64,000 nucleotides of DNA, taken from assembly GCA_943736015.1 (NCBI GenBank), contig OX031058.1, forward strand, positions 16,703,001-16,767,000, in the 5' to 3' direction. Source of the stretch: Tridacna crocea. Lineage: Eukaryota > Mollusca > Bivalvia > Cardiida > Cardiidae. The position numbers and the translations under genes were made by a program. Shown piece after piece: positions 1 to 64,000 of this stretch. Position 1 is the first letter of the stretch; each line of letters starts with the position of its first letter. The notes under the pieces are model-generated. The model was not told the origin of the DNA. It made no database searches and saw nothing but the letters and a program-made list of their open reading frames with translations.

Positions 1-147
1 AAAACACTGTGGTAACTAGTATTTGCTCTTTTTTCTTCTCTATTTTCTATCCTTTCTAGAACAAATTTTGCATTTTGAATGAGACTTGGTATGTCGTCTG
101 CAAAACCTTTGAATTTGGACAAGTCTAAAATTTTGTCATTTGGTTAA
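1..147 (-). mobile_element. F1 TTAA element, cut by window edge
   Basis: The right half of an S-first copy. A worn core remnant is followed by the L arm (TCTGCAAAACCTTTGAATTT, then GACAAGTCTAAAATTTTGTC) and a terminal TTAA at 144-147. The left end lies outside the window. Confidence 0.75.
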
Positions 148-372
148 CTCTTTACCGCACAATCCCGACTTTTAACGACCATGAGAAAGAAGCTTTCTGA
201 AAGCATTGTGGGAAAAGAAGAAAATGCTGGTAACCAGCATTTTCTTCTTTTCCCACAATGTTTTCTCCCCTTCCCAAAAGAAATTTCAAATTTTCAGTTA
301 CTTTCATTTTTTCGTCTGCAAATGCTTTCAATTTGGACAAGTCTAAAATGTTGTCGTTTGGAAAAGAGTTAC
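144..372 (-). mobile_element. F1 TTAA element, full length
   Basis: Complete S-core-L copy sharing its first TTAA with the preceding copy. The core carries a mirrored change: AAGAAG in the left half and CTTCTT in the right half, where most copies have AAGGAG and CTCCTT. The last TTAA has decayed to TTAC. Confidence 0.9.
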
Positions 373-607
373 CGTATGTCTTTACCAAATGACAAAATTT
401 TAGACTTGTCCCCAATTGAAAGCATTTGCAGATGACAAAATTTAATGTGACTCATAAATTGAAACTTTCCTTCAGAAAAGTAGACAACATTGTGGAAAAA
501 GGAAGAAAATGCTGGTAATCAGCATTTTCTCCTTTTCCTACAATGTTTTTTCATCATGTTTCTTTCTCTAGATCGGTAAAACCAGGGATTATTTGCCAAA
601 GAGTTAA
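369..607 (+). mobile_element. F1 TTAA element, full length
   Basis: L-core-S copy abutting the previous one at TTAC and ending in AAAGAGTTAA. Together with the two copies on its left it forms a run of three. The S arm is diverged (CTAGATCGGTAAAACCAGGG). Confidence 0.85.
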
Positions 608-870
608 AAGGCAATGGATTCTGAATTTGCAATGTAAATAGAATTACAATGGAAAGGAAAGCTGCCTGTAAACAAACAAAAAGCATCATGTCTCTGACAA
701 AAAGCTTTTTGTATAGGACCGAAAAGATGATCTAAAGTAACTCCAAGAGAATTAGTCATGGACTATAAGATTAATTTTGATGAACATGTTCTTTCAGTAA
801 CCATTCTTTTTCTCTCAAAAATGTCCTTTTTCTTTTAAAATTACCTTTTTCTCTCAAAAATCTGTATTGC

Positions 871-1085
871 TTCAGTCTTTAGCAAACCACAAAAACTTAG
901 ACTGGTCCAAATTCATAGCATTTGCAGATGACAAAAAAGAATAAATTTTTGCATTGGGAAGGGTAGAAAACATTGTGGAAAAGGAGAAAATGCTGGTTAC
1001 CAGCATTTTCTCCTTTTCCTACAATGTTTTCAAAAGGCTTCTTGCATAGGGTTGTTAAAGACGGGATTGTGTGGTAAAGGGTTAA
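871..1085 (+). mobile_element. F1 TTAA element
   Basis: L-core-S copy with a worn 5' end (TTCAGTCTTTAGCAAACCAC) and an intact 3' end GGTAAAGGGTTAA. The core keeps the central GGTTACC typical of L-first copies. Confidence 0.85.
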
Positions 1086-1710
1086 TCTATAATGTGCTTT
1101 TGCAGATACAGTAGATTAAGATCAGACTGCTCAAATTATGCAGTCTGATCTTTGATCTACATTATCTGCTCTTCTACGACATTCTGGAAGATAACAACCT
1201 TGACTTTGCACATAATCCAACTAGAAACCATTTGCAAACGATATATCAAATTGTAGCTAAAATGCCAAGATTGTTCTTTGATGACAAAAAACGTTGGAGA
1301 GAGAAGCAGAATGTTTTGAACCAACATCTTCTTTTATTTTTCAAAATGTCTACAGAATCTGTCTATGTCAGAATCCTATAATAATTCAGGACTGTTTGGT
1401 ACAGTGTTGATATTTCACTTCAGACAATATTTACCTTTCATACCCATTTGCATCAAAACAGGCTTTTTGTTACAGTGTAGATCAAAGACGGGCCTGCATA
1501 GAATCTTCAATCTTAAATCCATATTGTCCAATATTTTACTGCTAAAACTGAGCTTCAAATTTGCATTAAGTTCAATGTGTGACCACAATCAATTCTCAAT
1601 CTAATTTTGAAATTCTGAACTCTGAAAATACCCGTTTGAACGGCCCAGATTCCTAATCCACAAACTATTCTTAAGAACATTCTTTGTCATATTCTCAACA
1701 TGTTTTTTTT
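1086..1710. other. No gene seen; contains one hairpin
   Basis: Apart from the hairpin at 1111-1160, I see no coding pattern, splice-flanked exon or recognised repeat here. Open frames are short and lack codon structure. Confidence 0.5.
1111..1160. repeat. GATC-type hairpin repeat
   Basis: Left arm GTAGATTAAGATCAGACTGC at 1111-1130 and right arm at 1140-1160 are near-perfect inverted repeats around a 9-nt loop. The same word (GTAGATCAAGATCAGA and its complement) recurs at 3835, 3946, 6987, 15284, 29323, 37061 and 53241, so this is a dispersed small palindromic family. Confidence 0.7.
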
Positions 1711-1810
1711 CTAAATTAGAAAGCAACACAACTTCTGTTTGGCTAAAATTCATCTGGTTTTGCCAATCAGATTTGGTATAGCAGTTGTGTTACTTTCTAA
1801 ATCTAGAATT
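1711..1810. repeat. Palindromic element, AAGTAACACAACTTCT type
   Basis: Inverted arms CTAAATTAGAAAGCAACACA and the complement of GTGTTACTTTCTAAATCTAG. The inner part GTTTGGC...GCCAATC also pairs. A second copy lies at 4824-4900, so this is a separate small hairpin family without TTAA ends. Confidence 0.65.
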
Positions 1811-2086
1811 AGACAAAGAAGTTTCTTCAAAATGGTTGGCGAATATGAACCAGTGTTTTGTCTCAGCCAGTCCAATGGCTAGCCAGTTACAAGTTTTGAA
1901 TACAAATACCAGTTTTCCTACAAAATTAAACTTTCCATTTCATGTATTTAGCCGTTCAAAGGTTAAATCTGAAAGCATCAGCTTTGTTTTACATCCATAA
2001 TGGAGGTAACAAAGTGACTCAATGAATTAACTACCAATAGGGCAAGATATGGTTTATAATCTGGCACTAAGACCACCAGTAATCCT

Positions 2087-2309
2087 TTGACCCTTTACGA
2101 AATGACAAAATTTTAAAGCGGTGCAAATGGAAAGCATTTGCAGACGACAAATCAAATGTGGCTGAAATTTATCTTCAATTATAGGGTAGAAAACAAGTGA
2201 AGAAAGGAGAAAATGCTAGTCACCAGCATTTTCTCCTTTACCAACAATGTTTTTAAAAGGCTTTTACATCAGGGTCATTACAACTAGGGATTCCGTGTCA
2301 AACTGTTAA
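2087..2309 (+). mobile_element. F1 TTAA element
   Basis: L-core-S copy, worn at the start (TTGACCCTTTACG) and ending in AACTGTTAA. Core half-sites are unequal (CAAGTGAAGAAAGGAG against CTCCTTTACCAACAATG), indicating an old copy. Confidence 0.8.
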
Positions 2310-2513
2310 CTTTATACCAAACAACAAAATCTCAGACTTGGGAAGCATTTGTAGATGACAAATATTACTCAAATGATGAGATTTGTCTGTAATATGGTCG
2401 AAACAGTTAGGGAACAGGAAAAATAGGCTGTTTATTTGCATTTTCTCCTTTCTGAATGATATTTTCAAAAGCCAAAGTCTTAAAGGTTGTTACAAGTTCA
2501 GATTGAATGGTAT
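2306..2513 (+). mobile_element. F1 TTAA element, degraded
   Basis: Begins at the TTAA shared with the preceding copy and has a recognisable L arm (TTTGTAGATGACAAATATTA). The core is badly eroded and the 3' terminus is lost. Confidence 0.65.
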
Positions 2514-2519
2514 GGAATT

Positions 2520-2748
2520 TTATCCCTTTCCCAAACAAGCCCTTGTTTCTATGTGTCTGCAGTACAAGTCTTTTGAAAACACTGTGGGGAAAGGAGAAAG
2601 TTGCTCGTAACAATCAATTTCTCCTTTTCCCACAGTGTTTTCTGCCTGTTCGGATAATTTTCTGCCATTGTCGTGAAAGATAAAATTGCTGTCTGCCAAC
2701 TCTTTCAGTTTGGAAGAGTCTAAAATTTGTCGTTCGGGTAAGGGTTAA
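2520..2748 (-). mobile_element. F3 TTAA element
   Basis: S arm of the F3 type (CCCTTTCCCAAACAAGCCCT, GTGTCTGCAGTACAAGTC), core CACTGTGGGG...CCCACAGTG with an inner TTGCTCG instead of ATGCTGG, and right end TAAGGGTTAA. Related copies are at 27116 and 40140. Confidence 0.85.
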
Positions 2749-3298
2749 AATACCATAAAAATTCATTGTGGAGAAAAGAGAATACCAGTATACTATTTAC
2801 CATCTCAATTTTTACTTGGCATTCGAAGATTTAGAAATAAAAGCTTTTCCCTCTGACTCCATATACAAGGATGTTTGTCATACAGAAGTTGTCATTGTTC
2901 CTCCACAATCCCGCCAATTATGTTCATTTTGAACAAGTATCAAAGCCATTAGCTATCACGCAACTGCCAATCAACATGCAATCTACAATGCTTGTCAATC
3001 ATCTCTTAATAACCCTTATTTCAACCAATCCAATTATAGTTCTCTATGAAACGACATATGAAATGTAAATGGACATAACATGATAGATGAAGTGGGAGGC
3101 ATTTCTCATAGTTCTTAACACTTTGCTAGAAGATTCCTTGGTAAATGATGGTGGAAAGGTGGTGCAGTTAGAAAACACATGAACATCAATCTCTGGTCGA
3201 GGGTTCCATTCCCATCTTGCCATGAACTTTCAGACATTTTAAAATACAGGTGCACAATGGTACAGAAGCAAGAGGTAACCTTTGGGTGTATCAGTGCT
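2749..3298. other. No gene seen; possible tRNA-like SINE scrap
   Basis: Mostly featureless. A possible RNA polymerase III promoter pair lies at about 3160-3230 (TGGTGCAGTTAG, then CGAGGGTTCCATTCCC), which could be the head of an old tRNA-derived SINE. The body is not recognisable. Confidence 0.3.
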
Positions 3299-3527
3299 TT
3301 AACCCATTACCAAACAACAATATTTTAGACTGGTCCAAATTGAAAGCATTTGCAGATGACAAAATAAAAGTTACTGAAAATTTGAAGTTTGTTTTGTGAA
3401 GGGTAGAAAACATTGTGGGAAAAGAAGAAAATGCTGGTTACCAGAATTTTCTCCTTTTCCCACAATGTTTTCTAAAGGCTTCTTTCTCAGGGACGTCAAA
3501 AGTAGTGATTGTATGGTAATGAGTTAA
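3299..3527 (+). mobile_element. F1 TTAA element, full length
   Basis: Well-preserved L-core-S copy with TTAACCCATTACC and GGTAATGAGTTAA ends. The L arm includes GTTTTGTGAAGGGTAGAAAA, marking the young subfamily also seen at 15808, 38126 and 49915. Confidence 0.93.
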
Positions 3528-4387
3528 ACTCAGGCTTGTAAAAGAACCATGGGGTTCTTGTTGATGAAAGAATGGGGTCCGTACAAAAATCTCCATGTAT
3601 CTGATTCTTTCAATCTAGCTTCTTTCTCCCTAATATTCCATTCCAAATATGCCTATAGCAGAGAGAGACCTGAATCCTCAAAGACCTAAATTCTCAAAAT
3701 TCATCATCATGATGCCAACTACAGGAAATGTGCTGTCAGTGGGCAAGGCTCTTGAAATTTCGTGGCTGTTCACCGAAAAGACATGTCTAAAAATTTTGGA
3801 CAGTGAAGATCAATAATCAAAGAGCACTTTCTGTGCAGTCTGATCTTAATCTACACTTTCCTCAAAAACACACTTTGTTGCTTTATCGCCTTGCATCACT
3901 TAATTTAACAGTTCAGGTCACAATCAGACATGAATGCTGAGCATGCAGTCTGATCTTAGATCTGTTACTGTTTAGTACATTGATAACATCAGTTCAAAAT
4001 CTGTTTCAGAAAGATACCTAGAATTGTTTACTATTTTTTCAAGAACTCTCTATCATAAAAACCTCAAAAACAAACCTCTGTAATGTCAGTTCTTTTCCCT
4101 AGTGGAGCGTTTTATTGCACATCGAAATTCTCATATTTTCATGTAACAACATCATAATGTTGCATGTTCGTCAAAATACGGCCACTTTATGCAAATCAGA
4201 TTATCATGTGAAGAGATGCAGAGAGGCTGACGTGGATTGCTATTGACAGAGATGGGTCTTTCTGTATATTTGCCGTGTGAAGAATAACAATTGATAGAGG
4301 AATGGTTCATCTCTAAATCAATGAAAATTAAGTAAAAATCTTCCCCACACTTGTTACAGGAGATCTAAAAGCAACAGAAATACCATT
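3528..4387. other. No gene seen; two GATC half-hairpins
   Basis: Contains TGCAGTCTGATCTTAATCTA at about 3836 and TGCAGTCTGATCTTAGATCT at about 3945, which are single arms of the hairpin family at 1111. Nothing else is supported. Confidence 0.45.
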
Positions 4388-4620
4388 CCTTTACTTGTTA
4401 CCCAATGACAAAATGTAGACTCATCCAAAGTCAAAGTATTTGCATTTAAATGACAATATTTGTGTTGCTACACTGACAATTCTTGTCTTTGATAGAGTAT
4501 TAAACATTGTGGGAAAAGGAGAAAATGCTGTCTACCAGCATTTTCTTCTTTTCCCACAATGTATTAAAAACCTTCTCTTTAAGGATTGTTAAAATTCAGG
4601 ATTGTGTGATACCAGGTTAA
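4388..4620 (+). mobile_element. F1 TTAA element
   Basis: L-core-S copy with a worn L arm and a good core. The centre reads CTGTCTACCAG, so the central bases have diverged while both flanks still pair. Confidence 0.8.
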
Positions 4621-4800
4621 TTCTTTACCTAACATTGTAATTACGAACTCAAAAGAAAATCCAAAGGTTTTGCATCAAACAAATCAAATCTTGCTCAATT
4701 TGTGGGATTTATATGTAAGAGACTGGAAAACACTGTGGCATAATGAGAAAATGCTTCTTACAAGGGTCCTTTTTCACCAATCATTCTCAAAAACATTCAA
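4617..4800 (+). mobile_element. F1 TTAA element, degraded
   Basis: Starts at the shared TTAA (TTAATTCTTTACCTAAC). The L arm and the left half of the core (AAAACACTGTGGCATAATGA) can be followed, but the right half is scrambled. Confidence 0.5.
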
Positions 4801-4823
4801 AGTCTAATTCTTGAAGATTTTCT

Positions 4824-4900
4824 GAATTTGAAAGTAACAACTTCTAATTGGCTTAATCAAACAGTTTAGCCAATCAGAAGATGTGTTACCTTTCACATTT
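4824..4900. repeat. Palindromic element, AAGTAACACAACTTCT type
   Basis: Arms GAAAGTAACAACTTCTAATT and the complement of CAGAAGATGTGTTACCTTTC enclose TTGGCTTAATC...TTTAGCCAATC. This is the second copy of the family at 1711. Confidence 0.6.
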
Positions 4901-5117
4901 AGAGAACTACAGAGAATTAAACTAAGGTTTTTTTTCTGAGAACCACTGGTGAATGCTAATCCAGATTTTTTTTGAAAAGCTGCTCTTTGCAGGGTTGTTA
5001 CACTGTAAGACTGCACATGACGATTTATTTAGACATTTATAGCAAGTTAAAAACAAAAGATTTAGTAACCGTTTTCATTTTCAATGATGAGGCATTAAAA
5101 ATGTCAAAAAGGATATA

Positions 5118-5351
5118 TTCAACTCTCTACTAAACCACAAAATTTTACACTAGACCAAATCAAAAGCACCTGCAAATGACAAATTCATTGTTGAAAATAT
5201 GATGTCATTTGCTTTTGAAGTGGTAGAAAAACATTGTAGGAAAAGGAGAAAATGCTGGCAACCAGCATTTTCTCCTTTTCACACAATGTTTTCGAACAGT
5301 TTTTTTTTGTCCACATTGTCATAAAAATCGAGATTTTGTGGTAAAGGGTAA
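5118..5351 (+). mobile_element. F1 TTAA element
   Basis: L-core-S copy with TTCAACTCTCTAC as its start and GGTAAAGGGTAAA as its end. The core is intact around GGCAACC. Both terminal TTAAs have mutated. Confidence 0.8.
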
Positions 5352-5407
5352 AGGGGATATAAAATCTCAAATAATCTAGCAAGAAAAAAATCAGCTGCAG
5401 CGTCTGG

Positions 5408-5640
5408 TATGCCTCTTCACCAAACTACACAATTTTAGATCAGCTCAAACTTAAAGAGTTTGTAGACGAAAAACTAAATGCGTCTCATACTCTAAGAATT
5501 CCGTCATTGAAACTGTAGAAAATATTGTTGGAAAAGTAGAAAGTGATGTTTACCAGCAATTTATCTTTTTTTTTTTTCACAATGTTTTCAAAAGCCTCCT
5601 TATCTTGAGAGTCAATTAGCTTGAGATTATGTTTAGGATA
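5408..5640 (+). mobile_element. F1 TTAA element, old
   Basis: L arm and core can be followed (TGTAGACGAAAAACTAAATG, then AAAATATTGTTGGAAAAGTA). The right half of the core holds a 15-T run. Both ends are decayed. Confidence 0.65.
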
Positions 5641-6734
5641 TCAACAGAGTATGAGGTCTTTCCGTATAAGAAAGACCTTGGCACAAGCTTTACGTACCAC
5701 CGAGGTGTTTTGTGAAGCTCTTGCCATGTTGTTCTTATATGGAAAGATCGATGTACGATGTACAATATCTGACTTACATATTGGCCACCATCAGTATTGA
5801 ACAGGCAAGTTAACAATCATGTTGAGAAGTATGGACCTATTCGAAGAAAAAAGAAGCATCTAACATGGTTTATGGTCTTATAACTTTGAGGTATTTTTTC
5901 TTATTTATTTATCAGGTTTTTTTCTTAATTGAAGACTGATGAATCATGACTTGAAAATGAACCTCATGAGCATCGACCTCTGGATTTGTTGGTTACTAGC
6001 AATTTTGTGGTATTTGTTGAAGACAATACCACTATGAGTTCAATATTGAATTTTGAAGATCAGGTATCGTATGTTGCAGCAAACAAGTTTTTCAGTAACA
6101 CTCAGATATTTAATTGGAAAATGGCATGTTAAAATACACTGGATGAGGCAATCTATCATGGAAATACTAATTTTTAATTGAAATTAGCTTCACTCGCTAA
6201 TAAACTTCTATTGGCGCGATGATATAAAATTTGTCTTCCGATCGCTTGGTCCTGGGCTTTTTCGTTCCAAAACCAGTTTGTCCCATGGCTTGTTCATCCC
6301 ATAATTGAGCGCTACTCCATTTGATAGGGCATAAATATTCATAGATCCAAATAATTAATTGTAATATTGGGAATTAAATGATAACGACCATAAATATTTC
6401 AAAATCATAGTTTTCAGGTAAAAACTTAATTCTGTTCAATATATTCACATGATTACTCTCTCTATCCATCATGCATCCTACTATCAAGGGACATTACTAC
6501 GGACTCCTCCTAATGATCAAAGGGAGACCACCAATACACAAATAATCCAAACTTGGTCATGAGCATTGTCCCTTTAACCAAAAAGGTATTCATTTGCTTA
6601 GAAGGTTGACTTTCAAGCCAATATTTGAATAACATTTCCCTTTTCCTTCAATATTATTAATTCCACACAATGGCTTCCTTGACAAATACCACATCAGTGT
6701 TCTCAATGCTTTGATTCCTTTTTTACACTTTGTC
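5641..6734. other. No gene seen
   Basis: Contains a short perfect hairpin (GGTCTTTC/GAAAGACC at about 5663-5685) and a weak triple word GTTCCA / GTTTGTCCCA / GTTCATCCCA at about 6262-6301. No coding signal was found. Confidence 0.45.
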
Positions 6735-6930
6735 TTCAGAAGCCTTCTTTCTTCTTCAGGGTCTTTAAATGACTGTATGGTGTTTAATGCCATTTTCAAC
6801 ACTATTCTAGTCATTGCGGTGGCCAGTGCACCTATGCATGCTTTCCTGGAGTCTCTTTTACCAGTACTCGGCACAATTTTCTTTCCAAGCCACTGGACCC
6901 TCAGAGCCGTTAAAAAGTAAATTGTCATAA
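6735..6930 (-). mobile_element. SINE-B fragment (about 6770-6888) in an F1 remnant
   Basis: The complement of a SINE-B body: GTATGGTGTTTAATGCCATT is the 3' end and CAAGCCACTGGAC is mid-body. The tRNA-like head is missing. The left flank AGAAGCCTTCTTTCTTCTTC and right flank GCCGTTAAAAAG resemble an F1 S arm, so the host was probably an F1 copy. Confidence 0.65.
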
Positions 6931-6986
6931 TAAAGAAAATTAAGGCTCTTTTGGCTATTTATTTTATCGAAGTATATAAAAGCATT

Positions 6987-7030
6987 GATCCAAGATCAGA
7001 CAACATATTATGTATCATCTGATCTTGATC
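6987..7030. repeat. GATC-type hairpin repeat
   Basis: GATCCAAGATCAGA and TCTGATCTTGATC face each other across a 14-bp spacer. This is an independent copy of the family at 1111 with different flanks. Confidence 0.65.
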
Positions 7031-7074
7031 TTCACTGTTTGCTAGCTGTTGGTTAGCACACTATAGGACATGCC

Positions 7075-7302
7075 TTAACTCTTTACCTAACAACAAAATT
7101 TTAGACTTGTCTAAACTGAAAGCATTTTGAGACAACAAAATAAGCATGACTCAAAAATTGAAACTTGATTTTACAAGAGAAGAAAACATCGTGGGAAAAG
7201 GAGAAAATGCTAGTTACCAGCATTTTCTCCTTTTCCCATAATGTTTTCAGAAGGCTTCTTCCTCTGGATCATCAAAACAGGGATTGTTTGGTAAAGGGTT
7301 AA
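7075..7302 (+). mobile_element. F1 TTAA element, full length
   Basis: L-core-S copy of 228 bp with both TTAAs intact. The core differs between halves only near its edges (CATCGTGGG against CCCATAATG). Confidence 0.93.
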
Positions 7303-7549
7303 ATTCCTGAATCTATAAGCAAAAGAGTTCCCTTTTGGAATGACAGGGCTCATTGCATCTGTGCTTCATTTTATATTCGAGAAAAAGGATGATTAAGTGT
7401 ATGTAAAATGAATCAAAATGTTACATAATGAGTGCATGATTACAATGAATAAATCTACACCATGTGTGTACATAGAGCTCCAGGTAAGAGGGCGTGATTT
7501 TGAGTTCCAAACTGAAAATACTAATTACATGTATTCTCAACTAAACTCA

Positions 7550-7610
7550 ATGTTGTGGGTACTCATTAGAATCGTCTCGTCGAGATGATTCTAATGAGTA
7601 CCCACAACAT
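7550..7610. repeat. 61-bp near-perfect palindrome
   Basis: Arms 7550-7579 and 7581-7610 are 30 nt each around a single central T at 7580, with one G/T-type mismatch. The arm starts ATGTTGTGGGTACTCATTAG. It is unrelated in sequence to the F1-F3 cores, and I see no second copy in the window. Confidence 0.85.
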
Positions 7611-7734
7611 AGGGTTTGGAAGAGAGAAATAACTCTTATCTAAAGCTCTGGTGTACAGAAATCAACCCATAACCCAGCTAGACCACAGGTTCACCTTCTA
7701 ACACACCAAGCCTATATAAATGCTACGAAGGAAC

Positions 7735-7800
7735 GCTCATGAAAAGATTGTTGGAAAAGGAGAAATTGCTTGTAAGGAGCCATCTCTCCTTCTTTCTACA
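7735..7800. repeat. Scrap of an F-type core
   Basis: AAAAGATTGTTGGAAAAGGA, then GAAATTGCTTG and CATCTCTCCTTCTTTC, resembles an eroded F3 core with no recognisable arms. Confidence 0.4.
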
Positions 7801-7904
7801 GGTCGAAAGACAATTCCACCTTTAGATCCAGTTGATTCTTAGATTGGTTTACTCAGACTAATCGACTGGTATACACATGCTCTCCCAGAAATTTTTTATT
7901 AGGC

Positions 7905-8070
7905 AAACTATTTTTTCTGAGCCACAGGCTGCTTTTTCACATATTCTTCATCAAAACGTTCATCAATGGTGAAAGACAAATGAATCCTGTCACTATGATT
8001 ATCATCAATCCTGGGAAAGAAATCGGCCGAGCCGGGAATCAAACCTGGGATCCTCTTATTCTCAGGTCCT
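7905..8070 (-). mobile_element. SINE-B fragment
   Basis: Complement of SINE-B: CACAGGCTGCTTTTTCACAT, then GATTATCATCAATCCTGGGA and a B-box region (CCGGGAATCAAACCTGGGAT). The 3' third is missing, and the A-box end is replaced by the inverted-repeat element that follows. Confidence 0.7.
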
Positions 8071-8192
8071 GGGTCCCGTTTCACCAAGGCAGTAACGAAC
8101 AAAACTTGCGCAAGTTTTACATAACTATCGTATAGTGGCCACTAATGGCAAAATTTTGTTCGAAACTGTAACCTTGGTGAAACAGGACCCTG
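8070..8192. mobile_element. Short inverted-repeat element, GTTTCACCAAGG type
   Basis: Left GGGTCCCGTTTCACCAAGGC and the complement of right CCTTGGTGAAACAGGACCC form terminal inverted repeats. Inner parts (GAACAAAACTTGCG, CAAAATTTTGTTCG) also pair. This is a MITE-like element of about 123 bp at the head of the SINE-B fragment. The transposase class is not determinable. Confidence 0.7.
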
Positions 8193-8377
8193 AAGTTGAT
8201 TGTTGGACTAAATGGGTTTGATAGATCCATAATCATGTGGTAACGTGCATGGTAGAATGCATCAGAGAGATACCATTAAACTCTCTTTTGCCAGAGGATG
8301 ATTTTTTGTCTGAATGTTTGCATTAATTTAGTATTACTCAGCACTCTACTCCTGGTGATCTTCTCCCTACCTGTCTT

Positions 8378-8605
8378 TTAACTCATTACCACACAATCCC
8401 GACTTTTAATGACCCTGAGAAAGAAGCCTGTGAAAACATTGTGGGAAAAGGAGAAAATACTGGTAACCAGCATTTTCTCCTTTTCCTACAATGTTTTCTA
8501 CCCCTTCAATATCAAATTTCAATTTTAGAATCACATTTATTTTGTTGTCTGCAAATGCTTTCAATTAGGACTGGTCCAAAATTTTGTCATTTGGTAAAGA
8601 GTTAA
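8378..8605 (-). mobile_element. F1 TTAA element, full length
   Basis: S-core-L copy, exactly 228 bp from TTAA to TTAA. Its core centre is GGTAACC, as expected for S-first orientation. Confidence 0.94.
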
Positions 8606-8686
8606 CTCATTATCAAAGTTTTAAAGGCTTCTTTTTCAGGGTTGACAAAAGTAGTAGGGATAGGGTGGTAATTATATATGGCTTAA
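8602..8686 (+). mobile_element. F1 remnant lacking most of L arm and core
   Basis: TTAACTCATTATC is joined straight to the S arm (TTTTAAAGGCTTCTTTTTCA, then GTTGACAAAAGTAG). This is an internal deletion between the L-end terminus and the far side of the core. Confidence 0.7.
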
Positions 8687-8824
8687 CTCATTACCAAACA
8701 ACAATATTTTAGGCTTGTCCAAACCGAAAGCATTTGCAGACGACAAAATGAAAGTGACTGAAAATTTGAAGTTTGTTTTGTGAAACGTAGAAAACATTGT
8801 GCGAAAAGGAGAAAATGCTCTTTA
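8683..8824 (+). mobile_element. F1 left half only
   Basis: TTAA, the L arm and the left core half are intact up to GGAGAAAATGCT. The sequence then jumps to the 5' region of another copy at CTCTTTAC, a stretch similar to the core's GCTGGTTAC, which suggests deletion at microhomology. Confidence 0.8.
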
Positions 8825-9303
8825 CTGCATCAGAAAAATGTTGATTTGTCCAAAGTGAAAGTATTTGTAGACAATAATTCAAATGTGACTAAACTGAGGA
8901 AATGTACACTAATAGAGTAGAAAACATTGCAGGAAAATGAGAATATACAGAGTACCACAATGTTTTGAAATGGCCTTCTGATAATGGTCATCAAAATCAG
9001 ATTTGGTTGGTTGGTTGTATTTGGGTTTAACGCCACTTAAACAGCTATGGTCATATCATGGTGGTCAGTGATGCACATGTGTTTCCTGGCTTTCTCATAC
9101 TAGTACTAACACTACTTTCTTTCATAGGCCACAGACTACTTTTCTCACTTGCTTCAGCAGCGGTGAGAGGCGAAAATATGCCGGAAAGAAAGTTTGGCTC
9201 AAGCGGGTACCAAACTCACAACCACCAGGTTATGAGTCTGACACGCTCACCACTGAGCCACCAGGGCGGGCATCAAAATCAGAGCTGTGTGGTAAAGGGT
9301 TAA
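8818..9303 (+). mobile_element. F1 element split by SINE-A
   Basis: L arm and an eroded core (AAAACATTGCAGGAAAATGA) run to GGTCATCAAAATCAG. SINE-A follows, and then the S arm resumes at ATCAAAATCAGAGCTGTGTG and ends in GGTAAAGGGTTAA. The host therefore predates the SINE. Confidence 0.85.
9002..9271 (-). mobile_element. SINE-A, full length, with 12-bp target duplication
   Basis: Flanked by ATCAAAATCAGA at 8990-9001 and 9272-9283. On the minus strand it begins with a tRNA-like head (GGTGGCTCAGTGGTGAGCGT, then a degenerate B box), continues through GAAAGTAGTGTTAGTACTAG and ends with AAGTGGCGTTAAAC and an (ACCA)n tail. A tRNA-derived SINE moved by LINE machinery is the family-level reading. The open frame across it is not a gene. 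Confidence 0.9.
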
Positions 9304-9497
9304 AGAAACTAAAATTTGAAATTTCAAATGTTCAGCATTTTGTAATTATACCTCATCTTTACCTATCAAGTTAGAACTATAGCATAGGTATAATAATCTC
9401 CAAACAGCCAATCAAATGTGTTTTAGAGTGACCTAGTTTTATCCCAGGCTCTAATATAGAAATGAGATTCATTAACACTGGATTTAAGTTTATGTTC

Positions 9498-9640
9498 ATC
9501 AACCCTTTCACCCCAGGATAAAATTTTAGACTAATCCAAATTAAAATCGTTTTCTGACAACACACTATCCAGTTTGTCTTTGACAGGCTAAAAAACCTCA
9601 CGAGGAAAAAGGGGAAATGCGAACAACCTCAGCAAAATTC
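9498..9640 (+). mobile_element. F1 fragment, L side
   Basis: TCAACCCTTTCACCCCAGGA, then ATTTTAGACTAATCCAAATT, shows the L arm. The core is unrecognisable after AGGAAAAAGGGGAAATG. Confidence 0.5.
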
Positions 9641-9649
9641 CCTAGATTC

Positions 9650-9860
9650 ATGGTCAAAGTATTTGGTCAATGTTTCTGACATGGGTGGGCCAATTCATAC
9701 AGTAATTTTCATTATGATCCATCTTGATTTCAGCAAAAATTTCTTGTATTCATCACCAAAGAACTTGAATTTGGTCAAATTTTCCAACATGGGTGGGCTA
9801 CATTTATATGTTTTGGCATTATGAAACTTACAGCCGTCTTGAAAAGCCAGCCTAAAATTT
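9650..9860. repeat. Imperfect tandem duplication, about 105 bp unit
   Basis: Two diverged units share the order TTTGGTCAA..ACATGGGTGGGC..CATTATGA..TCTTGA..AAAATTTC. They start near 9650 and 9753. The sequence is not related to F1. It could be an old local duplication or part of an unrecognised element. Confidence 0.55.
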
Positions 9861-9928
9861 CCCTTTTCCTATGATATATGGGATTAGCCTAGGACCCAAA
9901 AAACCTTCTGACAGAGTGTGTCCACAGT

Positions 9929-10157
9929 TTAACCCCTTACCACACGGCAAAATTTTAGACCAATCCAAATTGAAAGCATTTGCAGACAAAAATTTCAAAG
10001 TGGCTCAAATGGTGCAATTCTGCTTTGATAGGGTAGAAAACATTGTGGGAAAAGGAGAAAATGCTGGTTACCAGCATTTTCTCCTTTTCCTCCAATGTTT
10101 TCCATAGGCTTCTTCTTCAGGGTCGTTAAAAGTCGTCATTATGTGGTAAACGGTTAA
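9929..10157 (+). mobile_element. F1 TTAA element, subfamily with GGTGCAATTC
   Basis: The L arm carries AATTTCAAAGTGGCTCAAAT, marking a subfamily also seen at 18073, 19013, 24846, 36643 and 41078. The core is intact. First member of a three-copy array. Confidence 0.92.
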
Positions 10158-10382
10158 GCCTTTACCAAACAATCCCTGGTTTTTACGACCCTGAGATAGA
10201 GGCCTATTGAAAACATTGTGGGAAAAGGAGAAAATGTTGGTAACCAGCATTTTCTCCTTTTCCGACAATGTTTTCTACCCTGCTGGAAACAAATTTCAGT
10301 TTTTGAGTTATGTTTATTTTGTCGTCTGCAAGTGCTCTCAATTTGGACCAGTCAAAAAGTTTATCGTTTGGTAAAGGGTTAG
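10154..10382 (-). mobile_element. F1 TTAA element, middle of array
   Basis: S-core-L copy sharing TTAA with both neighbours (right one mutated to TTAG). Its S arm reads CCCTGGTTTTTACGACCCTG, the same variant as 34491, 41299 and 58448. Confidence 0.92.
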
Positions 10383-10606
10383 CTCATCACAAAACAACAA
10401 ATTTATAGACTGCTCAAAATTGAAAGCATTTGCAAACGGCAAAATAAACGTGACTGAAAAATCAAAATTTGATTTGGGAAGGTTAGAAAACATTGTTGGG
10501 AAAGCAGAAAATGCTACTTACCAGCATTTTCTCCTTTTCCCACAATGTTTTCAAAAAGCTGCTACCTCAACGTCATCAAAAGTTGTCGTTGTGTGGTAAA
10601 GGTAAA
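10379..10606 (+). mobile_element. F1 TTAA element, end of array
   Basis: L-core-S copy closing the +/-/+ array. The core centre is altered to CTACTTACCAG and the final TTAA is lost (GGTAAA). Confidence 0.85.
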
Positions 10607-11218
10607 TACATAGCAGGACTTGGATCAGACCAAATAAAAGTCCAAAGAGTCACATAAGATACTGTAAAGTTGTTTCAAGAAAGAGCAGCCAACAAAATAG
10701 CCTTGCAATCAGGCGCTGCATTTGAGTAATTCTCATACGTAAACAAGGTACACAACCACATAAACTCACAGAAATAGGAGTTGTTACTTGCCCTTCTGAA
10801 AAAACAGGTTAGATTAGACAGTGCGACCAAAATGTTAACGTATTTGTTGTGCAGTTTTATTTGATGGTCTTTTTTTTTACTGAAAATACTCTATTTAATG
10901 GACTGATACCAGTCTACCAACGAAAGGTCCCTTTCTTTTCCTTTTCAAAATGAACTATGAAGATCAAACAAGTTCACTTTGCTGGTGCTTGAATCTCTAA
11001 CCTGCTAGACCCAAGTTAAGTTACAGAGCATTTAACTCACTAATTCTTATTATGGTCAACAAAAAAGCAATGGTGAATAAGGTCTTTAAATCTGACCCAC
11101 AAAGTTTCTTGTCATCTTATTTATGTAGAAAAAATCTTATGTTTAAGCTATAATCATCATAAATGAGATGCAAGAATGTAATTTGCTATTTTATTCACAT
11201 CTATAAAAATGCTTGTCC
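10607..11218. other. No gene seen
   Basis: No exon-like, SINE-like or F-type sequence was recognised. Confidence 0.45.
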
Positions 11219-11410
11219 TTTAACCAATCCATAAATTTCTTTTATTTAACCAAATTAAAAACTTTTGCAGACAACAAAAAAAATGCAAATCAAGTGATGC
11301 TTTCTGTCTTTGATACTGATAACCAGCATTTTCTCCTTTTCCTACAATGTTTTCAAAAGCCTTCTTCCTCAGGGTAGTTGATATTTCAGATTGTGTGAAA
11401 AAAGGGTTAA
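11219..11410 (+). mobile_element. F1 TTAA element, left core half deleted
   Basis: The L arm runs to GATGCTTTCTGTCTTTGATA and then jumps to ACTGATAACCAGCATTTTCT, so the left half of the palindrome is missing while the right half and S arm remain. Confidence 0.8.
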
Positions 11411-11499
11411 TCCCAAGAAAAGTAATGACCAATTAGTAAAGTCTCATACCACACTGAGCCAATGCTATTTCTGTGTGCAGTACCATGGGTAATATTTGG

Positions 11500-11595
11500 T
11501 GGTTATTAGCAATTTCTCCTTTTCCTACGAAGTTTTCATAAGGCTTTTTTTCCAGAGTTGTTAAAAGTTGCCAGGGATTTTGTGGTAAAGAGTTA
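11500..11595 (+). mobile_element. F1 right part only
   Basis: Begins inside the core (AGCAATTTCTCCTTTTCCTA), followed by an S arm ending in GGTAAAGAGTTAA. The L arm is absent. Confidence 0.7.
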
Positions 11596-11940
11596 ATTGC
11601 CTTGGAAAGTTAAGGTAATACAACATTTCAATGAATGAGCCATGCTCCATAAAACGGGGCCTAATGCATCTGCAACAAATATCAATCCATACCAGCCTCA
11701 ATCTATGCGTGCTGATATGAATTGAAACCTTTTGCTATTGGTCAATTTTCTGCTTGTCGAAGGATCAGTGTACCTAATGATCTAATGGTTTTTTATTGAT
11801 CCATGATACAATGACTTGCTCAGTATAATGCATCACAGAGATAGATTAAGCCCCCTTTTACCACAGCATGACTCAAATGAAATCATCAATGAGAAATTTT
11901 GTTATTACCCCATGTACTTTATCTATGGCACACTTTACAA

Positions 11941-12276
11941 TGATTGATTGAGTGATTGATTGTACGCTGTTTAACACCATTGTAACATTATTTCAGTTAT
12001 ATTGCAGTGGCTAATGCACCTATCCATATGTTCCTGGAGTTTCTATTACCAGTACTTCCGACAATTTTCTTTCAAATCCACTGGCTGCTTTCCCAGATAA
12101 GCATCATTGAAACAATGGTAAGCAGTAGGAGAGGCATGAATCCTGTCGTAGTGACAATCATCAATCCTTGGAAAGAATTTGGCCTAGCCAGGGGTCATAC
12201 CCAGGGATCCAACCCTGGACTCCATGTTCTCAAGTCCTGCATGCTACCGCTACCAACTGAGGAAGAGGGGCTTGGC
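11941..12276 (-). mobile_element. SINE-B, full length, with 13-bp target duplication
   Basis: Flanks GCACACTTTACAA (11928-11940) and GCACATTTTACAA (12277-12289) differ at one base. On the minus strand it has a GGTAGCGGTAGC-like A-box area, a B box near GGTTGGATCC, a body with GTCACTACGACAGGATTCAT, and a 3' end ATGGTGTTAAACAGCG plus a CAATCAATCA tail. Confidence 0.88.
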
Positions 12277-12467
12277 GCACATTTTACAAAGTTTACATGT
12301 TGGCAGCCACACGTTATATAATGGCAAAAAGTTGGGAGTGTTTACTAAATGATAAAAAATATATTTCATTCATGACCAAATAAAAATAAATGACTGAAGC
12401 ATATATATCTTGATTAACTTGTTACTTATATCTGACAACTTTTTTTGTGGTACAGCAATAAACAATT

Positions 12468-12545
12468 GCAATAAATGTAGGAAAAGGTGAAAATGCTCTA
12501 TCTAGATAGAGCAATTTTTCCTTTTCTCCAACATTGTAAGATGTT
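12468..12545. repeat. Degenerate F-type palindrome
   Basis: AAATGTAGGAAAAGGTGAAA...TTTTTCCTTTTCTCCAACAT with a central CTATCTAGATAG self-complement. It resembles an F core without arms. Confidence 0.5.
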
Positions 12546-12644
12546 TGTAAGTATTTAATCTTAACACTTGTGTTGCTTAGCAATTATTAATCCACAAGGA
12601 GATTTTTCAAGTTGTCCGCTGCAAAATGTTTCGGTAGGTAATGA

Positions 12645-12830
12645 TTGAACCCTTTTCCACACAATCCTGAGTTAGGAATGAGAGCTTTAAAAATACTGTC
12701 GGAAAATGAGAATATGCTAGTTTCAAGTATCTCCTTTCTACCGAGCCATGTTTCCTTCCTATTCAAATGCAAGGTCTATCATCTAAACCATATTTGAAGT
12801 CTGAAGCCATTTTGGTAAAGACTTGACTCT
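12645..12830 (-). mobile_element. F1 element, old
   Basis: TTGAACCCTTTTCCACACAA and a worn S arm, a broken core (CTGTCGGAAAATGAGAATAT), and a trace of the end TTTTGGTAAAGACTTGA. Confidence 0.55.
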
Positions 12831-12950
12831 ATATTCACAACCTTGTTTGTTTGATTACCCTAAAAAATTAAGCTTTTGAAAACATTCTGGGATAATGAAG
12901 CAATTGCAGGTAAATAGCATTTTCTCCTTTCTGAGAATCTTCTCTGCTCT

Positions 12951-13178
12951 TTCACTCTTTACCAAACGAAAATATTTTACGCTTGTCCAAATCAAAAGCA
13001 TTTGCAGACGACAAATAAAAGTGACTTAAAATTTGAAATTTGTTTTGTGAAGGGTAGAAAACATTCTGGGAAAAGGAGAAAATGCTGGTTACCAGCATTT
13101 TCTCCTTTTCCCATAATGTTTTCAAAAGGCGTCTTTATCAGTGGCGTCAAAAGTAGGGATTGTGTGGTAATGGGTTAA
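12951..13178 (+). mobile_element. F1 TTAA element, full length
   Basis: 228-bp L-core-S copy (TTCACTCTTTACCAAACG to GGTAATGGGTTAA). The core has one unpaired change (CATTCTGGG against CCCATAATG). Just upstream, 12875-12945 holds another eroded core. Confidence 0.92.
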
Positions 13179-13697
13179 AGGACAAACTGCATCATTTGAG
13201 CTTCACTGATTTTTTCACCTACGATGGCTATCACTTTGGACAATTCTCAGTCTTTAGTTGTCTGATAAAGAGGTATAATTATAATCCTAGATGAGCCAAA
13301 GAATAAAATATACTCCATTTTATTTATGCTTACATACAAACTTAATGACCTTAATATTGTAATGAATTCCGTGGAATATCATGCCGCGATGCCAAAATGA
13401 GATTCATACCTTTGGATTAAATAGCCAGGATACGGGATAAAAATTGATTACGGTTTCAGACATAAACCCCCAATTGAGTATTTAACCTGGATTCCGTTAA
13501 GTGCGAGTTATTGTTGTTCCAGAAATTAAGATGAACATTTTAGTAAAAACCATAACAAAAACCCGACATAAAACATCTATTATAATTAGATCATGCCCCA
13601 GCCTACTGGATTCATGGGTTAATTGGATGGGGCTCCCCTTGTTGGGGGTGTGATTCCCCAGCATGTTGCTATGGCTCCAAAATACACAGAAATTCTC
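13179..13697. other. No gene seen
   Basis: Includes a G/C-richer patch near 13626-13665 (GGGGCTCCCC, GTTGGGGGTG) but no recognisable feature. Confidence 0.45.
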
Positions 13698-13912
13698 TTG
13701 ACTCTTTACAAAGTAACAAAATTTCTGCCTTGTCCAAATTGAAAGCATTATGCAGACGACAATTTCAGTGAAGTTTTTCTTTGATAAGGTTGAAAACATT
13801 GCGGGAAAAGGAGAAAATGCAGGTTACCAGATTTTCTCCTATACCCTAGAGGTTTCGAAAAGGCCGCTTTCCTAGAATCGTAAAAAGTCGGCCTTGTACG
13901 GTAAAGGATTCA
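13698..13912 (+). mobile_element. F1 TTAA element
   Basis: L-core-S copy with a damaged right core half (ATTTTCTCCTATACCCTAGA) and TTGA/TTCA in place of TTAA. Confidence 0.8.
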
Positions 13913-14148
13913 CTCTTTCCCAGAGGACAAAATCTTGAATTTGTCCATATTGAAATTCTTTCCAGATAACAAAATCACATTTGGCTTAAACATTGGGAAG
14001 CTATATTAGTCTATGTAAAGGTAGCAAACATTGTAGAAAAAGCAGAAAATGTTGGTAAACAGCATTTTGCTACTTTTCCGCAATGTTTTCAATACCTTTA
14101 TTCTTTATCATGGTTAAAACAAAGGAATGTTGGTTGGTATAGAGTAAA
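13909..14148 (+). mobile_element. F1 TTAA element, tandem with previous
   Basis: Starts at the shared TTCA. The L arm is strongly diverged and the core contains GTTGGTAAACAGC. This is a same-orientation neighbour, unlike most abutting pairs. Confidence 0.75.
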
Positions 14149-14249
14149 ACACCAGTATATCCCAGATAGATAATAGAAAAGTACAGGAAAAAATTAGAAG
14201 CATCTGGGATGATGAATTATAGTGATGATTAAGTTTAGTTTGTATCCCC

Positions 14250-14500
14250 CTACCCTTTACCAAACAATCCCAAGTTTAACTCTGCAAAACATTCCCTGGT
14301 TTTCACAACTCTGTGAAAGAAGTCTATAGAAAACATTGTGTGAAAAGGAGAAAATGCTGGTAACCAGCATTTTCTCCTTTTCACACAATGTTTTCTACCC
14401 TTCCCAAAACAAATTTCAATTTTTAAGCCATGTCATTTTGTCCTCTGCAAATGCTTTCAATTTTGACAAGTTTACAGTTTTGTCATTTGGTAAAGAGCTG
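14250..14500 (-). mobile_element. F1 TTAA element with mirrored core change and S-arm duplication
   Basis: The core reads TTGTGTGAAAAGG...CCTTTTCACACAA: the usual GTGGG/CCCAC is changed in both halves. The S arm is partly doubled (CAATCCCAAGTTTAACTCTG, then CATTCCCTGGTTTTCACAAC). Confidence 0.87.
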
Positions 14501-15394
14501 AGTCATGCAGAAGACTTTGTCTCCTTTGGGGCAGACCACTATTGTATTGAAATGATTATCGCTAAATGACAATTTGTATGAGGGACTGCATGAAATCACA
14601 TGCCTAGTGCTGGATACATCTTCGCGAGCCAAGGTTTCGATCACTACGTGGATCTTACCTTGGCTGATTGAGCCTGATTTTGAGATTCCTGCGATGCGCC
14701 CTCTATTGGATGCTGGTTATTACCCCCCTTTACATCATATTTCTAAAAGCCAATGAAATATCATTTTACAAACCACTTATGAATACACATGAAGCGATAA
14801 GCAGACATCCACGTGGGTTTCCATGTTTACATTCTATTCGAAAGATAGTGACCTTATTCTATCTTGATCAAAGACGAAATGCTATGAGCGATTTCATTCG
14901 TTGCAGTTAAGAGCTGGCTGCATCCAATGAAAAAGTGTATTGGGGGAATGTAAAAATCAAGCTCAATCCGCCAAGGGTAGAGTAGCTAGTGAATCGCCAG
15001 CCTTGGCCTGCGAAGATGCGCTGGATAGAGCCCACTGATAGGCTAAAAGGTGTTGTCTTTGCCAATGTGAGAGAACTGTTCCAACTACACCAATGGTCAG
15101 CTGACAACATTCTTGTTCCTTTTCCAGGGATGTATTCCAACTGTTCTCGAAAAAAACAAATCCCTAAATGTTCAACTTTTGCATGATTTGTAATAGTAAC
15201 AATAAATAGTGGCACAGAAATGCTTTCTCTCCTATACTGATGACAGTTGCATCAGTGCTACTTCAAAGGAGGCATAAACCAAGATCAGATAGTGATGTCC
15301 TGTAATCATGAATCTATATTGTAAATCATTTCACATGAATTTGTGAGCTATTTTGTGAGATATTCTTGTCTTTATCACCTCAGGCTTTCAAACA
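14501..15394. other. No recognised gene; base composition differs
   Basis: About 14580-15190 looks richer in G+C than its surroundings and lacks F-type repeats. Open frames on both strands (longest about 100 codons) show no motif I recognise and no clear splice-bounded exon. It could be an unannotated unique segment or an unknown element. Confidence 0.4.
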
Positions 15395-15525
15395 GAGGTG
15401 AGGAAAAAGTTGAGCTGAACCAACCTCATGTTAGCAACATTTCCTTTTCCAACCATGTATTCAATAAACCTTTTATTTTGGGGTCATTGCGACTGTGGAC
15501 TATTCAGTATAGGGTTAATCAATCA
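15395..15525 (+). mobile_element. F1 right-part remnant
   Basis: Worn core (AACATTTCCTTTTCCAACCA) and a diverged S arm ending in ATAGGGTTAA. Confidence 0.5.
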
Positions 15526-15807
15526 GGTTACATGGTGTATCTTTTTTTTCTGTAGGCCCAACAAAAAATAAAATCCTCTTATTTCTGATTTTACCATACA
15601 AGGTCAAATTAAGTTACCGCACAGACATTCTAGACAAATGTCTCTCAGGGGCACTTGCAAATTCAATTACGATGAAAACTTGTGTCAATTTTCTTTACAG
15701 CCTTGTTTTAAAACACGACACAACTAATTTATGATACACTATTTATGTCCTCCTAGGGAAAATAAGACAAATCCAAGTACCAGAGAGCTGGCAATACATA
15801 TCTATGT

Positions 15808-16033
15808 TTTACCAATTACCAAATAGCAAAATTTTACGTTTGTCCAAATTGAAAGCCTTTGCAGACGACAAAATAAAGTGACTGAAAATTTGAAATTTGT
15901 TTTGTGAAGGGTAGAAAACATTGTGGGAAAAGAAGAAAATGCTGGTTACCAGCATTTTCTCCTTTTCCCACCATGTTTTCTAAAGGCTTCTTTTTCAGGG
16001 GAGTCAAAAGTAGGGATTGTGTGGCAGTGGGTT
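15808..16033 (+). mobile_element. F1 TTAA element, full length
   Basis: Young-subfamily L-core-S copy (GTGACTGAAAATTTGAAATT). The 3' end GGCAGTGGGTT runs directly into the half copy that follows at GTGGGTTTTCTACCC. Confidence 0.9.
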
Positions 16034-16209
16034 TTCTACCCTATCAAGGCAAAATTGCACCATTTGAGCCACTTTGAAATCGTTGTCTGCAAATGCTTTC
16101 ATTTTGGATAGGTCTGAAATATTGCTGTGTGGTAACAGGTTAATATGCCATCTGGCAATGCTTTGAATTTAGACCAGTTTAAGAATATACTATGTGGTAA
16201 GGAGCTAAT
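16030..16209 (-). mobile_element. Two F1 L-arm fragments in a row
   Basis: 16030-16142 begins at the exact core/L-arm boundary (TTTTCTACCCTATCAAGGCA) and ends in GTAACAGGTTAA. 16139-16209 is a shorter L-arm piece ending in GTAAGGAGCTAA. Neither has an S arm or core. Confidence 0.75.
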
Positions 16210-16818
16210 TTAGGGGAACTGTTCATTAACCTTTTAGATGGGCTTGGTTCTAAATGAACAATTGGTCTAGGTATTTGATCATCACTGGCTGCCCTTGTTG
16301 TGTGGGTATTACCCTTTGATAATCCACTGCAAAGCCCCAGTTTTGCTACTCTAGTAAAAGTAACAAATTCAGAAATAAAACTGCCCATTGTGCTATGACA
16401 GAGGTTGTTGCCTGTAGTGTTACAGAAAGTTATTCAAGAATATCAGTGGGTCTGTGTTAAACGTTGCAATCTTGTTTCAAGGAGGTGAAATATCAGCCAC
16501 AAGATGTAATAAAGGTACTGAGGGACATAAATCTACTTGAAAAGGTGTTAGAAATTTTGGCAATTTTTTGGTCATGATAGAGTTACTTCCCTTTAATAAG
16601 ATCTCAACTTCCTTCTCTTTCACTTTCCTTCAACTCTAAAAGTCCTGCTAATTGCTATGTCTTTTTTGTATATTTCACTATGACTGAAACTTTTATTATC
16701 CCTACTTAACTTGACAACTTTTTTGGGCTGTTTGAAACCATATTCAACAGACAAAAACAGACGCTTCGCCAGAGCCAATCACAAGGCATGTTCATATCCA
16801 AATGTACAACTGGATAGT
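16210..16818. other. No gene seen
   Basis: Nothing recognised on either strand. Confidence 0.45.
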
Positions 16819-17050
16819 TTAATTCTTTACCAAACGACAAAATTTAGACTGGTCCAAATTGAAAGCACTTGCAGATGACAAAATATAATTATGTAACTCA
16901 AAAACTGAAATTTGTTTCCCGCAGGATATAAAACATTGTGGAAAACGGAGAAAATGCTGGTCACCAGCATTTTCTCCTTTTCCCACAATGTTTTCAAAAG
17001 GCTTCTATCTTAGGGTCGTAAAACCCAGGGATTGTTTGGTAAAGGGTTAA
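16819..17050 (+). mobile_element. F1 TTAA element, full length
   Basis: L-core-S copy with intact TTAA ends. The S arm variant AAAACCCAGGGATTGTTTGG matches the group at 7075 and 36000. Confidence 0.92.
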
Positions 17051-17145
17051 AACTATGCTGAAGAGGGTGGTTGAAATTGAAAACCGGATTTTCAGAGAAC
17101 AGGTCATTCACCTCAGTTGTATAGGATTTGGAAGATAGGAATGTT

Positions 17146-17215
17146 TTGTTCCTTACAAGAAGATAAAATTGCAGACTTGTCTAACTTGAAAGCATAAATG
17201 CAGCCATCAAATTAA
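17146..17215 (+). mobile_element. F1 L-arm fragment
   Basis: AAAATTGCAGACTTGTCTAA and AAGCATAAATGCAGCCATCA, ending where the next copy's TTAA starts. I looked for its missing half on the far side of that copy and did not find it. Confidence 0.55.
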
Positions 17216-17441
17216 CCCCTTACCACACAATCCCTACTTTTGACGCCCCTGAGAAAGAAGCCTTTAGAAAACATTGTGGGAAAAGGAGAAAATGCTGTAA
17301 AACAGCATTTTCTCCTTTTCCCACAATTTTTTCTCCCCTTCATGAAACAAAATTCAAAGTTTCAGTCACTTTTATTTTGTCATCTGCAAATACTTTCAAT
17401 TGTAGACAAACCTAAAATTTTGTCGTTTGGTAATGAGTTAA
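17212..17441 (-). mobile_element. F1 TTAA element, full length
   Basis: S-core-L copy of the young subfamily (TTTTGACGCCCCTGAGAAAG). The core centre reads GCTGTAAAACAGC. Confidence 0.93.
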
Positions 17442-17503
17442 ATTCGTAGATCAAATGATTCTTACTTCTGTTCCACATGATAAAAATCTTGTGCTTGACC
17501 AAA

Positions 17504-17741
17504 TTAACCCATTACTACACAATCCCTACTTTTGACAACCCTGAGAAAAAAAGCCTTTTGAAAACATTGTGGGAAAAGGAGAAAATGCTGGTAACCAGCA
17601 TTTTCTCCTTTTCTCAAAATGGTTTCTTATATAATCATTCACAAAACAAATTTCAAATTTTTCAGTAACTTTTATTTTGTCTTCTGCCAATGCTTTCGAT
17701 TTGGACAAGCCAAAATTCTTTTCGTTTGGTAATGAGTTTAA
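17504..17741 (-). mobile_element. F1 TTAA element, full length
   Basis: S-core-L copy. The right core half is altered to CTCAAAATGGTTTC, and an extra ATATAATCATTCAC lies between core and L arm. Confidence 0.9.
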
Positions 17742-17832
17742 CACATTGAAAGTATTTGCATGCGACAACTTTAATGTAGCTAAAATGATGACTTTGGTTT
17801 AGCCAATCAAAAAAAAGGTTAATTTCTTAATC

Positions 17833-18059
17833 TTAACCCGTTACCACACAATCCCTACTTTTGACAACCATGAGAAAGAGGCCTAGAGTAAACATCGTGG
17901 GAAAAGGAGAAAATGCTGGTAACCAGCGTTTTCTCCTTTTCCCACAATGTTTTCTACCCTTCCCAAATCAAATTTCAATTTAAGAATCATTTTAATTTTG
18001 TCTTCTGCAAATGCTTTCAATTTGGAAAGCCCAACATATTTTTGTTTAGTTAGACTTAA
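17833..18059 (-). mobile_element. F1 TTAA element, full length
   Basis: S-core-L copy (TTAACCCGTTACCACACAAT). Its 3' end is worn (TTTTTGTTTAGTTAGACTTAA). Confidence 0.88.
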
Positions 18060-18072
18060 GTGAGTACCAGGC

Positions 18073-18301
18073 TTGACCCTTTACCAGGACGACAAAATTT
18101 TAGCCCCATCCAAACTGAAAGTATTTGCAGACGACAATTTCAATGTGGCTTAAATGGTGCAATTGCTAGTTGATAGGATAGTAAATATAATGGAAAAGGA
18201 GAAAATGCTGGTTACCAGCATTTTCTCCTTTTCCCACAATGTTTTCAAAAGGCTTCTTTCTGAAGGTCGTCAAAAGTAATCATTGTGAGGGAAAGGGTTA
18301 A
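18073..18301 (+). mobile_element. F1 TTAA element, GGTGCAATT subfamily
   Basis: L-core-S copy with a degraded left core edge (AAATATAATGGAAAAGGAG) and an intact right half. Confidence 0.9.
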
Positions 18302-18331
18302 ATTTATATATCCAAATAGGCTGAAACAGCA

Positions 18332-18561
18332 TCGACCCTTTACCACAGAGTTACAAGTTTTAATGAACCTGAGAAAGCAGCCATTTGAAAACATTGTGGG
18401 AAAAGGAGAGAATGCTGATAATTAGCATTTTCCCCTTTTCCCACAATCACAGTTTTCGACCATATCAAAGAACATTCCATCATTTGAATCAAATTCAAAT
18501 TGTCATCTGCAATGCACTGAATTTGGACAATTGTTAATTTTTGTCATTTGGTAAAGAGTAA
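18332..18561 (-). mobile_element. F1 TTAA element
   Basis: S-core-L copy. The core centre is mutated to GCTGATAATTAGC, which is still self-complementary, and an insertion (CACAATCACAGTTTTC) sits at the right core edge. Confidence 0.82.
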
Positions 18562-18824
18562 AACAACAAACACTGTGAAAGAAACCTTAAAATGCATAGT
18601 GAGGTAAAAGGTCCACCTCTAAAATTATACTTAGGATGCAGTGGAGGGTATGAACCCAATAGATTCAACATAAAAATGTCAGATGTCACATTCTTTTTAC
18701 ACCTTTTTTAACACTGAATTATTGATACCTTTACAATGTAACAACCTGATTATAAACAGGATTATGCAAATGAGTTTCATCTAAGTACAACATTTGCCCC
18801 CTTTAACAGTCTGCAACCCTTTCC

Positions 18825-19278
18825 TTAACTCTTTACCGAACAACAAATTTATAGACTGGTCCAAATTGAGAGCATTTGAAGGCCACAAAATAGAAGTGAC
18901 TGAAAAATTGAAATTTTATTTGGGAAGGGTAGAAAACATTGTGTGAAAAGGAGAAAATGCTGGTAACCAGAATTTTCTCCTTTTCCTACAATTTTTTCAA
19001 AAGGTTTCCAGCTTAACCCTTTACCACACAGAAAAAATTTAGACCTATCCAAATTGAAAGCATATGCAGACAACAATTTCAAAGTGGCTCAAATTGAGCA
19101 ATCTTGCTTTGATAGGGTAGAAAACATTGTGGGAAAAGGAGAAAATGCTGGTTACTAGCATTTTCTCCTTTTCCCACAATGTTTTGAAAAAGTTTCTTCC
19201 TCAGGGTCGTTAAAAGCCGTCATTGTTTGGTAAAGGGTTAAGGTTGTCACAAGTCATCATTGTGTGGTGAAGGGTCAA
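18825..19278 (+). mobile_element. F1 outer copy, interrupted at TTAA
   Basis: L arm and core run to CAAAAGGTTTCCAGC, then TTAA, then a complete second copy. After the second TTAA the missing S arm continues (GGTTGTCACAAGTCATCATT) to GAAGGGTCAA. Removing the insert gives a 229-bp element of normal layout. The core centre is GGTAACC, unusual for L-first. Confidence 0.93.
19013..19241 (+). mobile_element. F1 inner copy nested in another F1
   Basis: 229-bp L-core-S copy of the GGTGCAATT subfamily with TTAA on both sides. Both flanks belong to one interrupted element, so the TTAA is a genuine target duplication. Confidence 0.95.
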
Positions 19279-19459
19279 CTTTTTACAGAATCTTAAACCA
19301 GTCAAACTTTGAAACAATTGCTTTGAACAAAATGAAAGAAACTAAACTGACAAAATTTGTCCTTGATTCAACATAAATCTAAGCTTTGATACACAATGAC
19401 AGGTAAGAGCATAATGTCGTAAACATAATTGACATTACTTTTTTCGTTAGCAACAATGT

Positions 19460-19670
19460 TTTTACCCATTACCGCACAATCCCTACTTTTGACGCCCCTG
19501 GAAAAGACGCTTTTTGAAAACATTGTGGGAAAGTGAGAAAATGCTGGTAACCACAATGTTTTCTACCTAATCAATAAACAATTGAATCATTAGAGCTACA
19601 CTGAAATTGTTGTCTGCAAATGCTTCCAATTTGGACAGAGCTAAAATTTTGTTGTCTGGTAAAGGGTTAA
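19460..19670 (-). mobile_element. F1 element with core half-deletion
   Basis: The S arm and left core half reach GCTGGTAACCA and then jump to CAATGTTTTC, removing most of the right half. The L arm is intact, ending GGTAAAGGGTTAA. Confidence 0.87.
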
Positions 19671-19711
19671 GAGGTGGTCTGAAGCAGGAGGTAACATGTA
19701 AACTCTTCACA

Positions 19712-19872
19712 AAGAAAGAACATTTGAGCCTTATCCATACTGTAAGCATTAGCACGCAATTGCCTAAATTTGGTCCGACCTGTGAAACTTGTCCCTCCAA
19801 GCAAAAAGCAGTGCAGAAAAGGGATAAAATGCAACCAAATTTTCTCCTTTCCTCACAATGTCAAGAAAGATG
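19712..19872 (+). mobile_element. F1 remnant
   Basis: AACTCTTCACAAAGAAAGAA, a faint L arm, and a core trace (AAAAGGGATAAAATGC, TTTTCTCCTTTCCTCACAAT). Confidence 0.4.
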
Positions 19873-19984
19873 AAGGGCTGATCCCCAGCGTATTCATCTG
19901 CTAAAGATTTGATTCTGATTCCCTGTGGAAACCAATTTGCTGTCGATAACTGAACTTTTTTGTGACATGAACTATCTTCTTAAC

Positions 19985-20105
19985 AGGTCAGAAAACATTG
20001 TCGGAATAGAAGAAAATGCTGATTGTCAGTATTTTGGAGGCTCAGTCTTCCCACACTGTTTTCCAAAGACATTTTTCCTTGCAACTGATTGGTGAAGGGT
20101 TGAGA
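19985..20105 (+). mobile_element. F1 remnant, core and S arm
   Basis: AGGTCAGAAAACATTGTCGG and GAAAATGCTGATTGTCAG form a core trace. The S side ends in GGTGAAGGGTTGA. Confidence 0.45.
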
Positions 20106-20212
20106 AAATGTCTATCGTCTAAAGTATCATGTACATCACTGCCCTCATACATATTCAGTATGTCCTCAATGAACTTTCTGAAATTTTATCTACATCTGTA
20201 ATGGCATGTTTA

Positions 20213-20323
20213 TTAACCCTTTACCACTCAGTCCAAAAATTTTCTGAGTCACCCTAATTTTGTCTTCTGCAAATGCTTCCAATTTGGATTAGTCTAAAAT
20301 CATGTTGTATGGTAAAGACTTAA
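20213..20323 (-). mobile_element. F1 derivative with the whole core deleted
   Basis: Only 111 bp: TTAACCCTTTACCACTCAGT, then directly the outer L arm (TTGTCTTCTGCAAATGCTTC) and AAAGACTTAA. Ends are preserved while the palindrome is gone. Confidence 0.85.
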
Positions 20324-20919
20324 ACAATTATCACAGCAACAGCTCAGTTGGTCATTTCTGCCCTTGGTTTCACTGAATGTAGGACGTTTTGGCCATGGAC
20401 GTTTTGGCCAGCTGGAAGTACAAAGTAGGACGTTTTGGCCAAATTCTCTTTTTGAGAGTACTAGGGCAATGAAGTGCTTTTCACCAGGATACTCCCACAA
20501 AGAGCCCTGTGCTTCAAATGAAGGTTGAACCCGTGACTCTTAAGCTACAAATCCTACACCTTTCCCCAGAGCCATGCAGGACCCTGCCTGAATTTGGGCA
20601 CACCCAAAATTTGTTTGTTTGATAAAGAGTACACAATATTGTCACTTACCTTTTCCTCATTGTTAAATGTCACACATATATCCTTAAAAGGTCTGGCTTT
20701 GTTTAAAAGCCATCAGTTCATCAACAATCACAAGAATAATGAACTTTCTAATATTTCTGCAGCAGTCATTCAATGGCATAGAAGCACTGAGAGTGAAATT
20801 CTATTAACATGCCACTGCAATCTTAATGCACACACCTGTTACCATTGTTTGTTACTCATTATCCTGGGGCTGATTATTGATATAATTAGACAATGCATCC
20901 CCATTACCTATAATAGGGT
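20324..20919. other. Unassigned segment with iterated GGACGTTTTGGCCA
   Basis: GGACGTTTTGGCCA occurs at 20382-20395, 20397-20410 and 20428-20441. The rest, including a tRNA-like patch near 20510-20590, is unassigned. Iterated words like this often lie near ends of DNA transposons, but no partner inverted copy is visible. Confidence 0.5.
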
Positions 20920-21120
20920 TTAAACTCTTTACTGAACTTTAAAATTTTAGGCTGGAAACATTAATTTTGCAGACCATATAATAATTTATGGCTAACATAG
21001 ATCAAATGATAATTTATGCCACTGATGGGGTAGAAAACACTGTTACAAGAAAAGAAAATGCTGGTTGCCAATTTGTTTTTCAAGGTCATTTAAAATCTGG
21101 ACTGTGTGGTAAAGGGTTAA
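20920..21120 (+). mobile_element. F1 element, old
   Basis: L-core-S copy with a heavily deleted core (AAAACACTGTTACAAGAAAA, then CTGGTTGCCAATTTG). The end GGTAAAGGGTTAA is intact. Confidence 0.72.
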
Positions 21121-21311
21121 ACTCTTTACAAGAGGACAATTCTTTTACTTTTTTTCCAAGTTGAAATTACAGGGTAAAAATAGAGGAAGGCTAGAAAGAT
21201 AAGAGGATAGAAAACATTGTTTTACCAAGCATTTGCTCCCATTTCCAACCATGTTTTCAAAACATTGGTTCCTCAGGATCACAAAGCCAGGGTTGTTTAG
21301 TAAAGAGTTAC
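21117..21311 (+). mobile_element. F1 element, old, tandem
   Basis: Shares TTAA with the previous copy. Core traces ATAGAAAACATTGTTTTACC and TTCCAACCATGTTTTC; S end AGTAAAGAGTTAC. Confidence 0.65.
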
Positions 21312-21375
21312 AAAAACTCAGTCCTACGAACTCCAAAATGTTTTCGTTCCTCAGTCAGACACAACATAATTAAGA

Positions 21376-21710
21376 AACTAGAGCTGTCACTGAAAGTGAC
21401 TTAATACCCCCGCCAGCACTTTGACAGAAAAAAGTGTCAAGTTCAATGGGAGATGATTCCTCAACCAGGAAGAGTTGACACTTTAAAATTGCATCTTGCA
21501 AATCTTCTATATGATCAGTATGTGTGCAAAGTTTCAATACAGTTGAAGGAAAACTGTAGGAGAAGTTCGCGACACAAAATTACTACATTTTGTATACAGA
21601 CCGACACACAGACGGATGCATGGACGGGACACACGGACGTACGCACACATGGACAGACAGGCTGATTCAAGTATACCCCCGAAAACATTTTTCTTGTGGG
21701 GGTATGATAA
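21376..21710. mobile_element. Element with ATACCCCC inverted ends and GACGGA-rich segment
   Basis: The left end has GCTGTCACTGAAAGTGAC and TAATACCCCCGC; the right end has CTTGTGGGGGTATGATAAT, its inverse. Positions 21598-21660 are a GACNGACGGA-like purine/C-rich run. I recall this layout from mollusc genomes as a dispersed repeat (unchecked). The Thr/Asp/Arg-rich frame across it is an artefact. Confidence 0.65.
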
Positions 21711-21715
21711 TCTTC

Positions 21716-22460
21716 TATCATGGTTTATCATTCAATAAACCAGTTATGAGTTATGAGGCACAATATAAATAATCCACAAGAGCAATAGCCCCAGTGGTTT
21801 ATTAATTGCTCCTCATATCTCACAATGTGGTTTATTGAACGATTAACCACGACAGAAAAAAGATTTTTTCGATTCCAACATTACCAATGCTTAATCAAAG
21901 GATAAACATTTCAAACTTGACTAAGAACGCAGACGAAGATTATGTTTCATTGAATAACTCGCTTACTTACTTCATACAGAACGACGTCACTCCATACAGA
22001 ATGACGTCACTGACTTCATAGAATGTTAAAGATTTTAATATGTTTTCGTTGCACAGTGTTTATAGAGCCAAATTTGCGTGTAATGTTAGACTGAATATTC
22101 TAACATGACACGTGAGTTTGACCCCATAAACGCAGTGCAACGAAAGTGTGGTAAAATCTGCATCATTTTATATAGAGTGACATCATTCTATCTAGAGTGA
22201 TGCTACACTCTCTAAAGTAAGTAGCTTACTCAATGGAATGCATTCTACATATGCATTTTTTACACAAAGTATGGACTTGTTTGCCTTTCAGTAAGAGTTG
22301 GTCATGTTAGAATCAAAATAATCTTCTTTCTATTGTGGTTTATCATTCAATAAAACCAGCTTGTCAGTTATGAAGCGCAATGAATAAACCATTCATTAGC
22401 TATTGTGCCTCATAACATACAACCGTGGTTATTGAACGAAAGACCACAACAAAAGAAGTT
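21716..22460. mobile_element. Fold-back element of about 745 bp
   Basis: Centred near 22088-22095 (TGTTAGACTGAATATTCTAACA). Outer arms pair over hundreds of bases: GATTCCAACATTACCAATGC pairs with the region around 22290-22315, and CGTTGCACAGTGTTTAT with ATAAACGCAGTGCAACG. Each end is itself a palindrome (GTGGTTTATCATTCAATAAA with its inverse) at 21716-21867 and 22332-22460. No coding capacity is seen. Confidence 0.75.
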
Positions 22461-22648
22461 TATTTTCTAAATGAATAATCTGAAAACAAATTAGCTTTTG
22501 ATAGCTTTGTTTTAAATTTTAGTAAAATATTATCCCTTAAGAAAAGTATTCTTAAGTTTTTCAAACTAAACTCACTTGCTGAGATATATCTAGGTTTCAT
22601 TATATTTGATAACAGTCAATTGTCAAAAATTCATAGACACTTTTCTTC

Positions 22649-22880
22649 TTCAACTCATTACCAAACAATAACATTTCAGGTTTGTCCAAATCGAAAGCAT
22701 TTACAGATGACAAAATAAAAGTGTAAAGTGACTGAAAATTTTAAATTTGTTTTGTGAAGGGTAGAAAACGTTGGAAAAAGAGAAAATGCTGGTTGTCAGC
22801 ATTAATTTTTCTCCTTTCCCAACAATAAAGGCTTCTTTCCCAGGGTTGTCAAAAGTAGGGATTGTGTGGTAAAGGGTTAA
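22649..22880 (+). mobile_element. F1 TTAA element
   Basis: L-core-S copy. The core has lost GTGGG on the left and part of the right (CTCCTTTCCCAACAATAAAG). Confidence 0.85.
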
Positions 22881-23124
22881 ACTCCTAAAACCAGTTTCAA
22901 GCCAATGACTTTTAAAACATCCATGTAAATTTGTGTATCTATGATGCTGATCTGATTTTAACAATGACATTTAAAAGTCTCACTTAGTTGATAGTGTTTT
23001 CACATGGTTCTCAAAATACATTTCAAAGCTATCTAAAACTCATCTATAAGAAAATAGTGTTTTTACAGTTTTCAAAATATATTTCAAAGCTATTTTAAAA
23101 CTTTGATAAAAAGCAACTATCTAT

Positions 23125-23334
23125 TGTAACAACCCCAAGGACAATGGCTTTTGAAAATCCTGATGAAAAAGGAGAAAATGCTGGTTACCAGCATTTTCTC
23201 TTTTTCCCCACAATGTTTTTCTAAGCTTCTTAAACAAACTATCATTTGAGCAACATTCAATATTCGTTGTCTGCAAATCTGCAAATGCTCCGAGTTTGGA
23301 TAAACCAAAAATTTTGTTGTTGGGCAGAGAAGCA
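23125..23334 (-). mobile_element. F1 element, S-first with GGTTACC centre
   Basis: S arm worn; good core around GGTTACC (normally the L-first form). The L arm contains a small tandem slip, TCTGCAAATCTGCAAATGCT. Confidence 0.75.
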
Positions 23335-23790
23335 ACTAAGAAGATAAATTGCAGTAACAATGTAATAAAGCTTTGGATCCCAATTGAAAACTTCATCATG
23401 AATTTATGGACACTTCAAAGATTTAAATATTACTTCGAAGTTGTGTTTGATGTTTCCATAATGGGTACTCCGGATTTAAATTTGAATCTTAGTTGTTGAC
23501 AAATGAAGACAAATATGCTTCTTTTATCCAATCTGTAATTTATGCCAATTCTGTTTTTATGGTTTCTAGCCAATAACCCTGTAAGGTGTAACACCTTTTG
23601 AAAACACAGAATTGCAAAAAATAAAACAAAAAAAAAAAATTGAATTCATTTCTCTGTCGAAAAATGCAACAGACATAAATAGAATGTAGAAAAATTAGAA
23701 AACCCCTTGTCACTTGGAAGTTCAACACTTCACAAAATGTTTTCAAAACAGGTATGCTGCTACATTATACTGGAACTATGTTATAAAGAA

Positions 23791-23955
23791 TTAAACCTTT
23801 ACCACACAATCGTGAGTTTACACGACCGAGAGAGAGGACTTTTTGAAAACATTGCAGAAAAAGAAGAAAATGTTGGTAACCAGAATTTTCTTTTCCCTCA
23901 ATGTTTTCTACTCTTTGAATGACAGCTTCTCTGGTGACAATTTTTATGTCCTCTG
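23791..23955 (-). mobile_element. F1 element, right end lost
   Basis: TTAAACCTTTACCACACAAT, a worn S arm and core (GTTGGTAACCAG). The L arm breaks off after TGACAATTTTTATGTCCTC. Confidence 0.65.
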
Positions 23956-23984
23956 TGTTGTGTTATTCCTCTACTAGAAAAAAT

Positions 23985-24188
23985 CCGGAGTTCGAGCAAC
24001 CTCAGGGACAAATGGTTTAGGAAAGATTACAGGAAAAGAAGAAAACCCTGGCACCAGCATTTTCTTCTTTTCAAATTATCTTCTTTTCAAACTTAGTTCA
24101 AATCCTATCTTTAAGCACTATATTGGATATGTCTGCAAATGCGTTCAATTTAGCCAGACATAAGATTTTGTTGTTTGGTAAAACTTTA
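23985..24188 (-). mobile_element. F1 element, old
   Basis: S-arm trace, short core AGAAAACCCTGGCACCAGC, and a good L arm (TGTCTGCAAATGCGTTCAAT) ending TTTGGTAAAACTTTA. Confidence 0.65.
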
Positions 24189-24845
24189 CATAAAAGCACT
24201 GTAGTAATGAAGTGTATTTATTTCTTTTAAAATCTCTGCTTTTGAGACAATCAAACTTGTCATTTCAAACTGAAACAAAACCAATATTCCAACACCATTT
24301 AAGCTTAAAATAAGAACAAATGTCCGATACAAACACAAGTAATTGAGCAAAATATACTCCCTATACAAACACTACTAATCAAGTAAAATACTGTAATTTT
24401 CTCGACTGTCCCAGATATTTCTGGACACTATCTGCAGCCATCGGTCAAATATTGACCCAAATGGTCTGACCCAAATGTCATCCAATTATCGCATTTCATA
24501 TCTGAGTAAACAATTAATATGCCAGATGAAGGGGGAGCCAGATTAAAATCTGTGAGTCTGCAATATGTTTCTAATAATTCATCATTCCAATCTACCCATA
24601 TTGCCCACGGAAATGATATTGATTCCAATTTGACCATATATGGACTTATAAGTGCAATCAACTGTTTTCCCACATGTATACTGGACGTGAATTCCAAGTT
24701 GCCAGAATGTACTTAGATGGTTATCTTTAACCCTGAGAGAGTAAAGTAATTGAAACAGAGTTTTCGCACAATATACAAAAAAGACTAAAATATCTCAATT
24801 TCAAACATTGAAAATGTAGGCAAAGGATTTGCCTGATTGGCAGCA
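24189..24845. other. No recognised gene
   Basis: An 89-codon minus-strand frame at 24428-24697 has a protein-like look (Trp/Asp-rich stretch) but no motif I can name and no acceptor/donor pair that I trust. I treat it as unassigned. Confidence 0.35.
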
Positions 24846-25077
24846 TTAACTCTTTATCAGACAACAAAATTTTAGCCCTTTTCAAATTGAAAGCACTTGC
24901 AGACGACAATTTCAATGTGGTTCAAATGGTACTGCTACTGTTTATTGATAGGACAGAAAACATTGTGGTAAAAGGAGAAAATGCTGGTTACCAGCATATT
25001 CTCCTTTTCCCAGAATGTTTTCAAAAGGCTTGTTTTCAAGGGTCGTCAAAAGTTGTCATTGTTTGGTAAAAGGTTAA
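24846..25077 (+). mobile_element. F1 TTAA element, GGTGCAATT subfamily
   Basis: L-core-S copy with intact ends. Core edges are unequal (TTGTGGTAAAAGG against CCTTTTCCCAGAATG). Confidence 0.9.
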
Positions 25078-25313
25078 ATCTCAAATATTTTTCATTGCTT
25101 TCATGAGAAGCTGAAAGAACTGTTTTGTCATCTTTTATAACTTTATTCCTTTTTGCCTGGTGTAACACCACGTATCTGTTAGACTCTGGAAATATGCAGT
25201 CTCACCTTGATCAACATTGCCCACTGGTCATCAGCTGCAATCTTTTGGCTAGTCATGCTATGCCTGAACCACTCTCCCTACTAAATATGGGCCATGATTT
25301 CACAAAAGGGGGT

Positions 25314-25526
25314 TTAAGGCATTTCTATGGTATCTCTAATTGACCCTAAATAACAGCAAGGATGAAGCCATTTCTTATGTGTATCTGACACCTTTGACAG
25401 CATAGAAAACATTGTGGCAAAAGGTGAAATTGCTCGTCACGAGCAATTTCACCTTTTGCCACAATGTTTTCAAAAGGCTCCTACAAGCAATGCGTAGAAA
25501 TGAGTATCTATGGAGTAAAGGGTTAA
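25314..25526 (-). mobile_element. F2 TTAA element, inverse orientation
   Basis: Reads GGCATTTCTATGGTATCTCT first and AAATGAGTATCTATGGAGTA last, the reverse of the other four F2 copies. Its core is perfectly mirrored (GTGGCAAAAGGTGAAATTGC and complement) with centre CTCGTCACGAG. Confidence 0.93.
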
Positions 25527-25725
25527 GTATGAGGTACGCCAGTCCTTGGACATCCAGAATATTGGTTATCAGCGAAAAGGTTCGGTCCAGGTAAGCCTAC
25601 GCTGCTCTCAATACTTACTTGTCTTTCTTTTTATAACATTCTTTACCACTCTATAGCAAAATCACTTTTGAAAAGCCCACAATAGCTCTGAAAAAGAAGA
25701 GCTAATATCTTTTGCATTGTCAGAC

Positions 25726-26034
25726 TTACCTCTTTATCACGCAATCCCGACTTTTAACAATCCTGAGCAAGAAAGCCTTTGAAAACATTGATGGAAAAGC
25801 GGAAAATACTAGTTACCAGCATTTTCTCCTTTTTCCCCACAATATTTTCTACCCTTTCCAAATCAATTTTCAATTTTTGAGTCACATTTATTTTGTCATC
25901 CGCAAATGCTTCCAATTTGGACAAGTCGAAAATTTTGCCGTTTGGTTACCAGCATTTTCTCCTTTTCCCACGATGTTTTCTAAGGGCTTTTTTCTCAGGG
26001 TTGCAAAAGTAGGAATTGTATGGTAATGGGTTAA
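25726..26034. mobile_element. Compound F1: S-core-L copy fused to a core-S half
   Basis: A complete S-first copy reaches its last bases (TTGCCGTTTGG) and then continues as TTACCAGCATTTTCTCC, the centre of another core, and an S arm ending GGTAATGGGTTAA. The join lies at GGTTACC, shared by the L terminus region and the core centre. Confidence 0.85.
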
Positions 26035-26394
26035 AAACATTTCAAATGAGTCTTACAACCCATTATTATCATATCATTATGGCCATTTGGTGCAAACATA
26101 ATTCCTAATTCAAAATATTACAATATGACAACTCTATAATTGAACAGAGGCATTGTAATGTCTCAATTTCTTGAACACAGACACATCATCTCCCGGTCCA
26201 ACGGTCATTAGGTTTTCCACAATGATTGGTCAGTCTGACTGACCAGGTAGGTCATATGGACCGTCTATCATCTTGGACAAACTAGACAAAATATTGAAAA
26301 TGACAGGATTATTAGTTGAAGCCTCCATAGCATGCAAATGAGTTCACACATTGAGTCATTCATTTCTTCCTCTTGAGCATGATTTTCTTGGTCA

Positions 26395-26940
26395 GTCTAC
26401 TCTTTACGAAGCAATTTTGTGCTGTAATGACCTTGAGAAAGAAGGCTTTTGAAAACATAGTGGGAAAACAACAACATACTGGTTAGCAGCATTTTTCTCT
26501 TTTGCCCACAATGCTTTCAACCTCAAAGCCAGGGTAACTCAGTCGGTGGCATACAGGACTTGAGAACAGGGGCTTGCTGCTTAAATTCACAGCCTGGCCA
26601 ACTTCTTTCCCAGGGCTGATGACAGGATTCATTCGTCTCTGACAGCTGACCGTTCTTTTGACAATGGTTACATGGGAAAGTAGCCAATGGCTTGGAGAGA
26701 ATATTGTATGGACTGCTAGTAACAGAAACTCTAGGAAAGCATGGAGAGATGCAATGGCTGCATCAAATAAAATGAATTAATGTTGAAAATGGCATTAAAC
26801 ACCATACAATTAAACAATTAATGCTTTCAATCAATCAAAACTTTTCAATCAATAAATGCTTTCCACCCTTTTCAACACTAATCCCATCATTTGAGCTATA
26901 TTAAACAAGATAGAAGATGCCTATAGAATGCAGGCCCTGT
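26395..26940 (-). mobile_element. F1 element split by SINE-B
   Basis: S arm and core up to GCCCACAATGCTTTC, then SINE-B, then CCACCCTTTTCAACACTAAT and an L arm that fades near 26940. Confidence 0.75.
26519..26854 (+). mobile_element. SINE-B with 9-bp target duplication
   Basis: AATGCTTTC flanks it at 26510-26518 and 26855-26863. tRNA-like head (GGGTAACTCAGTCGGTGGCA), body with ACAGGATTCATTCGTCTCTG, 3' part AATGGCATTAAACACCATAC, and a long worn tail. Confidence 0.82.
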
Positions 26941-27115
26941 GAACTGTCACACCATATTCCCACCACAACCCCCAACTTATCAATCATGAGCCTCAAACAC
27001 AACCATCTTTGATGGCCAACCAGAGAGACCAAATTGAATCAAGAAACAAACATGAGGCACCCCAGACCACAAACTGTCAGTCAATTTTTTTACCACTCCC
27101 CACCACCACCATCTT

Positions 27116-27342
27116 TAACTCTTTCCCAAATGACAAATTTTAGACTGTCTCAAACTCAAAGTGTTTGCAGATGACAATTTTTAATTTGATGAGAATGGAA
27201 GAAAGTTTTCCGAAAGGCTAGAAAACACTGTGGGAAAAGGAGAAATTGCTCGTTATGAGCAATTTCTCCTTTTCCCACAGTGTTTTCTAAAGACTTGTTC
27301 TGCAGACATGTAAAAACCAGGGCTTGTTTGGGAAAGTGTTTT
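27116..27342 (+). mobile_element. F3 TTAA element, L-first
   Basis: Core CACTGTGGGAAAAGGAGAAA and its exact complement, centre GCTCGTTATGAGC. The S arm ends GGGCTTGTTTGGGAAAGTG. The last TTAA has been lost. Confidence 0.88.
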
Positions 27343-27409
27343 CCAACTCCAGAAGATACATTCCAAAATACAACTAGAATGCAACTGTTACTGAGTACTT
27401 CGGTAGTTT

Positions 27410-27510
27410 GTCCCTTTACCAAACAATCCCAAGTTTTAATGAAGCAGTGAAATAAAGCTTTCATAAACATTGTATAGAAAAGATGAAACACTAGTAACCT
27501 TTTCACAGAA
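27410..27510 (-). mobile_element. F1 fragment, S side
   Basis: CCCTTTACCAAACAATCCCA and a worn core half. The L arm is absent. Confidence 0.5.
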
Positions 27511-28269
27511 TCTCTTAATCAAGTACCACAAAGACAACAGTGTTGGACTCGCCAATACCAGAAGTATTTTCAGAAAAAAAAAATAAACAGTGGCTTAGAT
27601 AGGCTTTGCCTTTAAAATATTTCAAAAAGCTACCACCACTGTGTTGCATAAACACAGGATCTGTAGTAAAAAAATAAAAACCCTGAAAATTGGAAAGAAA
27701 AAACAACATTTCGTTGTATAATTCATAAATTTTCTAAAGAATCCAGTGGTACAAAGATCAGATCTAATGTCAGGACAAGTTCCTGTGCATTGTCAAGAAG
27801 AGACAAGGTCACATGATGTCAACCTGAACCAGTTTTCATTTGATAGTTGTCTATTTCTCTGGTCCATCATTCAACACTTCAAAATCTTCTGGAAGAGACA
27901 TGTTATTATAAAATGTTTGTACCATTTCCTACAGCAACACCAATGAAGTGTGCTGCTTGTGATCCTGACAAATCATTGAAAGATTTCAACAACTATTCCA
28001 CAGAGTAGTGAAATTATCGTTATATTGAACCTCTATGATTTACCTTTGTTCCTGTCTAACCTGCTCAGTTTCCCTGCTGATGGTGTAAAAAACTATGTTA
28101 CTAGTATGAAAAAAAAAACACATACAATCAATCTAAACTCTCCATAGTGTTCAACAAGAAAAATACAAACATATAGGCCTACATTCATGTACAGTGAATA
28201 TCAATAGGGTAGCAGTCATAGCATGTCTTTTTCTCAACTTTTCACAAAGCAGCACAGAGTCATGACTGA
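27511..28269. other. No gene seen
   Basis: No exon, SINE or F-type feature was recognised. Contains short A-runs. Confidence 0.45.
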
Positions 28270-28418
28270 GGAATTGTTACCAGCATTTTTTACTTTTTCC
28301 AGAATGTTTTCTACCCTGCCAAGAACTTTGGTTCATTTGTATCAATTTTGAATATGCTGTCTGCAAATGCTTTCAATTTGGAAGAGAGTCTGCAATTTTT
28401 TCCATTTGATTGAGGGTT
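28270..28418 (-). mobile_element. F3-like right half
   Basis: Begins at the core centre (TTGTTACCAGCATTTTTTAC), with an L arm (GCTGTCTGCAAATGCTTTCA, GGAAGAGAGTCTGCAATTT). The TTGGAAGAG wording matches F3. Confidence 0.6.
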
Positions 28419-28613
28419 CAGCAATTCTACTAGAACTCTAGTACTTGACCTGTAACCCCAATTTCCCCCTTGAATAGGAACGAACCAAACGGGTACTAAG
28501 GATATTAGACATGAACCCATCATCCCACACAAAAGCATCTTTTGAAAAACAGTAGACCGAAAGCTGCTTGCTGCATGGCATTATATCCCATAGTGATGAT
28601 AAACAACTCCACA

Positions 28614-28652
28614 TAATGATGATGACAATGACAATGATGATGATGATGAGCC
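28614..28652. repeat. ATG/ACA-type microsatellite
   Basis: Interrupted run of GATGATGAC and AATGATGATG units. Confidence 0.7.
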
Positions 28653-28708
28653 AATGAGCAGAAAAAACAGTTTGTTATGTCATTAAGTCAACTCCAGTGA
28701 AAATTGTG

Positions 28709-28883
28709 GGTTATCCCTTTCCAAAACAATCCAGATTTTTCACGACCCCGAGAAAAGAAGCCTTTTAAAAACATAAGGGCAAAGGAGAAAGTGCTGTTAA
28801 TCAGCATTTTCTCCTTTGCCCACGATGTTTTCTACCCTTCCCAAAACACATTTCAGTTTTTGAGTCCCATGATTTTCCTGCAT
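28709..28883 (-). mobile_element. F1 element, L arm truncated, mirrored core change
   Basis: The core reads GGGCAAAGGAGAAA...TTTCTCCTTTGCCC: the A-to-C and T-to-G changes match across the two halves. The L arm stops after GTTTTTGAGTCCCATGA. Confidence 0.8.
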
Positions 28884-29429
28884 TGAAGAAACAATATTAG
28901 AAAGGATCAGAAATTGATAAGGTTCTACAAATGATTTTGTACCTTTGTAATAAAAGAGTATTACTCATATTTCCCAGACGTAAAACTGGAGACAGTTTAC
29001 TAACAGATCAAATTGCTCAATCTAATCAATAAGAAAATTGTTACAGAATTTCCTGTTGGGGCCATTAAAGTTCCCAAAAAATAAGTCGAGACATCTCTGA
29101 GGGACAACTGATAAAAAGAAGCATTCTAATTGAATCAAATATGCTACAAGAGAAATTAGCAACAAGTGCTTTGAAGATTCTGACTAAGCCAAATTAGAGC
29201 TCCTTTCAAAAAAAGCTCAACAAGTAATCTAATAACAAGAACCAGTCGTGAAATGCCAGTGCTCTCTCTCCTGAATTTAACCCTTGAAGCATTGCATCAT
29301 AACAAATATTTAGCACAGAGTAGATCAAGATCAGAGAGTGCAAAATAGGCAACCCCATCTTAATGCCAACTGTTCTGTTGAGATATGATGACATACCATG
29401 GCCTTGAAAACTTCTGTCAGCTCTGTTGA
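28884..29429. other. No gene seen; one GATC half-hairpin
   Basis: GTAGATCAAGATCAGAGAGT at about 29323 is one arm of the hairpin family. Otherwise unassigned. Confidence 0.4.
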
Positions 29430-30561
29430 AAACCTTTTCCACACAATCCCACAACTTTTAACAACCTTAAGTAAGAAGACTTTTGAAATTATTGTGGGAA
29501 AAGGAGAAAATGCTGGTTACCAGCATTTTCTCCTTTTCACACAATATTTTCAACACAATGAAGGACAAATCTTGTCTTTTGGGTCACCTTGAATTTTATT
29601 GTTTACAAATACCGTAAAACGCTGTGTATACCACGCAGGCATGTATAACACGCAGGCCTTTTTCAGCATCAGATCAGAGGAAAAAAGGTTGTTCGGATGT
29701 ACAACACGCATCAAAAATTGACCAAAATATCGTAACATCTGAAGCTTACGACGCTATCTTGAAAAATTGTAAATGGCTATACCTTATCAAAGGGAAATAA
29801 CCATTTTTAATCAAAGTGGAAATGGTAATGATTCGATGTGTACTCGGGGGATTATAAAAACATGCCAGCTTATGACATGTTGCAAATTCACACATTGAAC
29901 TGATGACCTTATCGTAGTAAATTCCTATTTTCTCACCTCGATCGACTGTGACAGGTGTGAAATAAACACAGATCTATATGATGATGTAAATCACGGTTTT
30001 TGTAAAAAGTAGCGATAAATATAGACTATATATTTTTAAATCATTCATTTCTTTCTGAATCATTATTTTACTCTTTTGTAATTGTTCAATTTTAGCTATT
30101 AACAAAGAATAAAAAAAATATGAGACGAATCAGACGGTAACAGTAAATGAATATTTATAATTCCGTGGTACGTTCGCCATTGCCAAAATGGCTGATAGAA
30201 TCGGGAAATTACGAATCCTAATCCACAAATTAAGATTGTACAAGTACATTTTAACAAAATTAAAACATAAAGTTTTTTTTGAATCGGTAAAAGTTGAAAT
30301 GGGATGATGACGAAATTAAGGCTGTGGCAGGAGAACTTTGCCGTTTTGTACCTACGCCACGTCCCCCACACACCCACTTTGAACAGGTATACGACCAACT
30401 TTCAAGGGGGAGAAAAACATGGTTTTGCCCATTGTAGTGTATAACACGCAGTCCCCAGTTTGAAATTATTCAGAGCTGAAAAAATGTGCGTGTTATACGC
30501 ACCAAAACACGGTACTTTTAATTGGAACCAGCCTAAACTTTGTTGTTTGATAAAGAGTTAA
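29430..30561 (-). mobile_element. F1 element split by a TA-flanked element
   Basis: S arm, core and the start of the L arm run to TTTATTGTTTACAAATA. After the insert the L arm resumes TACTTTTAATTGGAACCAGC and ends GATAAAGAGTTAA. Joined, the flanks give a normal F1 copy. Confidence 0.88.
29612..30512. mobile_element. 901-bp element with CCGT ends and TA target duplication
   Basis: Inverted ends CCGTAAAACGCTGTGTATAC and the complement of GCGTGTTATACGCACCAAAA...CGG. The word TATAACACGCA repeats near both ends. TA at 29610-29611 and 30513-30514 duplicates a single TA of the host F1 arm. TA duplication suggests a Tc1/mariner-related non-autonomous element. No transposase frame is visible. Confidence 0.8.
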
Positions 30562-30748
30562 CAACTTTCAGGAAGAAAGCTTTTGGAAATATTCCGGAAA
30601 AGGCAGAAGATAATGGTATTACCAGCATTTTCTCTTTTTCCAACACTGCATTCTACCCTTTCCAGTACCATTTTCACCATATCTTATTAATTCTGTCATC
30701 TGCAAATGATCAGAATTTGGAAAAATCCAAATTTTTGGAAGTCAGTTA
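30558..30748 (-). mobile_element. F1 element, old, abutting
   Basis: Starts at the shared TTAA; much of the S arm is gone (AACTTTCAGGAAGAAAGC). The core is eroded and the L arm recognisable up to GGAAGTCAGTTAC. Confidence 0.65.
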
Positions 30749-30817
30749 CAAGTTCTTTATCTCCACAGGCTGAAGAGATTGGATAAAGAAACCAAAAATG
30801 TTCAACAATTTTCCCTC

Positions 30818-31040
30818 TTTTCTAAACAACCCTGTGTTTCAATGAAATTGAAAGGCTTTAGAAAACACTGTGGAAAAATGAAAAAGCAGTAGTTAGCAGT
30901 ATTTTCTTCTTTTCCAACACTCTATTCTACCTTTTCAATTATAAACCATATCATTCAAGACCAGTTAAAATCATCATCTACAAAAATTAATGCTTTCAGA
31001 TTGCAGCTGTCTGAAATTTTGTTGTTTGGTAGAGAGTTAA
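30818..31040 (-). mobile_element. F1 element, old
   Basis: Worn S arm and core (AAAACACTGTGGAAAAATGA, TAGTTAGCAG). L end GTTTGGTAGAGAGTTAA. Confidence 0.72.
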
Positions 31041-31263
31041 ATTCTTTACAACATAATCCTTACTTTAACGACCCTGAGAAAAAGGTTATGAAAACATTGT
31101 GGGAAAAGGAGAAAATGCTGGTAACCAGCATTTTCTCCTATTCCCACAATGTTTTCTAGCCCTCCAAATTCAAAGTTTGATCCTTGAGCTGAATTTGTTT
31201 TGTCATCTGCAAATGTTTTCGATATGGACAAGTCTAAAATTTTGTTGTTTGGTAGAGAGTTAA
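31037..31263 (-). mobile_element. F1 TTAA element, full length
   Basis: S-core-L copy sharing TTAA on the left and, at the right, with a remnant. Both right ends here share the variant GGTAGAGAGTTAA with the preceding copy, suggesting local duplication or conversion. Confidence 0.92.
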
Positions 31264-31432
31264 ATCTTTATGTGTGCATAAATTTTAGACTAGGGCTTGT
31301 TCATCCTGAAAAGACTATTCATTATATTTGGAGTAGGTTTCTGTCTGATTTACCTTTCATTCAAATCATTTCAACAATGTTCTCCAAAGCCTAAAGGGTC
31401 TTAAAAACATTGGATTGTTTGTTAAAGCTTAA
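31260..31432 (+). mobile_element. F1 remnant
   Basis: L-arm trace (ATAAATTTTAGACTAGGGCT) and S-arm trace (GTCTTAAAAACATTGGATTG). The core is missing. Confidence 0.5.
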
Positions 31433-32168
31433 AGTAGAGAGTCATTCAATGTTCCACTCTGTCTGCATGAGGATGATTCGTGCAATAAAATATCAGTTTT
31501 GAGAGTTCTATGTTGAAGGAATGCATTAATTTACAGCTCTAGTTCAGAAGAATATAGTTGCACAGAGCAATAAAAACCTTGTCCAATCTTGATTCATTTA
31601 ACCTAAGCACCTATCGATGATAACTCTTCGTGAAATGAGGGATTATGGGATGAATCACAACCACACGCTTGCGTACACTAGGCAGATAACTCGTGCATAC
31701 TATTAACAAGATCATAAATCCTGACATTCTATACTTTTTAATATTGCTTGCAGACAATGCTTGTCCGGTGTCCAATACAAGAGACCTCAATCCAAATCTA
31801 TCCCATAATCCCATTTGACTCGTGTTCCTTAAAAGATGCCCGGTCATCTTGTCACATGATCAATTACAAAAACAGGAAAATTGGCTGTGTTATATTGTGG
31901 CCGTCAGATTGTTGATCATTGCTTGGCGATAATTAACAGCCAAAATCATGTTAGACAGGGCAGCTACCGACTTCATCAGTACAACCAAATAATGAAAATG
32001 GTGCCTGGAGTGGCAAACAGGACCAATTTAAAAACTTCTGTAACACTACATCACCTTAGATTTGTCATTCAAAAGGTTCTGTGAGCGCTATTGGTATATG
32101 GCGCTATTGGTACATGGCCCCCACTGCCATATTTTCTCCCATATTTATGATCTATCTGTTTACAAGCA
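31433..32168. other. No gene seen; short tandem word at 32085-32118
   Basis: GCGCTATTGGTATATG followed directly by GCGCTATTGGTACATG is a 16-bp tandem pair. No exon was recognised. Confidence 0.45.
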
Positions 32169-32396
32169 TTAACCCATTACCACACAATCCCTACTTTTGA
32201 CGCCCCTGAGAAAGAAACCCTTAGAAAACATAGTGGGAAAAGGAGAAAATGCTGGTAACCAGCATTTTCTCCTTTTCCCACAATGTTTTCTACCCTTCAC
32301 AAAAAAAATACAAGTTTTCAGTCACTTTTCTTTTGTCGTCTGCAAATGCTTTCAATTTGGACCAGTCTAAAATATTGTCGTTTGGTAATGGGTCAA
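32169..32396 (-). mobile_element. F1 TTAA element, young subfamily
   Basis: S-core-L copy nearly matching the one at 53277 (ATATTGTCGTTTGGTAATGG end). The left core edge has a CATAGTGGG change. Confidence 0.94.
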
Positions 32397-32629
32397 TGTT
32401 ACCTCTAATCTACCCCTTTTCTTATTCTAATTTGAAATTTAACATTTTATAAGCCTCAACCAATAACCCAGTAGTTCTTTTCAACAAAATGACAAATAGT
32501 GTGGAAAAAGAGGCAATTGCTCCCGAAAATACTTTTCTTTATTTTACGTCATATTGAGCCACAAAAGAGTTTCAAATTGTTCTTATTTCAGTACCTCTTA
32601 TGCCTCTTTTGTAACTGTCTATAATAATT

Positions 32630-32858
32630 TTAACCCTTTACTCCATAGATACTCATTTCTATGCATTGCTTGTGGGAGCCTTTGGAAAACATTGTGGCAA
32701 AAGGTGAAATTGCTCGTGATGAGCAATTTCACCTTTTGCCACAATGTTTTCTATGCTATCTAAAGGTGTCATATACACATAAAAAGTGGCTTCATCCTTG
32801 CTGTTATTCAGGGTCAATTAGAGATATAATTGAAATGCCTTATGGGGTAAAGGGTTAA
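32630..32858 (+). mobile_element. F2 TTAA element, full length
   Basis: 229 bp. Left arm TTTACTCCATAGATACTCAT, TTGCTTGTGGGAGCC; core GTGGCAAAAGGTGAAATTGC with a perfect complement and centre CTCGTGATGAG; right arm AAAGGTGTCATATACACATA, GGTCAATTAGAGATA; end GGGGTAAAGGGTTAA. Confidence 0.95.
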
Positions 32859-33329
32859 GAGACATTTCTTGTTTAGACTGCTTGGCTTATCAATCCATTG
32901 ATCAATCCTTCAACTAATTGATTGATTGCCTTGCTAGCTAAACAACTGGTTGATCAATTGCTTCCTTGATTGATAGATGAATGAATTTACTGATTGACTC
33001 AGGCAATTTGGCTGCTTGAATGGTACATAAAAGATGGGTTTATCATAGACTGAAGTTTTATATCAAGACAGAATTGTCTAAAAGGACTACATCAGTACGA
33101 CAGTTGAATTTATCTTCGTTAAATCCATTTCCCAAAATTTAAAGAAAAACAAAAGAGGGGAACCATGATGGCCCTGTATTGCTCCACTGCATATAGACCA
33201 AAGTGTCATACACGTAACAGGCAATGACAAAGACATAATAGTCTGTAATGACATAAAACTTAGGAGGAAAATAAGTTTAGCCCCCCCACCCCCCACCCCC
33301 TTCCCGAAAAAAAAAAAAAAAAATTCTTT
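32859..33329. other. No gene seen; poly-C/poly-A tract near 33280-33322
   Basis: GATTGATTGCC-type words at 32890-33000 resemble SINE-B tail units but no SINE body is attached. C-rich and A-rich runs follow. Confidence 0.4.
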
Positions 33330-33510
33330 TACAAGGATATGTAGAAATCATTGTGGGAAAAAGAGAACAACATGCTGGTAACCAGCATTTTCTCCTGAAG
33401 ACTTCCCATACTGATGTCAAAAGCTTCAATTCCTATATACGTATGATTGGCTTGTTTTCAAAAGTTTTCTTCCTTAGATTTTTTAAAATCTGGGGATTGT
33501 GTGGTATAGA
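33330..33510 (+). mobile_element. F1 element with an insertion in the right core half
   Basis: Core up to CCAGCATTTTCTCCT, then about 60 bp of foreign sequence (GAAGACTTCCCATACTGATG onwards), then TTTTCAAAAGTTTTCTTCCT and the S arm. The L arm is nearly absent. The repeated TTTTC at the join could be a short duplication. Confidence 0.6.
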
Positions 33511-33594
33511 TAGATGCCTTTTGAAAACTTTGAGGGAAAAGGAGAAAATGTGCATGCAGAAATTCTGAAGATGACCATGACAGGATCATTTCTG

Positions 33595-33680
33595 TTAACC
33601 CATTACCACACAATCCCTACTTTTGGCAACCCTGAAAAAGAAACCTTTAGAAAACATTGTGGGAAAAAAGGGAAAAAACT
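33595..33680 (-). mobile_element. F1 fragment, S arm and left core
   Basis: TTAACCCATTACCACACAAT to AACATTGTGGGAAAAAAGGG. Everything beyond is missing. Confidence 0.8.
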
Positions 33681-33769
33681 GAACACAGAAAAGAACAAAT
33701 TGAATCCCAAAATATTGCAAGTACATGTATGTTGTCAATTTCTCATTTAGGAGATGCACAAAAACCTTT

Positions 33770-33987
33770 TTAACATTTTACGACACAAGAAAATTATAGA
33801 AAGTTCCAAACTGGAAGCATTTCCAAAGGATATAAAAATGTGGAACAAGCACTGGGATTTGTCTGTTAAAGAAAAGAAAACATTGAGGGAAAAGAAGAAA
33901 ATGCTAGTTCCCAGAATTTTCTCCTTTTCCCACAATATTTTCAAAAGCTTTCTTTCATTAAAACGTGGGACTGTGTGATAAAGCGTA
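33770..33987 (+). mobile_element. F1 element
   Basis: L-core-S copy with an eroded L arm. The core centre reads CTAGTTCCCAG. Confidence 0.75.
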
Positions 33988-34204
33988 AATTACGAAGAAA
34001 AGGGTCAATTTGTCAATTAGATTTTCAATCCATAAAATACATGACATTTTCTCCTCTGTACAGGAGAGGTGAAAAAGAACTATTGTTGCCGTAACATGAG
34101 AACAAAATAAACCTGAACATGTGCTTCCAGTGTTTCATTTTGCCATGCACTGTTCTATACAATGCTACCTGTCAACATTGCCCATTATTTCAAATCTAAT
34201 CAAC

Positions 34205-34417
34205 CTTTATTAGCTGACAATTTTTTTGTCCAAACCAAAAGTATATGCAGGCATGAAATAAATATGGCTAATACTATGGAAGTTGGCTTTGTCAGGGTAG
34301 AAAATACGCAAATTGGGAAAATGCTTCTTACAGGCATTTACTCCTTTTCCAACAGTGTTTTCAATGCCATCTCCACCAAAGTGCTAAATCTCAGGATTGG
34401 GTTGTAAAGGGTTAGAT
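34205..34417 (+). mobile_element. F1 element, old
   Basis: L arm worn; core reduced to GGGAAAATGCTTCTTACAGG; S end GTAAAGGGTTAG. Confidence 0.6.
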
Positions 34418-34490
34418 AACCAGATAACCAATTTGAAACCTTGTACTCTGCCAATTTGAAAACATTCACAGAAAGAAACGGTACTGGCAA

Positions 34491-34719
34491 TTAATCCTTT
34501 CCCAAACAATCCCTGGTTTTTATAGGTCTGGAATAGTAGCCTTTTGAAAACATTGTGGGAAAAGGAGAAAATGCTGGTAACCAGCATTTTCTCCTTTTCC
34601 CACAATGTTTTCTACCCTATCATACACAGAAATAATTTTTTCAGCTAAAGTTGAAATGTCGCCTGCAAATGCTTTCAATTTGGTCTAGTCCAAAAGTTTG
34701 TTGTTTGGGAAAGGGTTAA
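34491..34719 (-). mobile_element. F1 TTAA element with perfect core
   Basis: S-core-L copy whose core halves match exactly. S arm variant CCCTGGTTTTTATAGGTCTG, L end TTGGGAAAGGGTTAA. Confidence 0.94.
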
Positions 34720-34884
34720 CTTGGATATTATGACAATTTGGGACTTCCATCCTGAAGAGCAATTTCTTCATATTTTCGCACAGTATCTATGTTTCTATTT
34801 TTCATTACTATGTATCAGTGTCCAGCCACAGTGTTAACTATTCACAAGAAAATAAAGTTGTCTAGGTTCAACTGATTTGCATAC

Positions 34885-35035
34885 CAAAAAACAAACGTAA
34901 CTCAAACTATGACCTATGTCTCTCAAAGAGCAGGAAACATTGAAGGGAAAGGATAAAATGCTGGTTACCAGCATTTTGTCCCCTTCAAACAATGAATTCA
35001 TAAGCCTTCTCTCTCAGGATCATGAAAAAGTCAAG
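34885..35035 (+). mobile_element. F1 remnant, core and S arm
   Basis: GGAAACATTGAAGGGAAAGG, then GCTGGTTACCAGC and TTGTCCCCTTCAAACAATG. The S arm is lost after AGGATCATGAAAAAGTC. Confidence 0.6.
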
Positions 35036-35379
35036 ATCGAGACGGAAACCATTAACAAGATGACGATTTTTTTCGACTTCATATTGTTAGGATGTGAAGA
35101 CAAAATATTCAGCATGACCCAAAATTAATGATTGGATTAATCTCTGAACTAAGTAAAAACATTATAGGAAAAGCAGAAAGTGCTGTTTTCTATCCTGTTC
35201 AAAAGCGTTCTTCTTCATGGCTGGTCAATTAGTATCAATCCTTTCAGAAAAGAGGTCAATCAATGACCTCTGATGGGTTGTGACACTGCATTATGAAGTA
35301 TGTGAAATACAACCTCATTTTCAACTGAAATACAGGTAATTATCTCATGTTGAAACAATGAGTAACACAAAACCCTTCA

Positions 35380-35577
35380 GTCTTTCCCAACAACAAAATT
35401 TTTGACTCCTCCAAACTGGAATCATTTGCAGATGACAAATTAAATATAGCAAAAAAGGAATGAAATTTGTCAAAATTTAATTTTCTTCAATTTTTTACCT
35501 GAAGACAAAAAGTGCAGACTTGACCAAATTGAAAGCACTTGCAGTCAACAATTAGATGCAACTCAAATAACTTGTCT
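35380..35577 (+). mobile_element. Two F1 L-arm fragments
   Basis: TCATTTGCAGATGACAAATT and a second GACTTGACCAAATTGAAAGC, both L arms without cores. Confidence 0.55.
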
Positions 35578-35784
35578 TTAACCCTTCACCAAACAATCCA
35601 TGGTTTTTACCACCCTGAGATAGAAGCCTTTTAAAAACATGTGGGAAAAGGAGAAAATGCTGGTAACCAATGTTTTCCATCCTTCTGTGAACAAATTTCA
35701 GTTTCTGAGTTGCATTTATTTTGTAGTCTGCAAACGCTTTTAATTTGGACAAGTCTAAAATTTTGTCGTTTGGTAAAGGCTTAA
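35578..35784 (-). mobile_element. F1 element, right core half deleted
   Basis: The core goes from GCTGGTAACCA directly to ATGTTTTCCATCC. First of a three-copy array. Confidence 0.9.
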
Positions 35785-35989
35785 CCCTTCACCAAACAAT
35801 GCATGGTTTTTACCATCCTGCAATAGAAGTCTTTTGAAAACATTGTGGGAACCAGCATTTTCCCCTTTTCCCACAAAGTTTTCTATCCTATGAAAGACGA
35901 AATCATCACTTGAACTACATGTAATTTGTCATCTGCAAATGCTTCAAGTTTGGCCGAGTCCAAAGTTTTGTTATTTTGTATAGAGTTAA
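35781..35989 (-). mobile_element. F1 element, left core half deleted
   Basis: The core goes from CATTGTGGG directly to AACCAGCATTTTCCCC. The S arm shares the CCCTTCACCAAACAAT start with its left neighbour, so the pair probably arose by duplication before each lost a different half. Confidence 0.9.
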
Positions 35990-36214
35990 CTCTTTACCAA
36001 ATGACAAACTTTTAGACTAGCCCAAATTGGCAGCATTTGCAGACGACAAAATTAATGTGACTAAAAAACTATGTCTTGTTTTGGGAAGGGAAGAAAACAT
36101 TGTGGGAAAAGGAGAAAATGCTGGTTACCAGCATTTTCTCCTTTTCCCTCAATGTTTTCAGAAGGCTTCTTTCTCAAGGACGTGAAAACCAGGCATTATT
36201 TAGTTCAGAGTTAA
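35986..36214 (+). mobile_element. F1 element, full length
   Basis: L-core-S copy closing the array; core nearly perfect (CCCTCAATG at right edge). Confidence 0.92.
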
Positions 36215-36642
36215 TTGCCCTTCATATTTCTCAGAAAATACTGTTGGGATGTCAAGTGGTAGAGAGGGAGAAGGCCTCTCAAGGCTGGCGATTATTTATG
36301 ATAGGCAGGTAACAATGATACTTGTAATCTGATATAATCTATTGATCTTTTACCCATGATTCATGATTAATCATTTTATAAAGAGTCCTTTTTTTCTATT
36401 TAATTTCTTTAAAATCTTCCTTTTTTTGCACCAGTTCATTTGGCTGTATATTGCGAGCAGTGCATTCAGAGAGCATTCTGTAAGTGGACATTTTGAAATT
36501 TCTACATGTCGCACAAGTAGAGCACAAGAGTTGCCACTTTTTGTTCCAGTTTTACAATATATTTTTCTGCCAGTGTGGAACGAATAAAATTCTGTCTGCA
36601 TTATTACTCCCACAATGTTTACTTTTGGCCACTAGTCTGCCT
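36215..36642. other. No gene seen
   Basis: Nothing recognised; AT-rich. Confidence 0.45.
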
Positions 36643-36874
36643 TTAACCTCTATACAAAATCACAAAATTTTAATATTGTCTAAACTAAAAGCATTTGCAG
36701 ACAACAATTTCAGTTTGGCTCAAATGGTGCAATTTTCTTTTATAGGGTAGAAAACCTTGAGGGAAAAGGAGAAAATGCTGGTCACCCACATTTTCTTCTC
36801 CTTTTCCCACAAGGTTTTCAAAAGGCTTTTTTCTCAGGGACTTGAAAAGTCAGCCTTGTGCTGTAAAATATTAA
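36643..36874 (+). mobile_element. F1 TTAA element, GGTGCAATT subfamily
   Basis: L-core-S copy. The centre is changed to GCTGGTCACCCACATTTTC, and the right end is ATATTAA. Confidence 0.85.
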
Positions 36875-37060
36875 TTATCGTAATGACAAATTGCTCATTC
36901 CTTTACAAGAAAAGCAAATGGATACAAACTAATGCCTTAGCTTAGATCATTTCAGATTTCGGTATAATCATTACGCAGCAAACATTATCAAATTATATAA
37001 TCTTTTAGGCTTTGCTGCACGGAGTCCTGGCACCATTATGTCATTGTTTACAAGCACAGT

Positions 37061-37108
37061 GTAGATCAAGATCAGATGGCACAGGATATACTCCGATCTT
37101 GGATCTAC
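37061..37108. repeat. GATC-type hairpin repeat
   Basis: GTAGATCAAGATCAGA and CCGATCTTGGATCTAC form an inverted pair with a 16-bp spacer. Confidence 0.7.
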
Positions 37109-37133
37109 ATTGTCAATTTTTTTGCAAGACAAT

Positions 37134-37366
37134 TTAAACTCTTTACGAGATGACAAAAGTTAGACTTGTCCAAACTGAAAGCATTTGCAGACTATAAAAT
37201 TAATGTGACTCAAAAATAGAAACTAGAATTTACAAGGTAAGAAAATACTGTGGGAAAAGGAGAAAATGCTGAATACCAGCATTTTCTCCTTTTCCCACAA
37301 TGTTTTCAAATGCCTTCTTTCTGACAGTCGCTAAACGAAATTCGGGATAGTGTGGTAGAGAGTTAA
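37134..37366 (+). mobile_element. F1 TTAA element
   Basis: L-core-S copy with centre GCTGAATACCAGC and end GGTAGAGAGTTAA. Confidence 0.9.
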
Positions 37367-37779
37367 AATATATAGCTTTGAAATTGGAATATCCGACCTT
37401 CAGCACTCTGTCATTTTATTATCAGCAGTTTACTTAATTCGGATGAATCTAAAATTTCGTCATCTCGTTCATTCATCTTGATTATCCATATGTTACAATA
37501 TTTTGGGGAAATTGTCTGCTGCAAATTTGTTCCAGAAAGTCAGGGGTTCAAATACAATTTGCACTGAGAAGGAAACTGAAGTTTTTTTTTCAAAGGAGTA
37601 ATAAAATTTCTATTTCAATCCAATGAAATTTATCAAACTATAAAACTGCAATGAAAACTTACTATATTTGGCTGCCCCAAGTGATCTTTGTAAATGAAGC
37701 TTGTGATCTGTTCAATCACTCATTTTTAGTTTCAAAAATTTTTTTTTTTCAACTTAAATGATACCTTTGCTGTACAGAG

Positions 37780-37982
37780 CATTTTCATCCAATCCCAAAA
37801 AAGCTGTTTCTAATTTCATGAACGTGAGAAGAATCCCTCGACCAAAAAATCCCATGCTTTTTCAACCTTGGGAAAGAAGGAATTTGAAACATGGTGAAAA
37901 AAGTAGAAAATGCTCCTTTTCCCACCATTTTGTTTTTATCATTTCAAAGACAAATTCAATACATTGTCTGCAAAATAATGCT
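37780..37982 (-). mobile_element. F1 remnant
   Basis: CAAAAAATCCCATGCTTTTT, a short core trace (AAAGTAGAAAATGCTCCTTT) and a broken L arm (CATTGTCTGCAAAATAATGC). Confidence 0.5.
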
Positions 37983-38125
37983 TTAACCCTTTACTGCACA
38001 AAATCAACTTTTAACTACCTGGGGGAAAAAAGCCTAATTTGAAAATATTGTAGAAAAGGAGAAAATGCTGGTAACCAGCATTTTCTCACAATGTTTTCTA
38101 TCCTAACAAAAGAAAATTGCACCAT

Positions 38126-38353
38126 TTAACTCATTACCAAATGACAAAATTTTAGGTTTGTCCAAATCAAAAGCATTTGCAGACGACAAATGAAAGTGAC
38201 TGAAAATTTGAAATTTGCTTTATGAGGTGTAGAAAACATTGTGGGAAAAAGAGAAAATGCTGGTTACCAGCATTTTCTCCTTTTCTCACAATGTTTTCTA
38301 ATGGCTTCTTTCTCAGGGTAGTCAAAAGTAGGGATTGTGTGGTAATGGGTTAA
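38126..38353 (+). mobile_element. F1 inner copy 1 of a nested pair
   Basis: 228-bp young-subfamily L-first copy. Core GTGGGAAAAAGAG against CTCCTTTTCTCAC. Confidence 0.95.
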
Positions 38354-38579
38354 CCCCATTACCACTCAATCCCTACTTTTGACGCCCCTGAGAAAGAAGC
38401 CTTTTGAAAACACTGTGGGAAAAGGAGAAAATGCTGGTAACCAGCATTTTCTCCTTTTCCCACAGTGTTTTCTACCCTTCCCAGAACAAATTTCAATTTT
38501 TCAGTCACCTTTATTTTGTCGTCTGCAAATGCTTTCAATTTGGACTAGTCTAAAATTTTCTCGTGTGGTAAAGAGTTAA
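38350..38579 (-). mobile_element. F1 inner copy 2 of a nested pair
   Basis: S-first copy with core CACTGTGGG/CCCACAGTG and start CCCCATTACCACTCAATCCC, matching the subfamily at 59071, 62006 and 63740. Shares a single TTAA with copy 1. Confidence 0.95.
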
Positions 38580-38689
38580 GCCACACTGAAATTGTCATCT
38601 GAAATGCTCTCAATTTGGACAAGGCCAAAATGTTGTCGTCTCTCTGTTTGTAAAATATGCCAACTGAAAATTGGCATTTATTGTAGTTA

Positions 38690-38893
38690 GGTATCTCCTT
38701 ATAATACAAAAATATTTTAGAAATGTCCATCTGCAGACGACACTTGAAATGCAACTCATATGATGACAACTTCCTCTGAAAGAGCAGAAAACATTGTAGA
38801 AAAAGGAGAAAATGCTATTAATCTGAATTTTCTTCTTTTCCCACAATTTGTCAAAAGCCACTCTTCCACAGGATTTAAAATGGAGTAAAGAAT
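38690..38893 (+). mobile_element. F1 element, old
   Basis: TCCATCTGCAGACGACACTT, core traces GAAAACATTGTAGAAAAAGG and TTCTTCTTTTCCCACAATTT. The S end is lost. Confidence 0.62.
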
Positions 38894-39136
38894 TAAGACA
38901 TTATGTTTTTGACAATCATTATGTTCTCCAAAAGTGCCAAAATGAACAATACCTGTCACAGGTCCCAGGTTCATTTAGATGGAATTTCCCTCATTTTATA
39001 TCAATTATAAAGAGATTTAATTACAGTTTTTGCAATGTAGCAATTACATTATGTTTAAATTTTTATCAATAAAGATCTTGATGAAAATATACTATTAATT
39101 ACCAAAAAAATGCATTCTGTTTAAAAAAGATTTCTT

Positions 39137-39371
39137 TTGAACTCTTTACCATTTTAATGACAAAATTGTAGACTGGTTCAGACTGTGAGCATTTGCAGAC
39201 AACGAAAAAAATTGACTGAAAATTTGAAAATACTGTTTTGTGAAGGGTAGAAAACATTGTGGGAAAAGGAGGAAATGCTGGTTACCAGCATTTTCTCTTT
39301 TTCCCACTATCTTTTTAAAAGGCTTCTTTCTCAGGGTCGTCAAAAGTAGGGGTTGTGTGGTAAAGAGTTGA
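39137..39371 (+). mobile_element. F1 TTAA element
   Basis: L-core-S copy with TTGA at both ends. The right core edge is mutated (TTCCCACTATCTTTTT). Confidence 0.85.
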
Positions 39372-39454
39372 AATATGTCATTTTTTTTCCCCTCATCTTT
39401 TAACAGCAGCTGTACTCATTGGAATAGGGTTATAATCCTGCAACAGCAGTCTTT

Positions 39455-39570
39455 ATAGTTTACCACATAATCCCCAATTTCCATGTCCTTGCATAAGAAA
39501 CTTTTGAAAACATTGTTGGAGAAGGAAAGAAATGCTGGTGATCAGTATTTTCTCCTTTTTGCTACAAGGA
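39455..39570 (-). mobile_element. F1 fragment, S arm and core
   Basis: TTTACCACATAATCCCCAAT to TTTCTCCTTTTTGCTACAAG with centre GGTGATCAG. L arm absent. Confidence 0.6.
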
Positions 39571-39601
39571 ATCATGTGTGTTTCAAGAAAATTACAAATG
39601 G

Positions 39602-39829
39602 TTAACTCTTTACCACACAATCCCGACTTTTAGCGACCCCAAGAAAGAAAGCTTTTGAAACATTGTGGGAAAAGGAGAAAATGCTGGTAACCAGCATTTT
39701 CTCCTTTTCCCACAATGTTTTCTACCCTTTCCAAACCAAATTCCATTTTTAGATCAACATTTATTTTGTCATCTGCAAATGCTTTCAATTTTGACTGGTC
39801 TAAAATTTTGTCGGTTGGTAAAGAGTTAA
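39602..39829 (-). mobile_element. F1 TTAA element, full length
   Basis: 228-bp S-core-L copy with an almost perfect core. The L arm reads TTTATTTTGTCATCTGCAAA. Confidence 0.95.
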
Positions 39830-40139
39830 ACAGAGAGTGTCAACTTTTTAGAGTATGACACCGTTCTCTGTTGCAAAATAGAAAATAATTTAAACAAACA
39901 TGTCCCATAATGCTTGCATTCCAAAGTCGATAAATCAAATATTCACTCACATTAGGTCGAAATTAAAGAAAACACAAATGATGATTGAATATTCTTACGA
40001 TGGCACATTGTCGAGTGTTTCAATATTGAATAGCTAAAAGAAAATTAGAGGCCAGGCACAAGCGACACGTTGAAAACCTTTTAATTCACGTCTACTTCAT
40101 TTAGTTACAAGAGCTCTTCACAACAGGCTTTTTATTAGA
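39830..40139. other. No gene seen
   Basis: Nothing recognised. Confidence 0.45.
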
Positions 40140-40380
40140 TTAACCCTTTCCCAAACAAGCCCTGATTTTTACGTGTCTGCAGTAAAAGTCTTTTGAAAAC
40201 ACTGTGGGAAAAGGAGAAATTGCTCGTAACGAGCAATTTCTCCCTTTCCCACAGTGTTTTCTACCCTTTTTGAGAACTTTCTGCCATTTTCTCCCTATCT
40301 AAAATTGTCATCTGCAATTTTAGATAGGTTGTCATTTTGGTTTGGAAGAGTCCAATATTTGTCGTTTGGGAACGGGTTAA
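40140..40380 (-). mobile_element. F3 TTAA element with a second hairpin
   Basis: 241 bp, with CCCTTTCCCAAACAAGCCCT at the start, core CACTGTGGGAAAAGG...CCCACAGTG with centre GCTCGTAACGAGC, and end GGGAACGGGTTAA. The L arm contains an extra perfect hairpin, CCTATCTAAAATTG (40294-40307) with its complement at 40315-40328. Confidence 0.93.
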
Positions 40381-40680
40381 TCCTTTTCCAAAAAATCAAG
40401 TTTTAAACAACCATGTGGAGAAATAATTCTTTAAACATTGTGTGAGAAACACGAAGATAATAGCAAAAAGTATTTTGTCCTTTTCCTGCAATGATTTCAA
40501 AAGCCGCCTACTTCAAGCTTACATAAACTCCTGACTATTTGGTGTAGCTTGTTGGCTCAAGGTGGTTACGCTTATTTCAACATAATATTTTCAAAATTGA
40601 AAATAATTATGGTGAGAAAAGGAGAAACCGGTGCTTGTAAAAGTTCCTTTTCCTACAAAGTTTTTTATTAATTTTCATAA
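40377..40680 (-). mobile_element. F1-like remnants
   Basis: TTAATCCTTTTCCAAAAAAT, core traces at 40435-40500, and a second core trace AAAATTATGGTGAGAAAAGG at 40600-40665. The arms are mostly unrecognisable. Confidence 0.4.
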
Positions 40681-40810
40681 GAGTAATATTCCTTTCCTTT
40701 CAGTATTTTTCTTTGCGTAAGATATGGTAGTTTTCATCATGTCCAGAACAGCTTTCAACTCTTTACCATCAGATAGAAATTTAGATGGCCAGATTCAAAG
40801 CACTTGCCAC

Positions 40811-41077
40811 CCTTTACCACACAGTTCCAAGTTTTATTGACACTGGTAAGTAGACCTTTTTCACCTTTACCACACATGTCCCAAGTTTTAATGACACTGG
40901 TAAGTAGGCCTATTTCACCTTTACCACACAGTTCCAAGTTTTAATGACACTGGTAAGTAGACCTATTTCACCTTTACAACACATGTCCCAAGTTTTAATG
41001 ACACTGGTAAGTAGGCCTATTTCACCTTTACCACACAGTCCCAAGTTTTAATGACACTGGTAAGTAGGCCTCCTTCA
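40811..41077. repeat. Five-unit 53/54-bp minisatellite made from an F1 S-arm end
   Basis: Units start at 40811, 40864, 40918, 40971 and 41025. Each begins CCTTTACCACACA, as the F1 S terminus does, and continues TTTTAATGACACTGGTAAGT. Units alternate: ACAGTTCC/AGTAGACC (53 bp) and ACATGTCCC/AGTAGGCC (54 bp), so a two-unit block was duplicated. It sits directly against a full F1 copy. Confidence 0.93.
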
Positions 41078-41302
41078 CCCAATACCACATGGCAAAATTC
41101 AAGACCCATCCAAATTGAAAACATTCGCAAACAACAAATTTAAAGTGGCTCAAATGTCATAGCTTGCCTTTGATAGAGTAGAAAACTTTGTGGGAAAAGG
41201 AGAAAATGCTGATTACCAGCATTTTCTCCTTTTCCCACAATGTTTTCTAAAGGCCTCTTCTACAGGGTCGTTAAAAGGTGTCACTGTGTGGTAAAGGGTT
41301 AA
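41078..41302 (+). mobile_element. F1 TTAA element, GGTGCAATT-like subfamily
   Basis: L-core-S copy without a clear left TTAA (CACCCAATACCACATGGC), at the edge of the minisatellite. Ends GGTAAAGGGTTAA. Confidence 0.9.
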
Positions 41303-41526
41303 CCTTTTACCAAACAATCCCTGGTTTTTTCAACCCTGAGATAGAAGCCTTTTGAAAACATTGTGGGAAAAGGAGAAAATGCTGGTAACCAGCATTTTCT
41401 CCTTTTCCCACAATATTTTCTACCCTGCTTGAAACAAATTTCCATTTTTGAGTTACGTTTATTTTGTCGTCTGCATGTGCTTTCATTTGGACCAGTCTAA
41501 AACTTTGTGGTTAGGTAAGGAGTTAA
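41299..41526 (-). mobile_element. F1 TTAA element, full length
   Basis: Abuts the previous copy with one shared TTAA. S arm variant CCCTGGTTTTTTCAACCCTG. Confidence 0.94.
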
Positions 41527-41644
41527 AACACTGTGAGAAAAAGAGAAAATGCTAATAACCAGCATTTTCTCCTTTAACATAATGCTTTCAAAGCCTTTAC
41601 TTTCGGAAGGGTTAAAACGTAGAATTTTGTGGTAAAGCGTTCAA
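41523..41644 (+). mobile_element. F1 core and S arm only
   Basis: TTAA is followed immediately by AACACTGTGAGAAAAAGAGA, so the L arm is missing. S end GGTAAAGCGTTCA. Confidence 0.8.
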
Positions 41645-41954
41645 CCATCATCATTCTACATTATTTGGACAACTTGTAGGGCCCTGATCTATTATGCACC
41701 TTAGGTGTTGACCGCTTTTCTATGCAACAGTTACATGACAAGCCTATCACAAATCTGAATAAAACATTTAAACAGTAAACTTGCTTCAAACAAGGGAAAT
41801 ATTCCACTTGAGAGACGTTTACCATAATTCAGATAGAGTTTATTGTGACATAAAATGGTTTTTATGAGAGAGAACATTCATGGATGTGAATTGTAAATTC
41901 AGCAAAAAATTTTGTTCAAATAGGGACATATTTTGTCAAACGCTTGCATGAACC
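41645..41954. other. No gene seen
   Basis: Nothing recognised. Confidence 0.45.
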
Positions 41955-42192
41955 ATAACTCTTTACCAACAGACAAAATTTTTTCGATATGATCAAATTA
42001 AAAGCATCTGCAAATGACGAATTACATGTAGCATAATTGATGATTTCCGTCTCTGATAGAGTACAAAAAATGAGGGAAATGCACTAAATTCTACGTATAG
42101 TCTAGACATTTTTTTTTCTTTTCCCAACAATATTTTCCAAAGTATTTCTGTTCAGTGTTGTACAAACACTGCAATGTATGGTAAAGGCTTGA
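41955..42192 (+). mobile_element. F1 element, old
   Basis: L arm good; the core is mostly lost (AAAAATGAGGGAAATGC ... TTCCCAACAATATTTTCC). First of a three-copy array. Confidence 0.72.
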
Positions 42193-42364
42193 CTTTTTAC
42201 CACACAATCCGTATTTTTAACGACCTTGACAACAGAAGCTTTAAAAAACATTATGGAAAAGGAGAAAATGCTGGTAACCAGCGTCTTCACCCTTTTCCAC
42301 TATGTTTTCTAGCTTTTCCAAAACAAATTTCAGTTTCTTACCCATGTCATCCACAGTGAGTTAA
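42189..42364 (-). mobile_element. F1 element, L arm truncated
   Basis: S arm and core are readable (GCTGGTAACCAGCGTCTTCACC). The L arm stops at TTTCTTACCCATGTCATC and joins GTGAGTTAA. Confidence 0.82.
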
Positions 42365-42582
42365 TCCATTACCACACAATCCCTACTTTTGACGCCCCTG
42401 TGAAAGAAGCCTTTAGAAAACATTGTGGGAAAAGGAGAAAATGCAGGAAACCAGCATTTTCTTCTTTTCCCACAATGTTTTCTACTCTTTACTTTTCAAA
42501 TTTTCGGTCACTTTTATTTTGTCCTCTGCAAATGCTTTCGATTTGGACAAGCCTAAAATATTGTTGTTTGGTTATGAGTTAA
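42361..42582 (-). mobile_element. F1 TTAA element
   Basis: Young-subfamily S arm. The core's inner part is altered to GCAGGAAACCAGC. A 40-bp L-end scrap with its own GATAAAGAGTCAA follows at 42579-42620. Confidence 0.9.
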
Positions 42583-42830
42583 GACTTGTCTAAAATTTTG
42601 TCGTTTGATAAAGAGTCAAGTCAGTTGAAAAACCCTACAAGAGCTAAAACAATAACTGTTTTATTTCAACAAAAAATAGAAAGTGAATATCAAAATGAAG
42701 GCTGCTTTTGTCTCTTCTCTCTCAAAATATCTGAAAAATTATATCCAATGTTACACTGTGAGCTTCACAGTCTTATCAAGACCTTCAGTATCCGTGCAAA
42801 TGCAAAGCTTTACCACACCGTTAACTCTTT

Positions 42831-42955
42831 ACCACATGATGAAATTTTAGACTTGTCCAAACTGAAAGCATTTGCAGATGACAAAATAAAGGTGACTGAA
42901 AAAATAAAATTTGGTTTGGGAAGGGTAGAAAACACTGTGGAAAAGGTGCATGAAC
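42831..42955 (+). mobile_element. F1 left half
   Basis: TTAACTCTTTACCACATGAT, full L arm and left core edge (AACACTGTGGAAAAGGTG). The right half is missing. Confidence 0.82.
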
Positions 42956-42979
42956 TAGCAACATAATATTATTTGAGTT

Positions 42980-43192
42980 GTAACTCTTTTACCAAACAAC
43001 AGAATTTTCGACTAATCCAAATCGAAAGCACTTGCAGACGACAAAGGAAATGTGAATCGAAACTAGACTTTGGAAGATTAGAAAAAATTGTGGGAAAAGG
43101 AGAAAATGCTGGTTACCAGCATTTTCTCCTTTTTCCACAGTGTTTTCTTTCTCAGGGTTGTTAAAAGTCGGAATTGTGTGGTAGAGAGATAA
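42980..43192 (+). mobile_element. F1 element
   Basis: L-core-S copy with a good inner core. The S arm lacks AAAGGCTT (TTTTCTTTCTCAGGGTTG). Confidence 0.85.
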
Positions 43193-43417
43193 TCAGACAA
43201 CAAAGTTTCAGACTGGTTCCAATTGATAGCCTTTACAGATGACAGATTTGATATAGATCAAATGAGGATACTTGCTTTCCACAGGGTTGAAAATATTGTT
43301 GGAAAAGAAGAAAATGCTGGTTACTAGCATTTTCTCCTTTTTCACAAAATTTACAAAGGCCCTATCTATCTCTTCTTCAGGGTTATTAAAACTTTGAATT
43401 GTGTGGTAAGGTAAAGT
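43189..43417 (+). mobile_element. F1 element, old, same-strand tandem
   Basis: Begins at ATAATCAGACAACAAAGTTT without CCCTTTACC. Core GCTGGTTACTAGC. The S arm has an extra CTATCTATCTCTTC. Confidence 0.75.
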
Positions 43418-43964
43418 AATTTGAAATGTAAATCCCTGATGTATTTATTGTTACAGAATGATTATCAGACAGACTAGATACGAGATATTAATACTGCACT
43501 GCAAGGGTTGAATCTATTGTTTATAAGCACTTATGAATCAAACTCTCATTTTTATGTACGCCCATCACGAAACAGATCTCCATCATTTCTCGTAATCATG
43601 CCAGTGGTTCATAACTCCATGAAACGGCTGAAGATTTTGTGGGTATAATTAAAGTATGGTTATGCCCTATGCTTTCTTAAATTAGATGCTTTAATTATTT
43701 TCTGCCATTTTGTGCTGAAAGAAAATGTCTTGTATGAATTTCTACATACCAAAATAATTCCTAACATACTTTTTTATTTGTGTCTGTCGTGGTTACACTA
43801 ACAGAATATTTTCTTTTGATATCTTTTATAATGCAGAGTGCAAACTCTGGTGATAATGCAATAGAATGGAAACAGCAAATTAAGGCAGCTTTGCTTTGAT
43901 CAGCAGCACAACTTGGTAGTTTTTTGATGATTTGCAAAGAAAAACATATTAGGTAATTTTAGGT
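43418..43964. other. No gene seen
   Basis: Nothing recognised on either strand. Confidence 0.45.
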
Positions 43965-44198
43965 TTAACCTTTTACCAAACAATCCATGGTTTTCATGAC
44001 CCTGAAGAAGAAGCCTTTTGAAAAAATTGTGGGAAAAAGGAGAAAATGCTGATAACCTGAGCATTTTCTCCTTCCCCCCACAATGTTTTCTACCCTTCAA
44101 GAAAAAAAACTTCAATTTTTGAGTCTCATTAATTTTGTTGTCTGCAAATGCTTTCAATTTGGGCGAGTCTAAAGTTTTGTGGTTTGGTAAAGAGTTAA
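43965..44198 (-). mobile_element. F1 TTAA element, full length
   Basis: S-core-L copy with centre CTGATAACCTGAGC (a small insertion) and right half CTCCTTCCCCCCAC. Confidence 0.9.
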
Positions 44199-44264
44199 AC
44201 AAATTAATTTTACATCAATTGAGAAAATATGTTCTTAAAACCAAAACAAATCTCTCTTTCTTCT

Positions 44265-44430
44265 GTTTCCTGGGAGGTACACCTGTAGTAGAACACCAGT
44301 ACTAGCGCAGCATGTGTGGGCCAATGAATAACCCAGAAGTTGACAACCCCTCCTGGGTATCGAACTTGGGACCTAAATTAGTTATGAGGCTGACACTCTA
44401 GCTAACAACTATGGACTGATGTCCATAGAA
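44265..44430 (-). mobile_element. Possible tRNA-derived SINE remnant
   Basis: On the minus strand a B-box-like GTTCGATACCC follows CCAAGTTC. TGAGGCTGACACTCTAGCTA on the plus strand resembles an anticodon-arm/A-box region. The body is too diverged to assign to SINE-A or SINE-B. Confidence 0.4.
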
Positions 44431-44616
44431 TGCACAGGACAACGAAAGCTGCTTTTGCCCAAGAATACAAAGAGCAACTGAAATTGCTTTGGATTTAGAA
44501 TGCTCTTTCAGAAGCATAATTATCTCATTATCTGTGCCACAGTTATTCAGTTATTTGCTTTTCTGCTACTACTTTCACTTCGGTAGAGTCTTAAATTCCA
44601 TAATCAGTTTACAGTG

Positions 44617-44840
44617 TTAACTTTTTACCACATAATCCTGACTTTAAATGACCTTGAGAAAGAAGCCTTTTGGATATATTGTAGCAAAAGGAGAAAATGC
44701 TGGTAGCATTTTCTCCTTTTCCCACAATGTTTTCTACCCATGCCAAAATAAATTTCAATTTTCGTTCCACATTAATTTTGTTGTCTGCAAATGCTTACTA
44801 TCTGGACAAGTCTAAAATTTTGTCATTGTGGTGGAGTCTA
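44617..44840 (-). mobile_element. F1 element, inner core deleted
   Basis: The centre is shortened to AATGCTGGTAGCATTTTC. A 40-bp direct repeat flanks it: GGTAGAGTCTTAAATTCCAT... (44582) and GGTGGAGTCTACAATTCTGT... (44830). Confidence 0.85.
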
Positions 44841-44871
44841 CAATTCTGTAATCAGTCAGAGTGTTCACTCT

Positions 44872-45091
44872 TTCACCCTTTACCAAACAACAGAATTTTA
44901 GACTGGTCCAAATTGAAAGCACTTGCAGACGACAAAATAAAGATAACTGAAAAATTGAAATACAGAGTAGAAAACTTTGTGGAAAAAGGAGAAAATGCTG
45001 GTTACCAGCATTTTCTCCTTTTTCCACAATGTTTTCAAAAGGGATCTACCTCAGGGTCGTAAAAACTAGGGATTGCTTGGTAAAGGGTTAA
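44872..45091 (+). mobile_element. F1 element with mirrored core change
   Basis: The core reads TGTGGAAAAAGGAG...CTCCTTTTTCCACA: the usual GTGGG/CCCAC is changed identically in both halves. Confidence 0.9.
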
Positions 45092-45281
45092 CCAAACGAC
45101 AAATTTTTAGACTGGACCAAATTGAAAGCATTTACAGACAGCAAGTACAGCTCCAATGGTTGTTTCAATGAGAAGAAATGCTGGTCAGTTACCAGCATTT
45201 TCTCCTTTTTCTTCATTCATTCCAAAAGCTTTTTTTTTTTTCAGGGTTGCTAGAACTCAGGATGATTTGGTAAAATGTTAA
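45088..45281 (+). mobile_element. F1 element, abutting
   Basis: TTAA followed directly by CCAAACGAC, so CCCTTTA is missing. The core is reduced, with an inserted CAGT at the centre (CTGGTCAGTTACCAG). Confidence 0.75.
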
Positions 45282-46148
45282 ATTGCATGGTTTGAGTGAT
45301 GACTGCTATTACGGAAAAACACCTTTATTTTGTCTGCTGCAACGGTTAAAACCTAACGACGAGAAGGCTTTCCATCATGTCAGACTCAAAATTGATGTGA
45401 ATGAATGTAATGACACGTTAATGTGTTACATAAATTAGACCCATATAAGGAAATATCCAATTTTTCAGGTATGCCTTTCGCAAAAAAGTTATGAATGAAT
45501 GAATGACAATTACCTGGCTTCTTCAATCATAACAACCTCATTAATTCTTATCGCTAAACTTTTCCCTTTTTTTCCTTACCCTTTCTGCTGTGTACATGGG
45601 ATTTCTAACTAATTATCTCTGGAAGTAACTCTTCAGCCATTATTTACAAATACAGACAATCAGGGACTAAAAGTTGATGAAATGATGGAAAGCCTTCTCA
45701 TTGTTAAAATTGAAGTCCCCCAAAAGTTGCAGACTACTTTGAACCTAAATTTTTCAACAAAAGATGTCACATCTAAAAACGTTGTTACAAAAGGAGAAAA
45801 CGCATACTGCATATTGCAAAATGAGAAAGCGTTTGTTGCAAACAATTTGCCCATGCCTTTCAAAAAGTGGATACCTGCAGGGCAAAAAAAGTCAAGAGTA
45901 ATATTGCTGCAACCTTGCTACATAAAAACATCTATATGTATTGTAACAGCTATAAAATTACTCAACAAGAGCATTAGCAAGAAAAGTTTGCTCTTGTATG
46001 AAAATACTTGTCCAATGAAATGATATCAGCATCAAATGGGACAAATCTTGTACAGAATTTATTGGGCAACCCAAGTCACATGAGATTGAAGAGGAGTGTA
46101 ACTTTTCAATGATAGTAGGACACAGTCATGCTGAAGACACTGACTTAC
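45282..46148. other. Intron or intergenic sequence beside the exon
   Basis: In the sense of the exon this lies downstream of its donor. A plus-strand frame of 113 codons at 45682-46023 has no motif I recognise and no supporting splice signals. ACAAAAGGAGAAAACGCAT near 45787 is at most an eroded F core. Confidence 0.45.
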
Positions 46149-46777
46149 CTGGCAAAGAAGCTAGCAGCAGGAGAGGCACTAGGTGGAGGTGACAATGATG
46201 ACAATCTGGACAACGAAGGCGAGGATGGTGGAGGTGAAGTTATCCGTGAAATCCTGGGAGGCGGCGACTGAATCCTGATTGGTGAACCAGGTGCTGAGTG
46301 GGAGTGGTGTAGGAGGTGCTGGTGGTGTGGCGAATAATGGTGTTGAGGCTGGTGTTGAGGACTATAATGTTGTTGCTGTTGTTGTTGGTATTGTTGTGGT
46401 TGAAAACTTTGTAGTTGTACAAAACTCTGTTGCTGAACTTGTTGCTGAAACTGCTGTTGCTGCTGCTGCTGCAGTTGTTGTTGATGTTGTTGTTGAAATG
46501 TCTGGTGCTGAGGTTGGAAGTGGTGCTGTTGCATAAACTGTTGAGGATGTTGCTGACTCAGGAGTTGATGCTGATGCTGTATCTGTTGGTGCTGATGATA
46601 AGCTTGCATAGTCATGGGCTGTTGCATATATGGTGTATTGATGAACTGGGTCCCAGACATTGGGTAATGCCCTGGATGTCGTCCAAATTGCCCCATTCCC
46701 TCTGGACCACCCGACTGAAACATATCCACTCCTTTATTGTACATTGGCTTGTCTTGTGGCCCAGGTCTTACAAGCAT
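46149..46777 (-). CDS. Internal coding exon, Gln/His-rich then Ser/Pro-rich protein
   Basis: A 629-bp exon read on the minus strand. The acceptor is a T-rich tract then TATATTTCCAG just above 46777, and the donor is CCAG|GTAAGTCAG with GT at 46148-46147. The open frame enters in phase 0 at an ATG codon (MLVRPGPQDKPMYNKG) and leaves with 2 nt of a codon, about 209 residues. Order: Met/Gly/Pro-rich start (residues 1-50), a His/Gln tract with runs of up to seven Gln (about 55-155), a His-rich step (YSPHHQHLLHHSHS), then Ser/Pro with repeated SPPP and SPSLSRLSSLSPPP. It is low-complexity, as in intrinsically disordered regions of nuclear coactivators and RNA-binding regulators. No domain is visible, so I give no gene name. 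The ATG could in principle be a start codon, but the acceptor argues for an internal exon. Neighbouring exons are not in this window. Confidence 0.8.
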
Positions 46778-46813
46778 CTGGAAATATATCAAAAGAAAAA
46801 ATTATCAAAATTA

Positions 46814-47044
46814 TTTAACTCATTACCAAACGACAATACTTTAGGCTTGTCCAAATCCAAAGCATTTGCAGACAACAAAATAAAAGTGAATGAAAATTTG
46901 AAATTTATTTTGTGAAGGGTAGAAAACATTGTGGGAAAAGGAGAAAATGCTGATAACCAGCATTTTCTCCTTTTCCCTCAATGTTTTCTAAAGGCATCTC
47001 TCTCAGGGCCGTCAAAAGTATAGGATTGTGTGGTAATGGGTTGA
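46814..47044 (+). mobile_element. F1 element 36 bp from the exon's splice acceptor
   Basis: L-core-S copy with centre CTGATAACCAG. In the exon's sense it lies immediately upstream of the polypyrimidine/acceptor region. Confidence 0.93.
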
Positions 47045-47188
47045 TATACTTAACATCTAATCAAACTATGATGGGACTCTTTCTCATGTAGTAGCAAATG
47101 ATTGTGGCAAACACAAAATTGCTTCTCATTACATTTCCTCCATCAGCAACCATAGTATTCATACATACAAGTAGCCATGAATTCCACC

Positions 47189-47365
47189 TTAACTCTTTCC
47201 CAAACAAGCCCTGCTTTTTACGTGTCTGCAGTACAAGTCTTTAGGAAACATTGTGGGAAAAGGAGAAAATGCTTATTACCAGCATTTTCTCCTTTTCCCA
47301 CAATGTTTTCTAAAGGCTTCTTTCTCAGGGTCATCAATAACAGGGATTGTGTAGCAATGGGTTAA
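47189..47365. mobile_element. Chimeric element with two S arms (F3 left, F1 right)
   Basis: The left arm TTTCCCAAACAAGCCCTGCT, TGTCTGCAGTACAAGTCT is the F3 S arm. The core is F1-like. The right arm AAAGGCTTCTTTCTCAGGGT and end AATGGGTTAA is the F1 S arm. No L arm is present, and the total is 177 bp. Confidence 0.92.
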
Positions 47366-47450
47366 CAGCACACTGTCCATTTCTCAAAATGTCTACTAAA
47401 GCTCTAATCTTCAAGGTTAATAAAGTCTGGTTTCTGTGGTAAAGAGTTTA
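47362..47450 (+). mobile_element. F1 S-arm remnant
   Basis: TCTTCAAGGTTAATAAAGTC, then GTGGTAAAGAGTTTA. Little else is left. Confidence 0.5.
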
Positions 47451-47632
47451 GCAGTCAAAATTATACAAACAGTCTTTCTGATGATGCATGTCCTCTATGT
47501 TAAATTTGGTAATATTTATTGCATTTTGTATTCAATAGATTACTGCACTGATATTTTCAAGCAAAGTTTACCATCATTTAGCTATTATAAATGTGTAAGA
47601 GATCCATCTCAATTTTATAGTAGTCCATGTTT

Positions 47633-48187
47633 TTAAACTCCTTACCATATGAATAACTTTTTGACAAGACCAATTTGAAAGTATTTGCATACAGTAAATG
47701 AAATGTAGCTACATTATGATTTATCCCTGGGTAGAAAACACTGTGGGAAAAGGAGAAAATGCAAGTTACCATCTTTTTTTTCAGTTTCCCAAGATGTTTT
47801 TTTCAAAGGACATCATCTACAGGTAACCAGCATTTTCTCTCCCATAAAAAGGGGGCTTTTAGAGAGAAAAGGAGAAAATGCCAGTTACTATCATCATCTC
47901 CCTTTCCCACAATTTTTCAAATGCCATCTTCTACAGGTAACCAGTATTTTGTGTCCCTTAAATGGGCCCTTTTTTTTTTTTAATAAAAACAAGGCAGTAA
48001 AAGGAGAAAATGCTGGTAACTACCGTTTTCTCCATTTCTCAAACTGCTTGTAAAAGCATTCTCCTTTTACCATAATGTTTTCTTCTCTTTCAGACACAAA
48101 TTCCATCATGTGAACCACATTTAATATCATCTGCAAACACTTTCAATTTGGACAAGTTTAAAATTTATCGCTTGCTGAGGGAGTTAC
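47633..48187. mobile_element. Expanded element with two L arms and amplified core
   Basis: The left L arm (CAATTTGAAAGTATTTGCAT) and right L arm (TCATCTGCAAACACTTTCAA) face each other. Between them, a core-derived block of about 125 bp (GGAGAAAATGC..GTTAC..TTTCCCA..CATCTTCTACAGGTAACCAG..ATTTT) is tandemly repeated, starting near 47742, 47866 and 47998. At 555 bp this is the longest F-type element here. Confidence 0.82.
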
Positions 48188-48379
48188 CCAGTAGTGAACC
48201 AATAAAAAAGTTTCCGATAAAGCATTTATCTGCTCCTCTGTAACATGTTCAAAGTCAAATACCATTCCAAATACGGTGAATGCTACAGGACAGTCAAGTG
48301 TCGGACGTCATTTCAATAACCCCCGCCTAATAAAATTCAAAAGAAAAACAGGACCTCTTTATTTAGTCATTGACATTAA

Positions 48380-48635
48380 AAGTTTACGACAGAAAAAATC
48401 ATAGCCTGGTCAACATTGAAAGCATTTGTAGAACTACAAACTGAATGTGGCTAAAGTGATACAATTTGTTTGTGATAGACAACAAAATAAATGAAACTCA
48501 GAAATTGAAATTTGTTCCCAGCAGGGTAGAAAAAATTGTGGGAGAAGGAGAAAATGCTGGTTACCAGCATTTTCCCCTTTTCTCACAATGTTTTCAAAAG
48601 GCTTCTTCATTAAAACTCAGGATTTTAAGGTAAAC
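48380..48635 (+). mobile_element. F1 element with a doubled L-arm segment
   Basis: GAATGTGGCTAAAGTGATAC and then ACAACAAAATAAATGAAACT repeat the same part of the L arm. The core is intact (CCAGCATTTTCCCC) and the S end worn. Confidence 0.75.
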
Positions 48636-48636
48636 A

Positions 48637-49073
48637 ATTTACCACACAGTCCACAGTTTTTACCAGATTCAAATCCTATCATTAAATTTTGTGCCATATA
48701 AGCCCAGCCCTGGTAGCTCAGTCTGTTACAGCAAGCAGGACTTGAGAACAAAGGGTTGTGGGTTCAATCCTTTACTCGGCCAATTTCCTTCCGAGGATTG
48801 ATGATAGTCATTGCTACAGTATCTATTCCTCTCCAATTACTGACCTCTGTCTCCATGATAGTTTAGTGGGAAAGCAGCCGGTGGCTGGGAAAGAAAATTG
48901 AGTTGAGTATTGGTAAAACAGACTCTAGGAAAGCATGGATTGGTACTCTGGCTGCCATGATATAACTGAAACAATGTTGAAAACGCCATTAAATACCACA
49001 CAATCAATCAATCAATCATGCCATATAAATTTTGTCGTCTGCATGTGCACTTTATTATTTTAAAAAGAGTTAA
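48637..49073 (-). mobile_element. F1 element (core deleted) split by SINE-B
   Basis: TTTACCACACAGTCCACAGT and a short L-arm stretch to AAATTTTGTGCCATATAA. After the SINE the arm resumes ATTTTGTCGTCTGCATGTGC and ends AAAGAGTTAA. Confidence 0.85.
48702..49018 (+). mobile_element. SINE-B, full length, 10-bp target duplication
   Basis: TGCCATATAA at 48692-48701 and 49019-49028. A box in TGGTAGCTCAGTCTG, B box in GGGTTCAATCC, body with GGGAAAGCAGCCGGTGGCTG and CTCTAGGAAAGCATGGATTG, 3' end AAACGCCATTAAATACC and a (CAAT)n tail. The best-preserved SINE-B in the window. Confidence 0.93.
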
Positions 49074-49298
49074 GTACTTACCACACTATCCCGAGTTTTA
49101 ACGACCCTTAGAAAGAAGCCTTTTGAAAACATTGTGGAAAAAGGATAAAATGCTGGTAACCAGCATTTTCTCCTTTTCCCGCAATGTTTTCTACCTTTCA
49201 AACACCAAATTTCAATTTTCCTGTCACATTTATTTTGTCATCTGCAAATGCTTTCAATTTGGCCTGGTCTAAAATTTTCTCGTGTGGTAATGAGTTAC
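49070..49298 (-). mobile_element. F1 TTAA element, full length
   Basis: S-core-L copy abutting the previous element at TTAA. End TCGTGTGGTAATGAGTTAC. Confidence 0.93.
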
Positions 49299-49387
49299 AG
49301 AGGTAAACCTTGATCATGATTATCTAACAGGAGTATTAATGTGGGGTAAGTTGATGGTTGCAAAACTAGATTTAGGAGACAGAGGGT

Positions 49388-49662
49388 TTAACTCTTTACC
49401 AAACAACAAAATCTTAGACTGGTCCAAATTGAAAGCACATGCAGATATCAAAATAAATGTAACAAAAAAATTGAAATGTGTTTTATAGCAGTATAGAAAA
49501 CATTGTGGGGACAGGAGAAAATACATGTAACAATCATACCTCCTTTTCCCTCATTGTCCTTTTATCCTTGCAAAGACAAGCTATCAATTACGTAATACTG
49601 AATTTGTCATCTTCAAACACTATAAGCCAAGTCCATACTTTTATTGTTTGGTAAAAAGTCAA
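49388..49662. mobile_element. F1 element with two L arms
   Basis: Left L arm TTAGACTGGTCCAAATTGAA; damaged core (CATTGTGGGGACAGGAGAAA, CCTCCTTTTCCCTCATTG); then a second L arm in inverse (GAATTTGTCATCTTCAAACA, TTTATTGTTTGGTAAAAAGT). No S arm is present. Confidence 0.82.
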
Positions 49663-49784
49663 CACTCCCAAACCACACTTTCAGACGTTTCCAAAGAGAA
49701 ACCAATTGCAGACAAGAAATAAACACACAATTCTCATACAATCATGGTAATACTGTCTTTGAAATGGTAAAATTAACTATACTC

Positions 49785-50238
49785 TTAACTCTTTACCACA
49801 CAATCCCTACTTTTAACACACCTGTTATAGAAGCCTTTTGTAAACATTGTGGGAAAAGAAGAAAATGCTGGTAAACAGCATTTTCTCCTTTTCCCACAAT
49901 GTTTCCCTAACTTCTTAACCCATTACCAAATGATAATATTTTAGACTGGTCCAAATTGAAAGCATTTGCAGATGACAAAATAAAAGTGACTGAAAATTTG
50001 AAATTTGTTTTGTGAAGGGTAGAAAACATTGTGGGAAAAGGAGAAAATGCTGGTTACCAGTATTTTCTCCTTTTCCCACAATGTTTTCTAAAGGCTTCTT
50101 TCTCAGGGGCGTCAAAAGTAGGGATTGTTTGGTAATGGGTTTAAACAAATTTTAATTCTTTGGTCACATTCATTTTGTCCTCTGCAAATGCCTTTAATTT
50201 GGACCAGCCTAAAATTTTATTGTTTGGTAATGAGTTAA
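49785..50238 (-). mobile_element. F1 outer copy, interrupted at TTAA
   Basis: S arm and core reach TTTCCCTAACTTC, then TTAA and a complete inner copy. After the inner TTAA the L arm continues ACAAATTTTAATTCTTTGGT to GGTAATGAGTTAA. Confidence 0.92.
49915..50144 (+). mobile_element. F1 inner copy nested in another F1
   Basis: Young-subfamily L-first copy, about 230 bp, nearly perfect core. Opposite orientation to its host. Confidence 0.95.
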
Positions 50239-50340
50239 TTTAAACATGGATACAATGCTGGTAACCAGCATTTTCTCCTTTTTCCACATTTTTTTCAAAA
50301 GCCTTTTTGCTAAGGAGGCATTACAACATGGAACTGTTTT
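50235..50340 (+). mobile_element. F1 right part
   Basis: ATACAATGCTGGTAACCAGC, right core half and a worn S arm (AAAAGCCTTTTTGCTAAGGA). No L arm. Confidence 0.65.
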
Positions 50341-50636
50341 TGTAGTCTGGCATGCAATATAACAACCTGCTTTTTATTATGACGCCAATCTCAGAAAAGG
50401 TGGAGTTTTTCACATTACAATGTCTTTATAGTTTCCGTATAGCAATATTTCTGGACATAAAAGTGAAATACAAATACCATTTCACATGAAATACAAACAA
50501 GTTTTTACTGTGGGAATTTTCGCTCATACGTCACAATGGGACAAATCATACGTTTTTATTTACACATTTTAATCCTTTGGCAAATGCATCAAAGAATACT
50601 TAGGAAAACAGCATTTTTCCGCAAAGAGCCATATCC

Positions 50637-50873
50637 TTTAAAACCCTTTATCAAACAATCCCCAGTTTTTACGAGCCTGAGATAGAAACCTTTGGAAAAC
50701 ATTGTAGGAAAAGGAGGAAATGCTGGGGACCAGTATTTTCCTCCTTTTCCCAAAATATTTTTTTCTACCCTGCTGGAAACATATTTCAATTTTTGAAAAT
50801 ATGTTTATTTTGTTGTCTGCAAGTGCTTTCAATTTGGACAAGTATTAAATTTTGTCATTTGGTGAAGAGCTAA
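50637..50873 (-). mobile_element. F1 element with mirrored G/C change
   Basis: The core has AGGAGGAAATGCTGGGGACC on the left and ATTTTCCTCCTTTTCCC on the right; GGAGG/CCTCC is matched. A further L-arm scrap (AATTTTGTCATCTACCAATG) follows to about 50945. Confidence 0.85.
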
Positions 50874-51039
50874 TTTTTCATTCATAAAATTTTGTCATCT
50901 ACCAATGCTTTCAACAATAGTTAAGTTTACAATTTTGTGGCCTTGTAATTGGAGTCTAAACCAAGAGCCTAAGAATTTCCATGCACAGAATTGAATTTGC
51001 AAGCTTTGTCCTTCATCAGATTTGGGCTTTTTCTAATTA

Positions 51040-51526
51040 AAAGCATATATTAAATGTACTTGAAGCATCTTACCCTGTATTTGAAATATACAAAATATTG
51101 TGGTACTAGGAGAAAATGCTAGTAACCAGGATTTTCTACTTCATCTAGTCATGTTTTCAAAAGCTATATTTTTCAGGGTCTTGATTGATTATTGATTGAC
51201 AATATGGTGTTTAACGCCATTTGCAACATTATTTCAGTTATATTGCGGTGGCCAGTGCACCTATTGATGCTTTCCTGGAATTTCTGTTACGGCTACTCTG
51301 CACATTATTCTTTCCAAGCCACTGGCTGCTTTCTCACATAACCATCATCAAAGCAATGATCAGCAGTGAGAGAGGAATGAATCCTGTCTCAATGACTAAC
51401 ATCAATCCTCAGAAAGAAATTGGCAAAGCCAGGGATCAAACTCATGACCCCCTTGTTCTCAAGTCCTGTAAGCTACCGACTGAGCTACCGGGGCTCGGCT
51501 TAAGGGTCTTGAACACACATGGTTAA
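51040..51526 (+). mobile_element. F1 element split by SINE-B
   Basis: Worn L arm; core AAAATATTGTGGTACTAGGA; S arm to TTTTTCAGGGTCTTGA, SINE, then AGGGTCTTGAACACACATGG and TTAA. Confidence 0.78.
51185..51502 (-). mobile_element. SINE-B, full length, 10-bp target duplication
   Basis: AGGGTCTTGA at 51175-51184 and 51503-51512. The 3' tail TTGATTGATTATTGATTGAC is at the left and the tRNA-like head (CCGAGCCCCGGTAGCTCAGT on the minus strand) at the right. Confidence 0.92.
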
Positions 51527-51751
51527 CCTTCTACTCCATACATACTCATTTCTATGCATTGCTTGTGGGAGCCTTTGGAAAACATTGTGGCAAAAGGTGA
51601 AATTGCTCATGACAAGGAATTTCACCTTTTGTCACTATGTTTTCTATGCTATCGAAAGGTGTCATATACACATAAGAAACAGCTTCATCCTCGCTGTTAT
51701 TTAGTGTCAATCAGAGATACCATAGAAATGCCTTATGGGATAAAGGGTTAA
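51523..51751 (+). mobile_element. F2 TTAA element, full length
   Basis: 229 bp, starting at the TTAA shared with the split F1. Its core has drifted in both halves (GCTCATGACAAGGAATTTC, TTTTGTCACTATG). Confidence 0.94.
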
Positions 51752-52089
51752 TTGTAGAAAAGTTTTATCTACATACTACTACAATGGTCATGAAAAATTG
51801 AGGTTGCATTTGCAGAAAACTCATGTCATGATCAATGTTTTTGTTTGTTTGTTTATTTATTTTTATTTAATAGCTTTTGTTTGTTTTGAGTTCAAAGCCA
51901 TGTATTCAGTGGTCCTACATGGCAAGGTCGTATTATTTCCTTCAAGCTCACTTACAACACAAGACCCCCCCATCGCTAGCATCTCAGACATAATCACAAT
52001 TTGTCTGCTATTGATATTCTGTACCAGCTGACATAATGATAGAAATTTGATGTATTGCTCATACTTTTCTGCAAAATTAACAGGTGTAC
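51752..52089. other. No gene seen
   Basis: TGTTTGTTTGTTTATTTATT simple repeat near 51842-51868; otherwise unassigned. Confidence 0.45.
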
Positions 52090-52285
52090 TTGACTCTTTA
52101 CAAAATGAAAAATGTTGGGGGCTTGACTAAATTGCAAGAATTTGGGAGAAATTAATCAAAACTTGAAAGATGTTTTTAGTTCTTCAAATGAAAAAAAAAT
52201 GTTATGTAGCATTTTCTCCTTCTCACATGATATTTAAAAAAAAAAAAACCATCTTAAAACTAGGATTGTTTCGTAAATATTAAGC
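52090..52285 (+). mobile_element. F1 element, old
   Basis: TTGACTCTTTACAAAATGAA, traces of L arm and right core (TAGCATTTTCTCCTTCTCAC), S end CTAGGATTGTTTCGTAAAT. Confidence 0.5.
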
Positions 52286-52299
52286 TATTTGACCTTCAG

Positions 52300-52495
52300 A
52301 AAAATAAAACTTAATATTTAACAAAATATTGGACTTGTTTCATGATATTTTCTTTTTGAAAGAGTATAACATACATGGCAAAAAGAGAAAATAGTCTAGT
52401 CACTGTCCACAGTATTTCCCCATTTTCTCACAATTGCTTTTAAAAGATTATTCCTCGAGTTTTCTCAAGACTGGATTATCGAGTGCAGGGTTCAA
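52300..52495 (+). mobile_element. F1 element, very old
   Basis: Core traces AACATACATGGCAAAAAGAG and CCCCATTTTCTCACAATTGC. The S arm is barely visible. Confidence 0.4.
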
Positions 52496-52676
52496 TTACA
52501 AGACTAACGTTTCTGTACTGGCTGTCAAAAAATAGCCTATACACTTTTTTTTTGTTATTATTTCAGCTCCAGAACAATATCATAATATAATATACACTAA
52601 CTTTGAAGAGAAGTTGAAAATATTGGTTCTGATAGACAAGCTCTTCTGTCAAAATAATTTTCAGAATCAATTTAAT

Positions 52677-52906
52677 TTAACCCTTTACTCCATACATACT
52701 CATTTCTACACATTGCTTGTAGGAGCCTTTGGAAAACATTGTGGCAAAAGGTGAAATTGCTCGTCATGAGCAATTTCACCTTTTGCCACAATGTTTTTCT
52801 ATGCTATTAAAATGGTGTCATATACACATAAGAAACATCTTCATCCTTGCTGTTATTTAGGGTCAATTAGAGATACCATAGAAATGTCTTATGGGGCAAA
52901 GGGTAA
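52677..52906 (+). mobile_element. F2 TTAA element, full length
   Basis: About 230 bp. The core is a perfect palindrome around GCTCGTCATGAGC. Right end GGGGCAAAGGGTAAA. Confidence 0.94.
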
Positions 52907-53240
52907 AATGTATGAACAATGAGGTAGAAAATGTAAAATTTGTCTGGACAAGCAAAGTTCAATTTTGCTACCATAACACTGAATACAAGCTATGAAAGAG
53001 ACATCTCTTCAAAATTCTACACGCAAAATAGGCATTACGTATGACATCAATATCAGACAAACAACAGCCAGAAAAAGTGCTGATGCTGTAATGATAGTGG
53101 TAGATAAAGATTGAATTGCAGACCAGAAAATGTCAAATTAATTACCAGAATTGATGTAACTCGTCTAGAATTCTCTGACGTATTTCATCTTTGGAAGCCG
53201 AGTGAAACCAATTTTCCAGTGAACTTTAGAACTGAATTCA

Positions 53241-53516
53241 ATCAAGAGTAGACTGCACATGTTGTGCAGTCTGACCTTAACCCATTACCACACAATCCCT
53301 ACTTTTGACGCCCCTGAGAAAGAAGCCTTTAGAAAACATTGTGGGAAAAGGAGAAAATGCTGGTTACCAGCATTTTCTCCTTTTCCCACAATGTTTTCTA
53401 CCCTTCACAAAACAATTTTCAAATTTTCAGTCACTTTTATTTTGTCGTCTGCAATGCTTTCAATTTGGACCAGTCTAAAATATTGTCGTTTGGTAATGGG
53501 TTAAATCTACTGTGTG
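53241..53516. repeat. GATC-type hairpin interrupted by F1
   Basis: Left ATCAAGAGTAGACTGCACA, loop TGT, right TGTGCAGTCTGACC, then F1, then ATCTACTGTG. Other family members read GCAGTCTGATCTTAATCTAC without interruption, so the F1 sits in that TTAA. Confidence 0.8.
53277..53504 (-). mobile_element. F1 TTAA element in the GATC hairpin, centre flipped
   Basis: 228-bp young-subfamily S-first copy. Its core centre is GGTTACC, the form otherwise found in L-first copies. Confidence 0.95.
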
Positions 53517-54289
53517 TCCTTTACCAAAGGTATTCTGGCATACAATGACCTTAAAATTGCAAAACTTGACCTTTTTCTATTTCTCTAATTGTTGTTGCTT
53601 CATTCATACATAAACGTATAAGGGTCAATCAACAATGTTTCAGACAGAAGAATAGATACACTACATCCCACTGGTAAGAAATGATATACTATATCCCAAT
53701 GGTCACAAAAAATATTTTATGAACCAGACATGAGGCATCCAGTCACAAAGTATTGACAAGATAATAGATCTAGAATGACAGCAATTCTATACAGATTGGA
53801 AGATAACAAATTGGTCAAAAGAGAACGAACAGCAGTAGCTGCTATCAAAACTGTCTGCCTTTGGCGAGTAGATTGCAATGTCTCGATGAAGGAAAAGGTT
53901 CAGCAGACTTTGTGGCGGTATAAGTGCCATCTTCACTTTAGAACTGATGAATTATAATGAGGTTAGATATCACTATACACTTTTATAACATAACGATCGT
54001 TTCGCGAAAGTATATGTTTGCCATCTGGTCTGATTGTCTGCAAAGAATTCACAAAATCAGTGCTGCCTGGCAATCTGGCAGTCATCGGACGGTCCCAGGA
54101 CTGTTATTTATAATCGGGCAGTGCCTGTTCGGACTCCCTCTGGTACCTAGACGAAGGCAGTCCGTTGGCCAGACGATTTTGAGATAAACGTTTTCATAAA
54201 AATTGTCTGGGTGCCGTCAGATTTCTGAAGGCATCGTCGGATAACCATACAGCGCCCGAACAGAACCTGGGCGAAGATTTAACGAGCTG
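53505..54289. other. No recognised gene; G+C-richer part at 54020-54290
   Basis: Short frames at 53775-53957 and 53957-54187 have ordinary amino-acid mixtures but no recognisable domain. The 54060-54270 part has GTCATCGGACGG, GGCAGTGCCTG and similar G/C-rich words not seen elsewhere here. Confidence 0.4.
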
Positions 54290-54683
54290 ATGGTAAATTA
54301 AATGAGTCTCAAATGATTGGATTTGTTTCTGAAAGGTAAGAAAACATTATGCATAAAACAGAAAATGCTGGTTAACAGCATTTTCTCCTTTTCAAACTAT
54401 GTTTTAATCCATTACCACATAATCCCTACTTTTGACGACCCTGAGAAAGAAGCCTTCAGAAAACATTATGGGAACAGGAGAAATGCTGGTAACCAGCATT
54501 TTCTCCTTTTCCCACAATGTTTTCTATCCTTCACAAACAAATTTCAAATTTTTAGTCATCTATATGTTTTCGTCTGCAAATGCTTTCGATTTGGACAAGC
54601 CTAAAATTTTGTCGTTTGGTAATGAGTTAAGAGGCCAATTTCCAAGGGTAATTAAAAGTCCAGATTATATGGCAAGGGATTAA
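54290..54683 (+). mobile_element. F1 outer copy, interrupted at TTAA
   Basis: L-arm remnant and core reach TTTTCAAACTATGTT, then TTAA and a full inner copy. The S arm then continues GAGGCCAATTTCCAAGGGTA to GCAAGGGATTAA. Confidence 0.88.
54404..54630 (-). mobile_element. F1 inner copy nested in another F1
   Basis: S-first, young subfamily (TTTTGACGACCCTGAGAAAG). Left core edge CATTATGGGAACAGG. Opposite orientation to host. Confidence 0.94.
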
Positions 54684-55234
54684 ATGGAGAACAACAAGAA
54701 ATTATCAAAGTACTGATAGTACTAAAGGCCAGGAAATTGAGGATACGAAACAACACACGAGGTTAATTTTAATTAATACAAACAGGTAGACGGACAGAGA
54801 TACAAGCAGATTCCACTAAGCCCCTGGAATTCTTGGTTTTATCATGAAATTTTGAACTGATACTAGAAAGCACTAGCCAGAAACTAATTAAGCCAGAGCT
54901 AGGCATGTGCTCACAGTTATGCGGTGCTTGATAATGGCTTAGAATACTTAGTAATTTGTCGTGCTTGTAAACAATCCCAAGTCAAAATTGAACTGTATTC
55001 AATCGGTGCAATACCAACTTTGGTTATCTAAATTTTCTGAGACATGTGATGTCTTGTAGTCCTGAATGACGTTATTTTTTACATTTATGACGCAAGTACA
55101 TATTTATTTTTATTGATTTCAATGAAAATACATGTAAGATAGATATCAAGGTAAAATGTAATGAATAATAAAGATTGGAGTGATACGGCAGTTGGTCATG
55201 TTGTCTCTACCTTCCACAAGTCGACGAAATTTTG
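54684..55234. other. No gene seen
   Basis: Nothing recognised. Confidence 0.45.
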
Positions 55235-55415
55235 AACTGGTCATATTTGAAGGAAGTTGTAGATAAAAATCCAAAGTAGTTCTTCGTGTACATTGAAAAT
55301 TAAGATTTTGGGGAAATTGGGAGGAATTGCTTGTTACAAGCGAATTCTCTTTTAGCCAAAATATTTTCTCAATAAAATACTGTGAAAAGGTTGGATTGTT
55401 TTGGGAAAACGATTA
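55235..55415 (+). mobile_element. F1-like element, very old
   Basis: ACGAAATTTTGAACTGGTCA, core traces GGGGAAATTGGGAGGAATTG, GCTTGTTACAAGC, and AGCCAAAATATTTTCTC. Confidence 0.45.
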
Positions 55416-55452
55416 GGCTCGGTTTTCCTATTTTACTTGCCTATTTTACGGA

Positions 55453-55910
55453 CAAGTCACAGTGACTTGAGCTTCGATACTTATATCTACATAATATAAA
55501 AAGACGTTAATCCTAATTCATGATCGTTGTCCAAGGACAACTTGTGTCAAGCCCGCAAACACTTGACTCTCAAGCTTGACCTAGACCCTGGACCTGAATA
55601 AATGTTTCAAAGGGAACTTCTACTCATGATGGAGAACAATGCATCGGAATCTATCCAAAAATGTAGGAGTTATGGTTCGGACGAAAAATTGGCCTTCAAC
55701 GGGGCCTTGATCTTGAACCTACTTGAACAGATGTTTCAAATGGCACATCTAACCGTGATGGAGGTCAATTGTGCCAAATTATTTTGAAATCCATCCACAA
55801 TTGTAGAAGTTATGGACCGGAAATATTCGGATGCACACAAGCCCTAGTGAACACTAGAAATATATGTGTCAGAGACACTGATGCCCCTGCTAAATGGTAT
55901 TGGTCATAGG
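55453..55910. mobile_element. Unclassified element with two 120-bp sub-repeats
   Basis: Starts near a perfect palindrome CAAGTCACAGTGACTTG (55453-55469). Two diverged units share the order CTTGA..CC.GAATAAATGTTTCAAA..CATGATGGAG..ATCCA.AA.TGTAG.AGTTATGG (near 55576 and 55710). The right side has TGTGTCAGAGACACTGATGC. I recall similar words from mollusc repeats (unchecked). The frame across it is not a gene. Confidence 0.5.
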
Positions 55911-56282
55911 TACGTCATATGACACTAGTAGAGAGAGAGAGAGGAAAAAAATACATTAAATAACAAGCGAACGACTACAGAAAAAAATTATAAGCATTTA
56001 TTTGGTTTCAAATCAAAGTCAATCAAAGACATTTTTAAGAATCACACAGGTGTAATCTATTTGTGACAGGTGTAAAAGGTGTGAAATACATCCTATCAGT
56101 GTGAAATAGGCAGCATAAACAATGATAAAACTACCAAATAACTCTTGGATAAAGGTATAGATCTAATACACATAATGTACATACTAAAGACAACGAAATT
56201 TCAAAAATATTTTTATAGACAACTTGATTAACGATATGGATGAAATCTGATGTTGGGGTCCATTTTTCTAAAATTTTATTTG
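55911..56282. other. No gene seen
   Basis: Short GA-run at 55930-55945 and repeated GGTGTGAAATA words near 56060-56110. Confidence 0.4.
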
Positions 56283-56391
56283 GGAACGATTTCACCAAAG
56301 AAATGGTCTCCAGGGGACGATTTCTCCGGAGTGATGAACATAACACGGGCCAACCAGTTTGGGGACGATTTCTCCAGGGGCCGATTTCTCC
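56283..56391. repeat. Four iterations of GGGGACGATTTCTCC
   Basis: GGAACGATTTCACC (56283), GGGGACGATTTCTCC (56313 and 56361) and GGGGCCGATTTCTCC (56377). The word AACATAACACGGGCCAA also occurs twice (56337, 56447). Confidence 0.75.
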
Positions 56392-56602
56392 AGCATTCCG
56401 CTGAAGTACCCTAGATTTAGTCTATATACATAAGAAAAAGTGATAAACATAACACGGGCCAATATTCTATACATAGTTTGCTTTCTTTACAATCGCATTT
56501 TAGCGGAGACGCGTTTTGTGACACACATGTTCAAATGTCAACACAACGTCATAGACAAACTCCGAGCAGAGTCGTCGTTCGTTAATCTCACCGAATTATG
56601 GA

Positions 56603-57312
56603 CATTTCGTACCATAACCATTTCGTACCAGTCATTTGGTACCATAGGATTGGTCATTTCATACCATGATATTACCATTTCGTACCATATGTGTGGTTAT
56701 TTTTTTATCATGATTTCACCGTGAAAATCTATTTGAATATAGAAAATAATAGTCGAATTTAGATGTAAAAAAAGTTTATTTGATTCATAATCCTCGAAAT
56801 ATAAGATAAAATTATAATAGATATAAACGAAACATAATGGATGAATGTATGGATGATAAATGCAATGATGATGTTTTTTTCATTCGACATTTCTATTTCA
56901 ATTTCGTAACAAATATAATTAAAGGCAAACACCAAACAATTTTTTTTCAAATTGTAATTACCAATCTTGTAACAAACATTAACCAAACAATGTAATTATC
57001 TATTAATTGTGTCAAACATCGATTGCTTCCTTTAATTGATTAGCGAATATTTAATTTATAAGTATGCAACAAATGCAACTATAAAACTTTTGGCAATTAT
57101 AAAAGCAACATTTTTTTAAAAAATTCATCAAAGAATACATTTTAATAATCGTTAGGTAAATAAACTATCAACTTGGTACGAATTCGTAAGTTATGGTACG
57201 AAATTGTAATATTATGGTACGAAATGGTCAATGCATGGTACGAAATGGTAATTCATTGGTACGAAATGGTAATATTATGATATATGGTACGAAATGGTTA
57301 TGGTACGAAATG
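56603..57312. mobile_element. 710-bp element with iterated GGTACGAAATGG ends
   Basis: Inverted ends CATTTCGTACCATAACCATT and its complement. The word GGTACGAAATGG or its inverse recurs four times on the left (56603-56690) and seven times on the right (57176-57312). The interior is extremely AT-rich and non-coding. GAC on both outer sides may be a 3-bp target duplication. Confidence 0.82.
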
Positions 57313-57992
57313 ACTGTATACCATCTCACCATACCTGAATATGAATGATCTGGAGTGCAAGAGAGAGCATTATAGATATTAACCGTATATAGCGCGTAGG
57401 AATACACAACTGCCGGATAAACTAAGTTCATTAGGTTACGCCTTTATTAGGTCAGTGTTAATGACAAAAACGGGATAAAAAACGCACACTCGTCAGTTAT
57501 TAAAGGATTGTAATACCCTTGCAATTCTATGGCGTTTTGCAGATGAAAGCTTTGAGGAAAGGAAGCATTCACACCGTGTGATAAGCAATCTCTGTATATA
57601 CTTAGGAAACTAGTTGTTTTGGCGAACTCAGCGATATAGAGTGGACACACCAACCAACATTTTTGTCTGAATAGACAGCTTACGATCCCTATAGGCAAGG
57701 GAATCCCTTGAGAGGGATTCCCTGGCCTAAAAATGCCGACATGGAGCTAACTGTAAGGTTAAACAAGGTTTTCATACCGCACATGTTAAAATAACTCATC
57801 TACCATCATTTCCATAGAGACTAAGATAACGTAATGGAACTAATTCTATTTTCCTGTCAATGATCTAGAAAATGATTTTTGAAAGCTAGTTGATAAGAAA
57901 AAAGTTGTCAATGTTCATTAGCTTGTGTGTTAAACTCCTCCAAAATGAAATTTTATCCCTAATCATAATTTAATCTATTTATAACTTGTTCT
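57313..57992. other. No gene seen; one strong hairpin
   Basis: 57693-57708 (AGGCAAGGGAATCCCT) pairs with 57713-57728 with one mismatch across a TGAG loop. No other feature was recognised. Confidence 0.55.
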
Positions 57993-58062
57993 TTAACCTT
58001 TTATCACACATATCCTGAGTTTTAACGACTCAAACAGAAAAGGAGAAAATGCTGGTAACCTT
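57993..58062 (-). mobile_element. F1 fragment
   Basis: TTAACCTTTTATCACACATA, a shortened S arm and left core half to GCTGGTAACC. Confidence 0.7.
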
Positions 58063-58216
58063 AGTCTTACAGCATGTTTACAGAGGTACTATCCAAATAT
58101 GGAGAGAATCTTGGGTCCAAGAATCTTACCAGATATTTATATAGGTAGTATTCACCTATGGAGATAATTTCACTTATTTACAAAGTATTGAAGTAAGCAG
58201 AGAATATTTCCACTTA

Positions 58217-58445
58217 TTTCTATGCATAGATACTCATTTCTACGCACTACTTGTAGGAGCCTTTGGAAAATATTGTGGCAAAAGGTGAAATTGCTTGTGA
58301 CGCGCAATTTCACCTTTTGCCACTACGTTTTCTATGCTATCTAAAGCATAAAGAATCGTATACCCATAAGACACAGCTTCATCATTGCTGTTATTTAGGG
58401 TAAATTAGAGATACCATAGAAATGCCTTATGGGGTAAAGGGTTAA
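58217..58445 (+). mobile_element. F2 TTAA element
   Basis: The left TTAA end is lost (TTCTATGCATAGATACTC). The core is good apart from the centre GCTTGTGACGCGC. Ends GGGGTAAAGGGTTAA. Confidence 0.92.
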
Positions 58446-58447
58446 AG

Positions 58448-58675
58448 TTAACCCTTTACCAAACAATCCCTGGTTTTTACGACCCCGAGATAGAAGCTTT
58501 TTGAAAACATTGTGGGAAAAGGAAAAAATGCTGGTAACCAGCATTTTCTCCTTTTCCCACAATGTTTCTACTCTGCTGGAAACATATTTCAAGTTCTGAT
58601 TTACGTTCATTCAGTCTTCTGCAAGTGCTTTCAATTTGGACCAATCTACAATTTTGTCGTTTGGGAAAGGGTTAA
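58448..58675 (-). mobile_element. F1 TTAA element, full length
   Basis: 228 bp, separated from the F2 by two bases (TTAAAGTTAA). S arm CCCTGGTTTTTACGACCCCG. Confidence 0.94.
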
Positions 58676-58839
58676 AGAATCCAAATGAGGAGCAATTCAT
58701 TCAACATATTTACAGAGATAGTATTCAAATGAGAAGTAACTTTTTCCAGAAGTAACTTTTTCCAAATATTTACAGAGGTAGTAATTTCAAATAATGAGAT
58801 AATCTTTCCACACATTTACAGAAGTAGTATCCAAATGAG

Positions 58840-59328
58840 TTCCCACCCGGGTGGCTCAGTGGTGAGCGTATCGGACTCATGACCCGGTGGTTGCGAGTTC
58901 GATAGTCGGTTGAGGCGAACTTTCTTTCTGGCATATATTCACCTCTCACCTCTGCTGAAGCATGTGAGAAAACTAGTCGGTGGCTTCGGTTAGAAAGTTG
59001 TGTTAGTACTGGTGTGAGAAAGCCAGGAAACACATATGTGTCACCGATCGCCATGATATGACCTTAGCTGTTAACTCTTTACCACACGAAAAAATTTTAG
59101 ACTGGTCCAAATTTAAAGCATTTGCAGAGGACAAAATAAGGATGAGTGAAAAATTGGAATTTGTTCTGGTAAGGGTAAAAAACACTGTGGGAAAAGGAGA
59201 AAATGCTGGTCACCAGCATTTTCTCCTTTTCCCACAGTGTTTTCAAAAGGCTTCTTTCTCAGGGGCATCAAAAGTAGGGATTGTGTGGTAATGGTTTAAA
59301 GTGGCGTTAAACCCCAATACAACCAACA
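58840..59328 (+). mobile_element. SINE-A, full length, split by F1
   Basis: Flanks ATCCAAATGAG (58829-58839) and ATCCAAATAAG (59329-59339) are an 11-bp target duplication with one mismatch. Head GGGTGGCTCAGTGGTGAGCG with an anticodon-like CTCATGA, B box GCGAGTTCGATAGTC, and 3' end GTGGCGTTAAACCCCAATAC, CAACCAAC. Without the insert it is about 264 bp. Confidence 0.93.
59071..59299 (+). mobile_element. F1 TTAA element inserted in SINE-A
   Basis: 229 bp. The intact SINE-A at 9002 reads GCTGTTTAAGTGGCG at this point, while here GCTG is followed by TTAA...TTAA and AGTGGCG. Core CACTGTGGG/CCCACAGTG is perfect. Confidence 0.96.
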
Positions 59329-59580
59329 ATCCAAATAAGCAGAAACTCTTTCCACAAACAGAGGTTGGTTGTATCTAAATGAGGAAAGAATCTTACCACA
59401 TATTTTCAGAAGTATTACTCCAATAAGGAATTAATCTTTCCAGATATTTATGGAGGTAGTACTCTGAATAGGAAAAAAATCCTTTCACATAATAAAATAG
59501 ATAGTATCTCAATACAGAGAGAATCCTTAGGATACTATTGAGATGCTAACATGGGTAGTACCTAAATATATGCATGTCAA

Positions 59581-60163
59581 ACAATTCTATCCTTATATAT
59601 ATAAACCACATCTGTGAGAGATCAATTTGAAAATAACGCTTCTTTTCAATCTTTTTTTTTTAAATGTCACCCAAGGTATTAACTTTGAAATACCAGCAAC
59701 AGGCAAGTAGCTCACAGACACACAGGGCCATTATTTCAACTATGTTTTCCTTATTATTTTAAGTTGGTCTTTTTCATTCAACCAAATGGGTTGACTGCTA
59801 GTTTTTGGAGGACAAGAAATTAATTTGCAGAATTAAGCAAAAGGTAAAAGAATCACAAAAAGATTAAACTATAGTCTAGGTTACAAAGATAAAAAGATAT
59901 CAATAAAAATACAAACTATTATTTATTTGTAATAATGTTTTCACCATACACAGAGTAAAGGATTTCAGAGTCTGGGATATTTACATGAAACAATATGCCC
60001 AAAAATCTACATATATCAAATTTTATCATACTTCCAAATTTGAGCTTTGAGTGTCTGCTTTCCTCTCCATAAGTCCCTTTGGATTTCAATTCTAAAGCCA
60101 GTAAAAAATGATGGCATGCCCAAATCAAAGAAATTCTGAGAAAATTTCTATTATCGTCTATCA
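59581..60163. other. No gene seen
   Basis: A 101-codon minus-strand frame at 59919-60224 overlaps an F1 S arm and has no recognisable motif. Confidence 0.4.
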
Positions 60164-60366
60164 TTAACCCTTCACAAAACAATACCATCTTTCCATTCCT
60201 GATAAAAAGTGTGAGTGAAAACATAGAGGGAAAAGAATGTTTACCAGCATTTTCTTCTTTTCCCTCTATATTTTCTACAATTTACATAAACATCCATATC
60301 ATTCAAGCATGATTTAATTGTCGTCTGCAAAAGCTCTCAATTTGGGTGAATCTAAATTTTGTCATC
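60164..60366 (-). mobile_element. F1 element with doubly mirrored core changes
   Basis: The core reads ATAGAGGGAAAAGAA...TTCTTTTCCCTCTAT where F1 has TTGTGGG/CCCACAA. Several changes are matched in both halves, although part of the left inner arm is deleted. Confidence 0.87.
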
Positions 60367-60589
60367 TTTACCACACCATCATGACTTTTAACAACCTTGA
60401 GAAGGAAAGCTTTTGAAAACATTGTGGGAAAAGGAGAAAATGCTGGTAACCAGGATTTTCTCCTTTTCCCACAATATTTTCTAACCTTCCAAAATCAAAA
60501 TTCAGTTTTTGAGTCACATTTATTTTGTCATTCTGCAAGTGCTTTTAATTTGGCCTTGTCCAAAGTTTTGTCGCCTGGTGAAGAGTTAA
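60364..60589 (-). mobile_element. F1 TTAA element
   Basis: S-core-L copy overlapping the previous end at TCTTTACC. L end CGCCTGGTGAAGAGTTAA. Confidence 0.9.
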
Positions 60590-60944
60590 TGTATTTGAGA
60601 GAGTAGAAAATCAAATGAGGATGGAAATGAAAATAGATAATACAAGTAGATGTGTTTCCATAGAAAATTTACGGCCCAGCCGAAGAAATGGCTGATTCAA
60701 TTTGTATTGACTGCACGGGCCGAATTCCTAGCAATTCTCCGTGTAATATCTAATAATATTTCTGATTGCTTGTTTTTTATCCCGACTTTCTGCTGATATG
60801 AAACGATAGTTCAATACTGTATGGGGAAAAAAAATCTATCCATTTCAGACACTTCAGAAGACAGTTTATACCGATAAATTTTGCTTCACACATTTCCAGA
60901 TAGCTGCATACTTTTTTGCCTTTGATACCCAAAGAACTTTTGGT
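60590..60944. other. No gene seen
   Basis: Nothing recognised. Confidence 0.45.
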
Positions 60945-61117
60945 TTAATCCTTTACCACACAATGCCGACTTTTCAAGACCCTGTAAAAGAGGCCTTTTA
61001 AAAATATTGTGGGAAATGGAGAAAATGCTGGTAACCACTTGTACCACATTGAAATTGTTGTCTACAAATGGTTCAGTTTCGACATGGCTAATATTTTGTC
61101 ATCTGGTAAAGGGTTAA
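60945..61117 (-). mobile_element. F1 element, right core half and inner L arm deleted
   Basis: GGAGAAAATGCTGGTAACCA goes straight to CTTGTACCACATTGAAATTG. End GGTAAAGGGTTAA. Confidence 0.85.
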
Positions 61118-61124
61118 AAATCTT

Positions 61125-61386
61125 TGCTAACGACATCAGAACCGGGTCAAAATCAAAGACTCGGAGAAAGAAGCCTTCTGAAAACACTGTAAAATGCTCA
61201 TAACCGGCAATTCCTCCCCTGTGCTGTTTTCTGTACTTTCAAATGCAAGCCAAAATTTCTCCGTTTTCCACAATTTTTTCAATCCTTCCCAAGACAAACT
61301 TCAAATCATGAGTCATGTTGATCTGCTGTCTCCAAGTGCTTTCAGTTTGGGTAAGTCTAAAAGTTTGTTGTTTGGTATAGATTTAA
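61125..61386 (-). mobile_element. F1 element, old and partly doubled
   Basis: GAGAAAGAAGCCTTCTGAAA, a broken core with two right-half traces (61225-61275), and an L arm TCTGCTGTCTCCAAGTGCTT ending TTTGGTATAGATTTAA. Confidence 0.6.
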
Positions 61387-61576
61387 CTCTTGTAGACTTG
61401 TCAAAATTCAAAGTTTTTGTAGAAAACAAAGTGTGGCTAAGAAAAAATTATTTGTCTCTGAATTGATAGAAAACATTATGGGAAAAAGAGAAAGCATTTT
61501 TTCCTCTTCCGAACATGTTTTCATAGGGCTTATTACTCTGGGTCATTAAAACATTGTCTTGTGTGGTAAAGATTTA
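61383..61576 (+). mobile_element. F1 element
   Basis: L arm eroded. The core lacks its centre (AAAGAGAAAGCATTTTTTCC). S end GGTAAAGATTTAA. Confidence 0.72.
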
Positions 61577-61782
61577 ACTCTACCACTCAGCAAAAATTTT
61601 GAGATTATCCAAATTCAGAGTATTATGGCAGACGAAGAACTAAATGTGCCTCAAATTTTAAAACTTTGTTTTGGTAGGGTAGAAAACATTGTGGGAAAAG
61701 GCTACCAGCATTTTCTCCTTTTCCCACAATGTTTTCAAAGATTTCTTCCTGAGAGATGTTGAAATATGGTACTCACAGTATG
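61573..61782 (+). mobile_element. F1 element, left core half shortened
   Basis: GTGGGAAAAGGCTACCAGCATTTTC: the inner left arm is deleted up to the centre. S end is worn. Confidence 0.8.
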
Positions 61783-61983
61783 TACCACACAATCCCTACT
61801 TTCGACGCCACTGAGAAAGAAGCCTTTAGAAAACATTGTGGAAACCAGCATTTTCTTCTTTTCCCACAATGTTTTCTACCCTTCACAAAGCAAATTTCAA
61901 ATTTTCAGTCACTTTTATTTTCTTGTCTGCAAATGCTTTTGATTTGGACAAACCTAAAATTTTGTCAATTGGTAATGAGTTAA
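61783..61983 (-). mobile_element. F1 element, left core half deleted
   Basis: CATTGTGGAAACCAGCATTTTC. L end CAATTGGTAATGAGTTAA. The left terminus overlaps the previous copy at GTACCACACAATCCC. Confidence 0.87.
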
Positions 61984-62009
61984 CTCATTACCACATGGTA
62001 ATGAGTTAA
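61980..62009. repeat. 30-bp palindrome of two facing F1 ends
   Basis: TTAACTCATTACCA, then CA, then TGGTAATGAGTTAA: perfect 14-bp inverted arms. It can also be read as a 26-bp tandem duplication across the junction of the flanking copies. Confidence 0.9.
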
Positions 62010-62233
62010 CTCATTACCACATGAGACAATTTTGGACTGGTCCAAATTGAGAGCTTTTGCAGACGACAAAATAAGGTGACTGAAAAATAGAAATTTGTTC
62101 TGGAAAGGGTAGAAAACACTGTGGGAAAAGGAGAAAATGCTGGTTACCAGCATTTTCTCCTTTTCCAACAGTGTTTTCAAAAGGCTTGTTTCTCAGGGGC
62201 GTCAAAAGTAGGGACTGAGTGGTAATGGGTTAA
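62006..62233 (+). mobile_element. F1 TTAA element, full length
   Basis: 228 bp, CACTGTGGG subfamily. Right core half CTTTTCCAACAGTG. Confidence 0.95.
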
Positions 62234-62858
62234 GGGGTCAAGGGTTATATGAACATAAAGCAGAATGGTACTGACCTTGATGAACACTTACCAAATTGCA
62301 GGATCCAGTTCATATCCCACAAAACTCACATAGTAAGACCACATTTAACCTACATCCAAACAGATAATCCAATAAATAGAAAGAAATCTTTCACAGAATG
62401 ACACAAACATCCATTAATTCCACCCAATTTCCGACTTGGATAGAGCATTAGTACAATGGCCAAATAGGACAGACAGGGAGAAAATCCATCTTTTCCACAG
62501 AAAACATATAATATACAACAACTCTATAGAAAATATATGTGATAGACATCCAGTGAAAAGTGTATCCACTCTGATGAATATTGTCTGGTCAGTTTTACAG
62601 ATTACAGTACAAATTCTTGCTTGATGACCACTGGCTAGTTGACATTTTCAACGAGCTTCTGTCCTCTGTGGGGGCGAACAGGTATTGTTTATGAGCCATT
62701 AATAGTCATAAAACATTCAATATTATGCTCTTTCACTCTTGATGTATATACTGTGATAGCCTCCCTTACTTGGGGTGTATGTTGACTGGCATTGCAACCT
62801 GAAATTACTTTGCTACTTTACCAACAATGCTTTTTGAAATACTTTCTCTTCGATAAAC
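62234..62858. other. No gene seen
   Basis: Nothing recognised. AACAATGCTTTTTGAAATAC near 62822 may be an F1 core scrap. Confidence 0.4.
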
Positions 62859-63086
62859 TTAACTCTTTACCACACAAGAAAATTTTAGACTGGTCCAAAT
62901 TGAGAACATTTGCCAAGGACAAAATAGAAGTGACTGAAATTTTGAAATTTGTTTTTTGAAGGTAGAAAACAATATCGGAAAAAGAGAAAATGATGGTTAG
63001 CAACATTTTTCTCCTTTCCCATGGTGTTTTTTAAAGGCTTCTTTCTGAGGGTCGTCAAAAGTAGGTATTGTGTGGTAATGGGTTAA
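62859..63086 (+). mobile_element. F1 TTAA element, full length
   Basis: 228 bp. The core is diverged in both halves (AACAATATCGGAAAAAGAGA, CTCCTTTCCCATGGTG), centre GATGGTTAGCAAC. Confidence 0.9.
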
Positions 63087-63154
63087 TATCAATCAAATTT
63101 GTCCTTGCTAATTTAAAACAGTCAAAGATAAATCCTATTTTTTCAGCCAAATCT

Positions 63155-63426
63155 GGAAATGGTTTCAACATGGATAAGTCTAACATATTGTTTACCTGGT
63201 AAAGGCTTTATGAAGAAAATCTAAACCAGCTTTCTTTTCCTTCTTTCTCTCTTTCTCTCTGTGAACATTGTTTATGACTTTTGACTTCTGAAAACATTGC
63301 GGCTAAAGGAAAAAATGCTGATACCTTTCTATACTATCAAAATAAAATCCTGCCATTTTGGGTTTTCATCTGCAAATGCTTTCAATTTGCATTAGTGTAA
63401 AATTTTGCTGGTTGGTATAGAATTAA
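63155..63426 (-). mobile_element. F1 L-arm scrap and a truncated F1
   Basis: 63160-63215 is L-arm sequence (AAATGGTTTCAACATGGATA, CCTGGTAAAGG). 63275-63426 has a left core trace, no right core half, and a good L arm (TCATCTGCAAATGCTTTCAA) ending AGAATTAA. Confidence 0.6.
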
Positions 63427-63739
63427 AAGCCCCCAAAGTGCTTGATGGTCTAACAAAAAATACCAAACTCACAAGGAAGCGAGCTGAGACAAAACCCAGG
63501 AGAGAATAGACAAACTTCAGTAATGGTTTATCTATGATGTCCTGTATGAAATATTCATGATATTTTTACGAAGTTTTATTGCAGTATTCTGTTTCCCAAT
63601 GTCCTCCCCAACATTCTGACGCATTCTTCCACACTAGCTTCCTGCTCTTTTATACTTCATTATTCTGCTTCATTAACATTTTGTTTTGGCCCTTGAATAG
63701 AGCAACATTGAAATAGCTTTAATTTTAGTCTCATTTGGC
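63427..63739. other. No gene seen
   Basis: Nothing recognised. Confidence 0.45.
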
Positions 63740-63969
63740 TTAACTCTTTACCAAACAACAAAATCATAACACTGGTCCAAATTGAAAGCATTTGCAGATG
63801 ACAAAATAAAGGTGCCTGAAAAATAGAAATTTGTTCTGGAAAGGGTAGAAAACACTTTGGGAAAAGGAGAAAATGCTGGTTACCAGCATTTTCTCCTTTT
63901 CCCACAGTGTTTTCAAAAGGCTTCTTTCTCAGGGGCGTCATAAGTAGGGATTGAGTGGTAATGGGTTAA
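63740..63969 (+). mobile_element. F1 TTAA element, first unit of a tandem pair
   Basis: 230 bp, CACTGTGGG subfamily with CACTTTGGG on the left. The L arm has the private variant AAAATCATAACACTGG where F1 reads AAAATTTTAGACTGG. Confidence 0.95.
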
Positions 63970-64000
63970 CTCTTTACCAAACAACAAAATCATAACACTG
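63966..64000 (+). mobile_element. F1 TTAA element, second tandem unit, cut by window edge
   Basis: The 35 visible bases are identical to the start of the previous unit, including its private variant AAAATCATAACACTG. Confidence 0.9.

Follow-up and report, generated by a model that had tools for sequence, protein, structure and literature searches.

The 64-kb window, i.e., the whole stretch of DNA analysed here, contains 143 matches to the model of a MITE with a consensus length of 229 bp, and 110 of these span the core of the element (50 on the plus and 60 on the minus strand). In 200 kb of sampled genome, 241 matches were found, 182 of them spanning the core. The copy number is about a million by extrapolation, and the exact inner core (a 35-mer) occurs 166,719 times genome-wide. 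Only four ORFs of at least 120 aa are present in the window. The Rfam scan of the window and the exact scan of IMG/VR both gave 0 matches, and Pfam, run on five ORFs, returned one match, below its cut-off. For the Q-rich ORF, a protein search gave one distant match (E 1.8e-10).

Judging from its TTAA flanks, its ends and its size of about 229 bp, the repeat has the appearance of a non-coding MITE of the piggyBac type. Exact TTAA stands at both ends in 127 of the 255 copies with both ends aligned, and at least three of the four bases are kept at both ends in 209 of the 255. The main consensus is TTAA-flanked, with the termini CCCTTTACCA / CTCTTTACCA; its terminal inverted repeats, CCCTTTACCACACA and CTCTTTACCAAACG, are alike at 11 of 14 bases, and the second starts with CTCT. 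When the arm-cluster consensuses were tested against the piggyBac-type CC[C/T]T, three of the four were found to start with CCCTTT at both ends.

The centre of the element is a 67-nt palindromic core, in which 33 pairs flank one unpaired base; the pairs are numbered from 0, pair i joining position i with position 66-i. The first-pass annotation had named five mirrored changes in the two halves of this core, and all five are present when the copies are read and aligned to it (Table 1). The 110 window copies hold 28 mirrored cells in subfamily states, 28 other mirrored cells, 34 cells changed on both sides but unmirrored, and 423 one-sided cells; mirrored changes are a minority, so the annotation had picked out striking ones.

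Table 1. MITE copies and cores in the window with mirrored or central changes (core pairs numbered from 0)
Feature	Positions	Strand	Core	Mirrored or central change	Other characters of the copy
Full MITE copy	142..371	+	199-265	pair 19 GC>AT (G218A with C246T)	one one-sided change, at 203
MITE copy	14278..14499	+	14329-14395	pair 12 GC>TA (14341 T with 14383 A)	no other core change; inner 57 nt found exactly at 75 genome places
Core, second core type	25403..25471	.		mirrored states 13, 20, 25, 30	read from sequence
Core, F2 copy	27219..27289	.		mirrored states 7, 25, 30	read from sequence
Decayed MITE copy	28707..28875	+	28767-28832	pair 14 AT>CG (28780 C with 28818 G)	five one-sided pairs; one both-changed unmirrored pair
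MITE copy	44873..45092	-	44970-45036	pair 13 GC>AT (44983 A with 45023 T)	one further one-sided change
Young copy	53274..53503	+		T for A at centre	core otherwise perfect
Decayed MITE copy	60163..60364	+	60217-60275	pairs 8, 10, 19 (60225/60267, 60227/60265, 60236/60256)	two one-sided changes; T centre; 8-nt deletion in left half

Counting was based on a sample of 320 copies, which comprised the 110 of the window, 182 drawn from twenty 10-kb regions, and 28 at seven loci that a search with a window copy had retrieved. The 20 regions, taken from the first of eight drawn lists, were placed at random within known coordinate ranges of 16 contigs rather than across the whole assembly. From 417 kept matches in total, the 97 without a span of the core were excluded; one locus (L001) was left out as it overlaps the window. 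Complementary doubles numbered 168 in this sample vs. 42 expected from the column frequencies, and slid registers gave 24-36 observed vs. 17-23 expected. Five subfamily states account for 96 of the 168. After removal of the carriers of these states and of copies with more than five core gaps, 236 F1-type copies were left, and here the excess of mirrored doubles is weak to marginal (53 vs. 42.8 expected, s.d. 5.7, p about 0.05). Their 1101 variant cells divide into 984 one-sided, 53 mirrored and 64 unmirrored. Since one-sided pairs predominate, the two halves are not generally held matched, and a general rule of matching halves was rejected. Summed over strata, copies with 0-9 core changes had 27 mirrored doubles vs. 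13.7 expected, and those with at least 10 had 26 vs. 28.3. At the inner pairs the summed counts were 13 vs. 11.4, so the excess is not strongest near the centre. A switch of template across the centre should reach the inner pairs most often, and this lack of a central peak therefore counts against template switching. The 320 copies contained no mirrored indels, the sole flagged row being a centre gap that matched itself.

Genome-wide counts, for which controls or singles cover two pairs and one deletion, give a much sharper picture. The search tool gives these pattern counts as complete, with a general caution that repeat counts should be taken as minimum values. With both positions changed in an otherwise exact 35-nt core, the mirrored combinations 19-47 and 21-45 occur 2658 and 407 times, and the unmirrored controls 19-45 and 21-47 occur 271 and 201 times. 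The resulting cross-ratio is 19.9 (95% CI 16.1-24.5), where 1 is expected. Because rates at single sites and any age factor common to them drop out of this ratio, it speaks against chance double changes, and for the tested pairs the counts are decisive that mirroring exceeds chance. The letters were taken from the first 100 listed places per pattern; they were tallied by eye for both mirrored patterns and for unmirrored 19-45, and typed into a script for unmirrored 21-47. Quasi-independence fits to these letter tables were unstable and were not used. At 21-45, 76 of the first 100 of the 407 were complementary (AT 38, TA 22, CG 16) and 24 were not; at the unmirrored 19-45, the first 100 of 271 had no diagonal excess (TA 2, CG 2). 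After division by a heterogeneity factor of 2.29, derived from the non-complementary doubles and with right-half single rates assumed equal to those of the left, the excess at pair 21 is 17-fold for TA, 8-fold for CG and 2-fold for AT. A mirrored one-base deletion occurs 24 times vs. 3.2-7.5 expected, the left-only deletion being found 736 times.

That the doubles arose by chance in fast-mutating or old copies agrees with the counts at expectation among copies with at least 10 core changes, but it is contradicted by the cross-ratio, far from 1, and by the 8- to 17-fold excess of mirrored transversions that remains after the age factor among the letters first listed; we rejected this explanation and give it almost no weight. 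An artefact of sequencing or assembly at hairpins deserves mention, as palindromes are hard templates and the evidence here comes from an assembly. An age-blind artefact, however, would not leave the arms of mirrored pair-21 copies more diverged (0.237-0.240) than those of perfect-core (0.154) or unmirrored (0.182) copies, and we consider it very improbable. The first-pass annotation had stated that independent mutation would rarely produce such matches and had proposed covariation statistics as a check. The statement is borne out by the pair-specific excess at two pairs and one deletion, although most variants are one-sided; the statistics are marginal beyond the subfamily states in the 320 copies and strong genome-wide at the two pairs counted.

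Mirrored variants could also be a few inherited subfamily states, both changes having come from the source element. This holds for the mirrored states at pairs 7, 13, 20, 25 and 30, which are inherited as marks of subfamilies, go with particular arm types and make up the 96 sample doubles mentioned above. Copies of the same state were closer in their arms than random in 22 of 27 cases for pair 25, 17 of 19 for pair 30, 23 of 24 for pair 7, 12 of 13 for pair 13 and 11 of 13 for pair 20. The arm test takes the nearest copy in the same state and the nearest of equally many random perfect-core copies, and compares the two mean distances; pair 7, the positive control, gave 0.122 vs. 0.224. The remaining states behaved differently: distances were 0.204 (same-state) and 0.205 (random) for 20 pair-19 AT copies, 0.266 and 0.247 for 20 pair-21 TA copies, 0.281 and 0.258 for 16 pair-21 CG copies, 0.270 and 0.246 for 20 mirrored-deletion copies, and 0.221 and 0.210 for nine pair-12 copies. 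The pair-19 copies were 20 of the 76 listed with AT, all from the initial 9.1 Mb of a single contig. The pair-21 set comprised 20 of 22 listed TA, 16 of 16 listed CG and 24 of 24 listed unmirrored copies (60 of about 400); the deletion was represented by 20 of 24 copies, and pair 12 by eight of 75 together with the window's own. The tested copies that share a mirrored state sit on unrelated arms, which implies that the state arose repeatedly. Moreover, three complementary types coexist at pair 21. Pure subfamily inheritance was rejected on arm distances for the tested non-subfamily states, and as a general account it is improbable. The first-pass annotation had itself recognised that a few inherited states would undo its reading; they explain the F1/F2 differences, but not pairs 12, 19 and 21 or the deletion.

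At the level of the consensus, the palindrome is intact. All four arm clusters of four or more members, which together hold 172 of 314 copies, show 33/33 palindromic consensus cores. The F2 consensus core, also 33/33 palindromic, differs from that of F1 only at pairs 7, 25 and 30, and all these differences are mirrored, as had been noted at first sight; an additional core type carries mirrored 13, 20, 25 and 30. The arms of three clusters differ from the main consensus by 17%, 23% and 27%; the core is identical in two of them and different at 6 of 67 bases in the third. In comparisons of close relatives, the arms accumulate differences at roughly twice the rate of the core, and the minimum of divergence in arm-nearest pairs falls next to the centre. 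Unbiased switching on its own would not lead one to expect a core better conserved than the arms.

These observations bear on two further explanations. If only intact palindromes were mobilised, compensatory second changes would be favoured in source lineages. The perfect cluster consensuses, the mirrored F2-F1 differences and the slower divergence of the core argue for such selection on pairing, and in a coral MITE group, too, the internal region is better conserved than the ends (PMC2872659). Against it, no sign of amplification is seen among the fetched mirrored copies, which were thus not favoured in mobilisation, and the central base, whose change leaves pairing unaltered, changes recurrently. 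We regard this explanation as a serious contender that nevertheless falls somewhat short of an even chance. Gene conversion between copies, moving whole cores and so spreading a few mirrored ones over many arm types, would account for the arm types at 17% and 23% that carry the identical core and for the minimum of divergence beside the centre. Yet F2 and the other subfamily cores remain tied to their own arms, the excess is found at paired sites and is absent between the neighbouring unpaired sites tested, and exchange would move mirrored states rather than create them; we hold conversion to be rather unlikely.

The unpaired central base changes from A to T recurrently. Of 84 copies whose cores have at most two other changes, nine have T at the centre, whereas A/T swaps elsewhere amount to 0.39% per site. 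The young copy of Table 1 with this change has six nearest arm relatives (3-5% arm distance); five of these carry A at the centre, and the sixth has a gap there. With a one-base spacer, an inversion is indistinguishable from an A to T substitution, and the spectrum decides. Genome-wide, the exact core with short flanks has T at the centre in 512 cases and G in 158, a T:G ratio of 3.2, compared with an A>T:A>G ratio of 0.39 elsewhere. By their arms, T-centre copies do not group together (2 of 30 nearest neighbours; closer than random in 9 of 35). One age class has T centres in 19 of its 79 copies, other A/T sites being changed in about 7%. The share of T does not rise steadily with age: it reaches 24% and is then 13% in the oldest class, and in one class G, which is also raised, exceeds T (7 G and 4 T of 65). 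At pair 21, T centres were seen in 7 of 36 mirrored and 3 of 24 comparison copies, so that mirrored copies are not clearly richer in them.

Taken together, the data are in our view best read as occasional intra-palindrome template switching, with selection or amplification keeping the source elements palindromic (probability roughly 0.75). After insertion, each half would accumulate mutations independently. DNA synthesis through the palindrome may occasionally switch template between the halves, either by fold-back or by crossing to the other strand, and one half would then be copied onto the other. A one-sided change would thereby be erased, or written into the opposite half as a mirrored change, and a switch across the middle would invert the central base from A to T. 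Source lineages would stay perfectly palindromic, and a few mirrored states would be inherited and amplified as subfamilies. We infer template switching as the agent and replication as the setting; that switching fixes a few per cent of variant pairs is the best explanation of the counts, and selection on the palindrome for mobility in source lineages is plausible. Of the two explanations first offered for the mirroring, mutual correction of the halves is upheld by the pair-specific excess, the mirrored deletion, the unrelated arms and the central A to T change, but not as a general matching of the halves; selection on pairing may act on source lineages, as the four perfect consensuses suggest, and leaves the scattered mirrored copies and the central changes unexplained.

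The element resembles the Acropora CMITE group in its TTAA flanks and piggyBac-like ends, and the CMITE families are described as having in common an internal part that varies less than the ends, which is also true of the arm clusters here (PMC2872659). The two differ in that CMITEs measure about 100 bp, share an internal sequence of 75 bases and number an estimated 1,600 in A. millepora (PMC2872659), whereas the present element has 229 bp and about a million copies (extrapolated). One end of the main consensus here begins with CTCT rather than CC[C/T]T, and the conserved core is a palindrome; the comparison with CMITE is by published description (PMC2872659). Tandem arrays have been reported for the CMITE group (PMC2872659). 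Template switching between inverted repeats, with homogenisation of the arms and inversion of the spacer, has been published (PMC8604942, PMC8794818), and the present case resembles quasi-palindrome or template-switch mutagenesis in its homogenised halves and spacer or loop inversion (PMC3820800, PMC8604942, PMC8794818). Both hallmarks are found here: homogenisation beyond chance in the cross-ratio and the mirrored deletion, and a one-base spacer inversion in the T:G spectrum. The yeast work relied on reporter-gene reversions and on multinucleotide changes in 39 genes, with ten spacer inversions (PMC3820800, PMC8604942), and the RNA-gene trees gave thousands of compensatory changes where structure is also selected (PMC8794818). 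Here, the evidence for such events comes from dispersed copies of a single non-coding palindrome, and unpaired positions serve as an internal control. Long inverted repeats of Caenorhabditis are similar in that their structure has often been kept better than their sequence, which points to active maintenance (PMC1803023); they are gene-scale, in contrast to a MITE core with 33-base halves whose copies are individually weakly maintained. Among the papers listed by the literature searches, no title names half-to-half copying in a MITE core.

The mechanism itself is already known; what is unusual is how well replicated its setting is here. It is conceivable, though we think it unlikely, that template switching mutationally self-maintains the hairpin, being commoner per site than point substitution and having produced independent mirrored doubles by the hundreds. 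If this were true, the flipping central base would be a counter of switch events, and self-maintenance may partly explain the rise to about a million copies.

It has long been asked, for hairpins and structured RNAs alike, how paired positions change together without a broken intermediate. Template switching is a proposed answer, which in RNA genes is confounded with selection on structure. The mobile element described here may serve as a natural record of this known but hard-to-measure type of mutation: its huge copy number, with counts per pair, letter type and spacer and with unpaired controls, could make the rate of half-to-half copying, its tract length and its dependence on age measurable.

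The genome comprises 1.05 Gb in 31 contigs, and the window is crowded by one interspersed repeat (143 matches, 110 spanning its core), with only four ORFs of at least 120 aa. The 229-bp consensus has TTAA at both ends and the termini CCCTTTACCA and CTCTTTACCA; from its sequence, the element looks like a piggyBac-type MITE. Its 67-nt core is palindromic, with 33 of 33 pairs matched and a single unpaired A at the centre. Twenty sampled 10-kb regions held 241 matches (182 with the whole core; ~1.2 per kb). Extrapolated at that density, the genome would hold about one million copies; the exact inner 35 bases of the core occur 166,719 times.

Features located in this analysis (G000, the genome; C1–C3, three of its contigs)
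Location	Feature	Reading
G000:C3:16703001-16767000	The window	
Window 40811-41079	Tandem array of five ~53-bp units similar to the element's left end (CCTTTACCACACAG...)	
Window 46145-46801, minus strand	Q/H-rich ORF; single distant unnamed homologue in protein search (E 1.8e-10), no match in Pfam search	Most exon-like of the window ORFs
Window 60163-60364	Element copy: three mirrored pairs, two one-sided pairs, centre T	Consistent with what one switch event would leave
Window 61970-62023	Apparent end-to-end meeting of two oppositely oriented elements; junction a palindromic 26-bp unit, ~2 repeats	
G000:C2:39004868, 39015179, 39025491, 39035818	Four copies with identical left-only one-base core deletion, regular ~10.3-kb spacing	Probably tandem segmental duplication; could serve as same-insertion comparison
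G000:C1:24590252/24591275 and 24670698/24671720	Two copy pairs 80 kb from each other, all copies sharing a one-sided change; ~1.02 kb between the members of either pair	Probable segmental duplication

The first-pass annotation held that changes in one half of the core are repeatedly matched in the other. Its five named examples were all found in the window, and according to the cluster consensuses the core types F1 and F2 indeed differ at mirrored pairs only. Across 320 copies (110 from the window, 182 from the sampled regions and 28 from seven loci), complementary doubles numbered 168 in the true register against 42 expected, and 24–36 against 17–23 at slid registers. Within the 110 window copies, however, one-sided pairs dominate (423, versus 28 mirrored subfamily, 28 other mirrored and 34 unmirrored doubles). 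Five subfamily states supply 96 of the 168; when their carriers were dropped, 53 remained against 42.8 expected, a surplus that lies in less-changed cores (27 vs. 13.7 in the three lower strata summed; 26 vs. 28.3 in the two upper).

Similarity of the flanking arms, outside the palindrome, tells inheritance from recurrence. Carriers of the states at pairs 7, 13, 20, 25 or 30 resemble each other in the arms clearly more than they resemble equally many other copies; these states are therefore subfamily marks, counted as few events. Fetched carriers of the pair-12, pair-19, pair-21 or deletion states have arms no nearer mutually than random perfect-core copies, and these states arose separately among the copies tested. 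The alternative of a few inherited states describes the former group and is not supported for the latter.

Exact-pattern counts that required two positions to be altered and the rest of the 35-mer to be intact gave genome-wide 2658 and 407 copies for the mirrored doubles 19-47 and 21-45, and 271 and 201 for the unmirrored 19-45 and 21-47. The cross-ratio, in which site rates and shared age effect cancel, was 19.9 (CI 16.1–24.5), so that at the two pairs counted paired sites covary beyond single-site rates, as had been suspected. In the first 100 places of 21-45, 76 were complementary, of three kinds, while the letters at 19-45 appear independent. When the listed doubles are restricted to those whose left letter is T or C, complementary letters made up 38/52 at the mirrored pair versus 9/61 at the two unmirrored combinations together (p 2.6e-10). 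For the mirrored one-base deletion, 24 copies were counted versus 3.2 expected from the left-only count, right-only being assumed equal, or 7.5 with a heterogeneity factor.

The centre was read after orienting copies by their arms. T stood there in 9/84 copies having no more than two further core changes, while A/T swaps elsewhere run at 0.39% per site. By arm-relative class its fraction was 3–9% in the five closer classes, 24% in the next two and 13% in the oldest; T-centred copies showed no clustering by arms. When arm-nearest relatives were compared (73 pairs at <10% arm distance), 23.5% disagreed at the centre, although the bases around it are the element's least diverged (1.5–2.9%). Inversion of the middle explains the A-to-T change. 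Simple hypermutability of the centre predicts G raised at least as much as T, but exact cores with short flanks gave 512 T and 158 G (3.2, versus 0.39 for the corresponding ratio at the remaining A/T sites in young F1-type copies). Since G is somewhat raised too, exceeding T in one class (7 G, 4 T of 65), inversion and hypermutability may both act.

Template switching between palindrome halves is described in PMC8604942, PMC3820800 and PMC8794818 as homogenising arms and inverting spacers. A switch between the core halves would yield mirrored doubles, and one inverting the middle would turn A to T. Selection on pairing would not produce the second mark, as centre inversion leaves pairing unaffected. 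As a rough consistency check, T centres in 7/71 perfect-core copies (about a tenth) would imply that a few per cent of one-sided changes are copied across; pair 21 has both members changed in 407 copies versus 3617 left-only (left-side singles only). Mirrored states at pair 21 were not firmly linked with T centres, nor did the sample show extra mirrored excess near the centre.

Between arm-nearest copies of the 320 (window included), core divergence is about half the arm rate, with a minimum beside the centre; of the eight base-and-context classes, seven show the lower value in the core, and in the eighth (T in CG/TG/CA contexts) core and arms are equal at 0.060 and 0.059. Each of the four arm clusters has a perfectly palindromic consensus core. 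Switching without bias leaves divergence unreduced, so the account also needs source-element constraint or core exchange among copies; against rampant exchange, subfamily cores remain with their own arms.

The coral CMITEs described in PMC2872659 likewise have TTAA flanks, piggyBac-like ends and an interior better conserved than the termini, and tandem arrays such as that in the window are reported for them too. Half-to-half copying in a MITE core is named in none of the titles and abstract openings of the literature found; both marks of template switching, homogenisation and spacer inversion, are here in the core of this MITE.
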